Source: Frondihabitans sp. PhB188 (GTDB lineage Bacteria > Actinomycetota > Actinomycetes > Actinomycetales > Microbacteriaceae). Taken from it: a stretch of 64,000 bases of DNA. Positions 1 through 64,000 of the stretch are shown piece by piece. The stretch spans positions 472,355-536,354 of the forward strand of contig NZ_RJUO01000004.1 of the NCBI RefSeq assembly GCF_003752365.1, in the 5' to 3' direction. Under the pieces are notes generated by a model. It ran no database searches. It saw only the letters and a program-made list of their open reading frames with translations, and was not told the origin of the DNA. The translations under genes were made by a program, and so were the position numbers. The stretch's first letter is position 1. Each line of letters opens with the position of its first letter.

Positions 1-334
1 ACGGCCTCTTCTTGAAGATGTTGACCATCGCGAGCACGAACCCGACGATGGCGCCGACGAGCATGAGCTGCGGAACCCACCAGCCGACGGCGGCGCCGGC
101 GAGAAGGACGACGAACGCGCCGAACGTCTTCGCGATGGTGTCTTCGTAGGTCATGCGGTCGGTCTGATCGGGCGACGCGCTGGGCTTGCTGTAGAGCTCC
201 TGGAGCTGCTCGGCCGTCATGTCGGCCTTCGCGAGCGACAGTCCGGCGTTCTGCTCCTGACGCCACTTGTTCAGGTCATTGCCGTTGTTCGAAAAGGCCG
301 GCGACTGACTGAAGCCGGGATTCGAGTGAGCCAT
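1..334 (-). CDS. Bax inhibitor-1/YccA family membrane protein (partial)
   Basis: Only the N-terminal 111 codons are present; the gene runs off the left edge. The start has a strong GGAGGA ribosome binding site 5 bases upstream of ATG. The first ~60 residues are polar (N- and Q-rich) and include a T-D-R-M-T-Y-E-D-T segment typical of actinobacterial YccA-like proteins. Two hydrophobic segments follow, at about residues 68-85 and 88-105. The family consists of multi-helix inner-membrane proteins of the BI-1 fold; its role in actinobacteria is poorly defined. The family call rests on this N-terminal pattern only. Confidence 0.72.
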   Translation of the reverse strand, partial: MAHSNPGFSQSPAFSNNGNDLNKWRQEQNAGLSLAKADMTAEQLQELYSKPSASPDQTDRMTYEDTIAKTFGAFVVLLAGAAVGWWVPQLMLVGAIVGFVLAMVNIFKKRP

Positions 335-522
335 TGGGTCCTCCGGGGATCCGTTGCTGGTGGGTGATGCAGTGGTGATCGGTGCGTGGTGATCGCTGAT
401 GCCTTGTTGAGCGTTCACTGTATCGGCACCTGTCGCGAGAGCCCTGAGAATATGCCTGATGAGAGGCTGATTCGCGAGAGGCGAACATGCACATCGTGCA
501 GAGTTGCGGCTCACAGTGCGGC

Positions 523-528
523 TAGCGT
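523..528 (+). promoter_or_regulatory. -10 box for a leaderless start (GDPD gene)
   Basis: TAGCGT lies 6 bases upstream of the GTG at 535. This spacing places the transcript start at or next to the start codon, and no Shine-Dalgarno sequence is present. Confidence 0.45.
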
Positions 529-534
529 TGACGC

Positions 535-1539
535 GTGAGCCACGAACCCCTCGTCATCGCCCACCGCGGAGCCAGCGGACACCGCCCGGAGCACGGCCTC
601 GACGCGTACCGTCTCGCGGTCGAGCTCGGCGCCGACGCGATCGAGCCCGACATCGTCGCGACCCGCGACGGCGTGCTGGTGCTGCGGCACGAGAACGAGA
701 TCTCCGGGACGACGGATGTGGGGCGGCGTTCCGAGTTCCTGCGCCTGAAGACCACGAAGGAGGTCGACGGAGCCGTGCAGACCGGATGGTTCACGGAGGA
801 CTTCACCTGGGCCGAGCTGTCGACGCTGCGCGTGCGCGAGAGGCTGCCGGAACTGCGCCCCGCCAGTGCGGCCCACGACGGGGAGGGCGGGATCCTGCGC
901 CTGAGCGACCTGCTCTCGCTTCTCGACGGCGATGAGGCCCGCGCCCGCGGGGTCGGGCTGGTGGCCGAGGTGAAGCACGCGACGTACTTCGACTCGATCG
1001 GCCTGCCGCTCGGCGAGCTCGTCGCGGCCGAGCTGGCTGCCGCGGGCTGGACGGACGACCCCCGCCTCACGTTCGAGAGCTTCGAGCGGACCGTTCTCGA
1101 CGACCTCCGCACCCGCGGCGCGGGCGGCAGCTACGTCTACCTGCTCGACGCCGAGGGAGCCGCCTACGACCTGGTCTCGCGCGACGGCTCCGCGGCCTCG
1201 ACGTACGCGTCTCAGCTGACCGCCGCCGGTCTCGACGGCCTCGCGTCGGGGCTCGACGGGATCTCAGTGCCGAAGAAGATGCTGCTCGGGCCGACCGGCG
1301 AGGCCGACCCGGCCCTGGTGGGCCTCGCTCACGCTCGAGGGCTAGCGATCTACACGTGGACCCTCCGCCCCGAGAACGCCTTCCTGGCCAAGTCGAACCG
1401 GTCGGGCGGCGCTCGCGCGGAGCACGGCGACTGGCGCACCGAGTTCTCCGAGATCGCCTCGACCGGCGTCGACGGGCTGTTCGCGGACTTCCCGGAGCTC
1501 GCCCGCGAGGCGCTCCGGACGGAGGTCTCCGTCGACTGA
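535..1539 (+). CDS. glycerophosphodiester phosphodiesterase
   Basis: A 334-residue protein that should hydrolyse glycerophosphodiesters to glycerol-3-phosphate and an alcohol. The family motif H-R-G-A-S-G is at residues 10-15. E37 and D39 in E-P-D and H52 in L-R-H-E fit the metal and catalytic residues of the TIM-barrel fold. No signal peptide is visible, so it is probably cytoplasmic. The start is GTG, probably leaderless because of the TAGCGT box just upstream. It may instead act on other phosphodiesters; substrate choice cannot be read from the sequence. It is followed after 37 bases by pcrA in the same direction. Confidence 0.88.
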   Translation: MSHEPLVIAHRGASGHRPEHGLDAYRLAVELGADAIEPDIVATRDGVLVLRHENEISGTTDVGRRSEFLRLKTTKEVDGAVQTGWFTEDFTWAELSTLRVRERLPELRPASAAHDGEGGILRLSDLLSLLDGDEARARGVGLVAEVKHATYFDSIGLPLGELVAAELAAAGWTDDPRLTFESFERTVLDDLRTRGAGGSYVYLLDAEGAAYDLVSRDGSAASTYASQLTAAGLDGLASGLDGISVPKKMLLGPTGEADPALVGLAHARGLAIYTWTLRPENAFLAKSNRSGGARAEHGDWRTEFSEIASTGVDGLFADFPELAREALRTEVSVD

Positions 1540-1576
1540 GGTCGATGTCGGTGGCGGCGCTTAAGCTTGTCGGATC

Positions 1577-4054
1577 ATGACGATAGTGCTCGAGCCCTTC
1601 GACAACTCCGGCGAGAACCAGGCCGGCGACAGCGGTGCTCCGCGCGCCTCGTTCTCGGAGCGCCTGGTCGCAGGGCTGAACCCGCAGCAGCGCGAGGCGG
1701 TCGAGTACCGCGGCCAGTCGCTCTTGATCGTGGCGGGCGCAGGATCCGGCAAGACCAGCGTGCTGACCCGCCGTATCGCGGGACTGATTGACTCCCGCGA
1801 GGCCTGGCCCAGCCAGATCCTGGCCATCACATTCACCAACAAGGCCGCCGCCGAGATGCGCGAGCGAGTCGCGGCGTTGATCGGGCAGTCGTCCGAGGGA
1901 ATGTGGATCTCGACGTTCCACTCCGCCTGCGTCCGCATCCTCCGCCGCGAGGCCGAGCAGTTCGGCTTCACGAAGAGCTTCACCATCTACGACAGCGCCG
2001 ACTCGCGCGCGCTGCTCAAGCGGATCATCAAGGAGCTCGACGCCGACAGCCTCGGCTTCACCGTCAGTCAGGCCTCGGGCAGGATCTCGAAGCTCAAGAA
2101 CGAGCTGAGCGACGTCGAGAGCTACTCGCGGCAGATCAACATGGGCGACCCGCAGGAGGTCATGTTCCTCGAGATCTTCCGCCAGTACACGCGGGAGCTC
2201 CAGCGGGCGAACGCGTTCGACTTCGATGACCTGATCGCGCAGACCGTCTACCTGTTCCGCGCCTTCCCGCATGTGGCGGCCGTCTACCAGCGCCGATTCA
2301 GGCACATCCTCGTCGACGAGTACCAGGACACCAACCACGCCCAGTACGCGCTCATCCGCGAACTGACCCGACCCGTCGATCCCGAGCACGTCGACGAACT
2401 GGAGCGCGGCGGCCAGTTCGTCGCGACGCTGAAGGACGGCAGCGGGAGGATCCCCGGCGCCTCGCTCACCGTCGTCGGCGACTCCGACCAGTCGATCTAC
2501 GCGTTCCGCGGAGCCGACATCCGCAACATCACCGAGTTCGAGCACGATTTCCCGCACTCGAAGGTGATTCTGCTCGAGCAGAACTACCGCTCCACCCAGA
2601 ACATCCTCGACGCGGCGAACTCGGTCATCGCCAACAACTTCGACCGGCAGGCCAAGAACCTGTTCACGACGGTCGGGTCGGGCGACAAGATCGTCGGGTT
2701 CACGGGCTACACCGGCCACGACGAGGCGCAGTTCGTCGCCGACGAGATCCAGGCGCTCCACGACCAGGGGACCGCCTTCAAAGACGTCGCGGTCTTCTAC
2801 CGGACCAACTCGCAGACCCGCGCGCTGGAGGAGATCTTCATCCGATCCGCCATCCCGTACCGGGTGCTCGGCGGCACGAAGTTCTATGAGCGCGCCGAGA
2901 TCAAGGACGCCATGGCGTACCTCATCTCGGTTGCCAACCCGGCCGATCCGATGGCGCTCCGTCGCATCATGAACACGCCGAAGCGCGGCATCGGCCCCGC
3001 GACCGAGACGGCGCTGCAGCGCTACGCCGACACGAACGAGGTCGGCCTCCGCGACGCCATGCGGAATGCGGGCGAGCTCGGTCTCGGGCCCAAGGTGACG
3101 GGCGCGATCACGGGACTGGCCAAGCTGCTCGACGACGTCAGTGCGACGTCGGCAACCGATCCCGTGAGCGACGTCCTCACCGCGCTCATCGAGGGAAGCG
3201 GCCTCGTGGCGGCCCTCCGCGCATCGCGCGACCCGCAAGACGAAGCGCGCGCCGAGAATATCGAGGAGCTCGTCGCCGTCACGCGCGAGTTCCAGAAGAA
3301 CAACCCCGAGGGCACGCTCCTCGACTTCCTCACGGAGGTCACGCTGGTCGCCGCGGCTGACGATCTCGACGACACCAGCGGCACCGTCTCGCTGATGACC
3401 CTTCACACCGCCAAGGGTCTGGAGTACGAGGCGGTGTTCCTGACCGGGGTCGAGGAAGACCTGCTCCCGCACCGCATGTCGGCGTCCGAGCCCGGCGGCC
3501 CGGCCGAGGAGCGTCGTCTCTTCTATGTCGGCATCACGCGCGCTCGTAAGAACCTCTACCTGTCGCTGGCCATGACCCGCGCGCAGTTCGGCGAGGTCAA
3601 TGTCGCGATGCCCTCTCGCTACCTCCAGGAGATCCCCGCCGAGCTCATCGACTGGAAGCAGTCGCCCGGCATGGCCAACAGCCGGGGCGGCACGCAGCCG
3701 CGGGCCCTCAATGCGTCCCGCGACGGCGGATTCACCGACCGGGGCTTCGGCGGCCGACCGAGGTCGGGCGGCATGAGCGGCGGCGGCGGCATGGGCGGCG
3801 GCAGCTACGACCGGGCAGCCGCGGCAGCCAAGACGCGCCCCAAGACCGAGTGGACCAACCGCGTCACCGGCACCGTCCGCGACAACGGCGACCTCGAGCT
3901 CGAGGCCGGCGACCGCATCATGCACGTCGACTTCGGCGAGGGCAGGGTCGTGGCCGTCACCGGCAACGGGCCGCGACGCATCGCCGAGGTGCAGTTCGAC
4001 GAGTCGGGGCGCAAGAAGCTGCTCATCAAGGTCGCGCCGATCACAAAGCTCTAG
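1577..4054 (+). CDS. pcrA: ATP-dependent DNA helicase PcrA/UvrD
   Basis: An 825-residue superfamily 1A helicase, a 3'-5' translocase for DNA repair and transcription-coupled processes. Visible motifs are the Q motif L-N-P-Q-Q-R-E (34-40), Walker A A-G-A-G-S-G-K-T (53-60), D-E-Y-Q-D-T (247-252), G-D-S-D-Q-S-I-Y-A-F-R-G, and V-G-I-T-R-A-R near the end of the motor core. The last ~170 residues are a Gly/Arg/Ser-rich linker plus a small C-terminal domain (G-D-R-I-M-H-V-D-F-G-E-G-R-V), as in PcrA proteins whose tail contacts RNA polymerase. TAAGCT sits 9 bases upstream of the ATG, so the leader is very short or absent. UvrD1 is an alternative name for the same family. Confidence 0.95.
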   Translation: MTIVLEPFDNSGENQAGDSGAPRASFSERLVAGLNPQQREAVEYRGQSLLIVAGAGSGKTSVLTRRIAGLIDSREAWPSQILAITFTNKAAAEMRERVAALIGQSSEGMWISTFHSACVRILRREAEQFGFTKSFTIYDSADSRALLKRIIKELDADSLGFTVSQASGRISKLKNELSDVESYSRQINMGDPQEVMFLEIFRQYTRELQRANAFDFDDLIAQTVYLFRAFPHVAAVYQRRFRHILVDEYQDTNHAQYALIRELTRPVDPEHVDELERGGQFVATLKDGSGRIPGASLTVVGDSDQSIYAFRGADIRNITEFEHDFPHSKVILLEQNYRSTQNILDAANSVIANNFDRQAKNLFTTVGSGDKIVGFTGYTGHDEAQFVADEIQALHDQGTAFKDVAVFYRTNSQTRALEEIFIRSAIPYRVLGGTKFYERAEIKDAMAYLISVANPADPMALRRIMNTPKRGIGPATETALQRYADTNEVGLRDAMRNAGELGLGPKVTGAITGLAKLLDDVSATSATDPVSDVLTALIEGSGLVAALRASRDPQDEARAENIEELVAVTREFQKNNPEGTLLDFLTEVTLVAAADDLDDTSGTVSLMTLHTAKGLEYEAVFLTGVEEDLLPHRMSASEPGGPAEERRLFYVGITRARKNLYLSLAMTRAQFGEVNVAMPSRYLQEIPAELIDWKQSPGMANSRGGTQPRALNASRDGGFTDRGFGGRPRSGGMSGGGGMGGGSYDRAAAAAKTRPKTEWTNRVTGTVRDNGDLELEAGDRIMHVDFGEGRVVAVTGNGPRRIAEVQFDESGRKKLLIKVAPITKL

Positions 4055-4107
4055 GGCGACGTGCCCTCCCGGGCCGTGTTCCCGGGGGCCGCGTCCGGAC
4101 TCGCCGC

Positions 4108-6111
4108 TCACAGCGCGTCCATGACGTCGGCCTCGAGCGCCCGGCGGTCTCGGACCCTCCGGATGAGACGCACCGCTGCCAGGGCGAGGGTGCCGAGCAG
4201 GAGGGTGCCCGCGCCGGCGGCCGCGATCGGAGCGGCGCCGACGCTGCCGGTGAAGGCCAGCAGACGCGGGGGAGCGGGAGACTCCGGCGTCGGCGGCACC
4301 GCCGCGGTCGGCGTCGAGGGCGTCTCGGTCATCGGGGGAGTGACCGGAACCGGCGGAGTGACCGTGACACGCGGTGTCGGGGGAGCAGTGGGGGTCTCCG
4401 GTGTCGACGGCTCGTCGATCGCGAAGGACTCGTCGTCGTGCGCGAGCAGGTCGGCGAAGGCCGGAACCTCCTGCGAGCCGTCCTCGCGCGGGGCAGACCC
4501 CTCTGACCGGAAGACGTAGACGTAGTGCCCCGGCTCGGACGCATCGATGCACGGCGACCGGTAGGTCCCGTCAGCGGAGACGACCGTCTGGGCACGACCG
4601 GCCACCGGGTGCGACTCGAGGTCGCCCAGGTCGGTGCCCTCCGCCGGCGCCTCGGAGAACGGGCCGAGCAGGAGGGACTCCACAGGCACGTCGACGCCGG
4701 GAAATCCGTCGGCGATGAGGGTGTCGGGGACGCAGGCGCCCGGCTCGTGACTGGAGCCGTCGACGGTCGTCCTGATGGTGGGTGCCGAGGGGACGAACGA
4801 CACCTCGGTGGCCGTCGCGAACGCCGACCTCCAGGCACCGACGCGGTCACGGCCCTTGGCGATCGGAGTGTCGGCAGGGTCGATCGACTCGACCCAGACG
4901 AAGTAGCCGGACGACGGCAGGGTGCACTCCTTGGTCCGGTACACGCCCGGCCCGTTCTGCACCTTCGTCGCGACGGCGCACACGACCGGCGCATCGGACG
5001 GCCAGGTCGACGACCGCTTCGGCTGCGTGGCGAACGGGCCGAGCAGGGTGCTCCGGACAGTCACCGGGATCGGCTTCGTCGTGCCGGCGGCCGCGTAGAC
5101 GCCCCACTCGGTGAGCTGGTCGACGACGGGCTTGACCGAGACGGTCAGCTTGTCGGTGATCTCGGCGCCGGCCTCCGCGCTGGCCGCGCTCGTCGCCGTG
5201 ACCACGCGGGGGGAGAACGGGCGGGGGGACACCGCGGTTGCCGTCGTGCTCTTCGTCGCCGTGGTGGTGGGCGCGGTCGTGAAGAGGAGCTTCTGGGTTC
5301 CTGCGCCGCTCGACCCCACGGTGACCGTCGACCGGTACGGCAGATCGCCGAACGAGACGGTCGCCCTGACGGTGTTCGTCGGGCCGAAGCCCGTGGCGCG
5401 GATGGTCTGGCTGCGCCCGTTCGCAACCGACTTGGACGTTGCCTGCCCGGTGCCGAACTTCGCTCCGGCCAGCGTGATCGTGCCGGAGTGCGTCCCGGCC
5501 GCGACCCGTGCCGTGCCGCCTTTCGACAGGGTCGTCGTCAGACCGGAGGCGACAGTCCCCGTGCCGGTCGCGCCGAGCTTCAGTGTCACGGTCGCGGCCA
5601 CGGCCGTCGTGGCCTCGGCCGCTGCGCGCGCGATGAACGTGTGCGCCTTGGCTAGGACGGCATCGCGGCTGCCGTTGGCCCGGCCGGCGTAGTAGCTCAG
5701 GGTGCGGCCGTCGAGGCCGGTGATCGACCAGACAGCGAGCTGAGCGGCCGCAGCGGTGTCGGCGTTGGTCGTCCCCGCCCAGGTGCGCGAGATGAATGCC
5801 AACTTCGCCAGGTCGGTGGCGCTCAGGCCGAGACCCGGAGGGTCGGTCGAGAGCACGTAGTCGTGGCCGACGGGCGAGGCCTTGCCGACTTCGAGGCAGA
5901 ACGCGAAGCGCCCGTCGGCGAGCCGGTAGGTGCCGAGCCACGAGGTGCCGTCGCCGGCCCAGAGGTGGCCGCGGCCATGGCCGGTGGACTGGAGCGCCTG
6001 CGCGGTCGTAACGGGTGAAAGGGTGACGATCGCCGCCAGGACGGCGATCAGGAGGACGAGGACACGGAGGGGGCGGCGGGAGGAGCGCTGTGGCGCGGCG
6101 AGCTGGTTCAT
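4108..6111 (-). CDS. thioester-domain surface protein with LAFTG sorting signal
   Basis: A 667-residue secreted protein. An N-terminal signal sequence (R-R-P-L-R then ~20 hydrophobic residues, ending near A-Q-A) precedes a domain with F-C-L-E at Cys72 and A-A-Q-L-A-V-W at Gln124. This Cys/Gln pattern is that of thioester domains, in which the two side chains form an internal bond that can attach covalently to host or surface amines. Ala/Thr/Val-rich, probably beta-sandwich, repeats follow. The C-terminus has a Pro/Thr-rich stalk, L-A-F-T-G, a hydrophobic helix and R-R-V-R-D-R-R, matching a LAXTG-type signal of class E sortases. No sortase gene is in the window. The ATG at 6109-6111 lacks a clear ribosome binding site, so the start is uncertain. 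Confidence 0.7.
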   Translation of the reverse strand: MNQLAAPQRSSRRPLRVLVLLIAVLAAIVTLSPVTTAQALQSTGHGRGHLWAGDGTSWLGTYRLADGRFAFCLEVGKASPVGHDYVLSTDPPGLGLSATDLAKLAFISRTWAGTTNADTAAAAQLAVWSITGLDGRTLSYYAGRANGSRDAVLAKAHTFIARAAAEATTAVAATVTLKLGATGTGTVASGLTTTLSKGGTARVAAGTHSGTITLAGAKFGTGQATSKSVANGRSQTIRATGFGPTNTVRATVSFGDLPYRSTVTVGSSGAGTQKLLFTTAPTTTATKSTTATAVSPRPFSPRVVTATSAASAEAGAEITDKLTVSVKPVVDQLTEWGVYAAAGTTKPIPVTVRSTLLGPFATQPKRSSTWPSDAPVVCAVATKVQNGPGVYRTKECTLPSSGYFVWVESIDPADTPIAKGRDRVGAWRSAFATATEVSFVPSAPTIRTTVDGSSHEPGACVPDTLIADGFPGVDVPVESLLLGPFSEAPAEGTDLGDLESHPVAGRAQTVVSADGTYRSPCIDASEPGHYVYVFRSEGSAPREDGSQEVPAFADLLAHDDESFAIDEPSTPETPTAPPTPRVTVTPPVPVTPPMTETPSTPTAAVPPTPESPAPPRLLAFTGSVGAAPIAAAGAGTLLLGTLALAAVRLIRRVRDRRALEADVMDAL

Positions 6112-6280
6112 GGCACCGACGATGCGGCAACCAGCGGATGCGCCGCGGGCCGCAGGAGGTATCTGTGGATGACTCCTCGGGTCCTGCGCCTGTGGAGAGG
6201 AGGAGGTGAGCTGTCTCCACAGGCACGCCCTCGAGTCGGGCCCGCCCGAGGCCGAGGCGCTAGGCTGACTCCGGCCCGAA

Positions 6281-6308
6281 TGTCTCGATGTCGAGAGAGA
6301 TCGAGACA
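6281..6308. promoter_or_regulatory. palindromic operator candidate upstream of sucCD
   Basis: An inverted repeat TGTCTCGAT / ATCGAGACA lies about 85 bases upstream of sucC. It contains the perfect 14-bp palindrome TCTCGATGTCGAGA at 6283-6296. That palindrome differs from the one upstream of icd (27368-27381) only by symmetric C/T and G/A changes, giving the shared form TCTYGATRTCRAGA. A common repressor for TCA-cycle genes is inferred. Confidence 0.5.
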
Positions 6309-6391
6309 GAATCCTCAGCGGCCCCGGCACGCCACAAGCGTGTTTTGGCAAGCTGAGTTCGACGCGCAGCGATGCGGATTGGAAGAACAGC

Positions 6392-7570
6392 GTGGATCTT
6401 TTCGAGTACCAGGCCAGAGACCTCTTCGAGGCCTACGGCGTCCCGGTCCTGCCGGGCATCATCGCCGACACCGCCGAGGAGGCGAAGGCGGCCGCCGAGA
6501 AGATCGGCGGAGTGACCGTCGTCAAGGCGCAGGTCAAGGCGGGCGGCCGCGGCAAGGCCGGAGGCGTCAAGGTCGCCAAGACCGCCGACGACGCATACAG
6601 TGCCGCCGAGGCGATCCTGGGCCTGGACATCAAAGGCCACACGGTCAAGCGCGTGATGATCGCCGGCGGCGCGCAGATCAAGCAGGAGTTCTACTTCTCG
6701 GTCCTGCTCGACCGGGCGAACCGCTCGTACCTGTCGCTCTGCAGCGTCGAGGGCGGAATGGAGATCGAAGAGCTGGCCGTCGAGCGTCCCGAGGCGCTGG
6801 CGCGCGTCGAGGTCGACCCGCTGACCGGCATCGACCTCGAGAAGGCCGTCGCGATCGCGAAGGCCGGCGGCTTCCCCGACGACCTCGTCGAGAAGGTCGC
6901 GCCCGTGCTCGTCAAGCTGTACGACGTCTACAAGGGCGAAGACGCGAGCCTGGTCGAGGTGAACCCGCTCGTACTCACCGAGCAGGGCGACATCGTCGCC
7001 CTGGACGGCAAGGTCTCGATCGACGAGAACGCCGACTTCCGGCACCCCGGTCACGCCGAGCTCGAGGACGCCACTGCTGCCGACCCGCTCGAGGCGAAGG
7101 CCAAGGCCGCAGGCCTCAACTACGTGAAGCTCGACGGCGAGGTCGGCATCATCGGCAACGGCGCCGGCCTCGTGATGTCGACGCTCGACGTCGTCGCCTA
7201 CGCGGGTGAGAAGCACGGCGGCGTCAAGCCCGCCAACTTCCTCGACATCGGCGGCGGAGCCTCGGCCGAGGTCATGGCGAACGGCCTCGACGTGATCCTC
7301 GGAGACGAGCAGGTCAAGAGCGTCTTCGTCAACGTCTTCGGCGGCATCACCGCCTGCGACGCGGTCGCGAACGGCATCGTCGCGGCTCTCGGAATGCTCG
7401 GCGACGCCGCCACCAAGCCGCTCGTCGTGCGCCTCGACGGCAACAACGTCGACGAGGGGCGCCGCATCCTCGCCCAGGCGAACCACCCGCTCGTCACCGT
7501 CGTCGCCACCATGGACGAAGCCGCCGACAAGGCGGCCGAGCTGGCCTCCGCCGCCGCGGTCGAGAAGTAA
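6392..7570 (+). CDS. sucC: succinate-CoA ligase (ADP-forming) subunit beta
   Basis: A 392-residue ATP-grasp subunit that binds nucleotide and succinate in the TCA cycle. It begins with the family-typical [26 protein letters not shown] is the ATP-binding glycine-rich segment and the C-terminal domain carries G-G-I-T-A-C-D. The GTG start has a GGAAG ribosome binding site 8 bases upstream. sucD follows after 13 bases, clearly one operon. The upstream ~280 bases carry a palindromic operator candidate and the divergent surface-protein gene. Confidence 0.97.
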
Positions 7571-7583
7571 GGAACAGCAACCA

Positions 7584-8477
7584 ATGTCGATCTTCCTCAC
7601 CAAAGACAGCAAGGTCATCGTCCAGGGCATCACGGGCGGCGAGGGCACGAAGCACACCGCGCTCATGCTGAAGGCCGGAACCCAGGTCGTCGGCGGCGTG
7701 AACGCCCGCAAGGCCGGCACGACCGTCACGCACGGCGATGTCGAGCTCCCCGTCTTCGGCACGGTCACCGAGGCCATCGAGACGACCGGGGCCGACGTCT
7801 CGATCGTCTTCGTTCCCCCGGCCTTCGCCAAGGACGCGGTCGTCGAGGCCATCGAGGCGGGCATCCCGCTCGTCGTCGTCATCACGGAGGGCATTCCGGC
7901 GCAGGATGCCGCCGAGTTCTGGGCGCTCGCCAAGTCGAGGGGCGGCACGACCCGCATCATCGGCCCGAACTGCCCCGGCATCATCACTCCCGGCGAGTCC
8001 CTCGTCGGCATCACTCCCAACAACATCACCGGCAAGGGGCCGATCGGCCTCGTGTCGAAGTCGGGAACCCTGACCTATCAGATGATGTTCGAGCTGCGCG
8101 ACCTCGGCTTCTCGACCGCCATCGGCATCGGCGGCGACCCCGTCATCGGCACGACGCACATCGATGCGCTCGCCGCGTTCGAGGCCGACCCCGAGACCCG
8201 TGCGATCGTCATGATCGGCGAGATCGGCGGCGACGCCGAGGAGCGCGCCGCCGACTACATCAAGGCCAACGTCACGAAGCCGGTCGTCGGCTACGTCGCC
8301 GGCTTCACGGCTCCGGAGGGCAAGACCATGGGCCACGCGGGTGCGATCGTGTCCGGCTCGGCGGGCACCGCCCAGGCCAAGAAGGAGGCCCTCGAGGCCG
8401 CGGGTGTCAAGGTCGGCAAGACGCCGAGCGAGACTGCTGCGCTGCTGCGCGAGGTGTTCAGGGAGCTCGCTAGCTGA
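7584..8477 (+). CDS. sucD: succinate-CoA ligase subunit alpha
   Basis: A 297-residue partner of sucC. The N-terminal Rossmann-like CoA-binding domain has Q-G-I-T-G-G-E-G near residue 15. The phosphohistidine segment M-G-H-A-G-A-I-V places the active His at residue 251. With SucC it interconverts succinyl-CoA and succinate with ATP formation. The last codons (E-L-A-S-stop) are repeated twice more in tandem immediately downstream as part of a 33-bp repeat. Two stem-loops, one a likely terminator, follow before the next gene. Confidence 0.97.
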
Positions 8478-8550
8478 ACCAGAGGGTACGGCGGCGAGCT
8501 CGCGAGCTGAACCAGAGGGCTCGGTGGCGAGCTCGCTAGCTGAACCAAAG
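8463..8550. repeat. 33-bp tandem repeat copying the sucD 3' end
   Basis: Three copies start at 8463, 8496 and 8529, exactly 33 bases apart. The shared core is GAGCTCGC(T/G)AGCTGAACCA. The first copy contains the final sucD codons and stop; the others lie in non-coding DNA and retain a TGA at the same place. Confidence 0.85.
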
Positions 8551-8582
8551 CGCGCGGCCGCGGGCCTTTAGCCGCTGCGCCA

Positions 8583-8634
8583 CCGTTTTCGCACTCGGAC
8601 GCCGGTTGTCGCCGGTGTCGCCGTGCGAAAGCGG
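8583..8634. repeat. long stem-loop downstream of sucCD
   Basis: Arms at 8583-8594 (CCGTTTTCGCAC) and 8623-8634 (GTGCGAAAGCGG) pair over 12 bases with one G-T wobble. A smaller inner GAC-CCGG/CCGG-GTC pairing is possible. It lies directly before the likely terminator and could be part of a bipartite 3'-end structure. Confidence 0.45.
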
Positions 8635-8643
8635 CGACTTCCT

Positions 8644-8678
8644 GAAGGGTCGCTCCGCCGTCGGCGGGGCGGCCCTTC
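8644..8678 (+). terminator. stem-loop terminator after sucCD
   Basis: A 16-bp stem (arms 8644-8659 and 8663-8678) with a 3-base loop. Its only non-Watson-Crick pairs are two that become G-U in + strand RNA. No T-run follows, as is common for actinobacterial terminators. Confidence 0.6.
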
Positions 8679-8711
8679 GGCGTCGGCGGCCGCCGGTACA
8701 GTCATCGCCGT

Positions 8712-10142
8712 ATGAACCGCCCTCTCACCGCCGTCTTCGCCGCGCTCGAGTCCTTGCTCGTCGTGGGCATCGGCGTGGGCGTCCCGGTGGTCTCGCTGAC
8801 CTTCCTGTGGGCGTTCCAGTACGGCCTTCAGATCGACTGGAGCGTGTTCTGGCGGGCGGGCGCCGACGTCTGGCTGGTCGGCCACGGCGCTGACCTCACG
8901 CTGACCCTCTCGAAGTCGGCCGCCAGCGCCACGGGCATCTCCGGTGCGGGGGCGCCGATCCTGATCTCGATCGCCGCTCTCGGATTCGCGCTCACGACCT
9001 TCCTGCTCGGCGCTCGCGCGGGCCGCCGGCTCGCCGAGACGAACCACCGCGTCGTTGGCAGCGTCGCCGCGATCGCGTCGTTCGCCGTGTACGCCGCCAT
9101 CGTCACCGTGACAGCGCGCCAGCCCTCGGCAGACGTGTCGCTGGTGCAGGGCACCGTCTTTCCGACGCTCTTCTTCGGCGTCCCCCTGCTCATCGCGGTC
9201 GAGGTGAACCGTCGTCGCCGGGATCAGCCGCCAGGCGTGTTCATCGGTCTGGGTCTCCGAGCATTCGACGAGATCCCGAAGGTCGGCCGTGTGGTCGCCG
9301 TCGCCGCCATCCGCTCGGGCCTGGCCGTCTCGGTCGTCGTGTTCGCCGTCGCCGGTCTGCTGGTCGCCCTGCTGCTGGCCACCCACTACGCGGCGATCAT
9401 CGCGCTCTTCGAGGGCGCGCACGGCGGCGTCCTCGGCGGGCTCGCGCTGACGATCGGCCAGATCGCGCTGCTGCCGAATGTCGTGGCCTGGGCGGCGGCA
9501 TGGCTCGTCGGTCCGGGGTTCGCGATCGGCGCCGGGTCGTCGGTGTCGCCACTCGCGACGACGCTGGGGCCGATGCCGGCTGTTCCCTTTCTCGGTGCGC
9601 TTCCCGCCTCGACGTCGAGCTTCGCGTTCGTCGGCATCCTCGTGCCGGTGGTGGCGTCGTTCGTCGTGGTGACGCTGTTCCGGCCGGCGCTCCAGCGGGC
9701 GCTGGGCGAAGTCGACTCGCTCCTGGTCCGCGTCATCGCGGGCGCCGCGACGGGAGTCGCGGCCGGTCTGATCATCGGTGTCACCGCTGCCCTCTCTGCG
9801 GGTTCCGCCGGACCGGGTCGCCTCGCCGACGTCGGCCCCGACGCCTTCGCAGTCGGCGGCTTCGCGGCGCTCGAGATCGGTGTGCCGGCGATGCTCGCCC
9901 TCATGGTGCGGCAGCCCGACTGGGCGCTGAGCGACCTGACGGAGGCCGTGGCCGACAGGCTGCCACGGCGGGAGGCCGAGGGCGGCGGGGCGGTTGGGGG
10001 AGCTGCAGTTCCTGCGCCCGAAGCACCGGTGAAGCCGCAGATGGCCGAGAGGGACGACGCCGTAGCCGACCACGACGACCTCACCTCGGGCCTGCCCTCT
10101 CTCGCAGACGCCCTCGACGGGGAGACCGACCGAAAGCGGTAG
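8712..10142 (+). CDS. DUF6350 family polytopic membrane protein
   Basis: A 476-residue protein with about ten hydrophobic segments from residue 7 to ~400 and a Pro/Ala/Asp-rich hydrophilic tail. Family membership is inferred from this topology and its position between sucD and purN, where actinobacteria carry this uncharacterised family. No catalytic motif is recognised and its function is unknown. TACAGT ends 10 bases before ATG 8712, suggesting a very short leader. Its final codons D-R-K-R-stop lie in a sequence repeated in tandem four times, running into the purN promoter. Confidence 0.72.
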   Translation: MNRPLTAVFAALESLLVVGIGVGVPVVSLTFLWAFQYGLQIDWSVFWRAGADVWLVGHGADLTLTLSKSAASATGISGAGAPILISIAALGFALTTFLLGARAGRRLAETNHRVVGSVAAIASFAVYAAIVTVTARQPSADVSLVQGTVFPTLFFGVPLLIAVEVNRRRRDQPPGVFIGLGLRAFDEIPKVGRVVAVAAIRSGLAVSVVVFAVAGLLVALLLATHYAAIIALFEGAHGGVLGGLALTIGQIALLPNVVAWAAAWLVGPGFAIGAGSSVSPLATTLGPMPAVPFLGALPASTSSFAFVGILVPVVASFVVVTLFRPALQRALGEVDSLLVRVIAGAATGVAAGLIIGVTAALSAGSAGPGRLADVGPDAFAVGGFAALEIGVPAMLALMVRQPDWALSDLTEAVADRLPRREAEGGGAVGGAAVPAPEAPVKPQMAERDDAVADHDDLTSGLPSLADALDGETDRKR

Positions 10143-10199
10143 GGCCGACCGAAAGCGGTAGGGCCACCGAAAGCGGTAGGGCCGACCGCGAACGCTAGG
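10128..10199. repeat. 18-19-bp tandem repeats spanning gene end and purN promoter
   Basis: Copies of GACCGAAAGCGGTAGGG begin at about 10128, 10147, 10165 (one base shorter) and 10184 (diverged, GACCGCGAACGCTAGG). The first holds the stop codon of the DUF6350 gene; the last holds the start of the TAGGCT box used by purN. Spacing is 19, 18 and 19 bases. Confidence 0.8.
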
Positions 10200-10201
10200 C
10201 T
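10196..10201 (+). promoter_or_regulatory. -10 box for leaderless purN
   Basis: TAGGCT sits 6 bases upstream of the purN GTG at 10208, with no ribosome binding site between them. Confidence 0.45.
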
Positions 10202-10207
10202 TGACGG

Positions 10208-10801
10208 GTGCTCAAGCTCGTGGTGCTCATCTCCGGCGGAGGGTCGAATCTCCGGGCCCTCCTCGAGGCCGCGAGCGACGCCGACTATCCGGCCCGCGTG
10301 ATCGCGATCGGCGCCGACCGCGACGCCGACGGCTTCGAGCACGCCGAGGCCTTCGGCATCCCGACGTTCTCGGTGCCGTTCACGAGCTTCCCCGACCGCG
10401 AGTCGTGGGGCGACGAGCTGCTCGCGACGATCGAGCAGTGGGGTGCCGACCTGGTCGTGCTGAGCGGATTCATGCGCCTGCTGCCGATCCGAGTCGTCGA
10501 GGCGCTGACGCCCCACCTGATCAACACCCACCCGGCGTACCTGCCGGAGTTCCCCGGCGCCCACGGCGTCCGCGACGCTCTCGCCGCAGGCGTCAGCCAG
10601 ACCGGTGCCAGCGTCATCGTGGTCGACGGCGGCGTCGACTCCGGCCCGATCCTGTCGCAGGAGCGCATCCCCGTGCTCCCCGGCGACACCGAATCCACGC
10701 TCCACGACCGCATCAAGGTCGTCGAGCGGAGGCTGCTCGTGCAGAGCGTCCTCGACATCGCCAACGGAACCCTCGACCTGACGGAGAAGACCCCCGCATG
10801 A
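10208..10801 (+). CDS. purN: phosphoribosylglycinamide formyltransferase
   Basis: A 197-residue enzyme that transfers formyl from 10-formyl-THF to GAR, the third step of purine synthesis. Motifs are L-I-S-G-G-G-S-N-L near the N-terminus (phosphate binding), [12 protein letters not shown] with the catalytic His, and V-D-S-G-P-I-L with the catalytic Asp. The GTG start is probably leaderless. Its stop overlaps the purH start as ATGA, implying translational coupling of the two formyl-transfer steps. Confidence 0.95.
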
Positions 10802-12462
10802 GCGGACACGCCATCGACCCCAGCCTCTATCGCGACCGCGACGCCGTGCCGATCAGCCGGGCGCTGATCTCGGTCAGCGACAAGACCGGCCTGCTCGAGC
10901 TCGCCGGCGCGCTGGCGAAGGCCGGGGTCGAGATCGTCTCGACGGGATCGACCGCTCAGGCCATCCGCGACGCCGGCCACGACGTCACCGACGTGAGCGC
11001 AGTGACCGGCTTCCCGGAGTCGCTCGACGGCCGCGTCAAGACGCTTCACCCCGGCATCCACGCGGGAGTGCTCGCCGACCTGCGCCTCGAGAGCCACGAG
11101 CAGCAGCTGCGCGACCTGGACATCAAGCCGTTCGAGCTCGTCGTCGTAAACCTCTACCCGTTCGTCGAGACCGTCGCGTCGGGTGCGGACACCCCGACGG
11201 TCATCGAGAACATCGACATCGGAGGGCCTGCGCTCGTCCGCGCCGCCGCCAAGAACCACGCCAACGTCGCCATCGCCGTGTCGCCGACGTCGTACGGCCA
11301 GATCGCCAAAGCGCTCACGCTCGGCGGCACGACACTTGCGCAGCGCCAGCGACTGGCTGGCGAGGCGTTCGCCCACACAGCCGCGTACGACACCGCGGTC
11401 GCGGCGTACTTCGCGGCGAGCGTGGGCATCAAGAACCCCGCGCAGGGCAGTGCCGCGCAGGGCAGTGTCTCTCAGGGCAGTGTCTCTCAGGAACTCGAGA
11501 CTGCCGCGTTCGCCCCCGAGCTCACCGTCACCGCAGACCTCCAGCACACGCTCCGCTACGGCGAGAACTCTCACCAGGCCGCCGCGATCTACGCGCAGGC
11601 CGGCGGCACGGGCATCGCCCAGGCGACCCAGCTGCACGGCAAGGAGATGTCGTACAACAACTACGTCGACGCCGATGCGGCCGTGCGCGCGGCCTTCGAC
11701 TTCGAGGCGCCGGCCGTCGCGATCATCAAGCACGCCAACCCCTGCGGCATCGCCGTGGGCGGCCTGCTCGAGGCCGACCCGATCGCCGATGCGCACGCCC
11801 GCGCCCACGCCTGCGACCCGGTCTCGGCGTACGGCGGGGTCATCGCCGCAAACCGCACGGTCACCGTCGCGATGGCCGAGACGGTGAAGGACATCTTCAC
11901 CGAGGTAGTCGTGGCACCCGGCTTCGAGCCCGAGGCGCTGGCGCTCCTGCAGACGAAGAAGAACATCCGCCTGCTGCAGCTGCCCGCCGACTTCGCGCTG
12001 GGCGAGCGGGAGATCAAGCAGATCTCGGGCGGCATCCTGCTGCAGGACAGCGACCGCTTCACCGGCTTCTCGTCGGAGGGCTGGACGCTGGTCGCCGGCG
12101 ACGAGGCGGACGACGCCACGCGCGCCGACCTCGAGTTCGCCTGGATCGCCTCGCGGGCCGTCAAGTCGAACGCGATCCTCCTCGCCGACGACGGCGCCTC
12201 GGTCGGCGTCGGCATGGGCCAGGTCAACCGGGTCGACTCGTGCCACCTCGCTGTGAACCGCGCGGGCGACCGCGCGCGCGGATCGGTGGCGGCGTCGGAC
12301 GCGTTCTTCCCGTTCGCGGACGGACTCGAGGTGCTGCTCGCCGCCGGCGTGCGCGCCGTCGTCCAGCCCGGAGGGTCGATCCGCGACGAGGAGGTCGTCG
12401 CCGCGGCACAGAAGGCCGGCGTCACGATGTACTTCACCGGCGAGCGCCACTTCTTCCACTGA
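10798..12462 (+). CDS. purH: bifunctional AICAR formyltransferase/IMP cyclohydrolase
   Basis: A 554-residue enzyme for the last two steps of IMP synthesis. The N-terminal MGS-like cyclohydrolase domain has S-V-S-D-K-T-G-L near residue 25 and the C-terminal transformylase domain has I-K-H-A-N-P-C-G. The start is the ATG overlapping the purN stop. A linker at residues ~216-233 is a micro-repeat (A-Q-G-S, then two V-S-Q-G-S-type units, then Q-E-L) made of 15-bp DNA repeats. It looks like a recent expansion in a surface loop and is not expected to affect catalysis. ZTP, the ligand of the riboswitch near 53.4 kb, derives from this enzyme's substrate AICAR. Confidence 0.97.
11443..11496 (+). repeat. 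15-bp tandem micro-repeat inside purH
   Basis: CAGGGCAGT recurs at 11443, 11458 and 11473, and the fourth unit at 11488 is CAGGAACTC. Similar units with the same 15-bp period occur in the phosphonatase-like gene (22484-22537) and galK (58413-58452). Confidence 0.85.
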
Positions 12463-12465
12463 GGG

Positions 12466-12489
12466 CTGACGGGGCGACGGGGCCGTCAG
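12466..12489 (+). terminator. possible terminator after purH
   Basis: Arms CTGACGG / CCGTCAG flank a 10-base G-rich loop directly after the purH stop. The stem is only 7 bp with no T-run, so this is tentative. Confidence 0.35.
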
Positions 12490-12530
12490 TACTGACGAGC
12501 GCGGGATGAGAACGGATTCGTTCGGAAGCC

Positions 12531-12560
12531 TTGCAATCGTGACCACGGGGCCCATATCCT
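12531..12560 (+). promoter_or_regulatory. promoter candidate for leader peptide and ABC exporter
   Basis: TTGCAA (12531-12536) and TATCCT (12555-12560) are separated by 18 bases and followed by an A-run. This is unusually AT-rich for the region and lies about 80 bases upstream of the small leader ORF. Confidence 0.45.
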
Positions 12561-12642
12561 AAAAGGCTGCTTGCGGTCGCCTTCGAAGTGACTGCGAAAT
12601 GCACCACGTGACGACATGCGAATGCGAATGCCTCGGGAGGAC

Positions 12643-12747
12643 ATGATGACGAACACAGCCCAGACCACGGTCCAGACGGTGACCGTCTTCGTGCGCGCCT
12701 CCCTCGAGTTCCGCCGCTCCCCGCGTCCCGCGACGCCAGCGGCCTAG
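12643..12747 (+). CDS. putative 34-residue leader peptide upstream of ABC exporter
   Basis: A short ORF with a clear GGGAGGA ribosome binding site 2-5 bases before paired ATG codons (12643 and 12646). It encodes M-M-T-N-T-A-Q, a T/V-rich stretch, then F-R-R-S-P-R-P and an Ala/Pro end. A hairpin at 12713-12743 (GCCGCT...GCGTC / GACGC...AGCGGC) overlaps its last codons and ends just before the TAG stop. The ABC exporter genes start 167 bases downstream. In Bacillus subtilis, leader peptide BmrB controls the heterodimeric exporter BmrCD by ribosome-dependent attenuation; the layout here is analogous. The function is inferred and the peptide might not be stable. Confidence 0.5.
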   Translation: MMTNTAQTTVQTVTVFVRASLEFRRSPRPATPAA

Positions 12748-12913
12748 CTCACCGGCTCCCGCACCAACCGATCACGAGCCGCGCTGACGCGCGCCTCAGG
12801 GCCTCGGCCCGCGGACACCTCCGCCTGCACCTCGCCGCGCATGACCGACGCGGGGTGACACGACCCATATCGACGGCGCTCCGGCGACCCGTCAGAACGA
12901 ACCTGGATCAACC

Positions 12914-14725
12914 ATGTCCCACCACCCCCCTCCCACCCGCAAGACGTCGACGCTGCGCACGCTGAGCCGTCTCTATCCCTTCGTGAAACCCGCGATGTCG
13001 CGCATCGTCCTCGGCATGGTCGCGGCACTCATCGCGTCGGTCGTGGCCTTGCTCATCCCGAACGTCCTCCAGCGCCTCGTCGACGGCCCGCTCTCGAGTG
13101 GGGACTCGTCGCAGGTCTGGCCGGCATTCGCAATCGTGCTGGGCCTCGGCGTCGTCGAAGCGCTGATGATCATGGGACGTCGCTGGCTCGTGCTGACGCC
13201 GAGCACGCACGTCGAGTCGAGCATGCGCAACGGCCTCTATGCGAAGCTGCAGGACCTCCCCGTCGCATTCCACGACCGCTGGCAGAGCGGTCAGCTGCTG
13301 AGCCGCTCGGTGAGCGACCTCAGCCTGATCCGCCGCTGGCTGGCGTTCGGCGTCGTGCTGCTGGTGGTCAACTTCCTGACCATCCTGGTGGGCTTCGTCG
13401 TGCTGTTCTTCTACAGCTGGCTGCTCGGCATCATCTTCCTCGTGGCGTCCGTGCCGATCTGGGTCGTGAGCATCCGCTTCGAGACCCGGTACTCGGTGAT
13501 CGCCCGGCGCAGCCAGGACCAGGTCGGCGATCTCGCCACCAGCGTCGAGGAGTCGGTCCACGGCATCCGCGTGCTCAAGGCCTTCGGCCGAGGCAAGCAC
13601 TCGCTCCGCGACTTCGCGAAGCGGGCCGAAGACCTGCGTGGCACCGAGATCGAGAAGTCGAAGGCTATCGCGCAGCTGTGGCTGTGGCTCCTCCTGGTGC
13701 CCGACGTGGCGTTCGCCCTGTGCCTCTTCGCGGGCATCGGGCTCGCAGCCGGCGGCAGCATGACCGTCGGCGAGCTGTTCGCGTTCTTCGCGACGGCGAC
13801 CGTGCTGCGGTTCCCGGTCGAGTCGATCGGCTTCCTGCTCTCGATGACGTTCGACACGCGCACCGCCGTCGACCGATTCTTCGAGGTCCTCGACAGCGTC
13901 AACACGATCACCGACCCGGAGATCCCCAAGACGATCACCGAGCCCCGCGGGCGCCTGGAGTTCCGGAACACGCACTTCCGGTACCAGGACTCCCCGGCGC
14001 AGTTCGCCGATCTCGTCGACGGCGTCGACCTCGTGCTCGAGCCGGGCGAGACGATGGCGCTGGTCGGCCTGACCGGCTCGGGCAAGACCACGCTTCTCGC
14101 ACTCGCGCCGCGGCTCTACGACGTCACCGGCGGCGAGGTGCTGCTCGACGGCGTCGATGTACGCGACCTGACCCGGGAGGAGCTCCGGCGCCACATCGGG
14201 ATGGCCTTCGAGGACGCCACGCTGTTCAGCACCACGGTGCGCGACAACGTGCTCCTCGGCCGCCCCGACCTATCGGGCGACGAGGCCGAGGCGGTCATGC
14301 GCGAGGCGCTCGAGATCGCTCAGGCCGGTTTCGTCGACGACCTGCCCGAGGGCGTCGACACGACCGTCGGCGAAGAGGGTCTCAGCCTCTCCGGAGGGCA
14401 GCGGCAGCGGCTCGCCCTGGCGCGCGCCATAGCGGCGCGCCCCTCGGTGCTGGTGCTCGACGATCCGCTGTCGGCACTCGACGTCGACACCGAGGCCCGA
14501 GTCGAGGCCGGCCTGCGCCGCGTCCTCGCGGACACGACCTCGCTCATCGTGGCGCACCGCCCCTCGACGGTGAACCTCGCCGACCGGGTCGCGCTCCTCG
14601 AGAACGGCCGGGTCACCGCGGTCGGGACCCACTCCGATCTCATCGCCACCAACGACCACTACCGCTACGTGATCTCGTCGCTCGACGACGACGATCAGAC
14701 CACCCGAGAGGAGGTGCTGGCATGA
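12914..14725 (+). CDS. ABC exporter half-transporter, degenerate-site subunit
   Basis: A 603-residue fusion of a six-helix exporter-type transmembrane domain (residues ~25-300) and a nucleotide-binding domain. Walker A is G-L-T-G-S-G-K-T (385-392) and the signature L-S-G-G-Q (492-496) is intact. The residue after Walker B is Asp (L-D-D-P at 515-518) instead of the catalytic Glu. It pairs with the next gene, which has Glu but a changed signature. That asymmetry is the hallmark of heterodimeric multidrug exporters with one degenerate ATP site. The genes overlap as ATGA. Substrate is unknown; drug or lipid export is likely. Confidence 0.9.
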
Positions 14726-16539
14726 GCACCACGACCACCCAGGGCGTGAAGGGCGAGGAGCGCGACGACTTCTCCAAGGAGGAGAGCGCGCGCCTCCGCC
14801 TCCGCTCGCGGCGCCTTCTCGCGTCGCTCCTCGAGCCCCTGAGGGCTCGCATCGCGGTGACCGCCGTCATCGTCGTCATCTCGACGGCGGCGCAGGTCGC
14901 CGGACCGACGCTGATCGCGTACGGCATCGACAACGCGCTGCCCGCGCTGGTGAAGAACAACGACTGGATGCCCGCCATCGTGGTGGTCGGCCTCTACCTC
15001 GTGGTCGGAATCGTGGGCGCGATCCTGATGGCCCAGTACACGGTGATCTTCGCCCGGGTGAGCCAGAGCATCCTGTTCGACCTGCGCAAGCGGCTCTTCC
15101 TCCACACGCAGCGGCTGAGCCTGGAGTTCCACGAGAGCTACACGTCGGGGCGCATCATCTCCCGGCAGACCAGCGACCTGGACTCGATCCGCGAGCTCTT
15201 CGACTCGGGCATCAACCAGCTCGTGCAGGGGCTGCTCTACATGGTGTTCACCGCGATCGCCTTGGTCAGTCTCGATGCCCCGTCGGGTCTGATCCTCGGC
15301 GTCGCGCTGATTCCGTTGGTCGTGCTGACCCGCTGGTTCCAGACGCGCTCGCAGAAGCTCTTCCGGTCCACGCGCACGACGAGCGCCCGCGTGATCGTCC
15401 AGTTCGTCGAGACGATGACGGGCATCCGGGCTGTCCAGGCCTTCCGCAAGGAGGGCCGCAACGAGAAGCAGTACGGCGGCTACGTCGAGGACTACCGCAA
15501 GGCCAACTCGCGGGTGTTCCAGCTGTTCGGAACGTTCGATCCGGGACTCGTCCTCATCGGCAACGCGACACTGGCGGCAGTCGTGCTGTTCGGCGCGTTC
15601 CGCGTGATCGACGGCGGCCTCGAGGTCGGCGCCCTGCTCGCGGTGGCGCTGTACGCGAAGCGCTTCTTCGACCCGGCCGAAGAGCTGGCCATGTTCTACA
15701 ACGGCTACCAGTCGGCCTCTGCCGCGCTCGAGAAGATCTCGGGCGTGCTGGAGGAGAGCCCCAGCGTTCCCGACCCGGTGCGACCCACCGACCTGTGGCA
15801 CGCCAAGGGCGCGATCGACTTCGACGACGTCGAGTTCGCCTACAACAGGGACGCCATCGTGCTGCCCGAGTTCGAGCTGCACGTGCCGGCCGGGCAGACC
15901 ATCGCCCTCGTCGGCTCGACGGGCGCCGGCAAGTCGACGCTCGCCAAGCTGATCGCGCGCTTCTACGACCCCTCGCGGGGCAGCGTGAAGCTCGACGGCG
16001 TCGATCTGCGCGACCTGCACCCGAAGGACCTGCGACGAGCGATCGTCATGGTCACCCAGGAGGCGTACCTGTTCTCGGGCTCCGTGGCCGACAACATCGC
16101 GCTCGGAAAGCCGGATGCCACGCGCGACGAGATCGAGCGGGCTGCCCGCGCGGTCGGCGCACACGAGTTCATCGTGGCGCTGCCCGACGGGTACGACACC
16201 GACGTGAACAAGCGCGGTGGCCGAGTCTCGGCCGGCCAGCGGCAGCTGCTCTCGTTCGCCCGCGCGTTCATCGCCGACCCGGCCGTGCTGATCCTCGACG
16301 AGGCGACGGCATCGCTCGACATCCCGAGCGAGCGGCTCGTGCAGGAGGCGCTGCAGACGCTGCTCTCCGACCGGACAGCACTCATCATCGCGCACCGGCT
16401 GTCGACGGTGGCGATCGCCGACCGGGTGCTCGTCATGGAGTACGGCCGCATCGTCGAAGACGGCACGCCCGACGACCTGATCTCGGGCACGGGCCGGTTC
16501 GCGCAGCTGCACGCGGCGTGGAGGGACTCGCTGGTCTGA
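14722..16539 (+). CDS. ABC exporter half-transporter, catalytic-Glu subunit
   Basis: A 605-residue partner of the preceding gene with the same transmembrane-plus-ATPase layout. It has Walker A G-S-T-G-A-G-K-S near residue 398, L-D-E-A-T-A-S-L-D with the catalytic Glu at 527 and the switch I-I-A-H-R-L-S-T. Its signature reads V-S-A-G-Q (502-506) in place of L-S-G-G-Q. In a heterodimer its Walker motifs would face the partner's intact signature, forming the competent site. The ATG start overlaps the upstream TGA. A polar ~40-residue N-terminal extension precedes the first helix. Confidence 0.9.
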
Positions 16540-16560
16540 GCGGGCGGGCATCGCTGGCGC

Positions 16561-16587
16561 CTGGTGCCCGCACGCCGCGGGTGCCAG
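16561..16587. terminator. convergent terminator candidate
   Basis: An 11-bp stem (16561-16571 with 16577-16587, two wobble pairs) with a 5-base loop lies between the convergent exporter and alkyltransferase-like genes. Confidence 0.4.
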
Positions 16588-16596
16588 GGTGCCTCG

Positions 16597-16995
16597 TCAG
16601 CTCCCGGGCGCCCACTCCGCGACGGCCAGGTCGACGCGCCACGAGGCGCCGTCGCGCGACCACCGCAGCGGCGTGCCCTCGACCCGGTACATCTCGAGGG
16701 CCCGCTGCGCGTGGCCCAACGCGGGGTGCCCGGAGGCCCGGATCACCCGCCACCAGTGCGTCTCGGCTCCGGAGTGCGCCATGACCTTGCCGACGCCGCG
16801 AGACGAGCGGGAGCCGAGCGCGGCGGCTACGCCGCCGTACGTCATGACGCGCCCCGACGGGATCGTCTCGACGACCTCGAGCACTCGCGAGAACCAGTCG
16901 TCAGGGTCGGGCTCGAGGGCCTGGGCGTCATCGGCCGCGAGTGCGACAGCATCGGCGCCGTCGGGCTCGAGCCCTTCGGCCTCAGCCCTCGTCAC
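16597..16995 (-). CDS. alkyltransferase-like protein (MGMT family)
   Basis: A 132-residue protein with the MGMT DNA-binding domain: P-S-G-R-V-M-T-Y-G-G-V-A near residue 48 and G-V-G-K-V-M-A-H-S-G. The alkyl-acceptor site, P-C-H-R in MGMT, is here T-H-W-W-R-V, with tryptophan in place of the acceptor cysteine. That is the pattern of ATL proteins, which bind O6-alkylguanine lesions and hand them to nucleotide excision repair without dealkylation. The ATG at 16995 overlaps the upstream GNAT gene by 14 bases, so the two are co-transcribed. A ~30-residue acidic N-terminal extension is present. Confidence 0.85.
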   Translation of the reverse strand: MTRAEAEGLEPDGADAVALAADDAQALEPDPDDWFSRVLEVVETIPSGRVMTYGGVAAALGSRSSRGVGKVMAHSGAETHWWRVIRASGHPALGHAQRALEMYRVEGTPLRWSRDGASWRVDLAVAEWAPGS

Positions 16996-17461
16996 CCTGC
17001 GGCGACGGCGAGATGGTCAGCGCTGCGAGGTGCTCGCCGTAGGGGGTCTCGCCGATGACGGCGAAGCCGACGTGCAGGAAGAACGCCTCCGGACCGTCGT
17101 CGCCGGGCTCGTACATGACGGTCAGCCGGTCGAACCCGCGGCTGCGCGCCTCGGCGGCGAGAGCATGAACGGCGAACCGGCCGATACCGCGGCCCTGCGC
17201 GTCGGCCGACACGTTGATCCGCCAGATGCAGCTGCGAAGCGACTCGTTGTCGCTGTCGGGGTCGAAGTTGCCCATGATGAAGCCGACGACCTCGTCGCCG
17301 TCGAGCACGACGCGCGGCCACGCCGTCGACGGATTGACGTACGCCTCGGCTATGGAGTGCGAGACCGGCGCCACGTACTGCTCTTGGCCCGGTTTGAGGG
17401 TCAGCGTGTTCGCTGCGACGATCGTCCTGGCCGACAGCTCTTCGAGGCGGAGGTCACTCAT
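16982..17461 (-). CDS. GNAT family N-acetyltransferase
   Basis: A 159-residue single-domain acetyltransferase. The acetyl-CoA loop is in V-S-A-D-A-Q-G-R-G-I-G-R near residue 92 and F-F-L-H-V-G-F is motif B. W-P-R-V-V-L-D-G-D-E-V-V-G-F resembles the diamine/spermidine acetyltransferase branch, but the substrate cannot be assigned. ATG 17461 is chosen over GTG 17467 because a TACTCT box ends 6 bases upstream of this ATG, suggesting a leaderless mRNA. It overlaps the downstream ATL gene. Confidence 0.85.
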   Translation of the reverse strand: MSDLRLEELSARTIVAANTLTLKPGQEQYVAPVSHSIAEAYVNPSTAWPRVVLDGDEVVGFIMGNFDPDSDNESLRSCIWRINVSADAQGRGIGRFAVHALAAEARSRGFDRLTVMYEPGDDGPEAFFLHVGFAVIGETPYGEHLAALTISPSPQGDEG

Positions 17462-17467
17462 GGCCAC

Positions 17468-17473
17468 AGAGTA
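17468..17473 (-). promoter_or_regulatory. -10 box for leaderless GNAT gene
   Basis: TACTCT on the minus strand, 6 bases upstream of the ATG at 17461. It decides the start choice. Confidence 0.45.
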
Positions 17474-17583
17474 CCGCCCGACCCGGTGGTGCGCCCCAGA
17501 GGCAGAAGAGACCTGTGGACAACCGCGCTCGTCCGTGCCGATACAGTGCTGAAGACGGGCAGATCGAGGGCGGGAGGATGCTG

Positions 17584-18825
17584 ATGCGCACCGGCACCAA
17601 CCTTCCGGCGATCGGCGGCTACAACCAGGCGGTCGTCCTCGACGCCATCCGCAGGGCCTCCGACGGCCTCAGCCGCGTGGAGCTCGCGGAGCGCACCGGC
17701 CTCAGCGCGCAGACTATCGGCAACGTGTCGCGCCGCCTCCTCGACGAGGGCCTGGTACGCGAGACCGGCAAGGTCGTCAACGGACCGGGCAAGCCCCGCA
17801 CGATCCTCCAGCTCGAGGGGCGCGGCAGCTACGCGGTCGGAGTCCACATCGACCCCGCCGTCATCACCTACGTCGTGCTCGACCTGCGCGGCTCGGTCGT
17901 CTCGCACTCGCGCACGCGCACCCCGTCGGCGAAGCGGCCGGCCGAGGTCATCGAGCTGATGGCCCGGTCGATCAGCCACCTCATCGACGACTCCGGGGTC
18001 GACCGGTCGCTGGTCCTCGGCGTCGGGATCGCCTCGCCGGGGCCGATCGACGCCGGAGCCGGGACCGTGCTCGACCCGCCCATGCTGCCGATGTGGAAGA
18101 ACGTCCCCCTGCGCGCGGCGCTCAGCGAGGCGACCGGGCTGCCGGTGCTCCTCGAGAAAGACGTCACGGCGGCCGCGGTCGCCGAGCTCTGGTTCTCGCG
18201 CGAGAACGAGCGGCAGAACTTCGCCTTCGTCTACTACGGCACCGGGTTCGGAACGGGGCTCGTCCTGAACCGCGAGGCCGTCCGCGGTTCCACGGCGAAC
18301 GCGGGCGACGCGGGCCACATCACGGTCGACCCGGCGGGCGCGGTCTGCGTCTGCGGACGCGCCGGCTGCGTCGGCGACCTGATCACGCCGCGCTCGCTCG
18401 TCCAGCAGGCCATCGCCGCGCAGGTCCTGCCTCCCCTCGAGCCCGACGCCGACGATCCGACCGACATGGCGGCGATCAGCCGCGCGTTCCAGCGTCTGGC
18501 CGAGAGCGCAGGAACTGGCCAGCCCGCCGCCCAGCTCATCCTCCGCGAGGCGGGCCTCCACCTCGCCCGCGCCGTCGTCGTGCTCGTCAACCTCCTCGAC
18601 CTCGACGAGATCGTCTTCGGAGGGCCCTTCTGGGACGAGATCGGCGACGCGCTCCTGGCCGTCCTGCCGACCGCCGTCGAGACGGACCCGGCCCTCATCC
18701 CCACGCACTCGCTGCTCTTCGACCGGTCGTCGATCGGGGAGGACGTCGCCGCCGTCGGGGCCGCCTGCCTGGTGCTCGACTACGCCTTCTCGCCGCGTCC
18801 GTCGGCGATGCTGATCTCGGTCTGA
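17584..18825 (+). CDS. ROK family transcriptional regulator
   Basis: A 413-residue regulator. The winged helix-turn-helix is at residues ~18-70 (S-R-V-E-L-A-E-R-T-G-L-S-A-Q-T-I-G-N), followed by a ROK sugar-kinase-like domain. The zinc motif reads C-V-C-G-R-A-G-C-V-G. ATG 17584 is preferred because GGGAGG lies 6 bases upstream; the in-frame ATG at 17578 abuts that site. TACAGT at about 17542 is a possible -10. The next gene is an alpha-mannosidase, so control of mannoside use is inferred. A palindrome in the intervening region is a candidate operator. Confidence 0.88.
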   Translation: MRTGTNLPAIGGYNQAVVLDAIRRASDGLSRVELAERTGLSAQTIGNVSRRLLDEGLVRETGKVVNGPGKPRTILQLEGRGSYAVGVHIDPAVITYVVLDLRGSVVSHSRTRTPSAKRPAEVIELMARSISHLIDDSGVDRSLVLGVGIASPGPIDAGAGTVLDPPMLPMWKNVPLRAALSEATGLPVLLEKDVTAAAVAELWFSRENERQNFAFVYYGTGFGTGLVLNREAVRGSTANAGDAGHITVDPAGAVCVCGRAGCVGDLITPRSLVQQAIAAQVLPPLEPDADDPTDMAAISRAFQRLAESAGTGQPAAQLILREAGLHLARAVVVLVNLLDLDEIVFGGPFWDEIGDALLAVLPTAVETDPALIPTHSLLFDRSSIGEDVAAVGAACLVLDYAFSPRPSAMLISV

Positions 18826-19139
18826 AGCGTTCTCCACAACCTCTCCAGAAGGGGTTGACACGGATTACTCCATACGATTGAGTAATGCCGAGCGGTTCGG
18901 CGATGGCGCCGAGCAGGGCCGCTCGCGCCGGTCGATCTCGCCGGTGCGAGGCCCCTCTATGGAGCAAGGGAGCACCAGGATGTTCAGCACAGCACAGGCA
19001 AAGCGGCAACGCGTTGGCTGGGGCCGTGAAGGGGTAGCACGAACCGAAGTCTCCACAGTCGCATCCCCCCGCAGCCACCCCGTGTCGATCCACCACCGCC
19101 ACCCTCGTCCTGCCCGCGGGCAGAATCTGGAGTCCACCC
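18826..19139. promoter_or_regulatory. 314-bp intergenic region with -35 box and palindrome
   Basis: TTGACA (18855-18860) is followed by the inverted repeat ATTACTC / GAGTAAT (18864-18870 and 18880-18886, 9-base spacer), a good position for repression by the adjacent ROK regulator. No convincing -10 hexamer at 16-18 bases was found. The remaining ~250 bases show no supported gene. GGAG 8 bases before ATG 19140 serves the mannosidase. Confidence 0.45.
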
Positions 19140-22100
19140 ATGCATGACAACAGCGCATCCGTCGAAGTCCGAGTCGATCGCTTCGTCCTGGAACGCCTCG
19201 TCCCAGCCGTCTACCGCCGCACCCGCGCTCTCTCCATCGAGGCCTGGGAGGTGCCCGACGAGCCCGTCCCGTTCACCGAGGCTGTCGCGCAGCAGTATGT
19301 GCCCTTCAGCGTGGGCATGCCGTGGAGCAAGCCGTGGGGCACCACCTGGTTCCACGTGACCGGCGTCGTCCCGGACGGCTGGGGAGGCGACGGAACAGCG
19401 ATCGAGCTTCTCGTCGACCTCGGCTTCAGCAGCCGCCAGCCCGGCTTCCAGGCCGAGGGCCTGGTCTACACGCCCGCTGGCGACATCGTGAAGGCCATCG
19501 AGCCGTTCAACGGCTACGTGCCTCTCGACGGCGGGCTCATCGATCTCGGCCCCGGCGATGCGATCGACCTCTATATCGAGGCCGCGTCGAACCCCGACGT
19601 CGGCGGCAACTTCTTCTACATCCCGACCCCGCTCGGCGACAAGGCGACCGCCGGCACCGACCCGATCTACACGCTCCGTCAGGTCGACGTCGTCGAGCGC
19701 GACATCGACGTCTACGAGCTCGAGCGCGACGTGTGGAGCCTGCTCGGCCTGATGCGCGAGCTCGAGCCGAGCCTTCCTCGTCGCGCTGAGATCCTCCGCG
19801 CGCTCGAGGATGTCTGCGACGTGGTGGATCCCGACGACGTCGCCTCGACCGCCGCCGCAGGTCGCGCTGCGCTCGCCGCCGTGCTGTCGTCGCCCGCCTA
19901 CGCCAGCGCCCACGCCGTCACCGCCGTGGGCCACGCCCACATCGACTCGGCCTGGCTCTGGCCGACCCGCGAGACAGTCCGCAAGTGCGCCCGGACCTTC
20001 TCGAACGTGCTCCAGCTCATGGACACCGATCTCGACTTCGTCTTCGCCTGCTCGAGCGCGCAGCAGTTCAGCTGGATGAAGCAGTTCTACCCGGCCCTGT
20101 TCGAGCGCATCCGCGCCCGCGTCGCCGAGGGCCGATTCGTGCCGGTGGGCGGAATGTGGGTCGAGAGCGACACCAACATGCCCGGCGGCGAGGCTCTCGC
20201 CCGTCAGTTCGTGCACGGAAAGGGATTCTTCCTGCGCGAGTTCGGCTACGAGCCCACCGAGGTGTGGCTGCCCGACTCGTTCGGCTACACCGCGGCCATG
20301 CCGCAGATCGCGCGCTCGGCGGGCTCCGACTCGTTCCTCACGCAGAAGATCTCGTGGAACGACACCAACCGCATGCCGCACCACTCGTTCCTCTGGGAGG
20401 GCATCGACGGCTCGCGCATCTTCACGCACTTCCCGCCGAGCGACACCTACAACTCCGACCTGTCGGGCGCCGACCTCGCCCGAGCGCAGCGCCAGTACGC
20501 CGAGAAGGGCCGGTCGAACGTGTCGCTGGCCCTGTTCGGCTGGGGCGACGGCGGCGGCGGGCCGACCCGCGAGATGCTCGCCGCCGCCGCCCGCACCCGC
20601 GATCTCGAGGGCTCGCCGAAGGTCACGATCGGATCGCCGAAGCAGTTCTTCGACGAGGCCAAGGCGACGCTCCCCGCTCCGTCCGTGTGGTCGGGCGAGA
20701 TGTACCTCGAGCTGCACCGGGGCACCTACACTTCGCAGGCCAACACGAAGCAGGGCAACCGCCGCAGCGAGCACCTTCTCCGCGAGGCCGAGCTCTGGAG
20801 CTCCGCCGCCGCAGTCGCCGGGCTCCGGGACTACCCGTACGAGCACCTCACGGCCATCTGGGAGACCGTGCTGCTCCAGCAGTTCCACGACATCCTTCCG
20901 GGGTCGTCGATCGCGTGGGTTCACCAGCAGGCCGAGGAGAACTACGCGCGCATCACGGGAGAGCTCGAGGAGATCATCGCGACCGCGCAGAAGGCGCTCG
21001 CGGGCGACGGCGAGAAGCAGCTCACGTTCAACGCGAGCCCCGTCACCGCCGGAGGCGTGCCCGCGCTGGGAGCCGCGGTGGCCGCGACGACGAGAAGCAT
21101 CGCGCCGCGGCGGGTGGACGGCGGGGTCGTCCTCGACAACGGACAGGTCTCCGCGCGCTTCGACGACTCCGGCGCCCTCGTGTCGCTGCGCGACCTGGAC
21201 ACCGGCCGCGACCTCGTCGCCCCGGGCGAATCGGCCTCCGTGCTGCAGATCTACCGCGACACCCCGAACCAGTGGGACGCCTGGGACATCGACCGGCACT
21301 ACCAGAACAACCGCGTCGAGCTTCGGACCCCCACCGAGGTGCTCGTCACGGACCGCACCGTCGAGGTCACCCACGTGCACGGCGAATCGACGTTCACTCA
21401 GCGGTACTGGCTCGAGGCCGGCGATCACGCGCTCCAGATCGAGACCGTCATCGACTGGCACGAGCGCGAGAAGCTGCTCAAGCTGGCCTTCCCACTCGAC
21501 GTGCGGGCCGACCAGGCGTCCTCCGAGATCCAGTTCGGCCACATGAAGCGGGCCACGGCCGTGAACACGTCGTGGGACTACGCACGGTTCGAGACCATCG
21601 CCCATCGCTGGGTCCATGTCGGCGAGCCCGGCTTCGGCATAGCCGTCGCCAACGGCTCGACCTACGGCCACGACATCACGCGGACCACCCGCGATGACGG
21701 CGGCACCACGACGCTGGTGCGCGAGTCGCTGCTGCGCGCACCGCGCTTCCCCGACCCGACGGCCGACCAGGGTCGCCACGTTCTCCGCACCGTCCTCGGC
21801 GTCGCGCCCGGCGTTCTCGACGCCGCGGCGGAGGGCTACCGCGTGAACCTGCCGGTCCGGACGATCGACGGCGCGGGTGTCGACGTCGTCGAGCCGCTCG
21901 TGACGGTGTCCTCGCCGGCCGTGTTCGCCGAGGCGGTCAAGCTGGCCGAAGACCGGTCGGGCGATCTGATCGTGCGGCTCTACGAGGCCGAGGGCGGGCG
22001 AGCCACGGCGACGGTGGGCTTCGGCGTGCCGATCACGTCCGCGTGGACGACCGACCTCCTGGAGCGCGACCGGGGCGACGGCGGCTGGGATGCCGCCACG

Positions 22101-22160
22101 CCCATCGAGCTGACGCTCCGGCCATTCCAGCTGGTGACGCTTCGGGTGAAGCCGGCCTAG
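19140..22160 (+). CDS. alpha-mannosidase (GH38)
   Basis: A 1006-residue glycoside hydrolase that should cleave alpha-linked mannose. The N-terminal domain (to ~255) precedes the catalytic barrel with G-H-A-H-I-D-S-A-W-L-W near residue 265, the zinc-binding region. W-L-P-D-S-F-G-Y holds the expected nucleophile Asp near residue 378. F-H-D-I-L-P-G-S-S-I near 585 and the C-terminal beta domains complete the family architecture. No signal peptide is visible, so it is cytoplasmic and probably acts on imported mannosides. No mannoside transporter lies beside it. GGAG precedes the start. Confidence 0.93.
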   Translation: MHDNSASVEVRVDRFVLERLVPAVYRRTRALSIEAWEVPDEPVPFTEAVAQQYVPFSVGMPWSKPWGTTWFHVTGVVPDGWGGDGTAIELLVDLGFSSRQPGFQAEGLVYTPAGDIVKAIEPFNGYVPLDGGLIDLGPGDAIDLYIEAASNPDVGGNFFYIPTPLGDKATAGTDPIYTLRQVDVVERDIDVYELERDVWSLLGLMRELEPSLPRRAEILRALEDVCDVVDPDDVASTAAAGRAALAAVLSSPAYASAHAVTAVGHAHIDSAWLWPTRETVRKCARTFSNVLQLMDTDLDFVFACSSAQQFSWMKQFYPALFERIRARVAEGRFVPVGGMWVESDTNMPGGEALARQFVHGKGFFLREFGYEPTEVWLPDSFGYTAAMPQIARSAGSDSFLTQKISWNDTNRMPHHSFLWEGIDGSRIFTHFPPSDTYNSDLSGADLARAQRQYAEKGRSNVSLALFGWGDGGGGPTREMLAAAARTRDLEGSPKVTIGSPKQFFDEAKATLPAPSVWSGEMYLELHRGTYTSQANTKQGNRRSEHLLREAELWSSAAAVAGLRDYPYEHLTAIWETVLLQQFHDILPGSSIAWVHQQAEENYARITGELEEIIATAQKALAGDGEKQLTFNASPVTAGGVPALGAAVAATTRSIAPRRVDGGVVLDNGQVSARFDDSGALVSLRDLDTGRDLVAPGESASVLQIYRDTPNQWDAWDIDRHYQNNRVELRTPTEVLVTDRTVEVTHVHGESTFTQRYWLEAGDHALQIETVIDWHEREKLLKLAFPLDVRADQASSEIQFGHMKRATAVNTSWDYARFETIAHRWVHVGEPGFGIAVANGSTYGHDITRTTRDDGGTTTLVRESLLRAPRFPDPTADQGRHVLRTVLGVAPGVLDAAAEGYRVNLPVRTIDGAGVDVVEPLVTVSSPAVFAEAVKLAEDRSGDLIVRLYEAEGGRATATVGFGVPITSAWTTDLLERDRGDGGWDAATPIELTLRPFQLVTLRVKPA

Positions 22161-22180
22161 CCGCTGAGGCCTCCGTCGCG

Positions 22181-22969
22181 CTACCGGGCGACGAGCTCCG
22201 CCGGCCGGCACTCCGCGAGGCCGGGCACGTCGACGACGCCGTCGAGGACGTAGTCGTGCGGCTCGGCCTCGAGCTCCGCGCGACCGAGGGCTCCGGTGAG
22301 CACTCCGACGGCGATCACCCCGGCGTTGCGAGCGGCGCGGAGGTCGACGAGGGTGTCGCCGGCGGCGAGGACGGATGAGACGGCCTCGACGCCGGCGAGC
22401 TCCATGGCGTGGTGGATCATGTACGGCGCCGGGCGACCGGCCGCGACGTCGGAGGTGGTCACGACGGCGTCGAGCACGACGGCCCGTTCCTGCGGGCCAC
22501 TGCCCTGCGGGCCACTGCCCTGCGGGCCACTCTCCTGGACCGTCGGGCCCTGCGCCCCGGGCTGAGGGGCGGTTCGGGCGAGCCCCCACCCCAGCGAGTC
22601 GAGCAGCGCCCAGGCCACGTCGCGGTCGAAGCCGGTGGTCAGCGCGACCTTGATGCCGCGGGCGCGGAGGGCTCCCAGGGCCTCGGCCACGCCGTCGAAC
22701 GCGACCGGCGGCTCGTCGCGGTACGACTCGGCGAGGGCGTCCTTGAAGCGGTCGAAGCGCTCGGCGACCAGGGCGCCTGAAGGCTCGACCCCGCCGAGGC
22801 GGAGGAGGGCTGTGATGGCGGTGACCTTGTCGGTTCCCATCCACGTCTGGAGGTCGGCGTCATCGAGCGTCGCCCCCGCTTCGGTGACGGTTGTGGCGAG
22901 GGCGCGGTACACGGCGCCGCCGTCGTCGACGGTCGTTCCTGCCATGTCAAAGACAGCCAATTCGATCAT
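22181..22969 (-). CDS. phosphonatase-like HAD hydrolase
   Basis: A 262-residue HAD hydrolase. Motif I reads D-M-A-G-T-T (residues 8-13), the D-x-A-G-T form of phosphonoacetaldehyde hydrolase (PhnX) and its sister clade. Later motifs include T-T-G-F-D-R and A-G-D-T-L-V-D. It is divergent from an ABC importer of the phosphonate/iron/polyamine type, which supports a role with phosphonate-like compounds. Residues ~145-162 are a G-P-Q-G-S-type micro-repeat encoded by 15-bp DNA repeats. The start follows a TACGCT box by 6 bases (leaderless). Whether the Schiff-base lysine of true PhnX is present is unresolved. Confidence 0.8.
   Translation of the reverse strand: MIELAVFDMAGTTVDDGGAVYRALATTVTEAGATLDDADLQTWMGTDKVTAITALLRLGGVEPSGALVAERFDRFKDALAESYRDEPPVAFDGVAEALGALRARGIKVALTTGFDRDVAWALLDSLGWGLARTAPQPGAQGPTVQESGPQGSGPQGSGPQERAVVLDAVVTTSDVAAGRPAPYMIHHAMELAGVEAVSSVLAAGDTLVDLRAARNAGVIAVGVLTGALGRAELEAEPHDYVLDGVVDVPGLAECRPAELVAR
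22484..22537 (-). repeat. 15-bp tandem micro-repeat inside phosphonatase-like gene
   Basis: On the minus strand the unit GGCCCGCAGGGCAGT recurs with 15-bp spacing; one end is CAGGAGAGT and the other GCAGGAACG. It belongs to the same family as the purH and galK repeats. Confidence 0.8.
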
Positions 22970-22975
22970 GGTCCG

Positions 22976-22981
22976 AGCGTA
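22976..22981 (-). promoter_or_regulatory. -10 box for leaderless phosphonatase-like gene
   Basis: TACGCT on the minus strand, 6 bases upstream of the ATG at 22969. Confidence 0.45.
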
Positions 22982-23015
22982 GGGGCGGGGTCGGAACGGC
23001 CCGGGCCGGGCGAGA

Positions 23016-23045
23016 GAACGGTTGCCGAGTGTTGGGAAACCGTTC
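23016..23045. promoter_or_regulatory. inverted repeat in the divergent HAD/importer region
   Basis: GAACGGTT (23016-23023) and AACCGTTC (23038-23045) form perfect 8-bp arms 14 bases apart. A second short repeat GTCCCC / GGGGAC sits at 23059-23076. Either could be an operator for the importer. Confidence 0.35.
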
Positions 23046-23157
23046 ACCGACCCAGCGTGTCCCCGTAACGGGGGACGGCAACCATTGCCCCGATCAGCCC
23101 GCGGATCCCTACTGTCCGGCACCACGGACCCCTGCGGCGATCTTGGAGGAATTCACA

Positions 23158-24318
23158 GTGCCTGCCCTTTCCACGACACCGCGTCGTATCGCCGCCGGTC
23201 TCGCCTTCACGGCTGCCGTCGCCATCGTCCTGACCGGCTGCTCGACCTCGTCGAACGCCGGCTCCGACCCGTCGGCGATCGCCACCGCGAAGACCGCCAC
23301 CAGCGCCGCCGACTTCGGCGGCATGGACGGCCTCGTCAAGGCCGCCAACGCCGAGGGCGCCCTCAACGTCATCACGCTTCCGCCGTCGTGGGCCAACTAC
23401 GGCAAGATCATCGCCGGCTTCGAGAAGAAGTACCCCGACATCAAGATCACCTCGGCCAACCCGAACGGCTCGTCGGCCGACGAGGTCGCCGCGGCCAAGT
23501 CGCTCAAGGGCCAGTCGACCGCTCCCGACGTCTTCGACCTCGGCACGGCCGTCCTGAACGACAACACCGACCTGCTGGCGAAGTACAAGGTCTCGAACTG
23601 GTCGGACATCCCCGACGACTTCAAGGACGCCGACGGCACCTGGTACTACGACTACACCGGCCTCATGTCGGTCGGCTACGACTCGAGCGTCATCAAGACC
23701 GCCCCGACGTCGATCAAGGACCTCCTCGGCTCCGAGTACAAGAACAAGGTCTCGATCAAGGGCGACCCGACGCAGGCCAACGAGGCCGCCTCGGCCGTCT
23801 ACCTGGCCGCGCTCGGAAACGGCGGCTCGGCCGACGACATCCAGCCCGGCATCGACTTCTTCAAGACCCTCAAGTCGGACGGCAACTTCAACTCCACCCT
23901 GCCCACGCAGGCCACGGTGAACTCGGGCGAGACCCCTGTCGTGCTCCAGTGGAGCTACAACAACCTCGCCTGGGGTCCCGCGGGCGGCTCGGCCGGCAAC
24001 CCGAACTGGAAGACGGTCGTCCTGCCGGGCACGGCTCTCGGCTCGTACTACAACCAGGCCATCAACGCCGACGCCCCGCACCCCGCCGCGGCACGCCTGT
24101 GGGAGGAGTACCTCTACACCCCCGAGGTCCAGAACCTCTACCTGGCTGCCGGCGCCTACCCCTCCACTCTCGCCGCGATGGAGAAGGCCGGAACGGTCGA
24201 CAAGGACACCCTGGCCACGGTCGGCGAGGCTCCCAGCGACTTCGTCCAGCTGACCAGCGACCAGGCCACCAAAGCCGCCGCGCTCCTCACGGCCGGCTGG
24301 GCCAAGGCGGTCAACTAG
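23158..24318 (+). CDS. ABC importer substrate-binding lipoprotein
   Basis: A 386-residue extracellular binding protein. The GTG start has GGAGG 9 bases upstream. A lipoprotein signal ends in V-L-T-G-C near residue 25. The mature part resembles family 1 binding proteins for iron, polyamines or 2-aminoethylphosphonate. It heads a four-gene importer operon divergent from a phosphonatase-like hydrolase, so a phosphonate ligand is a reasonable guess; iron and polyamines are not excluded. Confidence 0.82.
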   Translation: MPALSTTPRRIAAGLAFTAAVAIVLTGCSTSSNAGSDPSAIATAKTATSAADFGGMDGLVKAANAEGALNVITLPPSWANYGKIIAGFEKKYPDIKITSANPNGSSADEVAAAKSLKGQSTAPDVFDLGTAVLNDNTDLLAKYKVSNWSDIPDDFKDADGTWYYDYTGLMSVGYDSSVIKTAPTSIKDLLGSEYKNKVSIKGDPTQANEAASAVYLAALGNGGSADDIQPGIDFFKTLKSDGNFNSTLPTQATVNSGETPVVLQWSYNNLAWGPAGGSAGNPNWKTVVLPGTALGSYYNQAINADAPHPAAARLWEEYLYTPEVQNLYLAAGAYPSTLAAMEKAGTVDKDTLATVGEAPSDFVQLTSDQATKAAALLTAGWAKAVN

Positions 24319-24323
24319 CCATC

Positions 24324-25268
24324 ATGACGACGCAATCGATTCCCGATGCACGACCCCGCGCTCGCGGGTCGATCGCGTCGTCCTCCATCGAGACCGGCAC
24401 CGGCGCCGGGGGCACCGCCCCTCGGCGCCGGAGCGCGGCCTGGCTCGGCTTCACGCCGTTCGCCGCCTACGTCGTCATCTTCCTGGCGATCCCTGCGGTC
24501 ATCGCGGTCGCCAGCGGGTTCTTCGGCGCCGACGGCGGATTCACCCTCGCCAACCTGAAGGCGCTGACCGACCCGGTCATCATCAAGTCGTTCCAGGGCT
24601 CGCTCCTGGTCTCGGCCGTCAGCGCGGTCGTCGGCGCCGTCATCGGGGCGCTCGTCTGCTTCGCCCTCCTCGGTACGAAGGCCGAGGGCATGCTGCGCAC
24701 GGTCATCGACTCCGCGTCGAGCGTGCTCGCGCAGTTCGGCGGCGTCATGCTCGCCTTCGCGTTCATCGCGACGGTCGGCTTCCAGGGAATCGTGACGCTG
24801 TACCTCAAGAACACCTTCGGGTTCGACATCAACGCCGACGGGGCCCTGCTGTACAAGATCCCGGGCCTGATCCTGCCGTACACCTACTTCTCCGTGCCGC
24901 TGATGGTCCTGACCTTCATGCCCGCGATGGAGGGCCTCAAGTCCACCTGGGGCGAGGCGGCCGCGACCCTCGGCGCCACCCGCCGCCAGTACTGGACCAG
25001 GATCGCCATGCCCGTCCTCGCCCCCGCGTTCTTCGGCAGCGTGCTGCTCCTGTTCGCGAACTGCTTCTCGTCCTTCGCCACGGCCGCCGCGCTCCTGAGC
25101 CAGGGCGGCATCGTCCCGCTCTCGATCAAGCAGCAGCTCACCAGCGAGACGATCGTCGGCGTCTCCAACACGGCAGGCGTCCTGGCCCTCGGAATGCTCG
25201 TCATCATGGTCGTCGTCATGTTCTTCTACTCGCTCCTCCAACGCCGGGCCGCGAGGTGGCAGCGATGA
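24324..25268 (+). CDS. ABC importer permease (first)
   Basis: A 314-residue permease with about six transmembrane segments after a ~45-residue Ser/Gly-rich cytoplasmic N-terminus. The coupling motif E-A-A-A-T-L-G-A-T, which docks with the ATPase, is near residue 213. It starts 5 bases after the binding-protein stop and overlaps the next permease as ATGA. It belongs to the permease group of iron/polyamine/aminoethylphosphonate importers. Confidence 0.85.
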   Translation: MTTQSIPDARPRARGSIASSSIETGTGAGGTAPRRRSAAWLGFTPFAAYVVIFLAIPAVIAVASGFFGADGGFTLANLKALTDPVIIKSFQGSLLVSAVSAVVGAVIGALVCFALLGTKAEGMLRTVIDSASSVLAQFGGVMLAFAFIATVGFQGIVTLYLKNTFGFDINADGALLYKIPGLILPYTYFSVPLMVLTFMPAMEGLKSTWGEAAATLGATRRQYWTRIAMPVLAPAFFGSVLLLFANCFSSFATAAALLSQGGIVPLSIKQQLTSETIVGVSNTAGVLALGMLVIMVVVMFFYSLLQRRAARWQR

Positions 25269-26176
25269 GCGCCGTCCCGCTGACCTCGACCGCGGTCGAG
25301 CCGACCACCGTTCCCAGCCCCTCGCCCCGACGGGGCAGGACGCCCCGCGTCGGGGCCGAGCCGAGCAAGGCGGCCCGCCTGATCATCCTGATCGCGGTCG
25401 GCCTGGTCTTCCTCGTGCCGCTGGGCGCCATGTTCGAGTTCACGCTCCGCACCAGCGGCAAGCCCGGCGTCTACTCGTTCGCGCACTACGCGTCGATCTT
25501 CCACACCGATCCCGCCCTCGGCATCAGCTACGAGCCGCTCTTCGAGGGAATCAGGAACTCGCTCCTGATCTGCCTTCTCACCGTCGCGATCATCCTGCTG
25601 ATCCTGCTGCCGACGATGCTTCTCGTCGAGCTCCGCTACCCGAGGGTGCGGCGTGTGCTCGAGTTCGTCTGCATCCTGCCGATCACGGTCCCCTCGATCG
25701 TCCTCGTCGTCGGCTTCGTGCCGGTCTACCAGCGGGTCGCCGCCGTCTTCGGCAGCCAGCCGTGGACCCTCGCCTTCGCGGTCGGCATCATCGTGCTGCC
25801 CTACGCCTACCGCCCGATCGCGACGAACATCGCTGCCTTCGACCTGGTCACCCTCACGGAGGCCGCCCGGTCGCTCGGCGCCAGCTGGCCGGTCGCGATC
25901 TACCGCGTCATTCTGCCGAACATGCGACGCGGCGTCATCTCCGCCGTGTTCCTCACGGTCGCGGTGGTTCTCGGCGAGTACACGATCGCCGCCTTCCTCA
26001 GCCAGAACACGTTCCAGACGGCACTGCTGCTCATCAGCCAGACCGACTCCTACGTCGCGACGATCTTCGCGCTCGCCGCCCTCGTGTTCGCCTTCGTCAT
26101 CCTCCTCATCATCGGCCGCTTCGGCGCCGCCAGCCCCGGCTCGCGCCGCCGTCGTCCCAGAAGGGTCCAGCCATGA
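25265..26176 (+). CDS. ABC importer permease (second)
   Basis: A 303-residue partner permease with about six membrane segments and the coupling motif E-A-A-R-S-L-G-A-S near residue 200. ATG 25265 is chosen because it overlaps the upstream stop (ATGA) and has GAGGTGG upstream. A GTG three codons earlier is possible. The gene ends overlapping the ATPase start in the same way. Confidence 0.85.
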   Translation: MSAVPLTSTAVEPTTVPSPSPRRGRTPRVGAEPSKAARLIILIAVGLVFLVPLGAMFEFTLRTSGKPGVYSFAHYASIFHTDPALGISYEPLFEGIRNSLLICLLTVAIILLILLPTMLLVELRYPRVRRVLEFVCILPITVPSIVLVVGFVPVYQRVAAVFGSQPWTLAFAVGIIVLPYAYRPIATNIAAFDLVTLTEAARSLGASWPVAIYRVILPNMRRGVISAVFLTVAVVLGEYTIAAFLSQNTFQTALLLISQTDSYVATIFALAALVFAFVILLIIGRFGAASPGSRRRRPRRVQP

Positions 26177-27270
26177 CCTCCACCAGCCCCGCACCCGTCC
26201 TGTCCCGCCTCGGCGACGGCGCCACCGTCGAGCTGATCGGCGTGGTCAAGGAGTACCCGGGCGCAGGAACTCGGGCCCTCGACGAGCTGTCCCTCTCCAT
26301 CGCGCCCGGCGAGTTCATCGCCCTGCTCGGTCCCTCCGGCTGCGGCAAGACGACCGCCCTCCGAGCCCTGGCCGGCCTCGAGCAGATCAACGCCGGCTCG
26401 ATTCGCATCGACGGCGTCGACGTGGCGTCGACGCCCGTGAACAAGCGCGATATCGGAATGGTGTTCCAGGCGTACTCGCTGTTCCCGCATATGACCGTGC
26501 TGCAGAACGTCGAGTTCGGGCTGCAGATGCGCCGCGTCTCGGCCGCTGACCGCGCCGTCCGGGCTCGCGAAGCGCTCGAGATGGTCGGACTCGACCACCT
26601 GGCCGAGCGCTACGCGCACCAGATGTCGGGCGGCCAGCAGCAGCGCGTCGCGCTGGCCCGCGCCCTCGTCACGCGCCCCCGCGTGCTCCTCCTCGACGAG
26701 CCGCTGTCGGCGCTCGACGCGAAGGTGCGCGTGTCGCTCCGCGAGGAGATCCGCCGTATCCAGACCGAGCTCGGCATCACGACCGTCTTCGTCACGCACG
26801 ACCAGGAGGAGGCGCTCGCCGTCGCCGACCGCGTCGCCGTCATGCGTGCCGGCGAGATCGAGCAGATCGGAACCCCCGAGGCCCTGTACCTGACGCCGCG
26901 GACGCCGTTCGTCGCCGACTTCGTGGGCGTCAGCAACCGCATGCAGGGAACGCTCCGGAGCGGCACCATCACGGTGCGCGGTGCCAGCCTGCCGTCGATC
27001 GACCCCACGCTGCCCGACGGGGAGGTGCTGGCCTACGTCCGCCCGGAGGACATGGTCTTCGTGCCCCTCGACCAGGCCGCGCCGGCCGACATCACCGGGA
27101 CCGTCGCATCGACGAGCTTCCTCGGCTCGCTCCGCCGCACGACGGTGCGCCTGGACGACGACACGATCGTGTCGGTGCAGCACGGTGTCGAGCAGCAGTT
27201 CCTGTTCGGGGACGCGGTGGCGCTGCGGCTCACGGGGCGCCCCGTGGCGTCGAGCCCGGTGGCGGCGTAG
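26173..27270 (+). CDS. ABC importer ATP-binding protein
   Basis: A 365-residue ATPase. Walker A is G-P-S-G-C-G-K-T near residue 55, the signature M-S-G-G-Q-Q-Q-R and Walker B L-L-L-D-E-P-L-S-A-L-D. The C-terminal ~110 residues form a TOBE-like regulatory domain, as in polyamine, iron and phosphonate importers. It is the last of four overlapping genes and energises the two permeases. One CGCAGGAACT word lies at 26262. Confidence 0.9.
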   Translation: MTSTSPAPVLSRLGDGATVELIGVVKEYPGAGTRALDELSLSIAPGEFIALLGPSGCGKTTALRALAGLEQINAGSIRIDGVDVASTPVNKRDIGMVFQAYSLFPHMTVLQNVEFGLQMRRVSAADRAVRAREALEMVGLDHLAERYAHQMSGGQQQRVALARALVTRPRVLLLDEPLSALDAKVRVSLREEIRRIQTELGITTVFVTHDQEEALAVADRVAVMRAGEIEQIGTPEALYLTPRTPFVADFVGVSNRMQGTLRSGTITVRGASLPSIDPTLPDGEVLAYVRPEDMVFVPLDQAAPADITGTVASTSFLGSLRRTTVRLDDDTIVSVQHGVEQQFLFGDAVALRLTGRPVASSPVAA

Positions 27271-27326
27271 CGCAGTTCCTACGCCCGCCTGTGGATAACT
27301 CCGTCGAGGGGGTGGCGAGCGAATAG

Positions 27327-29648
<2,322 letters not shown>

Positions 29649-29657
29649 CTCCGCTGC

Positions 29658-29692
29658 ACGAAGGCCCCGCGCGTGGTGCGCGGGGCCTTCGT
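29658..29692 (+). terminator. strong stem-loop terminator after icd
   Basis: Perfect 15-bp arms (29658-29672 and 29678-29692) around a 5-base loop, starting 10 bases after the icd stop. No T-run follows. Confidence 0.75.
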
Positions 29693-30542
29693 CGTGCTCG
29701 GTGCGTGCGTCGCGGCGTGCCCGCGCGGCGCCGGGCCGGCCGCGGGTGCGCGCCGCCGTGCCCGCGCCCAGCTGCGCGCTCCGGGTCGCGTCGGACCGTG
29801 CACCGCGGCGCCGGACCGTGCGCCGCGCCGCCGCGCCTCGCCGTGCGCGAGGTGGCCGCCGTCGTCGGGGTGCTGGCCCCGCGGCGACGCGGAGGGCCAC
29901 CTCGGGATGGGTGGGGTGGTCTGTCGCGCGGGCGAGGTACCCGTAGGGCCGCCGAGGTGGCCGCCGTCGTCGGGTCGGTCGCCCCGTGGCGACCCGGAGG
30001 GCCACCTCGGGATGGGTGGGGTGCGGTGGTGCGAGATGGCCGTCGTCGTCGGGGCGCCGGCCCCGCGGCGACCCGGAGGGCCATCTCGGGATAGGTGGGT
30101 GGTCTGTGGCGCGGGCGAGGTGCCCGTAGGGCCGCCGAGGTGGCCGCCGTCGTCGGGTCGGTCGCCCCGACCCGACGCGCGAGGCCATCTCGCGGCGGGT
30201 GAGGTCGGGCCGGGTACCGGGTGAGTGGAATCTGCGGCTCAGGGGGCGATTCGGCGCAGGAACTGCGCACTCGACGGCGAGCACCCGCCGCGTCGCGCGC
30301 GTGCCGGTCCGCGAGGTGGCCCGCGTCGTCGGGCTGGGCGTCGCGAGGCGACGGCGGCGGCCATCTCGGCGGGGACGGCGCGGCGGCGGCGCGGCGGCGG
30401 TGGGGCGCGCCCGGCGGCGCGGCGGCGCGGCGGCGGCGGGGCGGGGAAGACGGCGGGCGGCACGACGGCCCGAGGCCGGGCGCGACGGGGCGCGGGCCCG
30501 CGGGAGCGCAGCGGCCGGGCCGGGCGGAGTCAGGCCCCGAAG
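29693..30542. repeat. GC-rich intergenic region with five hairpin repeats
   Basis: No gene is supported in these 850 bases. Five units have the same outer arms, GAG(G/A)TGGCC and GGCCA(C/T)CTC, enclosing about 37 bases that contain GTCGTCGGG and GCGAC-type inner pairings. Arm pairs are at 29849/29895, 29954/30000, 30033/30079, 30137/30183 and 30313/30359. The first four are joined by conserved G-rich linkers (GGGATGGGTGGGG, GCGCGGGCGAGGT). Downstream, 30370-30540 is CGG-rich low-complexity DNA. A CGCAGGAACT word sits at 30255. Base changes in the arms are compensatory. Confidence 0.8.
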
Positions 30543-31451
30543 CTAGGCGCTGCGGACCACCGAGGAGGGTCGCCCCAGCATGGCGGCGCCGACCGCGGCG
30601 ACGGGCAGGCCCTCGGGCAGGAGGCTGATGCGGTCGGGGAGGGCGAGCGAGGCGAGGAACGTCGAGGCGGCGGCCCACTCCTCGAGCACGAGACGGACGG
30701 CCGAGAGGAGGGGTGCGCCGACGTGGCTGACTCCGCCGCCGATGACGACCCGCTCGACGTCGACCGTGAGCACGAGCAGGCGGACGGCGGCCGCGACTCC
30801 CTCGGAGACTCGGCGGCTGACGGCGACGGCGTGCGGGTCTCCGTCGGCGGCTGCGCGGAAGAGGTCCTGCGCCGGGTAGGGGTGGCTGGTGGGCCAGAGG
30901 CGGGCGATCGCCGAGCCGGCCGCGACGGTCTCGAGGCAGCCGCGCTGGCCGCACAGGCAGAGGTCGCGCTGCGGGTCGACGGGGATGTGGCCGATCTCGC
31001 CGGAGACGCCGCGGGCTCCGCGCCAGAGCGCTCCGTCGAAGACGAGGCCGGCGGCGAATCCGGTGCCCAGGTTGAGGTAGGCGACGGGACCCTCGAGGCC
31101 CATGAGGTGGACGGCGCCCAGGGCCGCCGCGTTGACGTCGTTCTCGACGGCGACCGGCGTGTGCGTGAGGGCTTCGAGCGCCTCGCCGAAGGGGGTGTCG
31201 TGGAATCCGAGGTTGACCGCGTGCCGCACCCGCCCGGTGGCCGGGTCGACGAGGCCGGGGATCCCGACGCCGATGCTGTCGAGCGAGGCGCCCGTGAGTC
31301 GGCGGAGACCCTCGACCGCGGCGGCGGCTCCCGCGACGACCTCCTCTTCGCCGAAACCGGTCGGAAGACGGAGGCTGCCGGTGACCGTGCCGTCGGAGTC
31401 GACCGCCACCGCGTCGATCTTGGTGCCGCCGATGTCGAGGCCGGCCCTCAT
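30543..31451 (-). CDS. ROK family sugar kinase
   Basis: A 302-residue kinase beginning M-R-A-G-L-D-I-G-G-T-K-I, the ATP-binding motif. V-E-N-D-V-N-A-A-A-L-G and the zinc motif C-L-C-G-Q-R-G-C-L-E are present. There is no DNA-binding domain, so it is an enzyme. It is divergent from the ROK repressor and importer operon for amino sugars, so N-acetylglucosamine or glucosamine is the likely substrate; glucose or fructose are alternatives. GGAG lies 7 bases before ATG 31451. Confidence 0.88.
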   Translation of the reverse strand: MRAGLDIGGTKIDAVAVDSDGTVTGSLRLPTGFGEEEVVAGAAAAVEGLRRLTGASLDSIGVGIPGLVDPATGRVRHAVNLGFHDTPFGEALEALTHTPVAVENDVNAAALGAVHLMGLEGPVAYLNLGTGFAAGLVFDGALWRGARGVSGEIGHIPVDPQRDLCLCGQRGCLETVAAGSAIARLWPTSHPYPAQDLFRAAADGDPHAVAVSRRVSEGVAAAVRLLVLTVDVERVVIGGGVSHVGAPLLSAVRLVLEEWAAASTFLASLALPDRISLLPEGLPVAAVGAAMLGRPSSVVRSA

Positions 31452-31505
31452 CGGCGGGCTCCGCGCGGGGCGCCGGGGGAAGGGCGGGTCGAGGCGTGCA
31501 TGTTT

Positions 31506-31514
31506 GTTAGTAAA
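31506..31514. promoter_or_regulatory. ROK operator half 1 (GTTAGTAAA)
   Basis: GTTAGTAAA is the exact reverse complement of TTTACTAAC at 31629-31637. Both sit in the AT-rich divergent region between the ROK kinase and ROK repressor genes. Confidence 0.55.
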
Positions 31515-31605
31515 TCTTACGAATCCGATGGCGCGCAAGATTCGCGCGTCACAAATCCTTCAAATCACGGGCACGTTTCGTCTCGGTTACATCCGAAAAG
31601 AGTTC

Positions 31606-31637
31606 TTGACTTTTGTTTGTAAGGGCAATTTACTAAC
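31606..31637 (+). promoter_or_regulatory. promoter with overlapping operator for ROK repressor
   Basis: TTGACT (31606-31611) and TTTACT (31629-31634) are 17 bases apart. The -10 is the first part of TTTACTAAC, the second copy of the inverted operator word, so a bound repressor would block the polymerase. This fits autoregulation by the ROK repressor. Confidence 0.55.
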
Positions 31638-31673
31638 ACAACCAGCCCGTCCGGGCCTTCGAGAGGCGAGAGA

Positions 31674-32831
31674 ATGACAAGCGAGATCGTGGAGCAGGCA
31701 CCGCGTCGCCGACGGGTGTCGGTCAAGGCGCTGCCGCAGCACAACCGCGTGCACAACCGCTCGCTGGTGCTCCAGGCGCTCTTCCACAACGGCGCCATGA
31801 GCCGCGCCGACCTCGCCCGCCACTCGGGCCTCACCCGCCCGACGGTGTCGGTGCTCGTCGCCGAGCTCGAGGCCGACGGCATCGTCTCCGAGATCGGCCA
31901 GCGCGCGGACGTCAGGGTGGGCAAGCCCGCCACCCTCGTCGAGATCAACGCCGACGCGTTCCACATGATCGTGCTCGACCTCTCCAGCGCCGACCGCTTC
32001 GTCGGAGCCGTCGTCAACCTCCGAGGCGAGGTCGTCGACCGCGCCGAGCTCGAGATCGACGGCGCCGTGGGCGACGACGCGATCGCCCGGGTCATCCGAC
32101 TCGGCGAGCGCCTGGCCGCGCTGACCACCCGCCGCATCCTGGGCATCGGCGTCGGCTCGCCCGGCATCGTCGACGACCAGGGCGTCGTGCGCGAGGGCCT
32201 GCACCTCGAGTGGTTCGACCTGCCTCTGAAGCAGCGTCTCAAGGAGCACTTCCGCGTGCCTGTCCGGGTCGCCAACGACGCGAACGTCGCCGCTCTCGGC
32301 GTCCACACCTTCCGCGACGTGCCCGGCCTCAGCCTGATGGTCATCACGATCGAGCACGGCGTCGGCGTCGGCCTCATCATCGGCGGCTCGCTCGTCGAGG
32401 GCGAGCAGTTCTCCGCCGGCGAGATGGGCCATGTCACCGTCGACTCGTCGGCCGATGGCAGCGAGGGCGCCCTCTGCACCTGCGGTCGCCGCGGCTGCCT
32501 CGAGACGGTCGTCGGCGCCCGCTACCTCAGCGACCGCGTGGCAGGTCTTCCGGCGCAGGAACGCGACGCCGCACTTCGCAGTGCGGGCCGAGCTCTGGGG
32601 ATCGTCACCGCCCCGGTGATCAGCGCCCTGAACCTCAACGAGGTCGTGCTGTCGGGCCCCGCCGCCCTGCTCGACGGTCCGTTCGCGGAGGCCGCCCTCG
32701 CCACCGTCAAGGCGCGCACGCTCTCGGCCGTCGGCCGGGGTCTCACCCTGCGCACGTCCGGCGGCGACACCGATCTCGTCCTCCTGGGGGGTGCCTCGCT
32801 CGTCCTCCAGGCCGAGCTCGGCGTCTCCTGA
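31674..32831 (+). CDS. ROK family transcriptional repressor of the amino-sugar locus
   Basis: A 385-residue NagC/Mlc-type regulator. The winged helix-turn-helix (residues ~40-90) has S-R-A-D-L-A-R-H-S-G-L-T-R-P-T-V. The ROK domain has the zinc motif C-T-C-G-R-R-G-C-L-E. It is encoded just upstream of the importer, hexosaminidase and nagB genes and divergent from a ROK kinase. Control by N-acetylglucosamine or its phosphate is inferred. GAGAGGCGAGAGA precedes the ATG. Confidence 0.9.
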   Translation: MTSEIVEQAPRRRRVSVKALPQHNRVHNRSLVLQALFHNGAMSRADLARHSGLTRPTVSVLVAELEADGIVSEIGQRADVRVGKPATLVEINADAFHMIVLDLSSADRFVGAVVNLRGEVVDRAELEIDGAVGDDAIARVIRLGERLAALTTRRILGIGVGSPGIVDDQGVVREGLHLEWFDLPLKQRLKEHFRVPVRVANDANVAALGVHTFRDVPGLSLMVITIEHGVGVGLIIGGSLVEGEQFSAGEMGHVTVDSSADGSEGALCTCGRRGCLETVVGARYLSDRVAGLPAQERDAALRSAGRALGIVTAPVISALNLNEVVLSGPAALLDGPFAEAALATVKARTLSAVGRGLTLRTSGGDTDLVLLGGASLVLQAELGVS

Positions 32832-32877
32832 CCTGTTCTCTTCCCTTCCGATCACATTCACCACGAGGAGTTAGAAA

Positions 32878-34206
32878 GTGCGTATTTCGAAGATCGCCGC
32901 GGTCGGGGCCCTCAGCCTCGCCGCCGTCGTGGCGCTCAGCGCCTGTTCCAGCAGCGGCAACGCCGGCACCTCCGGCGGTGGCACGCAGTCGGTGCCCACC
33001 ACCAAGGGCGACGGCAAGACGCTCAAGGTCTGGGTGATGACCGGCGACTACACCGACGCCACCATCGCCGAGATCAACAAGGAGTTCACTGCCAAGACGG
33101 GCGCCAAGGTCGACGTCCAGATCCAGCAGTGGGACGGCATCACCACCAAGATCTCGACGGCGCTCGCCACCAGCACGCCGCCCGACGTCATGGACCTCGG
33201 CAACACGCAGGTCGCCAGCTACGCCGCCAACGGCGCGCTGCTCGACCTCACGCCGTACAAGAAGGACCTCGCCCAGGGGCAGACCTGGCTGACCGGGCTC
33301 TCGGAGCCCGCCACGGTCGACGGCAAGCTCTACGGCCTGCCCGGCTTCGCCGGCGCCCGCGCGGTCATCTACAACAAGACGACGTGGGCGAAGGCCGGCG
33401 TCACCGACGCTCCGACCACCTACGACGAGCTCACCGCCGACCTCGACAAGGTGGCGGCCGCCAACAAGTCGACCTCCGACTTCTCTCCCTTCTACCTGCC
33501 GGGCCAGCAGTGGTACGCCGGAATGCAGTTCGTCTGGGATGCCGGCGGAGAGATCGCCACCGAGAAGGACGGCAAGTGGACCGCCGGTCTCGGCGACTCG
33601 AAGGCGCAGCAGGGTCTCGCCGACTTCAAGGAGTTCCAGAACGCGTACTCGTCGAAGGCCTCTCGGACGCTCGACACCGACAGCCCCGACTTCACGCAGA
33701 TCTTCGCCGACGGCAAGACCAGCGCCATCCTCTCGACCAACGGGTACGTGGACCTCGTCAAGAAGGCCAACCCGAAGCTGAAGGACAGCGACATCGGCAC
33801 CTTCCCCTTCCCCGGAAAGTCGGGCAAGACGCAGCCCGTCATGCTCGGCGGCTCGGACTGGGGCATCGCGGCGAAGTCGAAGAACACCGACCTCGCGCTG
33901 CAGTGGGCCAAGATCGCGGCCAGCCCGTCGGTCCAGTCGAAGTGGGTCTACGGCAACGACGGCTGGATCCCGAACAGCACCGACGGCATCAAGGCGGCCG
34001 ACTCGACGCTGAGCGACATCGACAAGGGCTTCTTCAACGCGGCTCTCAACTCGAAGGCCACTCCGGCCTCGGGCGAGTGGGCGGGCCTGGAGGGCGACAA
34101 GAGCATCAATCAGCTCTTCTCGGCCGTCGCCTCGGGCTCGAAGACGCCTGAATCGGCTGCGTCGAGCTTCGACACCGCAGCGGACAAGACGCTCAACGCG
34201 AAGTAG
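32878..34206 (+). CDS. sugar ABC importer substrate-binding lipoprotein
   Basis: A 442-residue binding protein. A GTG start with GAGGAG upstream leads into a lipoprotein signal ending L-S-A-C near residue 22. The mature protein has the family 1 sugar-binding pattern (L-K-V-W-V-M-T-G, D-V-M-D-L-G-N-T, Y-G-L-P-G-F-A-G-A-R). Linked hexosaminidase and nagB suggest chitobiose or N-acetylglucosamine as ligand, as for DasA/NgcE systems. No ATPase is in the operon, so a shared MsiK-type ATPase elsewhere is expected. Confidence 0.88.
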   Translation: MRISKIAAVGALSLAAVVALSACSSSGNAGTSGGGTQSVPTTKGDGKTLKVWVMTGDYTDATIAEINKEFTAKTGAKVDVQIQQWDGITTKISTALATSTPPDVMDLGNTQVASYAANGALLDLTPYKKDLAQGQTWLTGLSEPATVDGKLYGLPGFAGARAVIYNKTTWAKAGVTDAPTTYDELTADLDKVAAANKSTSDFSPFYLPGQQWYAGMQFVWDAGGEIATEKDGKWTAGLGDSKAQQGLADFKEFQNAYSSKASRTLDTDSPDFTQIFADGKTSAILSTNGYVDLVKKANPKLKDSDIGTFPFPGKSGKTQPVMLGGSDWGIAAKSKNTDLALQWAKIAASPSVQSKWVYGNDGWIPNSTDGIKAADSTLSDIDKGFFNAALNSKATPASGEWAGLEGDKSINQLFSAVASGSKTPESAASSFDTAADKTLNAK

Positions 34207-34212
34207 ACGGGC

Positions 34213-34238
34213 CGGGGCGGCGCTCCGGCGCCGCCCCG
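34213..34238 (+). terminator. stem-loop after the binding-protein gene
   Basis: An 11-bp G/C stem (34213-34223 and 34228-34238) with loop TCCG lies between binding protein and permeases. Such hairpins often protect or partially terminate, giving more binding protein than permease. Confidence 0.6.
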
Positions 34239-34284
34239 CTCGTCTCCTCTCATCGCGCTCCACCGATCGACCGAAGGGCACCGA

Positions 34285-35223
34285 ATGGCCATCTCGACCG
34301 TGAACCCCGGCCTCCGCAGAGCGGCGAAGGGGCCTCGCAGGAACCTCGCGCCGCTGTGGCTGCTCAGCCCGGCGGGAATCGTCCTGCTGGCGGTGCTCGT
34401 CGCACCGATCATCTACCTGGTCGTGACCTCGTTCACCGACTACGACCAGCGCACGCTCTACACCGGCGCCTACGACTCGGTCGGCATCGCGAACTACCTG
34501 TCGCTGTTCACCGATCCCGACTTCTGGTGGTCGCTGATCCGCACGGTGCTCTTCACGGCCGCGATGGTCGCCGGCAGCATCGTGATCGGCACCGGTGTCT
34601 CGCACCTCCTGACACGGCTGTCGACGGTGATGCGCTACGTCGTCACGATCGTCCTGATCTTCGCGTGGGGCATGCCCAACGTCGCCTCCTCGCTGGTGTG
34701 GAAATGGCTGTTCCAGCCCGGCTACGGCGTCATGAACTGGTTCCTGACGCAGCTGCACGTCTTCGGCGACATGACGAACGTCGACTGGTCGAACAACGCC
34801 TTCCTCTCGTACGCGTCGATCTGGATGCTCATCGTCTGGCAGGCGGTGCCCTTCATCGCTCTCACCCTCTACGCGGCCGAGACGCAGATTCCCACCGAGC
34901 TCAAGGAGGCCGTGCGTCTCGACGGCGCCTCCGAGTGGGGCGTCTACAAGACGATCACCCTGACCTTCCTCAAGCCGACCCTCCTGCTCGTCACGATCCT
35001 CTCGGTGATCTGGGACTACAACGTCTTCAACCAGATCTGGCTCGTCTCGCAGGGCGGCCCCGACGATGCGACCTCCACCCTCGGCGTCTTCACGTTCACG
35101 ACGGCCTTCGTCGGGTTCCATCTCGGGCAGGGCGCCGCGATCTCGGTCGTGACGACGCTGATCCTGCTGATCCTCACCGTGTTCTACATCCGCAACCTGA
35201 TCCGCTCGGGAGAAGACCTGTGA
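34285..35223 (+). CDS. sugar ABC importer permease (first)
   Basis: A 312-residue MalF-type permease with six predicted membrane segments. The coupling motif is E-A-V-R-L-D-G-A-S near residue 210. It follows the binding-protein gene after a hairpin and overlaps the next permease by four bases (GTGA). Assigned to the amino-sugar importer by context. Confidence 0.88.
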   Translation: MAISTVNPGLRRAAKGPRRNLAPLWLLSPAGIVLLAVLVAPIIYLVVTSFTDYDQRTLYTGAYDSVGIANYLSLFTDPDFWWSLIRTVLFTAAMVAGSIVIGTGVSHLLTRLSTVMRYVVTIVLIFAWGMPNVASSLVWKWLFQPGYGVMNWFLTQLHVFGDMTNVDWSNNAFLSYASIWMLIVWQAVPFIALTLYAAETQIPTELKEAVRLDGASEWGVYKTITLTFLKPTLLLVTILSVIWDYNVFNQIWLVSQGGPDDATSTLGVFTFTTAFVGFHLGQGAAISVVTTLILLILTVFYIRNLIRSGEDL

Positions 35224-36134
35224 CCACGACCGCGCCCCGCCTCTCGACCGACGAGGTCTCCGACCACGCCCCCGCATCAGCGCCGACAGCGGTGAAGTCG
35301 ACGCGTCGCCGCAAGCGCCCGCGCTGGATCAGCCACACGATCGCGGTCGTCTTCTCGATCGTCTGGATCTTTCCGGTCTACTGGATGATCAACACGGCCT
35401 TCAAGCCCCGTACCGAGGCGATGACGTCCAAGCCGGAGTTCTATCCCCACCACCCGACGCTGCACAACTTCGCGGTCGCGTTCACGCAGGGCGACTTCCT
35501 CGTCTACCTGCGCAACTCGGCGATCGTCGTGTCGGGTGCCGTCGTCCTCTCGATCCTGCTCGGCCTGTTCGCCGCAGCCGCTCTCTCGCGCTTCCGGTTC
35601 CGCGGGCGCCGCTCGATCATGGTCGTCATCCTGGTCGTCCAGATGCTGCCGGCGACGGCCCTGCTGATCCCGCAGTTCTTGATCTTCAGCCAGATCGGAC
35701 TCGTCGGCACCTACGTCGGCCTGATGCTCGCCTACGTCGCGGCCGTCCTGCCATTCACCATCTGGGTCATGCGCGGGTTCTTCCTGGCCATCCCGATGGA
35801 GGTCGAGGAGGCCGCCCGGATGGACGGGGCGTCGACGTGGCAGGTCCTGACCCGGGTGCTCTTCCCGCTGGTCATGCCGGGCGTGATCGCCTCGGGCGTC
35901 TTCGCGTTCATCGCGGCGTGGAACGACTACATCGTCGCCTACACGTTCATGCAGGACCAGAGCCACTACACGCTGCCGGTGTGGCTGGCGTCGTTCACCA
36001 CTCAGACCTCGGGCACCGACTTCGGCGGGCAGATGGCGGCCTCCGTGCTGTTCTCGCTGCCGGTCGTCGTGTTCTTCATGATCATCCAGCGCAATCTGGT
36101 GTCCGGCATGTCGGCCGGCGCCGTGAAGGGATAG
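35220..36134 (+). CDS. sugar ABC importer permease (second)
   Basis: A 304-residue MalG-type permease. A ~40-residue polar N-terminus precedes six membrane segments; the coupling motif E-E-A-A-R-M-D-G-A-S is near residue 200. The GTG start overlaps the previous stop. The hexosaminidase gene begins 8 bases after its end, so uptake and hydrolysis are in one transcript. Confidence 0.88.
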   Translation: MTTTAPRLSTDEVSDHAPASAPTAVKSTRRRKRPRWISHTIAVVFSIVWIFPVYWMINTAFKPRTEAMTSKPEFYPHHPTLHNFAVAFTQGDFLVYLRNSAIVVSGAVVLSILLGLFAAAALSRFRFRGRRSIMVVILVVQMLPATALLIPQFLIFSQIGLVGTYVGLMLAYVAAVLPFTIWVMRGFFLAIPMEVEEAARMDGASTWQVLTRVLFPLVMPGVIASGVFAFIAAWNDYIVAYTFMQDQSHYTLPVWLASFTTQTSGTDFGGQMAASVLFSLPVVVFFMIIQRNLVSGMSAGAVKG

Positions 36135-36142
36135 CAGTACCG

Positions 36143-37768
36143 ATGACGATCTCACTCGTTCCCCGTCCGTCCAGCCTGGTGGAGGGCACCGGCTCCTTCG
36201 CCCTCGACGCCCGCACCCGCGTGGTCGCGCCGGAGGCCCTCGACGGCGAGGCCGCGCTTCTGCAGGCGGCGCTCCGCCCGTCGACCGGCCTCCCGCTGAA
36301 GGACGCCGACCTCGCCGACCGCGCCATCGTGCTCGGCCTCGCCGCCGACCTCCGCGCGTCGGAGTACCGCCTCGAGGTCACCGTCGACGGCGTCGTCGTG
36401 CAGGGCGGCGATGCGGCCGGCGTGTTCCACGGCATCCAGACGCTGCTGCAGCTCCTGCCCGCCGAGTCGTACCGCCGAGCCCGTGTGGAGGGCGTGGCCT
36501 GGACCCTCCCGGCCGTGACGATCGTCGACGCCCCGAAATTCGGCTGGCGGGGCGCGATGCTCGACGTGGCCCGGCACTTCATGCCGAAGCACGACGTGCT
36601 CCGCTTCATCGACCTGATGGCGATGCACAAGCTGTCGGTGCTCCACTGGCACCTCACCGAGGACCAGGGCTGGCGCATCGAGATCGACAAGTACCCGCGC
36701 CTCACCGAGGTCGCGTCGTGGCGCAAGAACTCGCAGGTCGGCGCGGGCCCCGACGCCACCTTCGACAACCGCCCGCACGGCGGCTTCTACACGAAGGCCG
36801 ACATCCGCGAGGTCGTCGCCTACGCGAGCGCCCGCCACATCCAGGTCGTGCCCGAGATCGACGTGCCCGGCCACAGCCAGGCCGCCATCGCCGCGTACCC
36901 GGAGCTCGGCCTCGACCCGTCGAAGCAGCTCGACGTCTACCCCGCCTGGGGCATCATCCACGACGTGCTCAACATGGAGCAGTCGACCGTCGACTTCTAC
37001 AAAGACGTCTTCGACGAGATCCTCGACCTCTTCCCGTCGCCGATCATCGGCGTGGGCGGCGACGAGTGCCCGCGCGACGCCTGGAAGGCCGACGCGCGCA
37101 CGCAGGAGATCATGCGCGAGCGCGGCTTCACCGACGAGGCCGAGCTGCAGACCTGGTTCATCGGCGAGCTCGATGCGCACATCACCGCGAAGGGCCGCCG
37201 CATCTACGGCTGGGACGAGATCCTGGAGGGCGAGATCTCGGAGTCGGCGATCGTCGCCTCGTGGCGCGGCATGACGGGTGCCGTCACGGCGGCGAAGCGC
37301 GGTCACGACGTCGTCGCCTGCCCGGACGACCAGGTCTACCTTGACTACCGCCAGTCGACCGACCCCGACGAGCCCATCCCCGTCTCGATCCCGCTCACCG
37401 TGGCCGACGTCTACGCGTTCGAGCCGGTCCCCGCGCAGCTCACCGCCGACGAGGCCGCCCACGTGCTCGGCGGCCAGGGCAACATCTGGACCGAGCACAT
37501 GGACTCGCCCCGCACCGTCGACTACCTCGTCTTCCCTCGCCTGTGCGCGCTCGCCGAGGCCGTCTGGACCGAGGGCGATCGCGACTTCGCCGAGTTCGAG
37601 CCGCGCCTCGAGGCGCACCTGGCCCGGCTGGACGCGATCGGCGTGGAGTACCGGAAGGCGTCGGGGCCGCTGCCGTGGCAGATGCGTCCGGGGGTTCCCG
37701 GTCGTCCGTCCACTCGCGAGGAGCGCGCGGCGTTCATCGCCGAGCTCGTCGCGAACATCGCGGAGTAG
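36143..37768 (+). CDS. beta-N-acetylhexosaminidase (GH20)
   Basis: A 541-residue hydrolase releasing terminal N-acetylglucosamine or N-acetylgalactosamine. An N-terminal GH20b-like domain (~1-130) precedes the barrel: W-R-G-A-M-L-D-V-A-R-H-F near residue 135, H-W-H-L-T-E-D-Q-G-W-R, and G-V-G-G-D-E-C-P with the catalytic Asp-Glu pair near 307. No signal peptide is visible, so it likely acts on imported chito-oligosaccharides. It sits between the importer and nagB, a logical uptake-hydrolysis-deamination order. Confidence 0.94.
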   Translation: MTISLVPRPSSLVEGTGSFALDARTRVVAPEALDGEAALLQAALRPSTGLPLKDADLADRAIVLGLAADLRASEYRLEVTVDGVVVQGGDAAGVFHGIQTLLQLLPAESYRRARVEGVAWTLPAVTIVDAPKFGWRGAMLDVARHFMPKHDVLRFIDLMAMHKLSVLHWHLTEDQGWRIEIDKYPRLTEVASWRKNSQVGAGPDATFDNRPHGGFYTKADIREVVAYASARHIQVVPEIDVPGHSQAAIAAYPELGLDPSKQLDVYPAWGIIHDVLNMEQSTVDFYKDVFDEILDLFPSPIIGVGGDECPRDAWKADARTQEIMRERGFTDEAELQTWFIGELDAHITAKGRRIYGWDEILEGEISESAIVASWRGMTGAVTAAKRGHDVVACPDDQVYLDYRQSTDPDEPIPVSIPLTVADVYAFEPVPAQLTADEAAHVLGGQGNIWTEHMDSPRTVDYLVFPRLCALAEAVWTEGDRDFAEFEPRLEAHLARLDAIGVEYRKASGPLPWQMRPGVPGRPSTREERAAFIAELVANIAE

Positions 37769-37771
37769 CGC

Positions 37772-38557
37772 GTGGAGGTCATCGTCAAGCCGACCCCCGC
37801 CGAGGTCGGCCGCACGGCCTCGGCCCTGATCGCGCGGGTGTCGCGCGAGAAGCCCGAGGCCGTCCTGGGGCTCGCGACCGGCTCGTCGCCGCTCGGCATC
37901 TACGAGTCGCTCGCGGCGCTGGTCGACGCCGGCGACCTCGATCTGTCGAGAGCGTCGGGCTTCGCGCTCGACGAGTACGTCGGAATCCCGCTCGACCATC
38001 CGGAGTCCTACGCGTCGGTCATCGCCCGCGACGTCGTCGGGCCTCTCGGCATGGACCCGTCGAGGGTCCGCGTCCCCGACGGGCGAGCCTCCGACATCGA
38101 GGCGGCGACGCGCGACTACGACGAGGCGATCCGCTCTGCCGGCGGTATCGACGTGCAGATTCTCGGGATCGGCGCGAACGGCCACATCGGCTTCAACGAG
38201 CCCTCGTCGTCGTTCGCCTCGCGCACCCGCATCAAGACTCTGGCCCCGTCGACCCGCGAAGCCAACGCCCGCTTCTTCGACGATCCCGCCGACGTTCCCA
38301 CGCACTGCCTCACGCAGGGGCTCGGCACGATCCTCGAGGCGAAGCGCGTCGTGCTGGTCGCGCAGGGGGCAGCCAAGGCCGATGCGGTGGCGGCGATGGT
38401 CGAGGGACCGCTCTCGGCGATGTGCCCGGGGTCGGCCCTCCAGCTCCACGAGCACGCGACGATCGTCGTCGACGAGGCGGCGGCGGCCCGGCTCACCCTG
38501 CGCGACTACTACGACTACACGTACGCCAACAAGCCGACGTGGCAGCGGTTCGAGTAG
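37772..38557 (+). CDS. nagB: glucosamine-6-phosphate deaminase
   Basis: A 261-residue enzyme converting glucosamine-6-phosphate to fructose-6-phosphate and ammonia. Motifs are L-A-T-G-S-S-P-L-G (phosphate binding), F-A-L-D-E-Y-V-G and G-I-G-A-N-G-H-I-G-F-N-E-P with the catalytic His. The GTG start is 3 bases after the hexosaminidase stop. The matching deacetylase nagA is not here but at 45.8-47.0 kb. Confidence 0.95.
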   Translation: MEVIVKPTPAEVGRTASALIARVSREKPEAVLGLATGSSPLGIYESLAALVDAGDLDLSRASGFALDEYVGIPLDHPESYASVIARDVVGPLGMDPSRVRVPDGRASDIEAATRDYDEAIRSAGGIDVQILGIGANGHIGFNEPSSSFASRTRIKTLAPSTREANARFFDDPADVPTHCLTQGLGTILEAKRVVLVAQGAAKADAVAAMVEGPLSAMCPGSALQLHEHATIVVDEAAAARLTLRDYYDYTYANKPTWQRFE

Positions 38558-40119
38558 CGGTCTTCCGCGGCGCGACGGTCCATGACGGCACCGGCGCGCC
38601 GAGCAGACCGGCCGACGTGGTCGTCGAGGCCGGCCTCATCACGGCAGTCGAAGCAGGTGCACCGGCACCCGTCGGCGCCGAGGTCGTCGACGCGTCCGGC
38701 CGGGCGATGCTCCCGGGCTTCATCGACGCGCACTCGCACGACGACGCCGCGCTGTTCCGCCCCGGCGGCCTCGACCCCAAGACCGGCCAGGGCGTCACGA
38801 CGACTGTGCTCGGCAACTGCGGGCTCGGCGTCGCACCGTCGTCGCCCGGCCTCGCCGAGAGCGCGACGCCTGTGCTCGGGCCGTTCCCCGACCGCCACTG
38901 GCCCACGTTCGGCGACTATCTCGCCGAGATCGCCGCCGAGGCCCGAGCCGTCAACACCGTGGCGCTGGTGCCTCATGCTCCGCTGCGAGCCGCCGCCCTC
39001 GGATTCGAACGCCGCCCGGCCACAGCGGCTGAAGTCGATGCGATCGCAGGAACTGCGGCCTCAGCCCTCGACGCAGGCGCAGCCGGCATCTCGCTCGGCC
39101 TCATGTACGCACCGGGTGACGAGGCCACCCGCGACGAGCTGCTCGCGCTGGCGACCGCCGCCGCACGGCACGACCGCCTGCTCGTGGCGCACATCCGCAA
39201 CGAGGCCGACCACCTGCGCGCTTCCATCGACGAGATGGCCGACCTCGCCCGGGCCACCGGTGCTCGCCTCCACATCAGCCACCTCAAGGTCACCGGGCCC
39301 GCGAACGCCGGCGGCATGCCGGCGATCATCGACCACCTCGATGCGCTCCGCGACGAGGGGATCGACGTCACGGCCGACGTCTACCCGTACGACGCCGGGT
39401 CGACGACCGTCGCCTCGCTCTTCCCGCCGGACGCCCAGGGCGCACTGGTCGCGCTCCTGTCCGACCCGACGACGCGGCGGCCCCTCCTCGCGCGGCTCGA
39501 CCACCCGTGGCCCGCCACCGCCCTCGAGAACCAGTGGGCCGCCGTCGGGCCCGGCCGCATCCTCCTGGCGGGGTTCCCCGCGACGATGGCCGAGTACGAG
39601 GGGCTGTCGGTCGCCGCCATCGCCGCGTCGCGGGCGCAAGACCCCCTCGACGCACTCGCGGACCTCGTCGTCGGGGCCGCCGGGCAGCTCACCGTCGTCG
39701 TCTTCCACACCGACCCCGACGGCGTGCGGCAGGCCCTCGCGTGGCCGCACACGCTCGTCGGCAGCGACGGGCTCCCGCGCGAGGCCGGATTCGTGCACCC
39801 CCGGCTCTACGGCACCTTCCCGCGGGCGCTGACCCTGGGGGTGCTGCCGTTCGACGCGGCCCTCGCGCGGATGACCTCGGCCACGGCCGACCGGTTCGGG
39901 CTGGCCCGACGAGGCCGCATCGAGGTCGGGGCCGCGGCCGACCTGCAGCTCGTCGACCTCGGCGCCTACGCCGACCGGGCGACGTACGACGACCCGCGGC
40001 GCAGCCCGGCGGGCCTCGCCGGCGTGTGGGTCGGCGGGGTGCGCGTGGGTGCGGCGTCGGCCGGCCAGTTCCTGCGCCCCGCCCCTGCTGCCCCTGCTGG
40101 CCCCAACAAAAGCGGGTGA
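38539..40119 (+). CDS. N-acyl-D-amino-acid deacylase family amidohydrolase
   Basis: A 526-residue metal-dependent amidohydrolase. F-I-D-A-H-S-H-D-D-A is the metal-binding strand near residue 65, and V-L-G-N-C-G matches the conserved Cys of D-aminoacylases. Later segments include H-I-S-H-L-K and G-S-D-G-L-P-R. GTG 38539, overlapping nagB by 19 bases, is the only plausible start. The family removes acyl groups from N-acyl-D-amino acids. RidA and a D-amino-acid deaminase-like gene 3 kb downstream suggest D-amino-acid salvage, perhaps from peptidoglycan. A dihydroorotase- or NagA-like activity is less likely. Confidence 0.82.
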   Translation: MAAVRVAVFRGATVHDGTGAPSRPADVVVEAGLITAVEAGAPAPVGAEVVDASGRAMLPGFIDAHSHDDAALFRPGGLDPKTGQGVTTTVLGNCGLGVAPSSPGLAESATPVLGPFPDRHWPTFGDYLAEIAAEARAVNTVALVPHAPLRAAALGFERRPATAAEVDAIAGTAASALDAGAAGISLGLMYAPGDEATRDELLALATAAARHDRLLVAHIRNEADHLRASIDEMADLARATGARLHISHLKVTGPANAGGMPAIIDHLDALRDEGIDVTADVYPYDAGSTTVASLFPPDAQGALVALLSDPTTRRPLLARLDHPWPATALENQWAAVGPGRILLAGFPATMAEYEGLSVAAIAASRAQDPLDALADLVVGAAGQLTVVVFHTDPDGVRQALAWPHTLVGSDGLPREAGFVHPRLYGTFPRALTLGVLPFDAALARMTSATADRFGLARRGRIEVGAAADLQLVDLGAYADRATYDDPRRSPAGLAGVWVGGVRVGAASAGQFLRPAPAAPAGPNKSG

Positions 40120-40174
40120 GGGGTCGCTCGTTGTCGGGCGAGAGGGTGGTTCGGAGCAACTAGCGACCCCTCAC
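40116..40174. terminator. bidirectional terminator hairpin
   Basis: Arms GTGAGGGGTCGCT (40116-40128) and its exact complement (40162-40174), extended by GTTG/CAAC after one unpaired base, enclose a 23-base loop. It lies between convergent genes and includes the deacylase stop codon. Confidence 0.6.
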
Positions 40175-40180
40175 CGGGCT

Positions 40181-41479
40181 TTAGAGGGACGACTGAGGGG
40201 ACCTCTCCAGGTGCGCGTAGTCGGGGAGGGCGATCTTGTCGGCGGGCGGGGAGAAGAGCTTGGCGCCGAGACGGGAGGCGACGCGGCTCGATGCGACGCG
40301 GAGGCCGGTGTGGAACGCCGCGAGACCTGCCCGGGTGCGCGGGTTGGCGACGCGAGGGACCCCCGGCGGCAGCTTCTGGGCCTGGTCGACGAAGGGCCGC
40401 ATGATCCGGTCGTAGCCGGCGAACGCGTCGCGGTGATCGACGTGGGCGGCGAGCTCGCCCGCGAGCACGTAGGCGCCGACGAGCGAGAGGCTCGTGCCCA
40501 TGCCGCTGAGGGGGGACGCGCACCAGGCGGCGTCTCCGGTGAGGGCGACCCGGCCTCGCGACCAGCTCGGCGCATGCACCTGGCCGACCGACTCGAAGTA
40601 GACGTCGTCGGCCCTGTCGAGCTCGTCGAGCACCCGCGGCGCCTCCCAGCCGGAGCTCCCGAACTGGTCGCGAAGGCGGGCCCGCTGCTCGTCGGGGCTC
40701 CGGCGGCTGTCGCGCTGCGTCGCCTCGTCGTCGTAGAGGATCGACGTCAGCACGGCGCGGGTGGTCCCGTGGCGGTCGGGCCGCAGGGTGACTGCGAGCC
40801 CGCCGGGCTCGCTGTACCAGCGCCACCAGTCGACGTCCGACTCGGTGCGCGGGATCGTCAGGTACGTCATCTCCATGCCGAGGGGCCGGACCACCGCCTC
40901 GTCGCCGAAGACCAGCCGACGGGTCGACGAGCCGATGCCGTCGGCCGCGATCACGAGGTCGAACCGACGCGGCTCGCCGTGCTCGAACGTGACATCGACA
41001 CCGTCGCCGGTGTCGTCGAGTCCAGTGATGCGGTCGCCGAAGACGTACTCGGTGGTGCCGGCGGAGGGTGCGACGGCCGACGTGCTGGACGTGCCGGACG
41101 TGCCGCGTGTCGCGCCGGACCCCGCGTCGCTGGTCGCCTCCACCAGGATCCGCGACAGGTCGCCGCGCAGGATCTCGACTTCCGCAGTCGCGCCGCTCGT
41201 CTCGGACGCCGTCGCCGGGAACTCGGCGACGACCGCGCCGCCAGCGCCGAGGAAGCGCGTGCCGAGCTCGCCCGTCGTAGCGGCCTTGACGGCCTTCTCG
41301 AGCCCGGCGCGTCGGAGCACCTCGCGGGCGGCGCCGCGCACGTCGATGTTCTGGCCGCCCTCGCGGAACGCCGGCGCCCGCTCGACGACAGTGGTGCGCC
41401 AGCCGTAGCGGCTCAGCCAGAAGGCGAGCGATGGGCCGGCGATGCTCGCGCCGGAGATCAGGACGTGCGGTCGCGTCAT
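40181..41479 (-). CDS. FAD-dependent monooxygenase (PHBH/UbiH type)
   Basis: A 432-residue flavoprotein hydroxylase. The N-terminal dinucleotide fold has I-S-G-A-S-I-A-G-P-S and ends in V-V-E-R. The second FAD motif is G-D-A-A-W-C-A-S-P-L-S-G-M-G-T near residue 310. Substrates of this family are usually aromatic compounds or antibiotics; none can be assigned. Residues ~125-145 are a Gly/Ser/Thr-rich insertion. It is convergent with the deacylase and has a GAGG site before ATG 41479. It interrupts a run of D-amino-acid genes and borders the poly-C tract. Confidence 0.85.
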   Translation of the reverse strand: MTRPHVLISGASIAGPSLAFWLSRYGWRTTVVERAPAFREGGQNIDVRGAAREVLRRAGLEKAVKAATTGELGTRFLGAGGAVVAEFPATASETSGATAEVEILRGDLSRILVEATSDAGSGATRGTSGTSSTSAVAPSAGTTEYVFGDRITGLDDTGDGVDVTFEHGEPRRFDLVIAADGIGSSTRRLVFGDEAVVRPLGMEMTYLTIPRTESDVDWWRWYSEPGGLAVTLRPDRHGTTRAVLTSILYDDEATQRDSRRSPDEQRARLRDQFGSSGWEAPRVLDELDRADDVYFESVGQVHAPSWSRGRVALTGDAAWCASPLSGMGTSLSLVGAYVLAGELAAHVDHRDAFAGYDRIMRPFVDQAQKLPPGVPRVANPRTRAGLAAFHTGLRVASSRVASRLGAKLFSPPADKIALPDYAHLERSPQSSL

Positions 41480-41562
41480 GGAGTGCCTCTCACGGCGTCG
41501 CACAAGCGCCGCCCGTCTGTTCTCTCCAGTCAACAGCACGCCGTCGAAGCCGGTGAGGGGTG

Positions 41563-41676
<114 letters not shown>

Positions 41677-41753
41677 CGGCCGGGAGGCCCGCGTGCAGCG
41701 ACACCCCAGCACTGGGGCGAGAGGCCCGAAGGCGGGCGAGACACAATGAGGGC

Positions 41754-42638
41754 GTGACCACCCTCTACGTCTGCGACCTCGACGGCACCCTGCTCGGGCC
41801 CGAGGCGAGCCCGAGCGCCTTCACCGTCGACACCGTGAACGGCCTCGTCGCGCACGGCGTGCACGTCGCCGTGGCGACGGCCCGCTCGGCCGTGTCGCTG
41901 CGCCGCGTGGTCGGCGACCTCGACCTGCGCGGCCCGGCCTGCGTCTACGGGGGTGCGTTCGTGGTCGACCTCTCGACCGGCGAGACCCTCGTTCAGCGGG
42001 TGCTCGACACAGCCGTGGTCGACGGGATCCTCGACGTGTTCGCGCGCACGGGGACCTCGCCGCTGGTGTACTCGCTCGATCCTGCGGCCGAGGCCTCGGA
42101 GGAGACCGTCGCCGGCGCCGGAGAGCACGCGGATACGGTCGGCTGGGTGCGAGGCCACGAGGGCCCCGGGATCGCCTGGTACCTCGGCGACCGGGGCGAC
42201 GACCCGAGGTTCCGGCCCGTCGACAGCCCCGCCGACCTGACGCGCGAGGGCACGTTCTCGATCGTCGCGCTCGCTCCCGAGTCAGACCTCGAGCCGGTGC
42301 GGCGGACGATCGAGCGCGAGTTCGCCGGTCACGTCACGGCCACGCTCCAGGAGGAGACCTACCTGCCCGGCATCTACTGGCTGGAGCTGGCGGCGCCCGG
42401 CGCCGACAAGGGGCACGGGGTGCTCGAGCTGAAGAGCCTGCTCGGCGCGGACCGCGTCGTGGTGTTCGGCGACAACCGCAACGACCTGGCGATGTTCCGG
42501 GTCGCGGACGCGTCGTACGCGGTCGCGAACGCGAGCGCGGAGGTCCGCGAGGCGGCGACCGGGGTGATCGGCTCGAACGCCGATGACGGCGTCGCGCACT
42601 GGCTGGCCGCGCACGCGAGGGTCCCGGCCAGGCGCTGA
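41754..42638 (+). CDS. Cof-type HAD-IIB phosphatase
   Basis: A 294-residue phosphatase with motif I C-D-L-D-G-T-L near residue 7, A-T-A-R-S (motif II) near 41 and the C-terminal G-D-N-R-N-D-L-A-M-F, with a type IIB cap between. Such enzymes dephosphorylate sugar phosphates and other small metabolites, with broad specificity. The GTG start lies about 80 bases after the poly-C tract with no ribosome binding site. Confidence 0.88.
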   Translation: MTTLYVCDLDGTLLGPEASPSAFTVDTVNGLVAHGVHVAVATARSAVSLRRVVGDLDLRGPACVYGGAFVVDLSTGETLVQRVLDTAVVDGILDVFARTGTSPLVYSLDPAAEASEETVAGAGEHADTVGWVRGHEGPGIAWYLGDRGDDPRFRPVDSPADLTREGTFSIVALAPESDLEPVRRTIEREFAGHVTATLQEETYLPGIYWLELAAPGADKGHGVLELKSLLGADRVVVFGDNRNDLAMFRVADASYAVANASAEVREAATGVIGSNADDGVAHWLAAHARVPARR

Positions 42639-42659
42639 CCCAGCCCTGAAAGCGGGGAG

Positions 42660-43067
42660 CTAGCCGACGACCGCGAGCGCGTCGATCTCGACGAGCATGG
42701 CCTCGTTCGGCAGCTCGACGAACACCGTGGTGCGGGTCGGGTACACGCCCGACGGCACGTTGGCCCGGATGTACTCGGCGTAGGCGGCGTTCATCTCGGC
42801 GAAGTCGCGGCGCTCGGTCAGGAACACGCGGAGCGAGAGCACGTCGTCGAAGGTGCCCCCGGCGGCCTGGACGATGGCCCTGACGTTGTCGAGCGTGCGG
42901 ATCGTCTGCGAGGTGACGTCGCCCGGGTGGAGGTACTCGCCGGTGGCGGGATCCTGCGGCCCCTGGCCCGACACGGAGACGAACCCGCCCTTCTTCACTC
43001 CCTGCGAGAATGCCGTCATAGGGGTGGGCGCTCCGGTCGTCTCGACGCGGATCTTGCTCTCGGCCAT
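42660..43067 (-). CDS. RidA family enamine/imine deaminase
   Basis: A 135-residue RidA-like protein (F-S-Q-G-V-K, V-S-G-Q-G-P-Q-D, F-V-E-L-P-N near the C-terminus). The family hydrolyses reactive enamines and imines released by PLP enzymes acting on amino acids. It is divergent from a PLP-dependent D-amino-acid deaminase-like gene, a functional match. ATG 43067 is chosen; ATG 43079 and a possibly leaderless ATG 43091 lie upstream in frame. Confidence 0.88.
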   Translation of the reverse strand: MAESKIRVETTGAPTPMTAFSQGVKKGGFVSVSGQGPQDPATGEYLHPGDVTSQTIRTLDNVRAIVQAAGGTFDDVLSLRVFLTERRDFAEMNAAYAEYIRANVPSGVYPTRTTVFVELPNEAMLVEIDALAVVG

Positions 43068-43150
43068 CGTGGGGTCCATCCTGTCGTGCATCGCGTTCGT
43101 CCTACCCAACGACGCTACTGCACCACCCACCCGAGCGAAGGATCAGGCCC

Positions 43151-44416
43151 ATGACACTCAGCGCCGAGCAGCCGTCGAAGGTCGCGTTCACCGGGAGGGC
43201 CTGGCCCATCCCCCTCGGGGAGCTCCCGACACCCGTCCTGACCATCGACTCGGAGGTGCTTCGGCACAACATCGACACGATGGCCGGCTGGTGCCGCGAG
43301 GCCGGCGTCGACCTCGCCCCGCACGGCAAGACGACGATGTCGCCCGACGTCTGGCTGAGGCAGATCGACGCCGGCGCCTGGGGCCTCACCGTCGCGACGG
43401 CCTACCAGGCCGAGGTCGCGCGCGAGGCCGGCATCGCCAACATCATCATGGCGGGCACGACCTTCGCCCCGGACGCGCTGGCCCGCCTGGCCCGGCCGGG
43501 GAGCGAGGTCATGATGTGGCTGGACTCCGTCGACGGCGTCCGGCTCGTCGATGAGGCGCTGGCCCGGATCGCGCCGGACCGGTCGCTGCCGATCCTGGTC
43601 GAGATCGGCGCGGCGGGCGGCCGCACGGGGGCGCGCACGATCGAGGCGGCGCTCGCTGTGGCGGCGGCGGTGGGCGAGGCCGACCACCTGGTGCTGGCGG
43701 GCGTCGCCGGCTACGAGGGGGCCCTGACGCATGGCACCGACTCGGCGGCGCTGCAGCTGATCGACGACTACCTGGCGACGATGATCGAGTTCCGCGACCT
43801 GCTCGACGGCGACTCGTTCGGCCCGTGGCTCGCCCGCGGCGGAGACGTGATCCTGACCGCCGGCGGCAGCGTCTACTTCGACCGCGTCGTCGAGGCTCTG
43901 GGCTTCCGGCACGACCCCGAGGGGCTCCGCGGTGCACGGACGCGAGTGGTGCTCCGCTCCGGCTCCTACGTCACGCACGACCACGACCTGTACCGCCGGC
44001 TCACGCCCTTCGAGCGGCTCGACGCGGCGGAGTCGTTCCGCCCGGCCCTCGACCTCTGGGCGAGCGTGCTCTCCCGGCCCGAGCCGACGCTGGCGCTCCT
44101 CAACGTCGGCCGTCGCGACACCGCCGACGACGAGGGCCTGCCGCTGGTCATCGAGGCGTACCGCGTGCAGGGCTCCGACGCCCGCCGCGTGCCGGGTGCC
44201 GCGCAGGGCGCCGTCGTCACGGGCCTCAACGACCAGCACGCCTTCGTGACCGTGCCGCCCGAGTCGGCGCTCGCCGTGGGTGACCTTGTACGGCTCGGCA
44301 TCTCGCACCCGTGCACGACGATCGACAAGTGGAACGAGATCGCCGTCATCGAGGACCACCTCGGCGAGGCCCGCGGCCTGCCTCTGGTGACGTCGACGAT
44401 AGAGACGCGGTTCTGA
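43151..44416 (+). CDS. PLP-dependent D-amino-acid deaminase/aldolase-like enzyme
   Basis: A 421-residue fold-type III PLP enzyme (alanine-racemase-like barrel plus C-terminal beta domain). L-P-T-P-V-L-T-I-D begins the barrel; A-P-H-G-K-T contains the PLP lysine near residue 60. H-P-C-T-T-I-D-K-W near the C-terminus matches the metal-binding H-x-C region of D-threonine aldolase and D-serine dehydratase relatives. A role in D-amino-acid breakdown with RidA and the D-aminoacylase-like enzyme is inferred. Confidence 0.82.
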   Translation: MTLSAEQPSKVAFTGRAWPIPLGELPTPVLTIDSEVLRHNIDTMAGWCREAGVDLAPHGKTTMSPDVWLRQIDAGAWGLTVATAYQAEVAREAGIANIIMAGTTFAPDALARLARPGSEVMMWLDSVDGVRLVDEALARIAPDRSLPILVEIGAAGGRTGARTIEAALAVAAAVGEADHLVLAGVAGYEGALTHGTDSAALQLIDDYLATMIEFRDLLDGDSFGPWLARGGDVILTAGGSVYFDRVVEALGFRHDPEGLRGARTRVVLRSGSYVTHDHDLYRRLTPFERLDAAESFRPALDLWASVLSRPEPTLALLNVGRRDTADDEGLPLVIEAYRVQGSDARRVPGAAQGAVVTGLNDQHAFVTVPPESALAVGDLVRLGISHPCTTIDKWNEIAVIEDHLGEARGLPLVTSTIETRF

Positions 44417-44513
44417 CCCGGGCGACGAGGACGGCACGCCGGAAGCCGCGCAACCACGGCACGCCCCCGCACGAGGCGAGGGCGCGGTGGCGCTGTGCGG
44501 GGTAGGGGTCCCG

Positions 44514-44753
44514 CTAGCGCGGCGCCTTGCGACCCGACCTCGGCCAGGTGTCGCCAGCGACACCACGACGCAGGTACAGGGTCAGCCCGATGCCGAGCAG
44601 GAGTCCGACGAACCCGATCGGAAGGCAGATCGCCGCGGCCATGATGGGCGCGGTCGTCAGCACGAGAGTGATCGCGGCGATGAGGAACAGACCGCCGACC
44701 ATCCCCGAGATGATGGCGATCCGCTCGGTGAGTCCGCGCGCGCCTGAGTTCAT
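44514..44753 (-). CDS. small two-helix membrane protein
   Basis: A 79-residue protein with two hydrophobic segments (about 12-34 and 38-60) and a basic C-terminus. No family is recognised. The TAGCCT box 6 bases before the ATG suggests a leaderless transcript, which supports it as a real gene. Confidence 0.65.
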   Translation of the reverse strand: MNSGARGLTERIAIISGMVGGLFLIAAITLVLTTAPIMAAAICLPIGFVGLLLGIGLTLYLRRGVAGDTWPRSGRKAPR

Positions 44754-44759
44754 ACCCCG

Positions 44760-44765
44760 AGGCTA
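44760..44765 (-). promoter_or_regulatory. -10 box for leaderless small membrane protein gene
   Basis: TAGCCT on the minus strand, 6 bases upstream of the ATG at 44753. Confidence 0.45.
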
Positions 44766-44823
44766 GGGGCCGGGCGGCACCGGCGCAGTCGGACCTTCGG
44801 GGGACACCCTCGAGCCCCCGGGC

Positions 44824-45804
44824 TCAGGCGGTGAGGCGGTCGTACAGCGCGTCGACATCCCGGTCGACGACCCGGCGGCTCGCGTCGGCGTCGTGCCAGG
44901 CCAGGATGCGCCGGGCCCCTTCGGCGAAGGGGATGCGCGGCGCCCAGCCGGGGGCGAGCGACTCGATCTTCGAGGTGTCGAAGATGGCGGCGTGGCTCCG
45001 GTCGCCGCGCAGCGCCTCGTCCCAGACGGGCGCCTCTTGCACGAGATCGTGGGTCGTCCGGTGCACGAGATGGGGTACCTCCACGCCGGCGGCGTCGGCC
45101 AGGTCCAGCGCGATGGAGTTCCAGGTGAGCAGCTCGGGCGACATGATGTTGAACGCCTCGCCGATCGCCTCCGGCGCACCCAGCACGTGCACGAACGCGG
45201 TCGCGAAGTCGTCGGAGTGCGTGATCGCCCAGGGCGAGGTCCCGTCGCCGTGCAGCACGATGGGCAGGCCGCGGCGCATCCGGTCGATGGCCGTCCAGCC
45301 GCCGAGCAGGGGAACCTGCGTCCGGTCGTACGTGTGCGACGGCCGCACGACCGTCACCCGGATGCGCCCCGCGGCGTGCTCGTCGCGCAGCAGCCGCTCG
45401 CACGCGATCTTGTCGCGCGAGTACTGCCAGAACGGATTGTGCAGCGGGGTCGCCTCATCGATCGGCAGCCGGGCCGGCGGCTTCTGGTACGCCGACGCCG
45501 AGCTGATGAACACGTACTGCTCGGTCCGGTCGCCGAACAGCCGGACCGCGCGAGACACCTCGGCGGGCGTGAACGTGATGAAGTCGGCGATCGAGTCGAA
45601 GCGCCTGTCGCCGAGGGCCGTGCGGACGGCGTCCTCGTCGCGGATGTCGGCGGTGATGACCTCCACCCCGGCGGGCAGCTCCCGCGACAGGGTCGTGCCT
45701 CGGTTCAGGACAGTCACCGCGATCCCGTTCGCGCACGCCTCTCGGACGCACGAGGCGCTGATCTGGCCGGTACCGCCGATGAACAGGAGTGACGTCGTTG
45801 TCAT
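44824..45804 (-). CDS. NAD-dependent epimerase/dehydratase family protein
   Basis: A 326-residue extended short-chain dehydrogenase fold. The N-terminus has F-I-G-G-T-G-Q-I-S, and S-S-A-S-A-Y-Q-K places the catalytic-type Tyr near 120. W-Q-Y-S-R-D-K-I-A-C-E supplies a lysine. Related proteins act on nucleotide sugars or, in plants and some bacteria, bind RNA; substrate unknown. It starts just after nagA ends, in the same direction. Confidence 0.82.
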   Translation of the reverse strand: MTTTSLLFIGGTGQISASCVREACANGIAVTVLNRGTTLSRELPAGVEVITADIRDEDAVRTALGDRRFDSIADFITFTPAEVSRAVRLFGDRTEQYVFISSASAYQKPPARLPIDEATPLHNPFWQYSRDKIACERLLRDEHAAGRIRVTVVRPSHTYDRTQVPLLGGWTAIDRMRRGLPIVLHGDGTSPWAITHSDDFATAFVHVLGAPEAIGEAFNIMSPELLTWNSIALDLADAAGVEVPHLVHRTTHDLVQEAPVWDEALRGDRSHAAIFDTSKIESLAPGWAPRIPFAEGARRILAWHDADASRRVVDRDVDALYDRLTA

Positions 45805-45811
45805 CCGACGA

Positions 45812-46966
45812 TCATGGCACGATCGGCGACCCCGCGGCCCAGACGCGCTCCACCGTCCAGCCGGGCGTCCACGCGACGAGGTCGGCGGCGAAGCCCGGCT
45901 CGACGAGGCCGAGCGTGCGCTCGAGGCCGAGCGCGGCGGCCGGCGTGAGGGTGAGGGCGGCCACCGCGTGAGCCGGCGGGAGCCCGACCTGGTCGATCGC
46001 GAGGCGCAGCGCCGCGTCCTGCGTGAGGGTCGAGCCCGCGATCGTTTCGGTTCCCGACAGCGTGGCGGTTCCGTCGGCGACCGTGACGTCGAGCGAGCCG
46101 AGACGGTACTCGCCGTCGTCCGCACCGGCGGCGGCCATCGCGTCGGTGATTAGCGCGATGCGGCCGGGGGCGGCGGCGAACAGCATCGCGGCGACCCGCG
46201 GATGCACGTGCACCCCGTCGAGGATGAGCTCGAGCGTCACGCGCCCGTCGTCGACCGCGGCCACGACGGGGCCCGGGGCGCGGTGGTGGATGCCGGGCAT
46301 GGCGTTGAAGGCGTGCGTCAGCAGCCGCGCGCCGGCGTCGAAGCCCGCACGCGTCGTGGCGTAGTCGGCGACGGTGTGCCCCAGTGCCACGGCGACGCCC
46401 GCCCCCGACAGCCGCGCGATGGCATCGAGCGCTCCCGGCAGCTCGGGGGCGACGGTGACCTGACGGAGCGCGGCGCCGCCGGCCTCCAGCAGCGCGTCGA
46501 GAACGGCACCGTCGGGGGCCGAGAGGAAAGCCGGGTTGTGCGCCCCGCAGTTGCCGGGCGACAGGAGGGGGCCCTCGAGGTGCGCGCCGAGCACGAGGGG
46601 GTCGGACGCGCAGAGGTCGCTGATCGCGGCGAGGGAGGCGCGGAGTTCCTGCACCGGATTCGCGACGAGGCTGATCACCGAGCGCGTGGTGCCGTGCGCG
46701 CGGTGCACGGCCAGCGCAGCCGCGAACGCCGCGGGGTCGGTGGCGCCGTCGTCGAACGAGAAGCCGCCGCCGCCGTGGCCGTGCAGATCGATGAGGCCGG
46801 GCGTGAGCGTCGCGCCGCCGAGCTCGACTTCCTCGTCGACGACGGCGCCCACGAAGTCGCCGGGGCCTCCGACGGCGGCGATCCGCCCCGCTTCGATGAG
46901 AACGCAGGAACTCGCCCGCTCACCCCGCGCATCGAGCACCGCCGCATCGCGCAGCAACGACCTCAT
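45812..46966 (-). CDS. nagA: N-acetylglucosamine-6-phosphate deacetylase
   Basis: A 384-residue amidohydrolase removing acetyl from N-acetylglucosamine-6-phosphate, feeding NagB. Motifs are D-L-H-G-H-G-G-G-G-F near residue 60, H-L-E-G-P (metal-binding Glu), L-G-H-T, H-A-F-N-A-M-P and T-D-A-M-A-A-A-G with the catalytic Asp. The ATG overlaps the yrdB-like stop (ATGA). It is 8 kb from the rest of the amino-sugar locus, so its control may differ. Confidence 0.94.
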   Translation of the reverse strand: MRSLLRDAAVLDARGERASSCVLIEAGRIAAVGGPGDFVGAVVDEEVELGGATLTPGLIDLHGHGGGGFSFDDGATDPAAFAAALAVHRAHGTTRSVISLVANPVQELRASLAAISDLCASDPLVLGAHLEGPLLSPGNCGAHNPAFLSAPDGAVLDALLEAGGAALRQVTVAPELPGALDAIARLSGAGVAVALGHTVADYATTRAGFDAGARLLTHAFNAMPGIHHRAPGPVVAAVDDGRVTLELILDGVHVHPRVAAMLFAAAPGRIALITDAMAAAGADDGEYRLGSLDVTVADGTATLSGTETIAGSTLTQDAALRLAIDQVGLPPAHAVAALTLTPAAALGLERTLGLVEPGFAADLVAWTPGWTVERVWAAGSPIVP

Positions 46967-47358
46967 GCGCGGTTCTCGCGGCGGAAGTTCACCACTCCCG
47001 ACACCAGCGCCACGACGGCGAACACGGCGCCGACCAGCGGGTAGCCGAGGCTCACCCAGCAGTACGCCGCCGACCCCATGACGGCGATCTCGACGATGGC
47101 GCGCCCGACGGGGTCGGTCTTCACCGGCGCCCTCGGCGACCGGAACAGCGCCCAGAGCACGATGGCGAACAGCGGGGCGCCGACGATGAAGAACCAGGCC
47201 GGGAACGGGTAGGGCCAGGCGTAGTAGCCCCAGAAGCCGAGGCTGAAGAAGGCGAACAGCTCGAGCACGAGCCGCAGCACGTCGTTGGCGGTCAGCGTGA
47301 AGCCCCGACCGCCGTCGCCGCCGCCGCGACCGGGCCTGCGCTTGGGAGTGTCGAACAC
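46963..47358 (-). CDS. YrdB family (DUF2568) membrane protein
   Basis: A 131-residue protein with four hydrophobic helices after a Gly/Arg-rich N-terminus. F-S-L-G-F-W-G-Y and R-A-I-V-E-I-A-V fit the YrdB/DUF2568 family, of unknown function. It lies between purU and nagA in one minus-strand operon and overlaps nagA by four bases. Confidence 0.75.
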   Translation of the reverse strand: MFDTPKRRPGRGGGDGGRGFTLTANDVLRLVLELFAFFSLGFWGYYAWPYPFPAWFFIVGAPLFAIVLWALFRSPRAPVKTDPVGRAIVEIAVMGSAAYCWVSLGYPLVGAVFAVVALVSGVVNFRRENRA

Positions 47359-47367
47359 GGCGCCTCG

Positions 47368-48219
47368 CTAGCGGAACACGATCGTGCGGGCGCCGTCGAG
47401 CAGCACCCGGTCTTCGGCGAACCAGCGGACGGCCTGGGTGAGCGTGCGGCTCTCTTCGTCCTGGCCGATCGCCATCAGGTCTTCGGGGGTGCGCGTGTGA
47501 TCGACGCGCACGACGTTCTGCTCGATGATCGGGCCCTCGTCGAGGTTGCTCGTGACGAAGTGCGCGGTGGCGCCGATCAGCTTCACCCCGCGGGCGTGCG
47601 CCTGGCGGTAGGGGCTGGCCCCCTTGAAGCCGGGGAGGAACGAGTGGTGGATGTTGATGGCGCGTCCCTCGAGCGCCGCGCACAGCTCGGGCGACAGGAT
47701 CTGCATGTAGCGGGCCAGGACGACCAGCTCGACGTCGTGCTCCTCGACCACGTCGAGCACGCGGCGCTCGAACTCGGCCTTGAGCTCCGGGCCGACGACG
47801 GGGCGGTGCTCGAACGGCACGCCGTAGAACTCGGCGAGGCCGCCCAGGTCGGGGTGGTTCGCGAGCACGAGCGGGATCTCGACCGGGAGCTGCCCGGCGC
47901 GCTGGCGGAACAGCAGGTCGTTCAGGCAGTGCGCCGCCTTGCTCGCGAGCACGAGCGTGCGGAGGGGGCGGCCGACGACGTCGAGCTTCCACTCCATGCC
48001 GTAGCGCTCGGTCACCGGCGCGAGCGCGTCGACGAACGTCTGGCGGCCCGTCTCGGAGACGACCTGCAGGCGCATGAAGAACGTGCCGGTGTCGTGGCTC
48101 GAGAACTGCTGCGACTCGGTGATGTTGCCGCCGGCGTCGACCACGGCGCCGCTGATCGCGTGGACGATTCCCGGGCGGTCTTCGCAGACGAGGGTCAGGG
48201 TCCAGTGGGTTTCGCTCAC
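47368..48219 (-). CDS. purU: formyltetrahydrofolate deformylase
   Basis: A 283-residue enzyme that hydrolyses 10-formyl-THF to formate and THF, balancing one-carbon pools. An N-terminal ACT domain (C-E-D-R-P-G-I-V-H near residue 11) precedes the formyltransferase domain with H-H-S-F-L-P-G-F-K-G-A and N-L-D-E-G-P-I-I-E-Q. The GTG start is probably leaderless (TATCCT 6 bases upstream). It is functionally linked to glyA, folD, purN and purH elsewhere in the window. Confidence 0.95.
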   Translation of the reverse strand: MSETHWTLTLVCEDRPGIVHAISGAVVDAGGNITESQQFSSHDTGTFFMRLQVVSETGRQTFVDALAPVTERYGMEWKLDVVGRPLRTLVLASKAAHCLNDLLFRQRAGQLPVEIPLVLANHPDLGGLAEFYGVPFEHRPVVGPELKAEFERRVLDVVEEHDVELVVLARYMQILSPELCAALEGRAINIHHSFLPGFKGASPYRQAHARGVKLIGATAHFVTSNLDEGPIIEQNVVRVDHTRTPEDLMAIGQDEESRTLTQAVRWFAEDRVLLDGARTIVFR

Positions 48220-48225
48220 CGGTCC

Positions 48226-48231
48226 AGGATA
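48226..48231 (-). promoter_or_regulatory. -10 box for leaderless purU
   Basis: TATCCT on the minus strand, 6 bases upstream of the GTG at 48219. Confidence 0.5.
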
Positions 48232-48241
48232 GAGGCCAGGC

Positions 48242-49567
48242 CTAGGCTGCCGGCACGGTTTCGGGCTCCGGAGCGACGACGGGGGCGCGCCCCCGTCGCA
48301 GGGCGCGGTCGAGGATGGTCAGCGCGCTCAGCACGACCGCGATCCCGACGATGACCCAGCCGAGCTCGTGGAGGGCGCCGGTCGTCGGGGCGTCGCCGTA
48401 TGCGACGCCGATCAGGCTGGTCGACGCGATGGCGCCGATGTAGATGCTCGTGCGCGAGAGCCCGGCCGCGGCGCCCATCGTCGCCGGGTCGACCTGGCGG
48501 TAGAGGGCCGCCTGGTTCGACACGGACGCGAGGCCCTGCGGGATGGTGAAGAAGACCGTCGCGACCACGAACAGCCAGACGGGCGAGCCGCCGGTGAGCG
48601 ACAGCACGATGAAGCCGCCGACGAGGGGGATGACGGCCGCCGCGATCAGCGGCAGGCGCACGCCGGCCTTGCGGGCGAACCAGAACGAGGCGACGCCCGC
48701 CAGGATCGCGCCGGGCAGCTGGATCAGGCCGGCCGTCTGCGACGAGATGTGCGCGACGTCCTGCACCCACTGCGAGAAGCCGTACGTCATCGTGTAGGCG
48801 ATCCCGTAGAGCAGGAAGAGGCGCAGGTAGGTGCGGGTCAGCGCGCCGTTCGAGGCGAGCATCCGCACGTCGATGAACGGCGCGACCGCGCGGCGCTCCC
48901 ACAGGATCAGCGCCGCGAGGGCGAGCGCCGTGACGACGAGGAGCCACCAGAGCCCGGACGACAGGTCGAGCAGGAAGACCAGCAGGCTGCCGATCGTGAT
49001 CGCGAACAGGGCGAGGCCGGCGGGGTCGATGGCCTGGCGGATCGGCAGCGGGGTGGCGCGGATCGGGCGGATCCGGTCGGACGGCAGCCACAGCGCGCCC
49101 AGCACGAGGCCGATGCCGGCGAGCGGCACGTTGACCAGGAAGATCGCGTGCCAGCTGAAGGCGCCGATGAGCACGCCGGCGAGCGGAGGGCCTGCCGCGG
49201 CCGACACGAGCGACGAGATGGACAGCCCGCCGAGCACGAGCGGCGGCGTCACGATGCCGAGGCGGTCGGACTGGTTGCGGATCGCGCTCATCGCCGCGGG
49301 GTAGGCCGACGAGGTGCCGATGCCGATCAGGACGCGCGAGACGAGAGCCGCCCCGAACGTCGGGAGCACCGCGGGCAGGATGCCGGCGACGATGACGACG
49401 GCCATCCCCATCAGGAAGATCTTCTTCGGCCCGAACCGGTCGGCCAGCTTGCCCATCGTCGGCTGTGCGATGGCGCTCGCCAGGTAGAGCGACGACACCA
49501 GCCAGATGGCCTGGTCGCTGCCGATGCCGAGGTCTCTCGAGATGGGCGCCAGCGCGACGGCGATCAT
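48242..49567 (-). CDS. MFS drug-efflux transporter (start uncertain)
   Basis: A 441-residue major facilitator from the ATG at 49567, with the motif G-K-L-A-D-R-F-G-P-K-K after helix 2. Translation upstream in the same frame reads F-G-P-L-L-N-P-I-N-T-T before this Met, a segment normally within the first helix of these exporters. The true start is therefore probably upstream. The open frame extends only to a stop near 49674, and the sole near-cognate start there is CTG at 49667-49669. Either a CTG start, a sequence error or a truncated N-terminus must be invoked. Efflux of small toxic molecules is inferred. Confidence 0.78.
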   Translation of the reverse strand: MIAVALAPISRDLGIGSDQAIWLVSSLYLASAIAQPTMGKLADRFGPKKIFLMGMAVVIVAGILPAVLPTFGAALVSRVLIGIGTSSAYPAAMSAIRNQSDRLGIVTPPLVLGGLSISSLVSAAAGPPLAGVLIGAFSWHAIFLVNVPLAGIGLVLGALWLPSDRIRPIRATPLPIRQAIDPAGLALFAITIGSLLVFLLDLSSGLWWLLVVTALALAALILWERRAVAPFIDVRMLASNGALTRTYLRLFLLYGIAYTMTYGFSQWVQDVAHISSQTAGLIQLPGAILAGVASFWFARKAGVRLPLIAAAVIPLVGGFIVLSLTGGSPVWLFVVATVFFTIPQGLASVSNQAALYRQVDPATMGAAAGLSRTSIYIGAIASTSLIGVAYGDAPTTGALHELGWVIVGIAVVLSALTILDRALRRGRAPVVAPEPETVPAA

Positions 49568-49680
49568 GGTGGTGTTGATCGGGTTCAGAAGGGGCCCGAA
49601 CAGGATCGGGATGACGAAGCGGGGGCCGAAGCCGGTCTCTTTGTACGTGGGGGATCGCCTACTCTGCAGTCACGGAGATC

Positions 49681-49695
49681 TACAGTCTAGCTGTA
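49681..49695. promoter_or_regulatory. operator-like palindrome upstream of MFS gene
   Basis: TACAG-TCTAG-CTGTA, with TATA-like sequence on the minus strand overlapping it. This is typical of a TetR or MarR site controlling an efflux gene. No such regulator is adjacent. Confidence 0.4.
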
Positions 49696-49703
49696 TAAAT
49701 CGG

Positions 49704-50870
49704 TCACGGGTAGCCGACGAACCAGAGCAGCACGACCGCGACGGCCTGGAGCACGACGGCCGACGCGAGCACGACGACGCGTCGGCGGCGCGTCTTCGAG
49801 AAGAGCTCGCTGCCGAGGAGGGGCGCGACGGGCATCATCAGGCGGACGAGGCTCTGCTGCGGGAGGAACACGGCGACGAGGTACAGCCAGTACGAGGCCG
49901 TGAACGCTACGAGGTCGCGGCCGAGTTCCTGCGTCGATCTGCGGGTCAGCCAGAACACGCCGGCAGCGATCGCGGCGAGCACCACGGCCACGCCCGCCCA
50001 CCCCAGATATGTCGACGCCATCGTGAACCACGGCGTGAGCGGCGTGAAGTGCCGCCGGCCGACGAAGCCGACCCACCACGACAGCTCGGTGTCGAGGTAC
50101 GCGCTCGGGTGGCCGGTCGCAGCCGTGGCTATCGGCGGCCAGGCCAGGCCGGCAGCGCACGTCACGGCTCCCGCGACGACGATCCGCACGACGTCGCGCC
50201 CGGGAAGCGGGTCGGTCTCCCGCGACCGCCACCGCATCAGCAGGTGGACGCCGAGCGCCAGGGCCAGCGCGAGGATCCCCGGCCGGGTGAAGGCGGCGAG
50301 CACGGCGAACGGGATCAGCGCGAGGTAGCGCCGCGTCAGCAGGCACCACAGCGCCGCGAACAGGAAGAACAGGAAGGCGCTCTCCGCGTACGCCGCCTGC
50401 AGCAGGAACCCCATGGGCCCCACGCAGAACAGCGCGACTGCGAACAGGGCCCGGGGCGCAGGAACTCGCAGCACCAGCACGCGGTAGAGCATCAGGGCGG
50501 CCCCGGCGCCGAACAGCATCGCCACCACGACGCCCGCCGGATAGAAGCCGAGCCCCGTCGCGCCCGACACGAACCGGACGATCCCCGGGAAGACCGGGAG
50601 GAAGGCCCACGGGTTCGGCACCACGTGGCCGCTCGCGTCGACCGGGAGCGTCGTCGGATACCCGTGCTCGGCGATCGTCTTGTAGAACGAGGCGTCCCAG
50701 GAGCCGGAGAACGTGAAGAACGACGGATTCGACCGGTGGCTCGCGAACGTCCAGCCCTGAGCGGTCGCAAGCGCGAACATCGCGCCGAGGAGAGCCGACG
50801 ACAGCACGCGCGACGCGGCGTAGACCGCGAGCACCGCGAGCCATGGTCTCTCGGTCAGGACTCGGCGCAC
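49704..50870 (-). CDS. GT-C type membrane glycosyltransferase-like protein
   Basis: A ~388-residue protein with about nine to ten membrane segments. A large first loop contains W-D-A-S-F-Y, followed by V-P-N-P-W-A-F-L-P-V-F-P, which resembles PIG-V-type mannosyltransferases using lipid-linked mannose. The GTG at 50870 is preferred because TAGGTT ends 7 bases upstream; a TTG three codons earlier overlaps that box. Donor and acceptor are unknown. Two CGCAGGAACT words lie inside. Confidence 0.68.
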   Translation of the reverse strand: MRRVLTERPWLAVLAVYAASRVLSSALLGAMFALATAQGWTFASHRSNPSFFTFSGSWDASFYKTIAEHGYPTTLPVDASGHVVPNPWAFLPVFPGIVRFVSGATGLGFYPAGVVVAMLFGAGAALMLYRVLVLRVPAPRALFAVALFCVGPMGFLLQAAYAESAFLFFLFAALWCLLTRRYLALIPFAVLAAFTRPGILALALALGVHLLMRWRSRETDPLPGRDVVRIVVAGAVTCAAGLAWPPIATAATGHPSAYLDTELSWWVGFVGRRHFTPLTPWFTMASTYLGWAGVAVVLAAIAAGVFWLTRRSTQELGRDLVAFTASYWLYLVAVFLPQQSLVRLMMPVAPLLGSELFSKTRRRRVVVLASAVVLQAVAVVLLWFVGYP

Positions 50871-50877
50871 GCCGACC

Positions 50878-50883
50878 AACCTA
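50878..50883 (-). promoter_or_regulatory. -10 box for leaderless glycosyltransferase-like gene
   Basis: TAGGTT on the minus strand, 7 bases upstream of GTG 50870 and overlapping the alternative TTG start. Confidence 0.4.
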
Positions 50884-51252
50884 GCGGTGCCGCCGGATGC
50901 GGATCGGGCCCTTCGCGGTCGACGGGTCGACGACGCTGCCGCCCTGGGTGATGTCGACCTCGCCCGCGGCGACGAGGCGCCTCGCCGCCCGACGGGCCGG
51001 CTCCATCAGCTCTCGCCAGCCCTCGTCGTCGCCCTGGTAGACGTCGCGAGCCGCGTCGGACGGGCAGATGGTCGACGTCGCGGCGCGTGCCTCCAGGAGC
51101 CGGCGGATGCTCGCCTCGAGCTCCCGGTCGACCGGGCGCACCTTCCGCTTGCGGCAGGCGTCGCTGCAGTACGCGACCTCGTCCCAGTTCTTCGCCCACT
51201 TCGCGCGCCGCTCGATGCGCCGTCCGCACGATCGGCAGGTCTTCTCGTCCAC
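50881..51252 (-). CDS. DUF2256/DUF3253 fusion protein
   Basis: A 123-residue protein. The first ~40 residues form a small zinc-finger-like domain (C-R-S-C-G, then Y-C-S-D-A-C-R), the DUF2256 pattern. The remainder is a basic DUF3253-type winged-helix-like domain (R-D-V-Y-Q, A-R-R-A-A-R-R-L). Function is unknown; nucleic-acid binding is plausible. GTG start, divergent from an MFS gene 41 bases away. Confidence 0.78.
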   Translation of the reverse strand: MDEKTCRSCGRRIERRAKWAKNWDEVAYCSDACRKRKVRPVDRELEASIRRLLEARAATSTICPSDAARDVYQGDDEGWRELMEPARRAARRLVAAGEVDITQGGSVVDPSTAKGPIRIRRHR

Positions 51253-51281
51253 CGGTCCGTTGTACTCGTCCGACCTGCCAC

Positions 51282-51287
51282 TAGGCT
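51282..51287 (+). promoter_or_regulatory. -10 box for leaderless MFS gene
   Basis: TAGGCT 6 bases upstream of the GTG at 51294, identical in sequence and spacing to the purN box. Confidence 0.45.
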
Positions 51288-51293
51288 TTTCCG

Positions 51294-52625
51294 GTGACGA
51301 CGACCACCCGTGCCCGCTTTCCCTGGGCCGGTCTGCTGGCCCTCGCCATCGCCTCGTTTCTCTCCATCTCGGGCGAGATGCTGCCCACGGGCCTCCTGCC
51401 AGAGATGGGGCGCGACCTGCACGTCAGCGAGTCGGCCGTGGGGCTGCTCGTCACCGTCTTCGCGTTCACCGTGGTCTGCACCAGCACGGTCCTCACCTCG
51501 CTGACGGCCCGGTTTCCGAGACACCGCCTGCTCGTCGGCCTGATCCTGATCATCGCGATCGGCGCCGTCGGCACCGCGCTGGCGCCCACGTACGCGTGGA
51601 TGGTGGCCGCCCGCGTCGTCGGAGGACTCGCCCACGGCGTCTTCTGGGCCATCACCGGCGCCTACGCCGCCCACCTGGTGCCGCGCGAGCAGGTCGGTCG
51701 GGCGCTCGCCGTGTCGTCGTCGGGCGGAACCCTGGCGTTCGTGCTGGGCGTGCCGCTCGGGACGGCCCTCGGCCAGGCCGTCGGCTGGCGGATCGCGTTC
51801 GGCATCCTCGCCGGCCTCATGGTCGTCGGGGCCGTGCTCGTCTGGCGGCTCCTGCCCGACGTCGGATCGGGTGCCGAAGACGCCGCGACCCTCCGGCGCG
51901 AGGCCAGCGACGCCATGACCGGTGCGACGCCGGTCGGCCCCGGCGCCCTCGCGACCGGCTCGATCCCGATCATCCGCAACGGACGCCTGCCCCGAGAGGA
52001 GGTCGACCCGAGCGTGCTCGGCGTGGTGCTCACGTGCATCGTGACGGGCCTCTTCATGGTCGGGCACTACTCGCTGTACACCTACGTCGCCCCGTTCCTG
52101 ACGCGGTCGAGCGGGCTCACCGGCGACTCGCTCAGCGTCGCGCTGTTCGCCTACGGGATCGCCGGCGCCTTCGGCCTCCTGCTCGTCGGGCTCGTGCTCG
52201 GCAAGCGGGTGTCGCTGAGCATCCCGCTGTTCATGGCGCTCGTCGCCGTCACAGTTGTCGGCCTCCTGGTGTTCGAGGGCAACCCCGTGGCCTCGTTCGT
52301 GGTGTTCGTGGTGCTGGGGATCACCTTCGGCGCCCTGCCCCCGCTGCTGCAGACGCGCCTCCTTCAGATGGCCCCGGCCCGCATCCGCGACCTCGCCTCG
52401 TCGTTCTACACGTCGTCGTTCAACCTCGGCATCGGCTCGGGCGCGCTCGTCGGCGGCTTCGTGCTGTCCGGCGCCGGGCTGGGCGCGCTGCCGCGCCTCT
52501 ACATCGTGATCGCGGTCGTCATGCTCGCCGTCGTGCTGCTCTCCGACCGCCTGCTCACGCGCCGGGATGCCCGGCGGAAGGCCGCTCGGAGGGCTGCACG
52601 AGAGGCGCGGCGCCTCGGCGCCTAG
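51294..52625 (+). CDS. MFS transporter (DHA1/AraJ-like)
   Basis: A 443-residue twelve-helix transporter. The first helix carries S-G-E-M-L-P-T-G-L-L-P typical of the chloramphenicol/sugar efflux branch. A ~45-residue hydrophilic loop lies between helices 6 and 7, and the C-terminus is Arg-rich. The start is leaderless GTG. Its TAG stop overlaps the stop codon of the convergent DUF2017 gene on a shared CTAG. Confidence 0.87.
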   Translation: MTTTTRARFPWAGLLALAIASFLSISGEMLPTGLLPEMGRDLHVSESAVGLLVTVFAFTVVCTSTVLTSLTARFPRHRLLVGLILIIAIGAVGTALAPTYAWMVAARVVGGLAHGVFWAITGAYAAHLVPREQVGRALAVSSSGGTLAFVLGVPLGTALGQAVGWRIAFGILAGLMVVGAVLVWRLLPDVGSGAEDAATLRREASDAMTGATPVGPGALATGSIPIIRNGRLPREEVDPSVLGVVLTCIVTGLFMVGHYSLYTYVAPFLTRSSGLTGDSLSVALFAYGIAGAFGLLLVGLVLGKRVSLSIPLFMALVAVTVVGLLVFEGNPVASFVVFVVLGITFGALPPLLQTRLLQMAPARIRDLASSFYTSSFNLGIGSGALVGGFVLSGAGLGALPRLYIVIAVVMLAVVLLSDRLLTRRDARRKAARRAAREARRLGA

Positions 52626-53092
52626 CGGTCGAGGGCCCTGACCAGGGTCTCCTGCACGAAGCCCAGCCACTCGTAGACGGCCCGCAGGTAGGCGGCCTCC
52701 TGGTCGGCCGGGGCGTCGAAGCCGTCGGCCGTCACGCCGAGCCGCGTGCCCAGCGTGAGCCGCACGTCGTTCAGCGTGCGCAGCCAGGCCTGCTCGGCCT
52801 CCTTCGACAGCGGCGCCTTCGGGTCTCCCGCGAGGGTCTCGAGCACGAGCGTCGCCGTCTCGACCTTGCGCGCCGTGAGATCGTCGACCGTCAGTCGCCG
52901 GAACTCCGCATCGGCGTCGTCGTCGCCGCGATAGCCGGCGGGCAGCAGGCGCGCGACGGCCGGGTCGGCCTCGTCGCGCTCCTCCAGCAGGGTCACGATC
53001 TGCGAGACGAGCTGCTCGATGAGCGACCTCTCGTGACCGGCGAACGAGAAGTGGACGCCGTCGCGCTTCCGGGAGAACGGGAACAGGCTCAC
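52622..53092 (-). CDS. DUF2017 family protein
   Basis: A 156-residue mostly helical protein (L-I-E-Q-L-V-S-Q-I early, Y-L-R-A-V-Y-E-W-L near the end). Family inferred from size, helical pattern and position after clpS, its usual place in actinobacteria. The GTG start overlaps the clpS stop (GTGA). A link to ClpS/Clp proteolysis is suggested only by this coupling. Confidence 0.8.
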   Translation of the reverse strand: MSLFPFSRKRDGVHFSFAGHERSLIEQLVSQIVTLLEERDEADPAVARLLPAGYRGDDDADAEFRRLTVDDLTARKVETATLVLETLAGDPKAPLSKEAEQAWLRTLNDVRLTLGTRLGVTADGFDAPADQEAAYLRAVYEWLGFVQETLVRALDR

Positions 53093-53367
53093 TCGTCGGC
53101 CTTCGACACGGTCGCCCAGAGTCCGTAGCCGTGCAGCGCCTCGACGTGCATCTCCATCTGCTCCCGTGCGCCGGTCGCGACGACGGCCTTGCCCTTCGTG
53201 TGCACCTGCATCATCAGCCGCTCCGCCTCCTTCGACTGGAATCCGAAGTACGTGCGGAAGACGAACGACACGTACGACATCAGGTTGATGGGGTCGTCCC
53301 AGACGAGCGTCACCCAGGGGACGTCGGGGGCTTCGAGACGACGCAGGTCGGTCTCGTCGAGGGTCAT
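53089..53367 (-). CDS. clpS: ATP-dependent Clp protease adaptor ClpS
   Basis: A 92-residue adaptor that delivers N-degron substrates to ClpA/Clp[12 protein letters not shown] is the hallmark substrate-pocket segment, and [10 protein letters not shown] contains the conserved H-x-x-G. The ATG at 53367 gives the normal length. Co-transcribed with the DUF2017 gene and divergent from glyA. Confidence 0.95.
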
Positions 53368-53396
53368 GCTCACAGAGTCCAGGGTGGCACGACTTA

Positions 53397-53426
53397 TTGA
53401 GAGCCGTGCCTGTGAGTTGTTATGCT
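53397..53426 (+). promoter_or_regulatory. glyA promoter
   Basis: TTGAGA (53397-53402) and TATGCT (53421-53426), 18 bases apart. The predicted transcript start is right at the first stem of the riboswitch. Confidence 0.55.
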
Positions 53427-53430
53427 CCAG

Positions 53431-53508
53431 GAGTCGCAACTGGCGTTCGGGTGGTCTACCACCGGGGAGCGACTCACACGGTCGGCAGCCGTACGCCTGG
53501 GCTGCCGC
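53431..53508 (+). ncRNA. ZTP (pfl) riboswitch upstream of glyA-folD
   Basis: The aptamer is recognisable by P1 arms AGTCGC (53432-53437) and GCGACT (53469-53474), the conserved ACTGGCG after the first arm, an inner GGTGG/CCACC hairpin and GGGGAGCG. The second domain is a hairpin CGGCAGCC / GGCTGCCG (53483-53490, 53500-53507) whose loop carries the signature CGCCTGG. ZTP riboswitches sense the phosphorylated purine intermediate that accumulates when 10-formyl-THF is short, and switch on folate one-carbon genes. glyA and folD, the two genes downstream, are classic targets. The glyA ribosome binding site follows ~25 bases later. Confidence 0.88.
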
Positions 53509-53547
53509 TGGACCATCTCCTTCTATCCGTGTGCATTGGAGCTTTCC

Positions 53548-54828
53548 ATGACTGTCACCTCAGATCGCCTGCCCTCCACCTTCAACGCCCCGCTCTCGGA
53601 GGTCGACCCCGAGATCGCAGCGGTCCTCGAGCAGGAGCTCGGCCGCCAGCGCGACTACCTCGAGATGATCGCCAGCGAGAACTTCGTCCCGCGCGCCGTG
53701 CTCGAGTCGCAGGGCTCCGTGCTCACGAACAAGTACGCCGAGGGCTACCCGGGCCGCCGCTACTACGGCGGCTGCGAGTTCGTCGACATCGCCGAGAACC
53801 TCGCCATCGAGCGTGCCAAGAAGCTCTTCGGCGCCGACTTCGCCAACGTCCAGCCGCACTCCGGCGCACAGGCCAACGCGGCCGTCCTCGCCGCGATCGC
53901 GACCCCCGGCGACACCATCCTCGGCCTCGAGCTCTCGCACGGCGGCCACCTCACGCACGGCATGAAGCTGAACTTCTCGGGCAAGCTCTACAACGCCGTC
54001 GCCTACGAGGTCGACCCGAAGACCTACCTGATCGACATGGAGACCGTCCGCCAGCAGGCGCTCGAGCACAAGCCGAAGGTCATCATCGCCGGCTGGTCCG
54101 CGTACCCCCGCCAGCTCGACTTCGCCGCGTTCCGCGCCATCGCCGACGAGGTCGGCGCGTACCTGTGGGTCGACATGGCGCACTTCGCCGGGCTCGTCGC
54201 CGCGGGCCTCCACCCGTCGCCGCTCCCGCACGCCCACGTGGTGTCGTCGACGGTGCACAAGACGCTCGCCGGCCCGCGCTCGGGCGTGATCCTCTCCAAC
54301 GAGGAGTCGCTCTTCAAGAAGCTCAACTCGGCCGTCTTCCCCGGCCAGCAGGGCGGACCGCTCATGCACGTCATCGCCGCCAAGGCGACCGCGTTCAAGC
54401 TCGCGGCCGAGCCCGAGTTCAAGGACCGCCAGGAGCGCACCATCCGCGGTGCCAAGCTGCTCGCCTCGCGGCTGATGGAGGCCGACGCGAAGGCCGCCGG
54501 CGTCGACGTCCTCACCGGCGGCACCGACGTGCACCTCGTGCTCGTCGACCTCCGCGCCAGCGAGGTCGACGGCAAGCAGGCCGAGAACCTCCTCCACGAG
54601 GTCGGCATCACCGTCAACCGCAACTCGGTGCCGTGGGATCCTCGCCCGCCGATGACCACGTCGGGCGTCCGCATCGGCACGCCGGCGCTCGCGACCCGCG
54701 GCTTCGGCGACGTCGAGTTCACCGAGGTGGCCGACATCATCGCGCTGACCCTGATGCCGAACCCCGACATCGCGGCCCTCGCCGCCCGCGTGAAGGCGCT
54801 CACCGAGGCCTTCCCGCTCTACGCCTGA
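53548..54828 (+). CDS. glyA: serine hydroxymethyltransferase
   Basis: A 426-residue PLP enzyme interconverting serine and glycine while charging THF with a one-carbon unit. M-I-A-S-E-N-F and [13 protein letters not shown] lie near residues 32-65, and the PLP-lysine segment is [16 protein letters not shown] near 235. GGAG lies 7 bases before ATG 53548. A ZTP riboswitch lies upstream. The stop overlaps the folD start (TGATG). Confidence 0.97.
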
Positions 54829-55727
54829 TGTCGGCAGAGATCGGCGTCAGCCGGGCAGTCTCCATCGACGGCACCGCCCTGGCGGCGTCCGTCAAGGACG
54901 ACCTCCGGGAGCGCGTCGCCGCCCTCAAGGCGACCGGCGTGGACCCGGGGCTCGGCACGATCCTGGTCGGCTCGAACCCGGGCTCGCTCTCGTACATCGC
55001 GGGCAAGCACCGCGACTGCGCCGAGGTCGGCATCGAGTCGATCCGCCTCGACCTGCCCGAGACGGCGTCCGAGAGCGACATCCGCGACGCCATCCGGTTC
55101 ATGAACCAGAACCCCCTCGTGACGGCGTTCATCATCCAGCTGCCGCTGCCCGACGGGATCGACCCGACGTCGATGCTCGAGCTGATGGACCCGTCGAAGG
55201 ACGCCGACGGGCTGCACCCGCTGAACCTCGGCGAGCTGGTGCTGGCCGTGCCCGGCGGCAAGGGCTCGATCGACACCCCGCTGCCGTGCACCCCGCGTGG
55301 CATCGTCGAGATGCTCCGCGCCTACGACATCCCGATCGCGGGGCGTCACGTCACGATCATCGGCCAGGGTCTCACGGTCGGGCGCCCCCTCGGGCTCCTG
55401 CTCACGCGCCTGGAAGCGACGGCGACCCTGACCCACTCGCGCACGGTCGATGTGGCAGCCGAGGTGCGCCGCGCCGACATCGTCATCGCCGCGGCCGGGG
55501 TCGCCGGCCTGGTCAAGCCCGACTGGGTGAAGCCCGGCGCCGCGGTCATCGACGTGGGCATCACGCGAGTGCTGAACGAGGAGACCGGCAAGTACAAGCT
55601 GCGCGGCGACGTCGACCCGTCGGTCGCCTCCGTCGCGGGGCACCTCTCGCCCGTCCCCGGCGGAGTCGGCCCGATGACCCGCGCAATGCTCCTCAAGAAC
55701 GTGGTCGAGGCGGCCGAGCGCCGCTAG
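54828..55727 (+). CDS. folD: methylenetetrahydrofolate dehydrogenase/cyclohydrolase
   Basis: A 299-residue bifunctional enzyme converting methylene-THF to 10-formyl-THF. S-Y-I-A-G-K-H near residue 50 (K-x-x-x-Y-type catalytic region; K for the cyclohydrolase), Q-L-P-L-P, D-V-D-G-L-H-P-like K-D-A-D-G-L-H-P and G-Q-G-L-T-V-G-R-P for the cofactor are present. [10 protein letters not shown] ends the family signature. Translationally coupled to glyA. Confidence 0.97.
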
Positions 55728-55788
55728 CCGCGGCCCTGCGGCGCCCCGGCGGCGGCGCCCTGCCCGCGGCCCCGCCCCCGTGCTGGCC

Positions 55789-56781
55789 TCAGCCCCGCCG
55801 AATCGGCACATCCCCTCCAGCGTTTCGGCGGGGCGGTGCCGCTCCGGCGGGGCTCCGTCGCGGCACACCGGCACGCCGGAGTCGCTCCTCCAGCAGAGCG
55901 GGCGTCCGGGCCACGCGGTAGTTCCAGCGCACCACCCGGTTGACGTCGTGCCGGTCGAGGAGTTCCTCCGTCCGCCATTTCTCGTCCACGACCACCTGCT
56001 CGGCGCTCCGGCCCCCGCGCATCGCGGCCGAGAGGTACTTCTCGTCTCCGTCGAACTCTCCTGCGACGCCGACCCCGCTCCAGTAGAAGTCGGTTCGCGC
56101 CACGACGCGATCGTCTTCCGTGAACTCCTTCTGCAATTCGGGCGGCTCGAACCCGAGCAGCAGCATCTGCGCGTGGCTGATCGACTCGCCCGGCGATTCG
56201 GAGTCGGCCGAAGCGAAGTCGATCGCGCGACTGACGGCCACCCGGCGCCGGGCCTTCTCGCGTCGGCCGAGCGCCGCCCGCAGATCGTCCTGGGTGACGC
56301 CGTAGTAGCGGAGCGCGTGGTCGAACACGAGCAGCGCGACCAGGAAGCCGTCGCGAAGCGCGAGGTCGAGGGCGGTTCGCGTGACACTCGTGACCAGGAA
56401 CTCCCGGCCGCCCACCACATCGGCCTCGTCCAAGGGGCCCACGTGCCGAGCCACCAGTCCGCGCGTCAACGGGGTCTCGCGCGCCGGGTCGATCACGTGC
56501 ACGCGGCCTGGCCAGCCGTCGAGTGACGGCATCCGCCAGAGGGCCGCCGCCGAGTCGTGCGACACGACGACGTCGGGCGACAACCGCGCCATCTGCGCCC
56601 GGATCACGACCTCGTACTGTGTGCGCTCGGACAGCGCGCGCCATTCGGCAGCGTCGACGTAGCTTCCCGGAGCGACCCGGTGCAGGAGCCCCCGAGCGTG
56701 GTCGGTCCGGAGCCCTCGGTCGTCGAGACCTGTGCGTCGGCGGTCGGCGGTGCGGAGGATCAGGGGGAGCTCGTCGGTCAT
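55789..56781 (-). CDS. AbiEi-like antitoxin-domain/endonuclease-like protein
   Basis: A 330-residue protein. The N-terminal ~150 residues (L-L-H-R-V-A-P-G-S-Y-V, V-V-S-H-D-S-A-A-A-L-W) resemble the winged AbiEi-type domain common in actinobacteria. The C-terminal part has a VSR-like pattern (A-R-T-D-F-Y-W, G-E-F-D-G-D-E-K-Y, F/D-K-rich strand). No partner toxin is adjacent. The last ~20 residues (A-P-P-R-R-N-A-G-G-D-V-P-I-R-R-G) are encoded by a repeat related to those in the next intergenic region, suggesting a repeat has replaced the native end. Function unknown. Confidence 0.6.
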   Translation of the reverse strand: MTDELPLILRTADRRRTGLDDRGLRTDHARGLLHRVAPGSYVDAAEWRALSERTQYEVVIRAQMARLSPDVVVSHDSAAALWRMPSLDGWPGRVHVIDPARETPLTRGLVARHVGPLDEADVVGGREFLVTSVTRTALDLALRDGFLVALLVFDHALRYYGVTQDDLRAALGRREKARRRVAVSRAIDFASADSESPGESISHAQMLLLGFEPPELQKEFTEDDRVVARTDFYWSGVGVAGEFDGDEKYLSAAMRGGRSAEQVVVDEKWRTEELLDRHDVNRVVRWNYRVARTPALLEERLRRAGVPRRSPAGAAPPRRNAGGDVPIRRG

Positions 56782-57581
56782 GCACCGATGGTGTCCGATG
56801 GCCTCGCCCCCGCGCGGCACGATCCGCCGATCTGTGGAGAGCCCGCCGTGAGGAGCGGCCCTGTTGAGAACGTCCCACCGGCACTTCGCCGCGCGGTCAT
56901 GGACACGACACCCGCCGGAACGGCAGAGCCCCGCGGTTTGTTGGGCGGGGTCGTGCCGATTCGGCGGGCGTGGCCGCTGGCCGGCGGTGGCCCCGCCGGA
57001 CCGGCCGGTACCCGCCGGAACGGCTTAGCCCCGTGGATTCGGGCGCGGACACCCGCCGGAGCGGCTAAGCCCCGCGGCTCCGGGCGCGGCCCCGCCGGAA
57101 CGGCAGAGCCCCGCCGTCTTAAGGGCGGGATCGGGCCGATTCGACGGGGCTGGCCGCTGGCCGCGGTGGCCCCGCCGGAACGGCCGGTGCCCGCCGGAAC
57201 GGCCTAGCCCCGTGGGTTCGGGCGCGAATACACGCCGGAACGGCAGAGCCCCGCGGTTTGTTGGGCGGGATCGTGCCGATTCGGCGGGCGTGGCCGCTGG
57301 CTGGCGGTGGCCCCGCCGGACCGGCCGGTGCCCGCCGGAACGGCTTAGCCCCGTGGGTTCGGGCGCGGACACCCGCCGGAACGGCAGAGCCCCGCCGTCT
57401 GTTAGGCGGGATCGTGCCGATTCGGCGGGGCGGGCAACGCAGGCGCAGCCCCGCCAGGCGCGGCCCCGCCAGGCGCGGCCCCGCCAGGCGCGGCCCCGCC
57501 AGGCGCGGCCCCGCCAGGCGCAGTGAGCGCACCCGCGACCCGGGGACGCAGGAACTCGGGGCGGCCGGCTTCGAGAGCGAG
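56782..57581. repeat. 800-bp GC-rich intergenic region with ~140-bp imperfect repeats
   Basis: No gene is supported. Units beginning CCGCCGGAACGGC(A/T)(G/T)AGCCCCG and containing CGTGCCGATTCGGCGGG recur: near-complete copies at about 56909-57048, 57090-57226 and 57227-57368, partial ones at 57049-57090 and 57369-57434. The element also appears inverted at the 3' end of the neighbouring gene (about 55794-55860). A separate 15-bp array follows, then a CGCAGGAACT word at 57547. Reading frames through the repeats are Arg/Gly/Pro-rich artefacts. Confidence 0.75.
57448..57522. repeat. 15-bp tandem array, five copies
   Basis: GCCCCGCCAGGCGCG is repeated at 57448, 57463, 57478, 57493 and 57508; the last copy ends in A instead of G. 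It lies just downstream of galK on the galK-distal side of the repeat region. Confidence 0.9.
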
Positions 57582-58792
57582 CTAGACCCGTCGCGCCCCG
57601 TCGGCGGCGTGCACCGCGAAGACCGTCGGCTCGCGATACCCCGCGGCGGCGAACGCCGCCAGCACGGCCGCCGTCACGGCGTCACGCGCGGTGGTCGGCA
57701 CGAGCGCGATCGCCGAGCCGCCGAAGCCGCCGCCGGTCATGCGTGCGCCGACGGCGCCGGTGGCCTGCGCCGTCGCGACGGCCAGGTCGAGCTCGGGCAC
57801 CGAGATCTCGAAATCGTCGCGCATCGACGCGTGGGAGGCGTCGAGCAGCGCGCCGATGGCGCCCGGGCCCTTCTCGCGGAGGGTGCGCACGGTGTCGAGC
57901 ACGCGCCGGTTCTCGGTGAGGATGTGCCGCACGCGGCGGAACGTCTCGTCGTCGAGCACCTCGGCGGCGCGAGGCAGGTCGTCGACGTCGAGGTCGCGCA
58001 GCGACGACACGCCCATCTCGCGGGCTCCGCGCTCGCACGAGACGCGGCGGTCGACGTACCCGCCGGTGGCGTGCGCGTGCTCGACGCGGGTGTCGATCAC
58101 GAGCAGCTCGAGGGAGGCGGCGGAGAAGCCGAGGTCGATCACCTCGGCGTCGAGGCTGCGGCAGTCGAGGAAGACGGCGGAGTCGGCCCGGCCGAGCAGC
58201 GACGCCGACTGGTCCATGATGCCGGTGGGGGCTCCGACGGCGTCGTTCTCGGCGAGCTGCCCGACGGAGGCCAGGAACGGCCGGGTCACGTCGAGGTGCC
58301 AGAGGTCGGTGAGGGCGACGGCGACGGCGCACTCGATGGCCGCGGACGACGACAGGCCCGCGCCCACGGGAACGTCGGAGTCGACCCAGATGTCGAGGCC
58401 GGCGGCGGTGGTGAGTTCCTGCGAATCACTGCCCTGCGCGTCAGTACCCTGCGCCCCGAGCTTCTGCTGCAGAGCCCACGCGATGCCGAAGACGTAGGCC
58501 GACCAGCCGGACATCTGCGTCGTGTCGAGGTCGTCGAGCGAGATCTCGTGGACGCCGGCCTCGAAGGAGGAGGCCACGCGGAGGAGGCGGTCGTCGCGGA
58601 CTCCGACGGTGATGGTCGTGTCGCGGTCGATCGCGAGCGGAAGCACGAAGCCGTCGTTGTAGTCGGTGTGCTCGCCGATCAGGTTGACCCGGCCGGGGGC
58701 CGCCCAGCGCCCGACGACGGCGGTGTCGAAGGCGCCCTCGAAGGAGGTGGCGCCCTCGAAAGATGCGCTGCTCTCGGAAGAAGATGGTGACG

Positions 58793-58796
<4 letters not shown>
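57582..58796 (-). CDS. galK: galactokinase
   Basis: A 404-residue GHMP kinase phosphorylating galactose at C1. G-R-V-N-L-I-G-E-H-T-D-Y-N-D-G-F near residue 35, V-P-V-G-A-G-L-S-S-S-A-A and G-A-R-M-T-G-G-G-F-G-G are the three family motifs. Residues ~115-128 form a G-A-Q-G-T-D-A-Q-G-S-type insert made from 15-bp DNA repeats. The N-terminal ~25 residues contain a duplicated F-E-G-A. The start overlaps the galT stop (ATGA). Confidence 0.96.
58413..58452 (-). repeat. 15-bp tandem micro-repeat inside galK
   Basis: On the minus strand, GCGCAGGGTACTGAC, GCGCAGGGCAGTGAT and TCGCAGGAACTC follow with a 15-base period. It is the same family as in purH and the phosphonatase-like gene. Confidence 0.8.
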
Positions 58797-59899
<1,103 letters not shown>

Positions 59900-59941
59900 G
59901 CCCCTCCTTGGGTGTGCACGGTGCCAGGCCGCAGTGCGTCT

Positions 59942-59973
59942 TTCGCTTGCGAAGGCAGTTGAAAGTATACGAA
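59942..59973. promoter_or_regulatory. divergent galTK/DeoR regulatory region
   Basis: TTCGC-TT-GCGAA (59942-59953) is a short palindrome and TATACT lies on the minus strand about 70 bases before galT. The AT-rich GAAAGTATACGAAG segment is the likely control site for the adjacent DeoR-type repressor. Confidence 0.4.
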
Positions 59974-59982
59974 GATCGGGTC

Positions 59983-60789
59983 ATGGAATCCACCTCCGGC
60001 GCCACAGCCGCACGTCGGCGAGATGGGGTCGTCGCCTACGTCGAGGCGCACGGCTTCGCCCGCACCGCCGACCTGGCGCGCGAGTTCGGCACCTCCGAGG
60101 TCACGATCCGCACCGATTTCGAGGCCCTCGCGGCGTCCTCGCGCGTGGTCCGCGTGCACGGGGGAGCGATGGCCGTCGACCAGGCCCCCGTCGAGCGGTC
60201 GTTCGAAGAGGTCGAGGCCGTCGGCTCCGACGCCAAGCGCGCCATCGGGGTCGCAGCCGCCGCGATGGTGCGCGACGGCCAGTGCGTCGTGCTCGACGTC
60301 GGCACGACGACGACGCAGGTCGCTCTCGCCCTCCTCGAGCGCACCGACCTGATCGGCGTGACCGTCGTGACGAACGGCCTCACGATCGCCCTGGAGCTCG
60401 AGCGCGCCGTGCCGCGCTTGACGGTGATCGTCACCGGCGGCACGCTCCGCCCGCTGCAGCACTCGCTGGTGAATCCCCTGGCGACCACCGTGCTCGACGG
60501 CATCACCGCCGACATCGCCTTCCTCGGCTGCACCGGGATCGATGTCGACCACGGGGTCACCAACGTGAACCTCCCCGAGACCGACCTCAAGCGCCTCATG
60601 GTCAAGACCGCCCGGCGCTCGATCATCGTGGCCGACGGGGGCAAGATGGGAGAAGCGCATCTCGGCGTGATCGGTCCGCTCGACAGGTTCGACGGGCTCG
60701 TCACCGCCGGTGCCTCGACGGAGAGCGTGGCCGCCCTCCGAGCGGCCGGGCTCGCCGTGGTCGAGGCGGATGCGCCTCTTTCCAGCTGA
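59983..60789 (+). CDS. DeoR/GlpR family transcriptional regulator
   Basis: A 268-residue repressor. The DeoR helix-turn-helix is near residues 20-50 (A-D-L-A-R-E-F-G-T-S-E-V-T-I-R-T-D) with V-R-V-H-G-G-A after it. The C-terminal sugar-phosphate-sensing domain has D-V-G-T-T-T and G-C-T-G-I-D. Divergent from galTK and 22 bases before galM, so control of galactose use is inferred. Confidence 0.92.
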   Translation: MESTSGATAARRRDGVVAYVEAHGFARTADLAREFGTSEVTIRTDFEALAASSRVVRVHGGAMAVDQAPVERSFEEVEAVGSDAKRAIGVAAAAMVRDGQCVVLDVGTTTTQVALALLERTDLIGVTVVTNGLTIALELERAVPRLTVIVTGGTLRPLQHSLVNPLATTVLDGITADIAFLGCTGIDVDHGVTNVNLPETDLKRLMVKTARRSIIVADGGKMGEAHLGVIGPLDRFDGLVTAGASTESVAALRAAGLAVVEADAPLSS

Positions 60790-60811
60790 CATCCCGACCT
60801 AGGAGTCCCGC

Positions 60812-61753
60812 GTGACCGACGTCGCCCCGCCCACCGGCGAGCAGTACCACCTCCGACTCGACGCCCCCGGCGGCGTCGTTACGGCCATCGTCACCGAGGT
60901 CGCCGCGGGTCTCCGCGCCCTCGAGGTCGGCGGAGTGGCCGTCGCCGAGACCTTCTCCGAGCACGAGGCGCCCCCGTCGGCTTCCGGCATCACCCTCGTC
61001 CCGTGGCCCAACCGCGTCGACGGCGGCACCTGGACCCTCGACGGCAAGCCCCAGCAGCTCGACATCACCGAGGTCGCCAAGGGCAACGCCAGCCACGGCC
61101 TCCTCCGCTTCTCGCCCTACCGCGCCGTCTCGGTCGAAGAGCACGCGATCACGCAGTCGGCGTCGGTCTTCCCGCAGCACGGCTACCCGTTCCGCCTCGA
61201 CACCACCGTGCGGCACGAGCTCGTCGACGGAGGCATGGTCGTCACGCACACCGTGACCGGCCGGGGCGCAGGAACTGCGCCGATCGCCGTCGGGGCCCAC
61301 CCGTTCTTCCGTGTCGGCGGCCACGACCCCGCCTCCCTCCGGGTCACCCTCGACGCCGCCACCCGCTTCGAGACGAACGTCCGCAGCATCCCCGTCGGCA
61401 CGGCGCCCGTCGCGGGCACTCCGTTCGACCTGACCGGCTCCCCGCTGCTCGGCGACCTCGACATCGACGCCGGCTACACCGACATCGCCACCGACGGCGA
61501 GGGGCACCGCCACATCACGCTCGCGGCCCCCGACGGCTCGTCGACGACAATGTGGATGGACGCCGCGTACCCGTACATGCAGGTGTTCACGCCCCGCAAC
61601 TTCCCGCGCGACGGCGTGAAGGGCCTGGCCTTCGCGGCCGAGCCGATGAGTGCTCCGGCCAACGCGCTGGTCTCGGGCGAGGGCCTGGTGTGGCTCGCCC
61701 CCGGCGAGACCTGGACCGGCCGGTGGGGCGTCGCCTACTCCCCGGCCCCCTAG
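60812..61753 (+). CDS. galM: aldose 1-epimerase family protein
   Basis: A 313-residue mutarotase-fold protein. W-P-N-R-V near residue 67, N-A-S-H-G-L-L with the catalytic-type His near 95, and V-G-A-H-P-F-F near 165 fit the family. It interconverts anomers of galactose or glucose, matching the neighbouring galTK genes. GTG start with TAGGAG upstream. A perfect GGCGCAG-GAA-CTGCGCC word lies in frame as A-G-T-A. Confidence 0.9.
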   Translation: MTDVAPPTGEQYHLRLDAPGGVVTAIVTEVAAGLRALEVGGVAVAETFSEHEAPPSASGITLVPWPNRVDGGTWTLDGKPQQLDITEVAKGNASHGLLRFSPYRAVSVEEHAITQSASVFPQHGYPFRLDTTVRHELVDGGMVVTHTVTGRGAGTAPIAVGAHPFFRVGGHDPASLRVTLDAATRFETNVRSIPVGTAPVAGTPFDLTGSPLLGDLDIDAGYTDIATDGEGHRHITLAAPDGSSTTMWMDAAYPYMQVFTPRNFPRDGVKGLAFAAEPMSAPANALVSGEGLVWLAPGETWTGRWGVAYSPAP

Positions 61754-61837
61754 TCGCCGCCCTCCAGCGGGCGACAGACCCGGCGGACGGCCCCGCAGCT
61801 GTCTGAGAAGGCAACGTCGCCGCCGTTACGAAACGAG

Positions 61838-61910
61838 TGGGCCCCGTGGGGCTCGAACCCACGACCAACGGATTAAAAGTCCGATGCTCTACCGACTGAG
61901 CTAGAGGCCC
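61838..61910 (-). tRNA. tRNA-Lys (anticodon TTT)
   Basis: A 73-base cloverleaf: acceptor GGGCCTC pairs with GGGGCCC plus discriminator A. The D arm is GCTC-AGTCGGTA-GAGC, the anticodon stem CGGAC/GTCCG-type with loop containing CTTTTAA, and the T arm has GGTTCGAGCC. CCA is not encoded. Confidence 0.96.
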
Positions 61911-61951
61911 GTGCAGTCATCAAGCCTAGCAACCTCGTGGGCGACCAGGCG

Positions 61952-61957
61952 TACCCT
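61952..61957 (+). promoter_or_regulatory. -10 box for leaderless unknown gene
   Basis: TACCCT, 7 bases upstream of the GTG at 61965. It decides that start against a longer frame. Confidence 0.45.
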
Positions 61958-61964
61958 TGGGCGA

Positions 61965-62597
61965 GTGCCCCCACGCGACTTCCACCGTCCCACGCAGTTC
62001 GCCGGCCACGAGTTCGAGGCGTTCCAGGGCGGCGACGACCCGGCCGTCATGCACCGCGTCGCCCACGAGTCGGCCGCGGCCCTTCTGGCGCGGGTCCGCA
62101 ACGATCCCACCCCCGAGATCCTCGACCGCCTGGTCGCCTTCACCGACTCGCACGGGATCGACGCGCTCGCTGAGCTGTGGGCTGGCGCGACCCCGCACAG
62201 CCTGCCCGGCGCGCTCTGGCGCATCTACCTGCTGCGCGCCGTGATCCGCCAGAGCCCGGACGACATCACCTACCTGTTCGAGCGCGGCTCCCGCATCAGC
62301 GCGACCATCGACCCGATCGTGGCGGGTGCGCCGATGCCGGCCAGCCCGGAGGAGATTCTCGAGCTCGCCGACCGTATCCTGCGCGGCGTCTTCGAGGGCG
62401 ACTTCGGCCTCGCTCTCGAGCGCGGCGCCGCCTTCGCCCGTCTGGCGGCGTCGGGTGCGGCCAGCGTCGCCGACGACCTCGACGTCATCGAGCCCGACCG
62501 CTCCGTCGAGCTCACCCGTCGCGCGCTCCGCCTCACCGAGCTGGCGACCGACCTGCACGCCTGCTCGGCCCGGTGGCGCGACGGCAGCCTGGATTAG
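61965..62597 (+). CDS. conserved-looking protein of unknown function
   Basis: A 210-residue, largely helical, acidic protein (P-T-Q-F-A-G-H-E-F near the start; L-W-R-I-Y-L-L-R-A-V-I-R-Q mid-protein). No membrane segment or catalytic motif is seen and no family is recognised. GTG 61965 is supported by a leaderless -10 box. It lies between tRNA-Lys and the sigK region, with codon use like its neighbours. Confidence 0.75.
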   Translation: MPPRDFHRPTQFAGHEFEAFQGGDDPAVMHRVAHESAAALLARVRNDPTPEILDRLVAFTDSHGIDALAELWAGATPHSLPGALWRIYLLRAVIRQSPDDITYLFERGSRISATIDPIVAGAPMPASPEEILELADRILRGVFEGDFGLALERGAAFARLAASGAASVADDLDVIEPDRSVELTRRALRLTELATDLHACSARWRDGSLD

Positions 62598-62701
62598 ACG
62601 GCAGCCTCGACAAGACGAGCAAGACACACGCCCGGCTATTCCCGAGTTCGCTCTGTGCGGACTCCCCGGCCCGCGGTCGAGGTTCTCGCTACAGTGGATG
62701 T

Positions 62702-62783
62702 CGCCGGGCCGCAGCAAACCCCGGGCTCCAAAATTAGCCGCTTCGAGCGGCCTCGCGCCGAGAGGCGTTTCTGCGGCCCGGCG
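62702..62783 (+). ncRNA. candidate structured RNA, three-way junction
   Basis: Perfect 13-bp outer arms (62702-62714 and 62771-62783) enclose two hairpins: GCCGCT-TCG-AGCGGC (62737-62751) and CGCC-GAGA-GGCG (62756-62767), the latter closed by a GNRA tetraloop. An A-rich single-stranded joint (CCAAAATTA) lies between. It matches no riboswitch or housekeeping RNA I can recall by eye. It may be a 5' leader element of sigK or a small RNA. Confidence 0.4.
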
Positions 62784-62922
62784 CTTTCTCGCTAACGAGG
62801 TCTTTCAAGAAACCTCCCAGGCAGGCCAAACCCCCTGGGCCGCGGTGCCGAACACCTTGCGAGAGAACAACCCGCAAACATCTCCACCAGGCGCTAATCG
62901 GACTCCCTAGGTCCGGTTCACC

Positions 62923-62991
62923 GAGGTGGTCCTCTCGCACGCACCCGGGCTCCGGCCATCCCAGACGGCGTTCGTGCGGGAGGGCCACCTC
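62923..62991 (+). terminator. 22-bp stem-loop upstream of sigK
   Basis: Arms 62923-62944 and 62970-62991 pair over 22 positions with one mismatch; the two non-Watson-Crick pairs are G-U only in + strand RNA. The right arm shares GGAGGGCCACCTC with the hairpin repeats at 29.9-30.0 kb. It could terminate upstream transcription or attenuate sigK. Confidence 0.5.
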
Positions 62992-63041
62992 AGTACCAGC
63001 GCCGACAACCACGACAAGTGCGGATGGAGGTGCAACCTGAC

Positions 63042-63641
63042 ATGCTGGAGCTTGTGAGCCGAGATATGGATGATCCCGGGCGTGACACGGGAGTCCCGCC
63101 GACTCCCGAGGCACTCCTCGAGCGAGTTGCCGAAGGCGACCGCGACGCTTTCGCGCAGTTGTACGACATGACGGCACCCCGCGTGCTGGGCTTGATCAAG
63201 CGACTCTTGAAAGACCACTCGCAGTCCGAAGAGGTCACCCAGGAGGTGTTCCTCGAGATCTGGCAGACCGCGACCCGCTTCGACCACAACAAGGGCGGGG
63301 CCTCGAGCTGGATGCTCACGATGGCCCACCGCCGAGCGGTCGACCGCGTGCGGGCCAGCCAGTCGAGCCGCGACCGCGACACCAAGATCGGAATCCGCGA
63401 CTTCGAGACCGATTACGACTCGGTCACCGAGCAGGTCGAGATCCGCATCGAGCACGAGCGGGTCGAGCGAGCGCTCGGCCGCCTGACGGAGCTGCAGCGA
63501 CAGGCTGTGACTCTCGCCTACTACGGGGGCTTCTCGCACAGCGAGGTCTCCGACATGCTTCACGTTCCCATCGGCACGGTGAAGACCCGACTCCGCGACG
63601 GCATGATCCGCCTTCGCGACGAACTAGGAGTGGCGTCATGA
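63042..63641 (+). CDS. sigK: ECF RNA polymerase sigma factor SigK
   Basis: A 199-residue ECF sigma factor. Region 2 has F-A-Q-L-Y-D-M-T-A-P-R-V-L-G and E-V-T-Q-E-V-F-L-E-I-W-Q. Region 4 has L-T-E-L-Q-R-Q-A-V-T-L-A-Y-Y-G-G-F-S-H-S-E-V with a helix-turn-helix ending G-T-V-K-T-R. ATG 63042 is chosen with GGAGG 10 bases upstream; GTG 63018, ATG 63024 and ATG 63066 are alternatives. It overlaps the anti-sigma gene as ATGA, the SigK-RskA arrangement known from mycobacteria. Confidence 0.92.
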   Translation: MLELVSRDMDDPGRDTGVPPTPEALLERVAEGDRDAFAQLYDMTAPRVLGLIKRLLKDHSQSEEVTQEVFLEIWQTATRFDHNKGGASSWMLTMAHRRAVDRVRASQSSRDRDTKIGIRDFETDYDSVTEQVEIRIEHERVERALGRLTELQRQAVTLAYYGGFSHSEVSDMLHVPIGTVKTRLRDGMIRLRDELGVAS

Positions 63642-64000
63642 GCAAGCACAGCTCGACGTCCGGCGGCGGCCCCATGAACCCTGACATCGACACCCTTTCC
63701 GGCGCATATGCGCTCAACGCCCTCGACGAGGCCGAGCGCGAAGCGTTCGAAGCCCGCCTCGCGGACGACCCCGACCTCAGACAGGAGACCGCCGAGTTGA
63801 CCGACACGGCCCTGCTCCTCGGCTACGCCGTCGAGCCCATCACTCCTTCGCCGGCTCTCCGTGCGAGCGTCCTCGACCTCATCGGCTCGACGCCGCAGCT
63901 GCCCCGGCTCTCCGCTCCCGACGTCACGGATGTGGCGCAGGAACGCCGGCCCGCCGCCGACGCCCCCGCCGCATCGACCGAGGCCGAGATCCTCGAGCCC
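63638..64000 (+). CDS. rskA: anti-sigma-K factor RskA (partial)
   Basis: The first 121 codons are in the window. The N-terminal ~80 residues (L-S-G-A-Y-A-L-N-A-L-D-E-A-E-R-E-A-F-E, then D-P-D-L-R-Q-E) form the sigma-binding anti-sigma domain of RskA. The expected membrane helix and extracytoplasmic domain lie beyond the right edge. It would hold SigK at the membrane until a signal triggers its proteolysis. Start overlaps the sigK stop. Confidence 0.9.
   Translation, partial: MSKHSSTSGGGPMNPDIDTLSGAYALNALDEAEREAFEARLADDPDLRQETAELTDTALLLGYAVEPITPSPALRASVLDLIGSTPQLPRLSAPDVTDVAQERRPAADAPAASTEAEILEP

Follow-up and report, generated by a model that had tools for sequence, protein, structure and literature searches.

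A genome-wide ten-base word in Frondihabitans sp. PhB188 as a candidate dialect of DNA-uptake-sequence-like words in Microbacteriaceae

A dispersed word in the window

The ten-base word CGCAGGAACT recurs throughout a 64,000-nucleotide stretch of the Frondihabitans sp. PhB188 genome (C4:472355-536354, hereafter the window), which raises the question of what kind of signal it is, how its copies arose and whether relatives carry it. A sequence-only reading of the window had drawn attention to 13 exact copies, and all 13 were present at the positions and on the strands it gave, compared with 0.11 on average, and never more than 2, in 100 dinucleotide shuffles. TGCAGGAACT, reported for the complement at 46644, was also there (46644, minus strand), and the near-matches it mentioned were located at 11486, 22485 and 27274, at most two bases from its figures. 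The window contained 14 single-mismatch variants, and matches with at most one mismatch numbered 27 against 4.5 expected. The sites discussed below were as follows.

734..743, minus strand: CGCAGGAACT, exact match
10007..10016, minus strand: CGCAGGAACT, exact match
18507..18516, plus strand: CGCAGGAACT, exact match; aligned congeners differ by substitution
26262..26271, plus strand: CGCAGGAACT, exact match; a 6-base length difference adjoins in congeners
30255..30264, plus strand: CGCAGGAACT, exact match; intergenic (gene-caller script); partial hairpin extension
39045..39054, plus strand: CGCAGGAACT, exact match; G002 has CGCAGGGACA at the aligned position
40067..40076, minus strand: CGCAGGAACT, exact match
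46903..46912, plus strand: CGCAGGAACT, exact match; intergenic (gene-caller script)
49924..49933, minus strand: CGCAGGAACT, exact match; ungapped substitutions relative to Leaf304
50457..50466, plus strand: CGCAGGAACT, exact match; ungapped substitutions relative to Leaf304 and F. sucicola
57547..57556, plus strand: CGCAGGAACT, exact match; intergenic (gene-caller script)
58414..58423, minus strand: CGCAGGAACT, exact match
61267..61276, plus strand: CGCAGGAACT, exact match; hairpin extension GGCGCAGGAACTGCGCC; ungapped substitutions relative to Leaf304
22485..22494, minus strand: CGCAGGAACG, one-off variant of CGCAGGAACT in which base 10 is G
41166..41175, plus strand: CGCAGGATCT, which includes the genus-level word GCAGGATC (residual in this genome)

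Genome-wide excess and anatomy of the word

Across the whole genome (3,793,925 bases, 10 contigs) CGCAGGAACT was found 373 times in the forward and 328 times in the reverse orientation, 701 in all, against 23 occurrences (11 and 12) of the reversed word used as a control, such that the enrichment noticed in the window extends well beyond it. The outcome that would have refuted the sequence-only reading, enrichment confined to the window, did not occur. Sampled regions gave the same picture, with 87 copies in 420,865 bases where an order-3 Markov model predicted 1.54, and 92 copies in 460,865 bases where 5,000 letter scrambles averaged 1.03. The commonest arrangements of the same letters were GCAGGAACTC (86) and CAGGAACTCG (64), both shifted windows of the same motif, and TCGACGACGA (51). 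In the 420,865-base sample, all 30 single-base variants together amounted to 90 occurrences compared with the 87 exact copies; positions 1 and 10 accounted for 55 of these 90 and variants at the inner eight positions were few, indicative of a sharp core. The commonest single variant carried G at base 10 (21 in 420,865 bases). Flanking bases displayed a preference for G at -1 (65/87) and C at +10 (60/87), with weak C-richness further downstream, and the strong preference was confined to a few bases. The hairpin extension that the sequence-only reading had described as a frequent flank proved atypical: among the 92 sampled copies the next letters were CG in 41, CC in 20 and GCG in just 6, and the hairpin model was dropped.

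A simple codon-usage gene caller placed 40 of the 87 copies in sense orientation within genes, 28 in antisense, 18 in intergenic sequence and one partially within a gene. Gene-caller frames and strand counts bore out the earlier description of a word lying in several coding frames and on both strands: three frames were used on both gene strands, two of them dominating, and the word was read as AQEL (TQEL, SQEL), AGT, EFLR (QFLR, KFLR), VPA, RRN and SSC. We looked for regular spacing between copies and found none, the gaps being Poisson-like with a coefficient of variation of 1.01. Five pairs of copies lay within 400 bp of each other and all were inverted in minus-plus order, a small but curious sample. 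Strand polarity of CGCAGGAACT was likewise absent when assessed per stretch, with stretches not placed against origin or terminus (52/40, p=0.63).

Distribution of the word and origin of its sites

Of 398 Microbacteriaceae genomes searched, including this one, the other 397 carried at most 41 copies of CGCAGGAACT each, and the six congeners carried 3-21; the excess is confined to this genome among the family members searched. The window's FolD had its nearest relatives in Frondihabitans (92 % and 90 % identical), followed by Frigoribacterium and Curtobacterium. In alignment with Leaf304, the word replaced other bases without gaps at 49924, 50457 and 61267. At 18507, G002 carried CGCAGGATCC with an identical left flank, G003 and G005 carried GGCAGGATCG, and G004 carried CGAAGGATCC, a spelling that agrees with its own frequent word AAGGATCCG. 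At 26262, G005 (F. sucicola) had CGCAGGATCC and G002 had AGGATCC, with a 6-base length difference beside the site. At these two window sites, congeners have their own spellings in place of CGCAGGAACT.

The window yielded 33 alignable pairs of site and genome, 14 of which were gapped compared with 7.4 % in controls, leaving 19 clean pairs and therefore few clean sites. Clean pairs displayed 4.21 mismatches per ten-base word, a figure inflated in part by construction, the word itself being a change in this lineage, compared with 2.50 in the flanks and 1.80 in random window ten-mers. Gap runs near word sites ranged from 1 to 13 bases, most commonly 1 and 6, and none was of 10 bases. The excess of shared sites over scrambles was small (59/177 vs 0.262). 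Where orthologues align cleanly, CGCAGGAACT arises by base replacement and not by insertion.

Sister words in relatives

Congeners have words of their own. In samples of 80-141 kb, GCAGGATC was over-represented in all six, from 1.9-fold to 5.6-fold (3.4-fold in G002, 4.3-fold in G005), with additional words in G001 (GCAGGAGC) and G003 (GCAGGATGCC). The genome of PhB188 still carried GCAGGATC at 2.2-fold, and GCAGGAACT occurred 114 times against 5.0. In nine orthologous Frigoribacterium loci AGGAGGCGCG was present 116 times and its reverse 0 times, and the Frigoribacterium word displayed no strand polarity in these loci (82/75, p=0.89). Samples of 40 kb from ten other genera revealed a further word, CGGATGCCG, which was clear in G007, G009, G011, G013 and G030. 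It was weaker or took a variant form in G008, G016, G026 and G033, and G012 did not have it. Pooled strand counts of CGGATGCCG, assessed per stretch, were 50/66. Whole-genome counts of CGGATGCCG reached 2,375 against 96 reversed in G034 and 3,084 against 162 in G169. Among 23 genomes from other families of the order, CGGATGCCG stayed within 2.7-fold of the reversed control.

The words form dialects with a shared core, whose agreement with lineage was judged by genus label only. A strong common word was not found in 40 Curtobacterium-type loci. Single 20-kb loci gave log-likelihoods of up to 24 (Curtobacterium) and 17 (Blastococcus) without an obvious word, and for this reason weak single-locus cases were not relied upon.

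Competence machinery and pilus associations

An apparently complete type IV pilus (T4P) operon was identified at C4:400951-413942, approximately 58 kb before the window. It contained pilB, pilT, pilC, pilA, two minor pilin-like genes, a PilX-like gene, pilD, pilM, pilN and pilO, followed by rpsL-, rpsG-, fusA- and tuf-like genes; PilN and the minor pilins were named by position and N-terminus, and the ribosomal neighbours by position and sequence by eye. Between congeners, PilB (in the available cases), PilC and PilM were 80-97 % identical, apart from a PilM piece in G005 at 73 %, whilst identities were 67-93 % for PilT and PilD, 38-56 % for PilN and PilO, approximately 46-58 % for PilA and 30-53 % for the other pilin-like proteins. 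No Pfam match was found for the minor pilin-like proteins. A comEA gene encoding helix-hairpin-helix and SLBB domains adjoined a ComEC match. A split ComEC in G002 and a broken PilM in G005 were considered as natural knock-outs and rejected, as both genomes keep their GCAGGATC excess; the breaks in G005 look like sequencing errors because the essential FusA also has a frame break.

Across the family, ComEC did not discriminate, being present in 58 of 60 genomes, word-poor ones included. PilM was detected in 77 of 150 genomes, one of them below the curated cut-off, and the median ratio of CGGATGCCG to its reverse was 7.3 with PilM and 3.2 without it (p=7.5e-5, 150 genomes, ignoring kinship), the association weakening to p=0.018, again ignoring kinship, when genomes below 2.4 Mb were excluded. 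Twenty PilM-negative genomes (12 strongly and 8 weakly enriched) were also searched for PilT, which reassigned T4P status in 2/12 and 0/8, respectively, such that this status is unevenly corrected. The ten strongly enriched genomes with neither PilM nor a close PilT match, two of which are incomplete assemblies, count against a role of the words in uptake. All ten carried a second Tad-type TadA. We examined twelve of these Tad-2 loci, eight from those ten genomes, and most comprised tadA, tadB, tadC, a Flp-like pilin and TadE/F-like genes; four adjoined a prfB-like gene (gene names by eye). The TadA-2 profile matched 107 of 150 genomes at E<=1e-80.

In the combined comparison, which ignores kinship and scores any genome carrying another dialect as low, CGGATGCCG ratios of at least 10 were observed in 32/63 genomes with T4P and Tad-2, 1/16 with T4P only, 9/44 with Tad-2 only and 0/27 with neither. 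The idea of Tad-2 came from 23 hand-picked genomes; without these, and at a size of at least 2.4 Mb, the corresponding counts were 26/54, 1/15, 0/14 and 0/13. In this reduced set 26/68 Tad-2-positive genomes reached the ratio compared with 1/28 Tad-2-negative genomes, and none of the 14 Tad-2-positive genomes lacking T4P did so. At genus level, the ratio was reached in 24/49 genera with Tad-2 and 0/20 without (p=4.8e-5; 69 genera, at least 2.4 Mb, ignoring kinship). T4P was a weak correlate at this level (p=0.065; 69 genera, ignoring kinship), which counts against the words being uptake signals, as do G110, with a CGGATGCCG ratio of 16 and no TadA-2 match, and the 8 genomes, out of 27 lacking both pili, that still display a 5-9-fold excess of CGGATGCCG, for which relics would have to be assumed.

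We also sampled ten T4P-bearing genomes with little CGGATGCCG for other words. AGGA-type words were clear in G063, G137 and G075 and weak in G083 and G102, whilst samples of G021 and G078 seemed to be dominated by other repeats. No clear word was found in samples of G060, G061 and G070, which have both T4P and Tad-2, and this too counts against an uptake role. By a threshold of at least 2.5-fold and at least 20 copies, AGGA-type words were present in 7/8 genomes (4 genera) with T4P but not Tad-2, compared with 0/12 Tad-2-positive genomes and 0/3 with neither; the first group represents 8 of 16 such genomes, 4 of them chosen for low CGGATGCCG. The AGGA-type genomes may represent one or two clades. 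The Tad-2-positive genome G026, with GCAGGAAC at 7 against 2.6, was likewise counted against an uptake role. In the three Frondihabitans genomes tested (G000, the genome studied here, G001 and G004), the Tad-2 TadA was not found.

Proposed interpretation as an uptake-like dialect

Of the options that the sequence-only reading had offered, a DNA-level signal stands and an uptake-type word fits best. A segregation (or Chi-type) motif and a mobile micro-repeat are disfavoured, and the hairpin idea lacks support. We propose, with a rough probability of 0.6, that in CGCAGGAACT this species has its own dialect of a DNA-uptake-sequence-like word, and the likeliest reading of the sister words is a dialect system of this kind in Actinomycetota. 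Such a system is favoured because the high copy number, the dialects around a core and the competence pili resemble those of Neisseriaceae, and because the phylum includes a pilus-dependent transformer, Micrococcus luteus. A pilus-borne receptor would preferentially bind word-bearing DNA, and fragments from kin would enter through ComEA/ComEC and recombine more often. Alleles completing a word by mutation would then be copied into neighbours more frequently, and the word would build up wherever coding tolerates it. A change of receptor would cause a new dialect to accumulate and the old one to decay. The type IV pilus is the most probable reader in Frondihabitans, given that Tad-2 TadA was not found in the three genomes tested. 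The divergence of flanks at word sites above that of random ten-mers (2.50 vs 1.80) was counted in favour of the uptake interpretation, and the small excess of shared sites and the often gapped site alignments were counted against it.

To our knowledge, uptake sequences have been described in two families of Gram-negative bacteria, and we found no report of them in Actinomycetota among the matches listed in the open-licence literature. The Pasteurellaceae uptake signal sequences (USS) sit at tolerant positions and have flanking AT tracts. They are described as dispersed words in competent species; CGCAGGAACT, in contrast, prefers G at -1 and C at +10 in its flanks. In Neisseriaceae, eight dialects of the DNA uptake sequence (DUS) with a conserved CTG core have been described as congruent with phylogeny (Frye et al. 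2013, PMC3630211). As in that family, the words described here are short, number hundreds to thousands of copies, form dialects around a shared core and share a genome with a type IV pilus and ComEA/ComEC. They differ in their actinomycetotal hosts and in their letters, with a GGA core; the Neisseriaceae reader is the type IV minor pilin ComP, of which a homologue was not identified here. Within the same phylum, M. luteus undergoes pilus-dependent transformation using a Tad (Flp/Tad) cluster (PMC4322843), the gene order of which the Tad-2 loci of Microbacteriaceae resemble (names by eye), although Tad-2 TadA was not found in the three Frondihabitans genomes tested. The main text of PMC4322843 has 0 occurrences of the term 'uptake sequence'.

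Alternative explanations

A methylase could produce a comparable pattern if all or part of the word were the target of an orphan enzyme and the word were then retained through repair or selection, in which case dialects would track methylase specificity. Private, sharp and dispersed words without strand bias would fit such methylation or mismatch repair, and cyanobacterial HIP1 (GCGATCGC), also a short word at very high copy number, has been linked to orphan methylases (PMC4390886). However, HIP1 is palindromic, whereas CGCAGGAACT and its sister words are 8-11 bp, are not their own reverse complements and have dialects, and a common core combined with a 3' end that shifts is not what one would readily expect of a methylase; we regard this explanation as unlikely. 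It is quite unlikely that, with no natural transformation, a different transfer route such as a gene transfer agent, a transducing phage or a conjugation ATPase favours word-bearing fragments. Any sequence-preferring step would enrich words alike, with dialects following the reader protein, but pilus loci are the best correlates found.

The dispersal of the word over the whole genome would also suit a signal of chromosomal recombination or organisation (Chi, KOPS or a nucleoid-protein site), and Chi sequences differ between species. Given the lack of strand polarity in the per-stretch counts above (52/40, 82/75 and pooled CGGATGCCG 50/66; replichores not mapped), the Poisson-like spacing and spellings that differ even between congeners, we consider such a signal very unlikely. 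A high copy number restricted to a single species, and word-site alignments that are gapped more often than controls, would be expected of a mobile or amplified micro-repeat copying itself into new sites. This is hardly credible in view of the absence of 10-base gap runs, the ungapped substitutions at 18507, 49924, 50457 and 61267, a strong flank preference spanning only a few bases and the maintenance of reading frames in three frames. Bias at the protein or codon level accords with the mostly genic copies and the two dominant frames, yet has next to no probability when set against the six different peptides read from the two strands, 18/92 intergenic copies, a mere 23 reversed words and 3-21 copies in congeners.

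Wider implications

Extending the proposed uptake dialect to the whole family, we tentatively suggest a scenario, possible though on balance doubtful, of self-labelling for transformation. GGATGCC words would be read via Tad-2 and AGGA words (GCAGGATC, AGGAGGCGC and CGCAGGAACT) via T4P after loss of Tad-2, with a recent switch of spelling in PhB188 leaving residues of an older dialect. It has long been asked whether uptake sequences build up by molecular drive or because kin recognition is selected for. If true, the system would constitute a second, independent radiation of many dialects in another phylum, and comparative tests could address how dialects originate, how they are linked to pilus receptors and how they act as barriers to gene flow. 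Natural transformability would then seem likely for many Microbacteriaceae, and adding the word would offer a simple handle for genetic work in harmless members of the family. Lastly, word density was 0.64 per 5 kb in the quartile of lowest GC content, compared with 0.82-1.23 elsewhere; such sparsity accords with the uptake interpretation if DNA acquired recently carries no words, although it may reflect base composition.

Words and base composition beyond the over-represented 10-mer

Across the 87 copies of the over-represented 10-mer in our own genome sample (420,865 bases: loci L031-L048 and the window), C was preferred to G in the 10-35 bases 3' of the word, at approximately 42 versus 24 of 87 per position. 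The same sample contained eight copies of GCGTGAATTCAC, which includes the palindrome GTGAATTCAC, against 0.02 expected under an order-3 Markov model. Other words were enriched in the genomes compared, namely GAGACTCCAC in the congener G003 (13 versus 0.19 expected; loci L139-L143) and GGGTTGAGGA in G013 (10 versus 0.08; loci L171-L172). In G079 and G148, which belong to genus g72, CGGATGCCG was scarcer than its reversed control (14 versus 57 copies and 10 versus 55, respectively), as if the word were avoided there.

Pilin-like proteins and broken frames in congeners

Pilin-like proteins of the type IV pilus operon shared 30-53 % identity between congeners, diverging much faster than PilC and PilM; the minor pilin-like proteins of locus L191 (encoded at 6509-10355) are candidate receptors. 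Within locus L196 of F. sucicola (G005), the frames of PilC, PilM and PilO were broken; FusA was likewise broken, suggesting that sequencing errors in this assembly underlie the breaks. Two frames shared a ComEC match in the congener G002 (C1:2981383-2982173), representing either a real break or a sequencing error.

Repeats and homopolymers in the window

Tandem arrays were present at 56911-57521 and 29848-30099; their units measured 141 and 179 bp (these carrying CCCGCCGGAACGGC), 15 bp in one array, and 79-105 bp. Further 15-bp tandem repeats with CAGGGCAGTG or CCTGCGGGCCACTGC were located at 11438-11491, 22489-22531 and near 58414, and CACTGCCCTG occurred six times in the window versus 0.07 expected. 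At 41562-41674, long runs of G (G13) and of C (C17, C9 and C56) possibly reflect an assembly artefact or a phase-variable tract.
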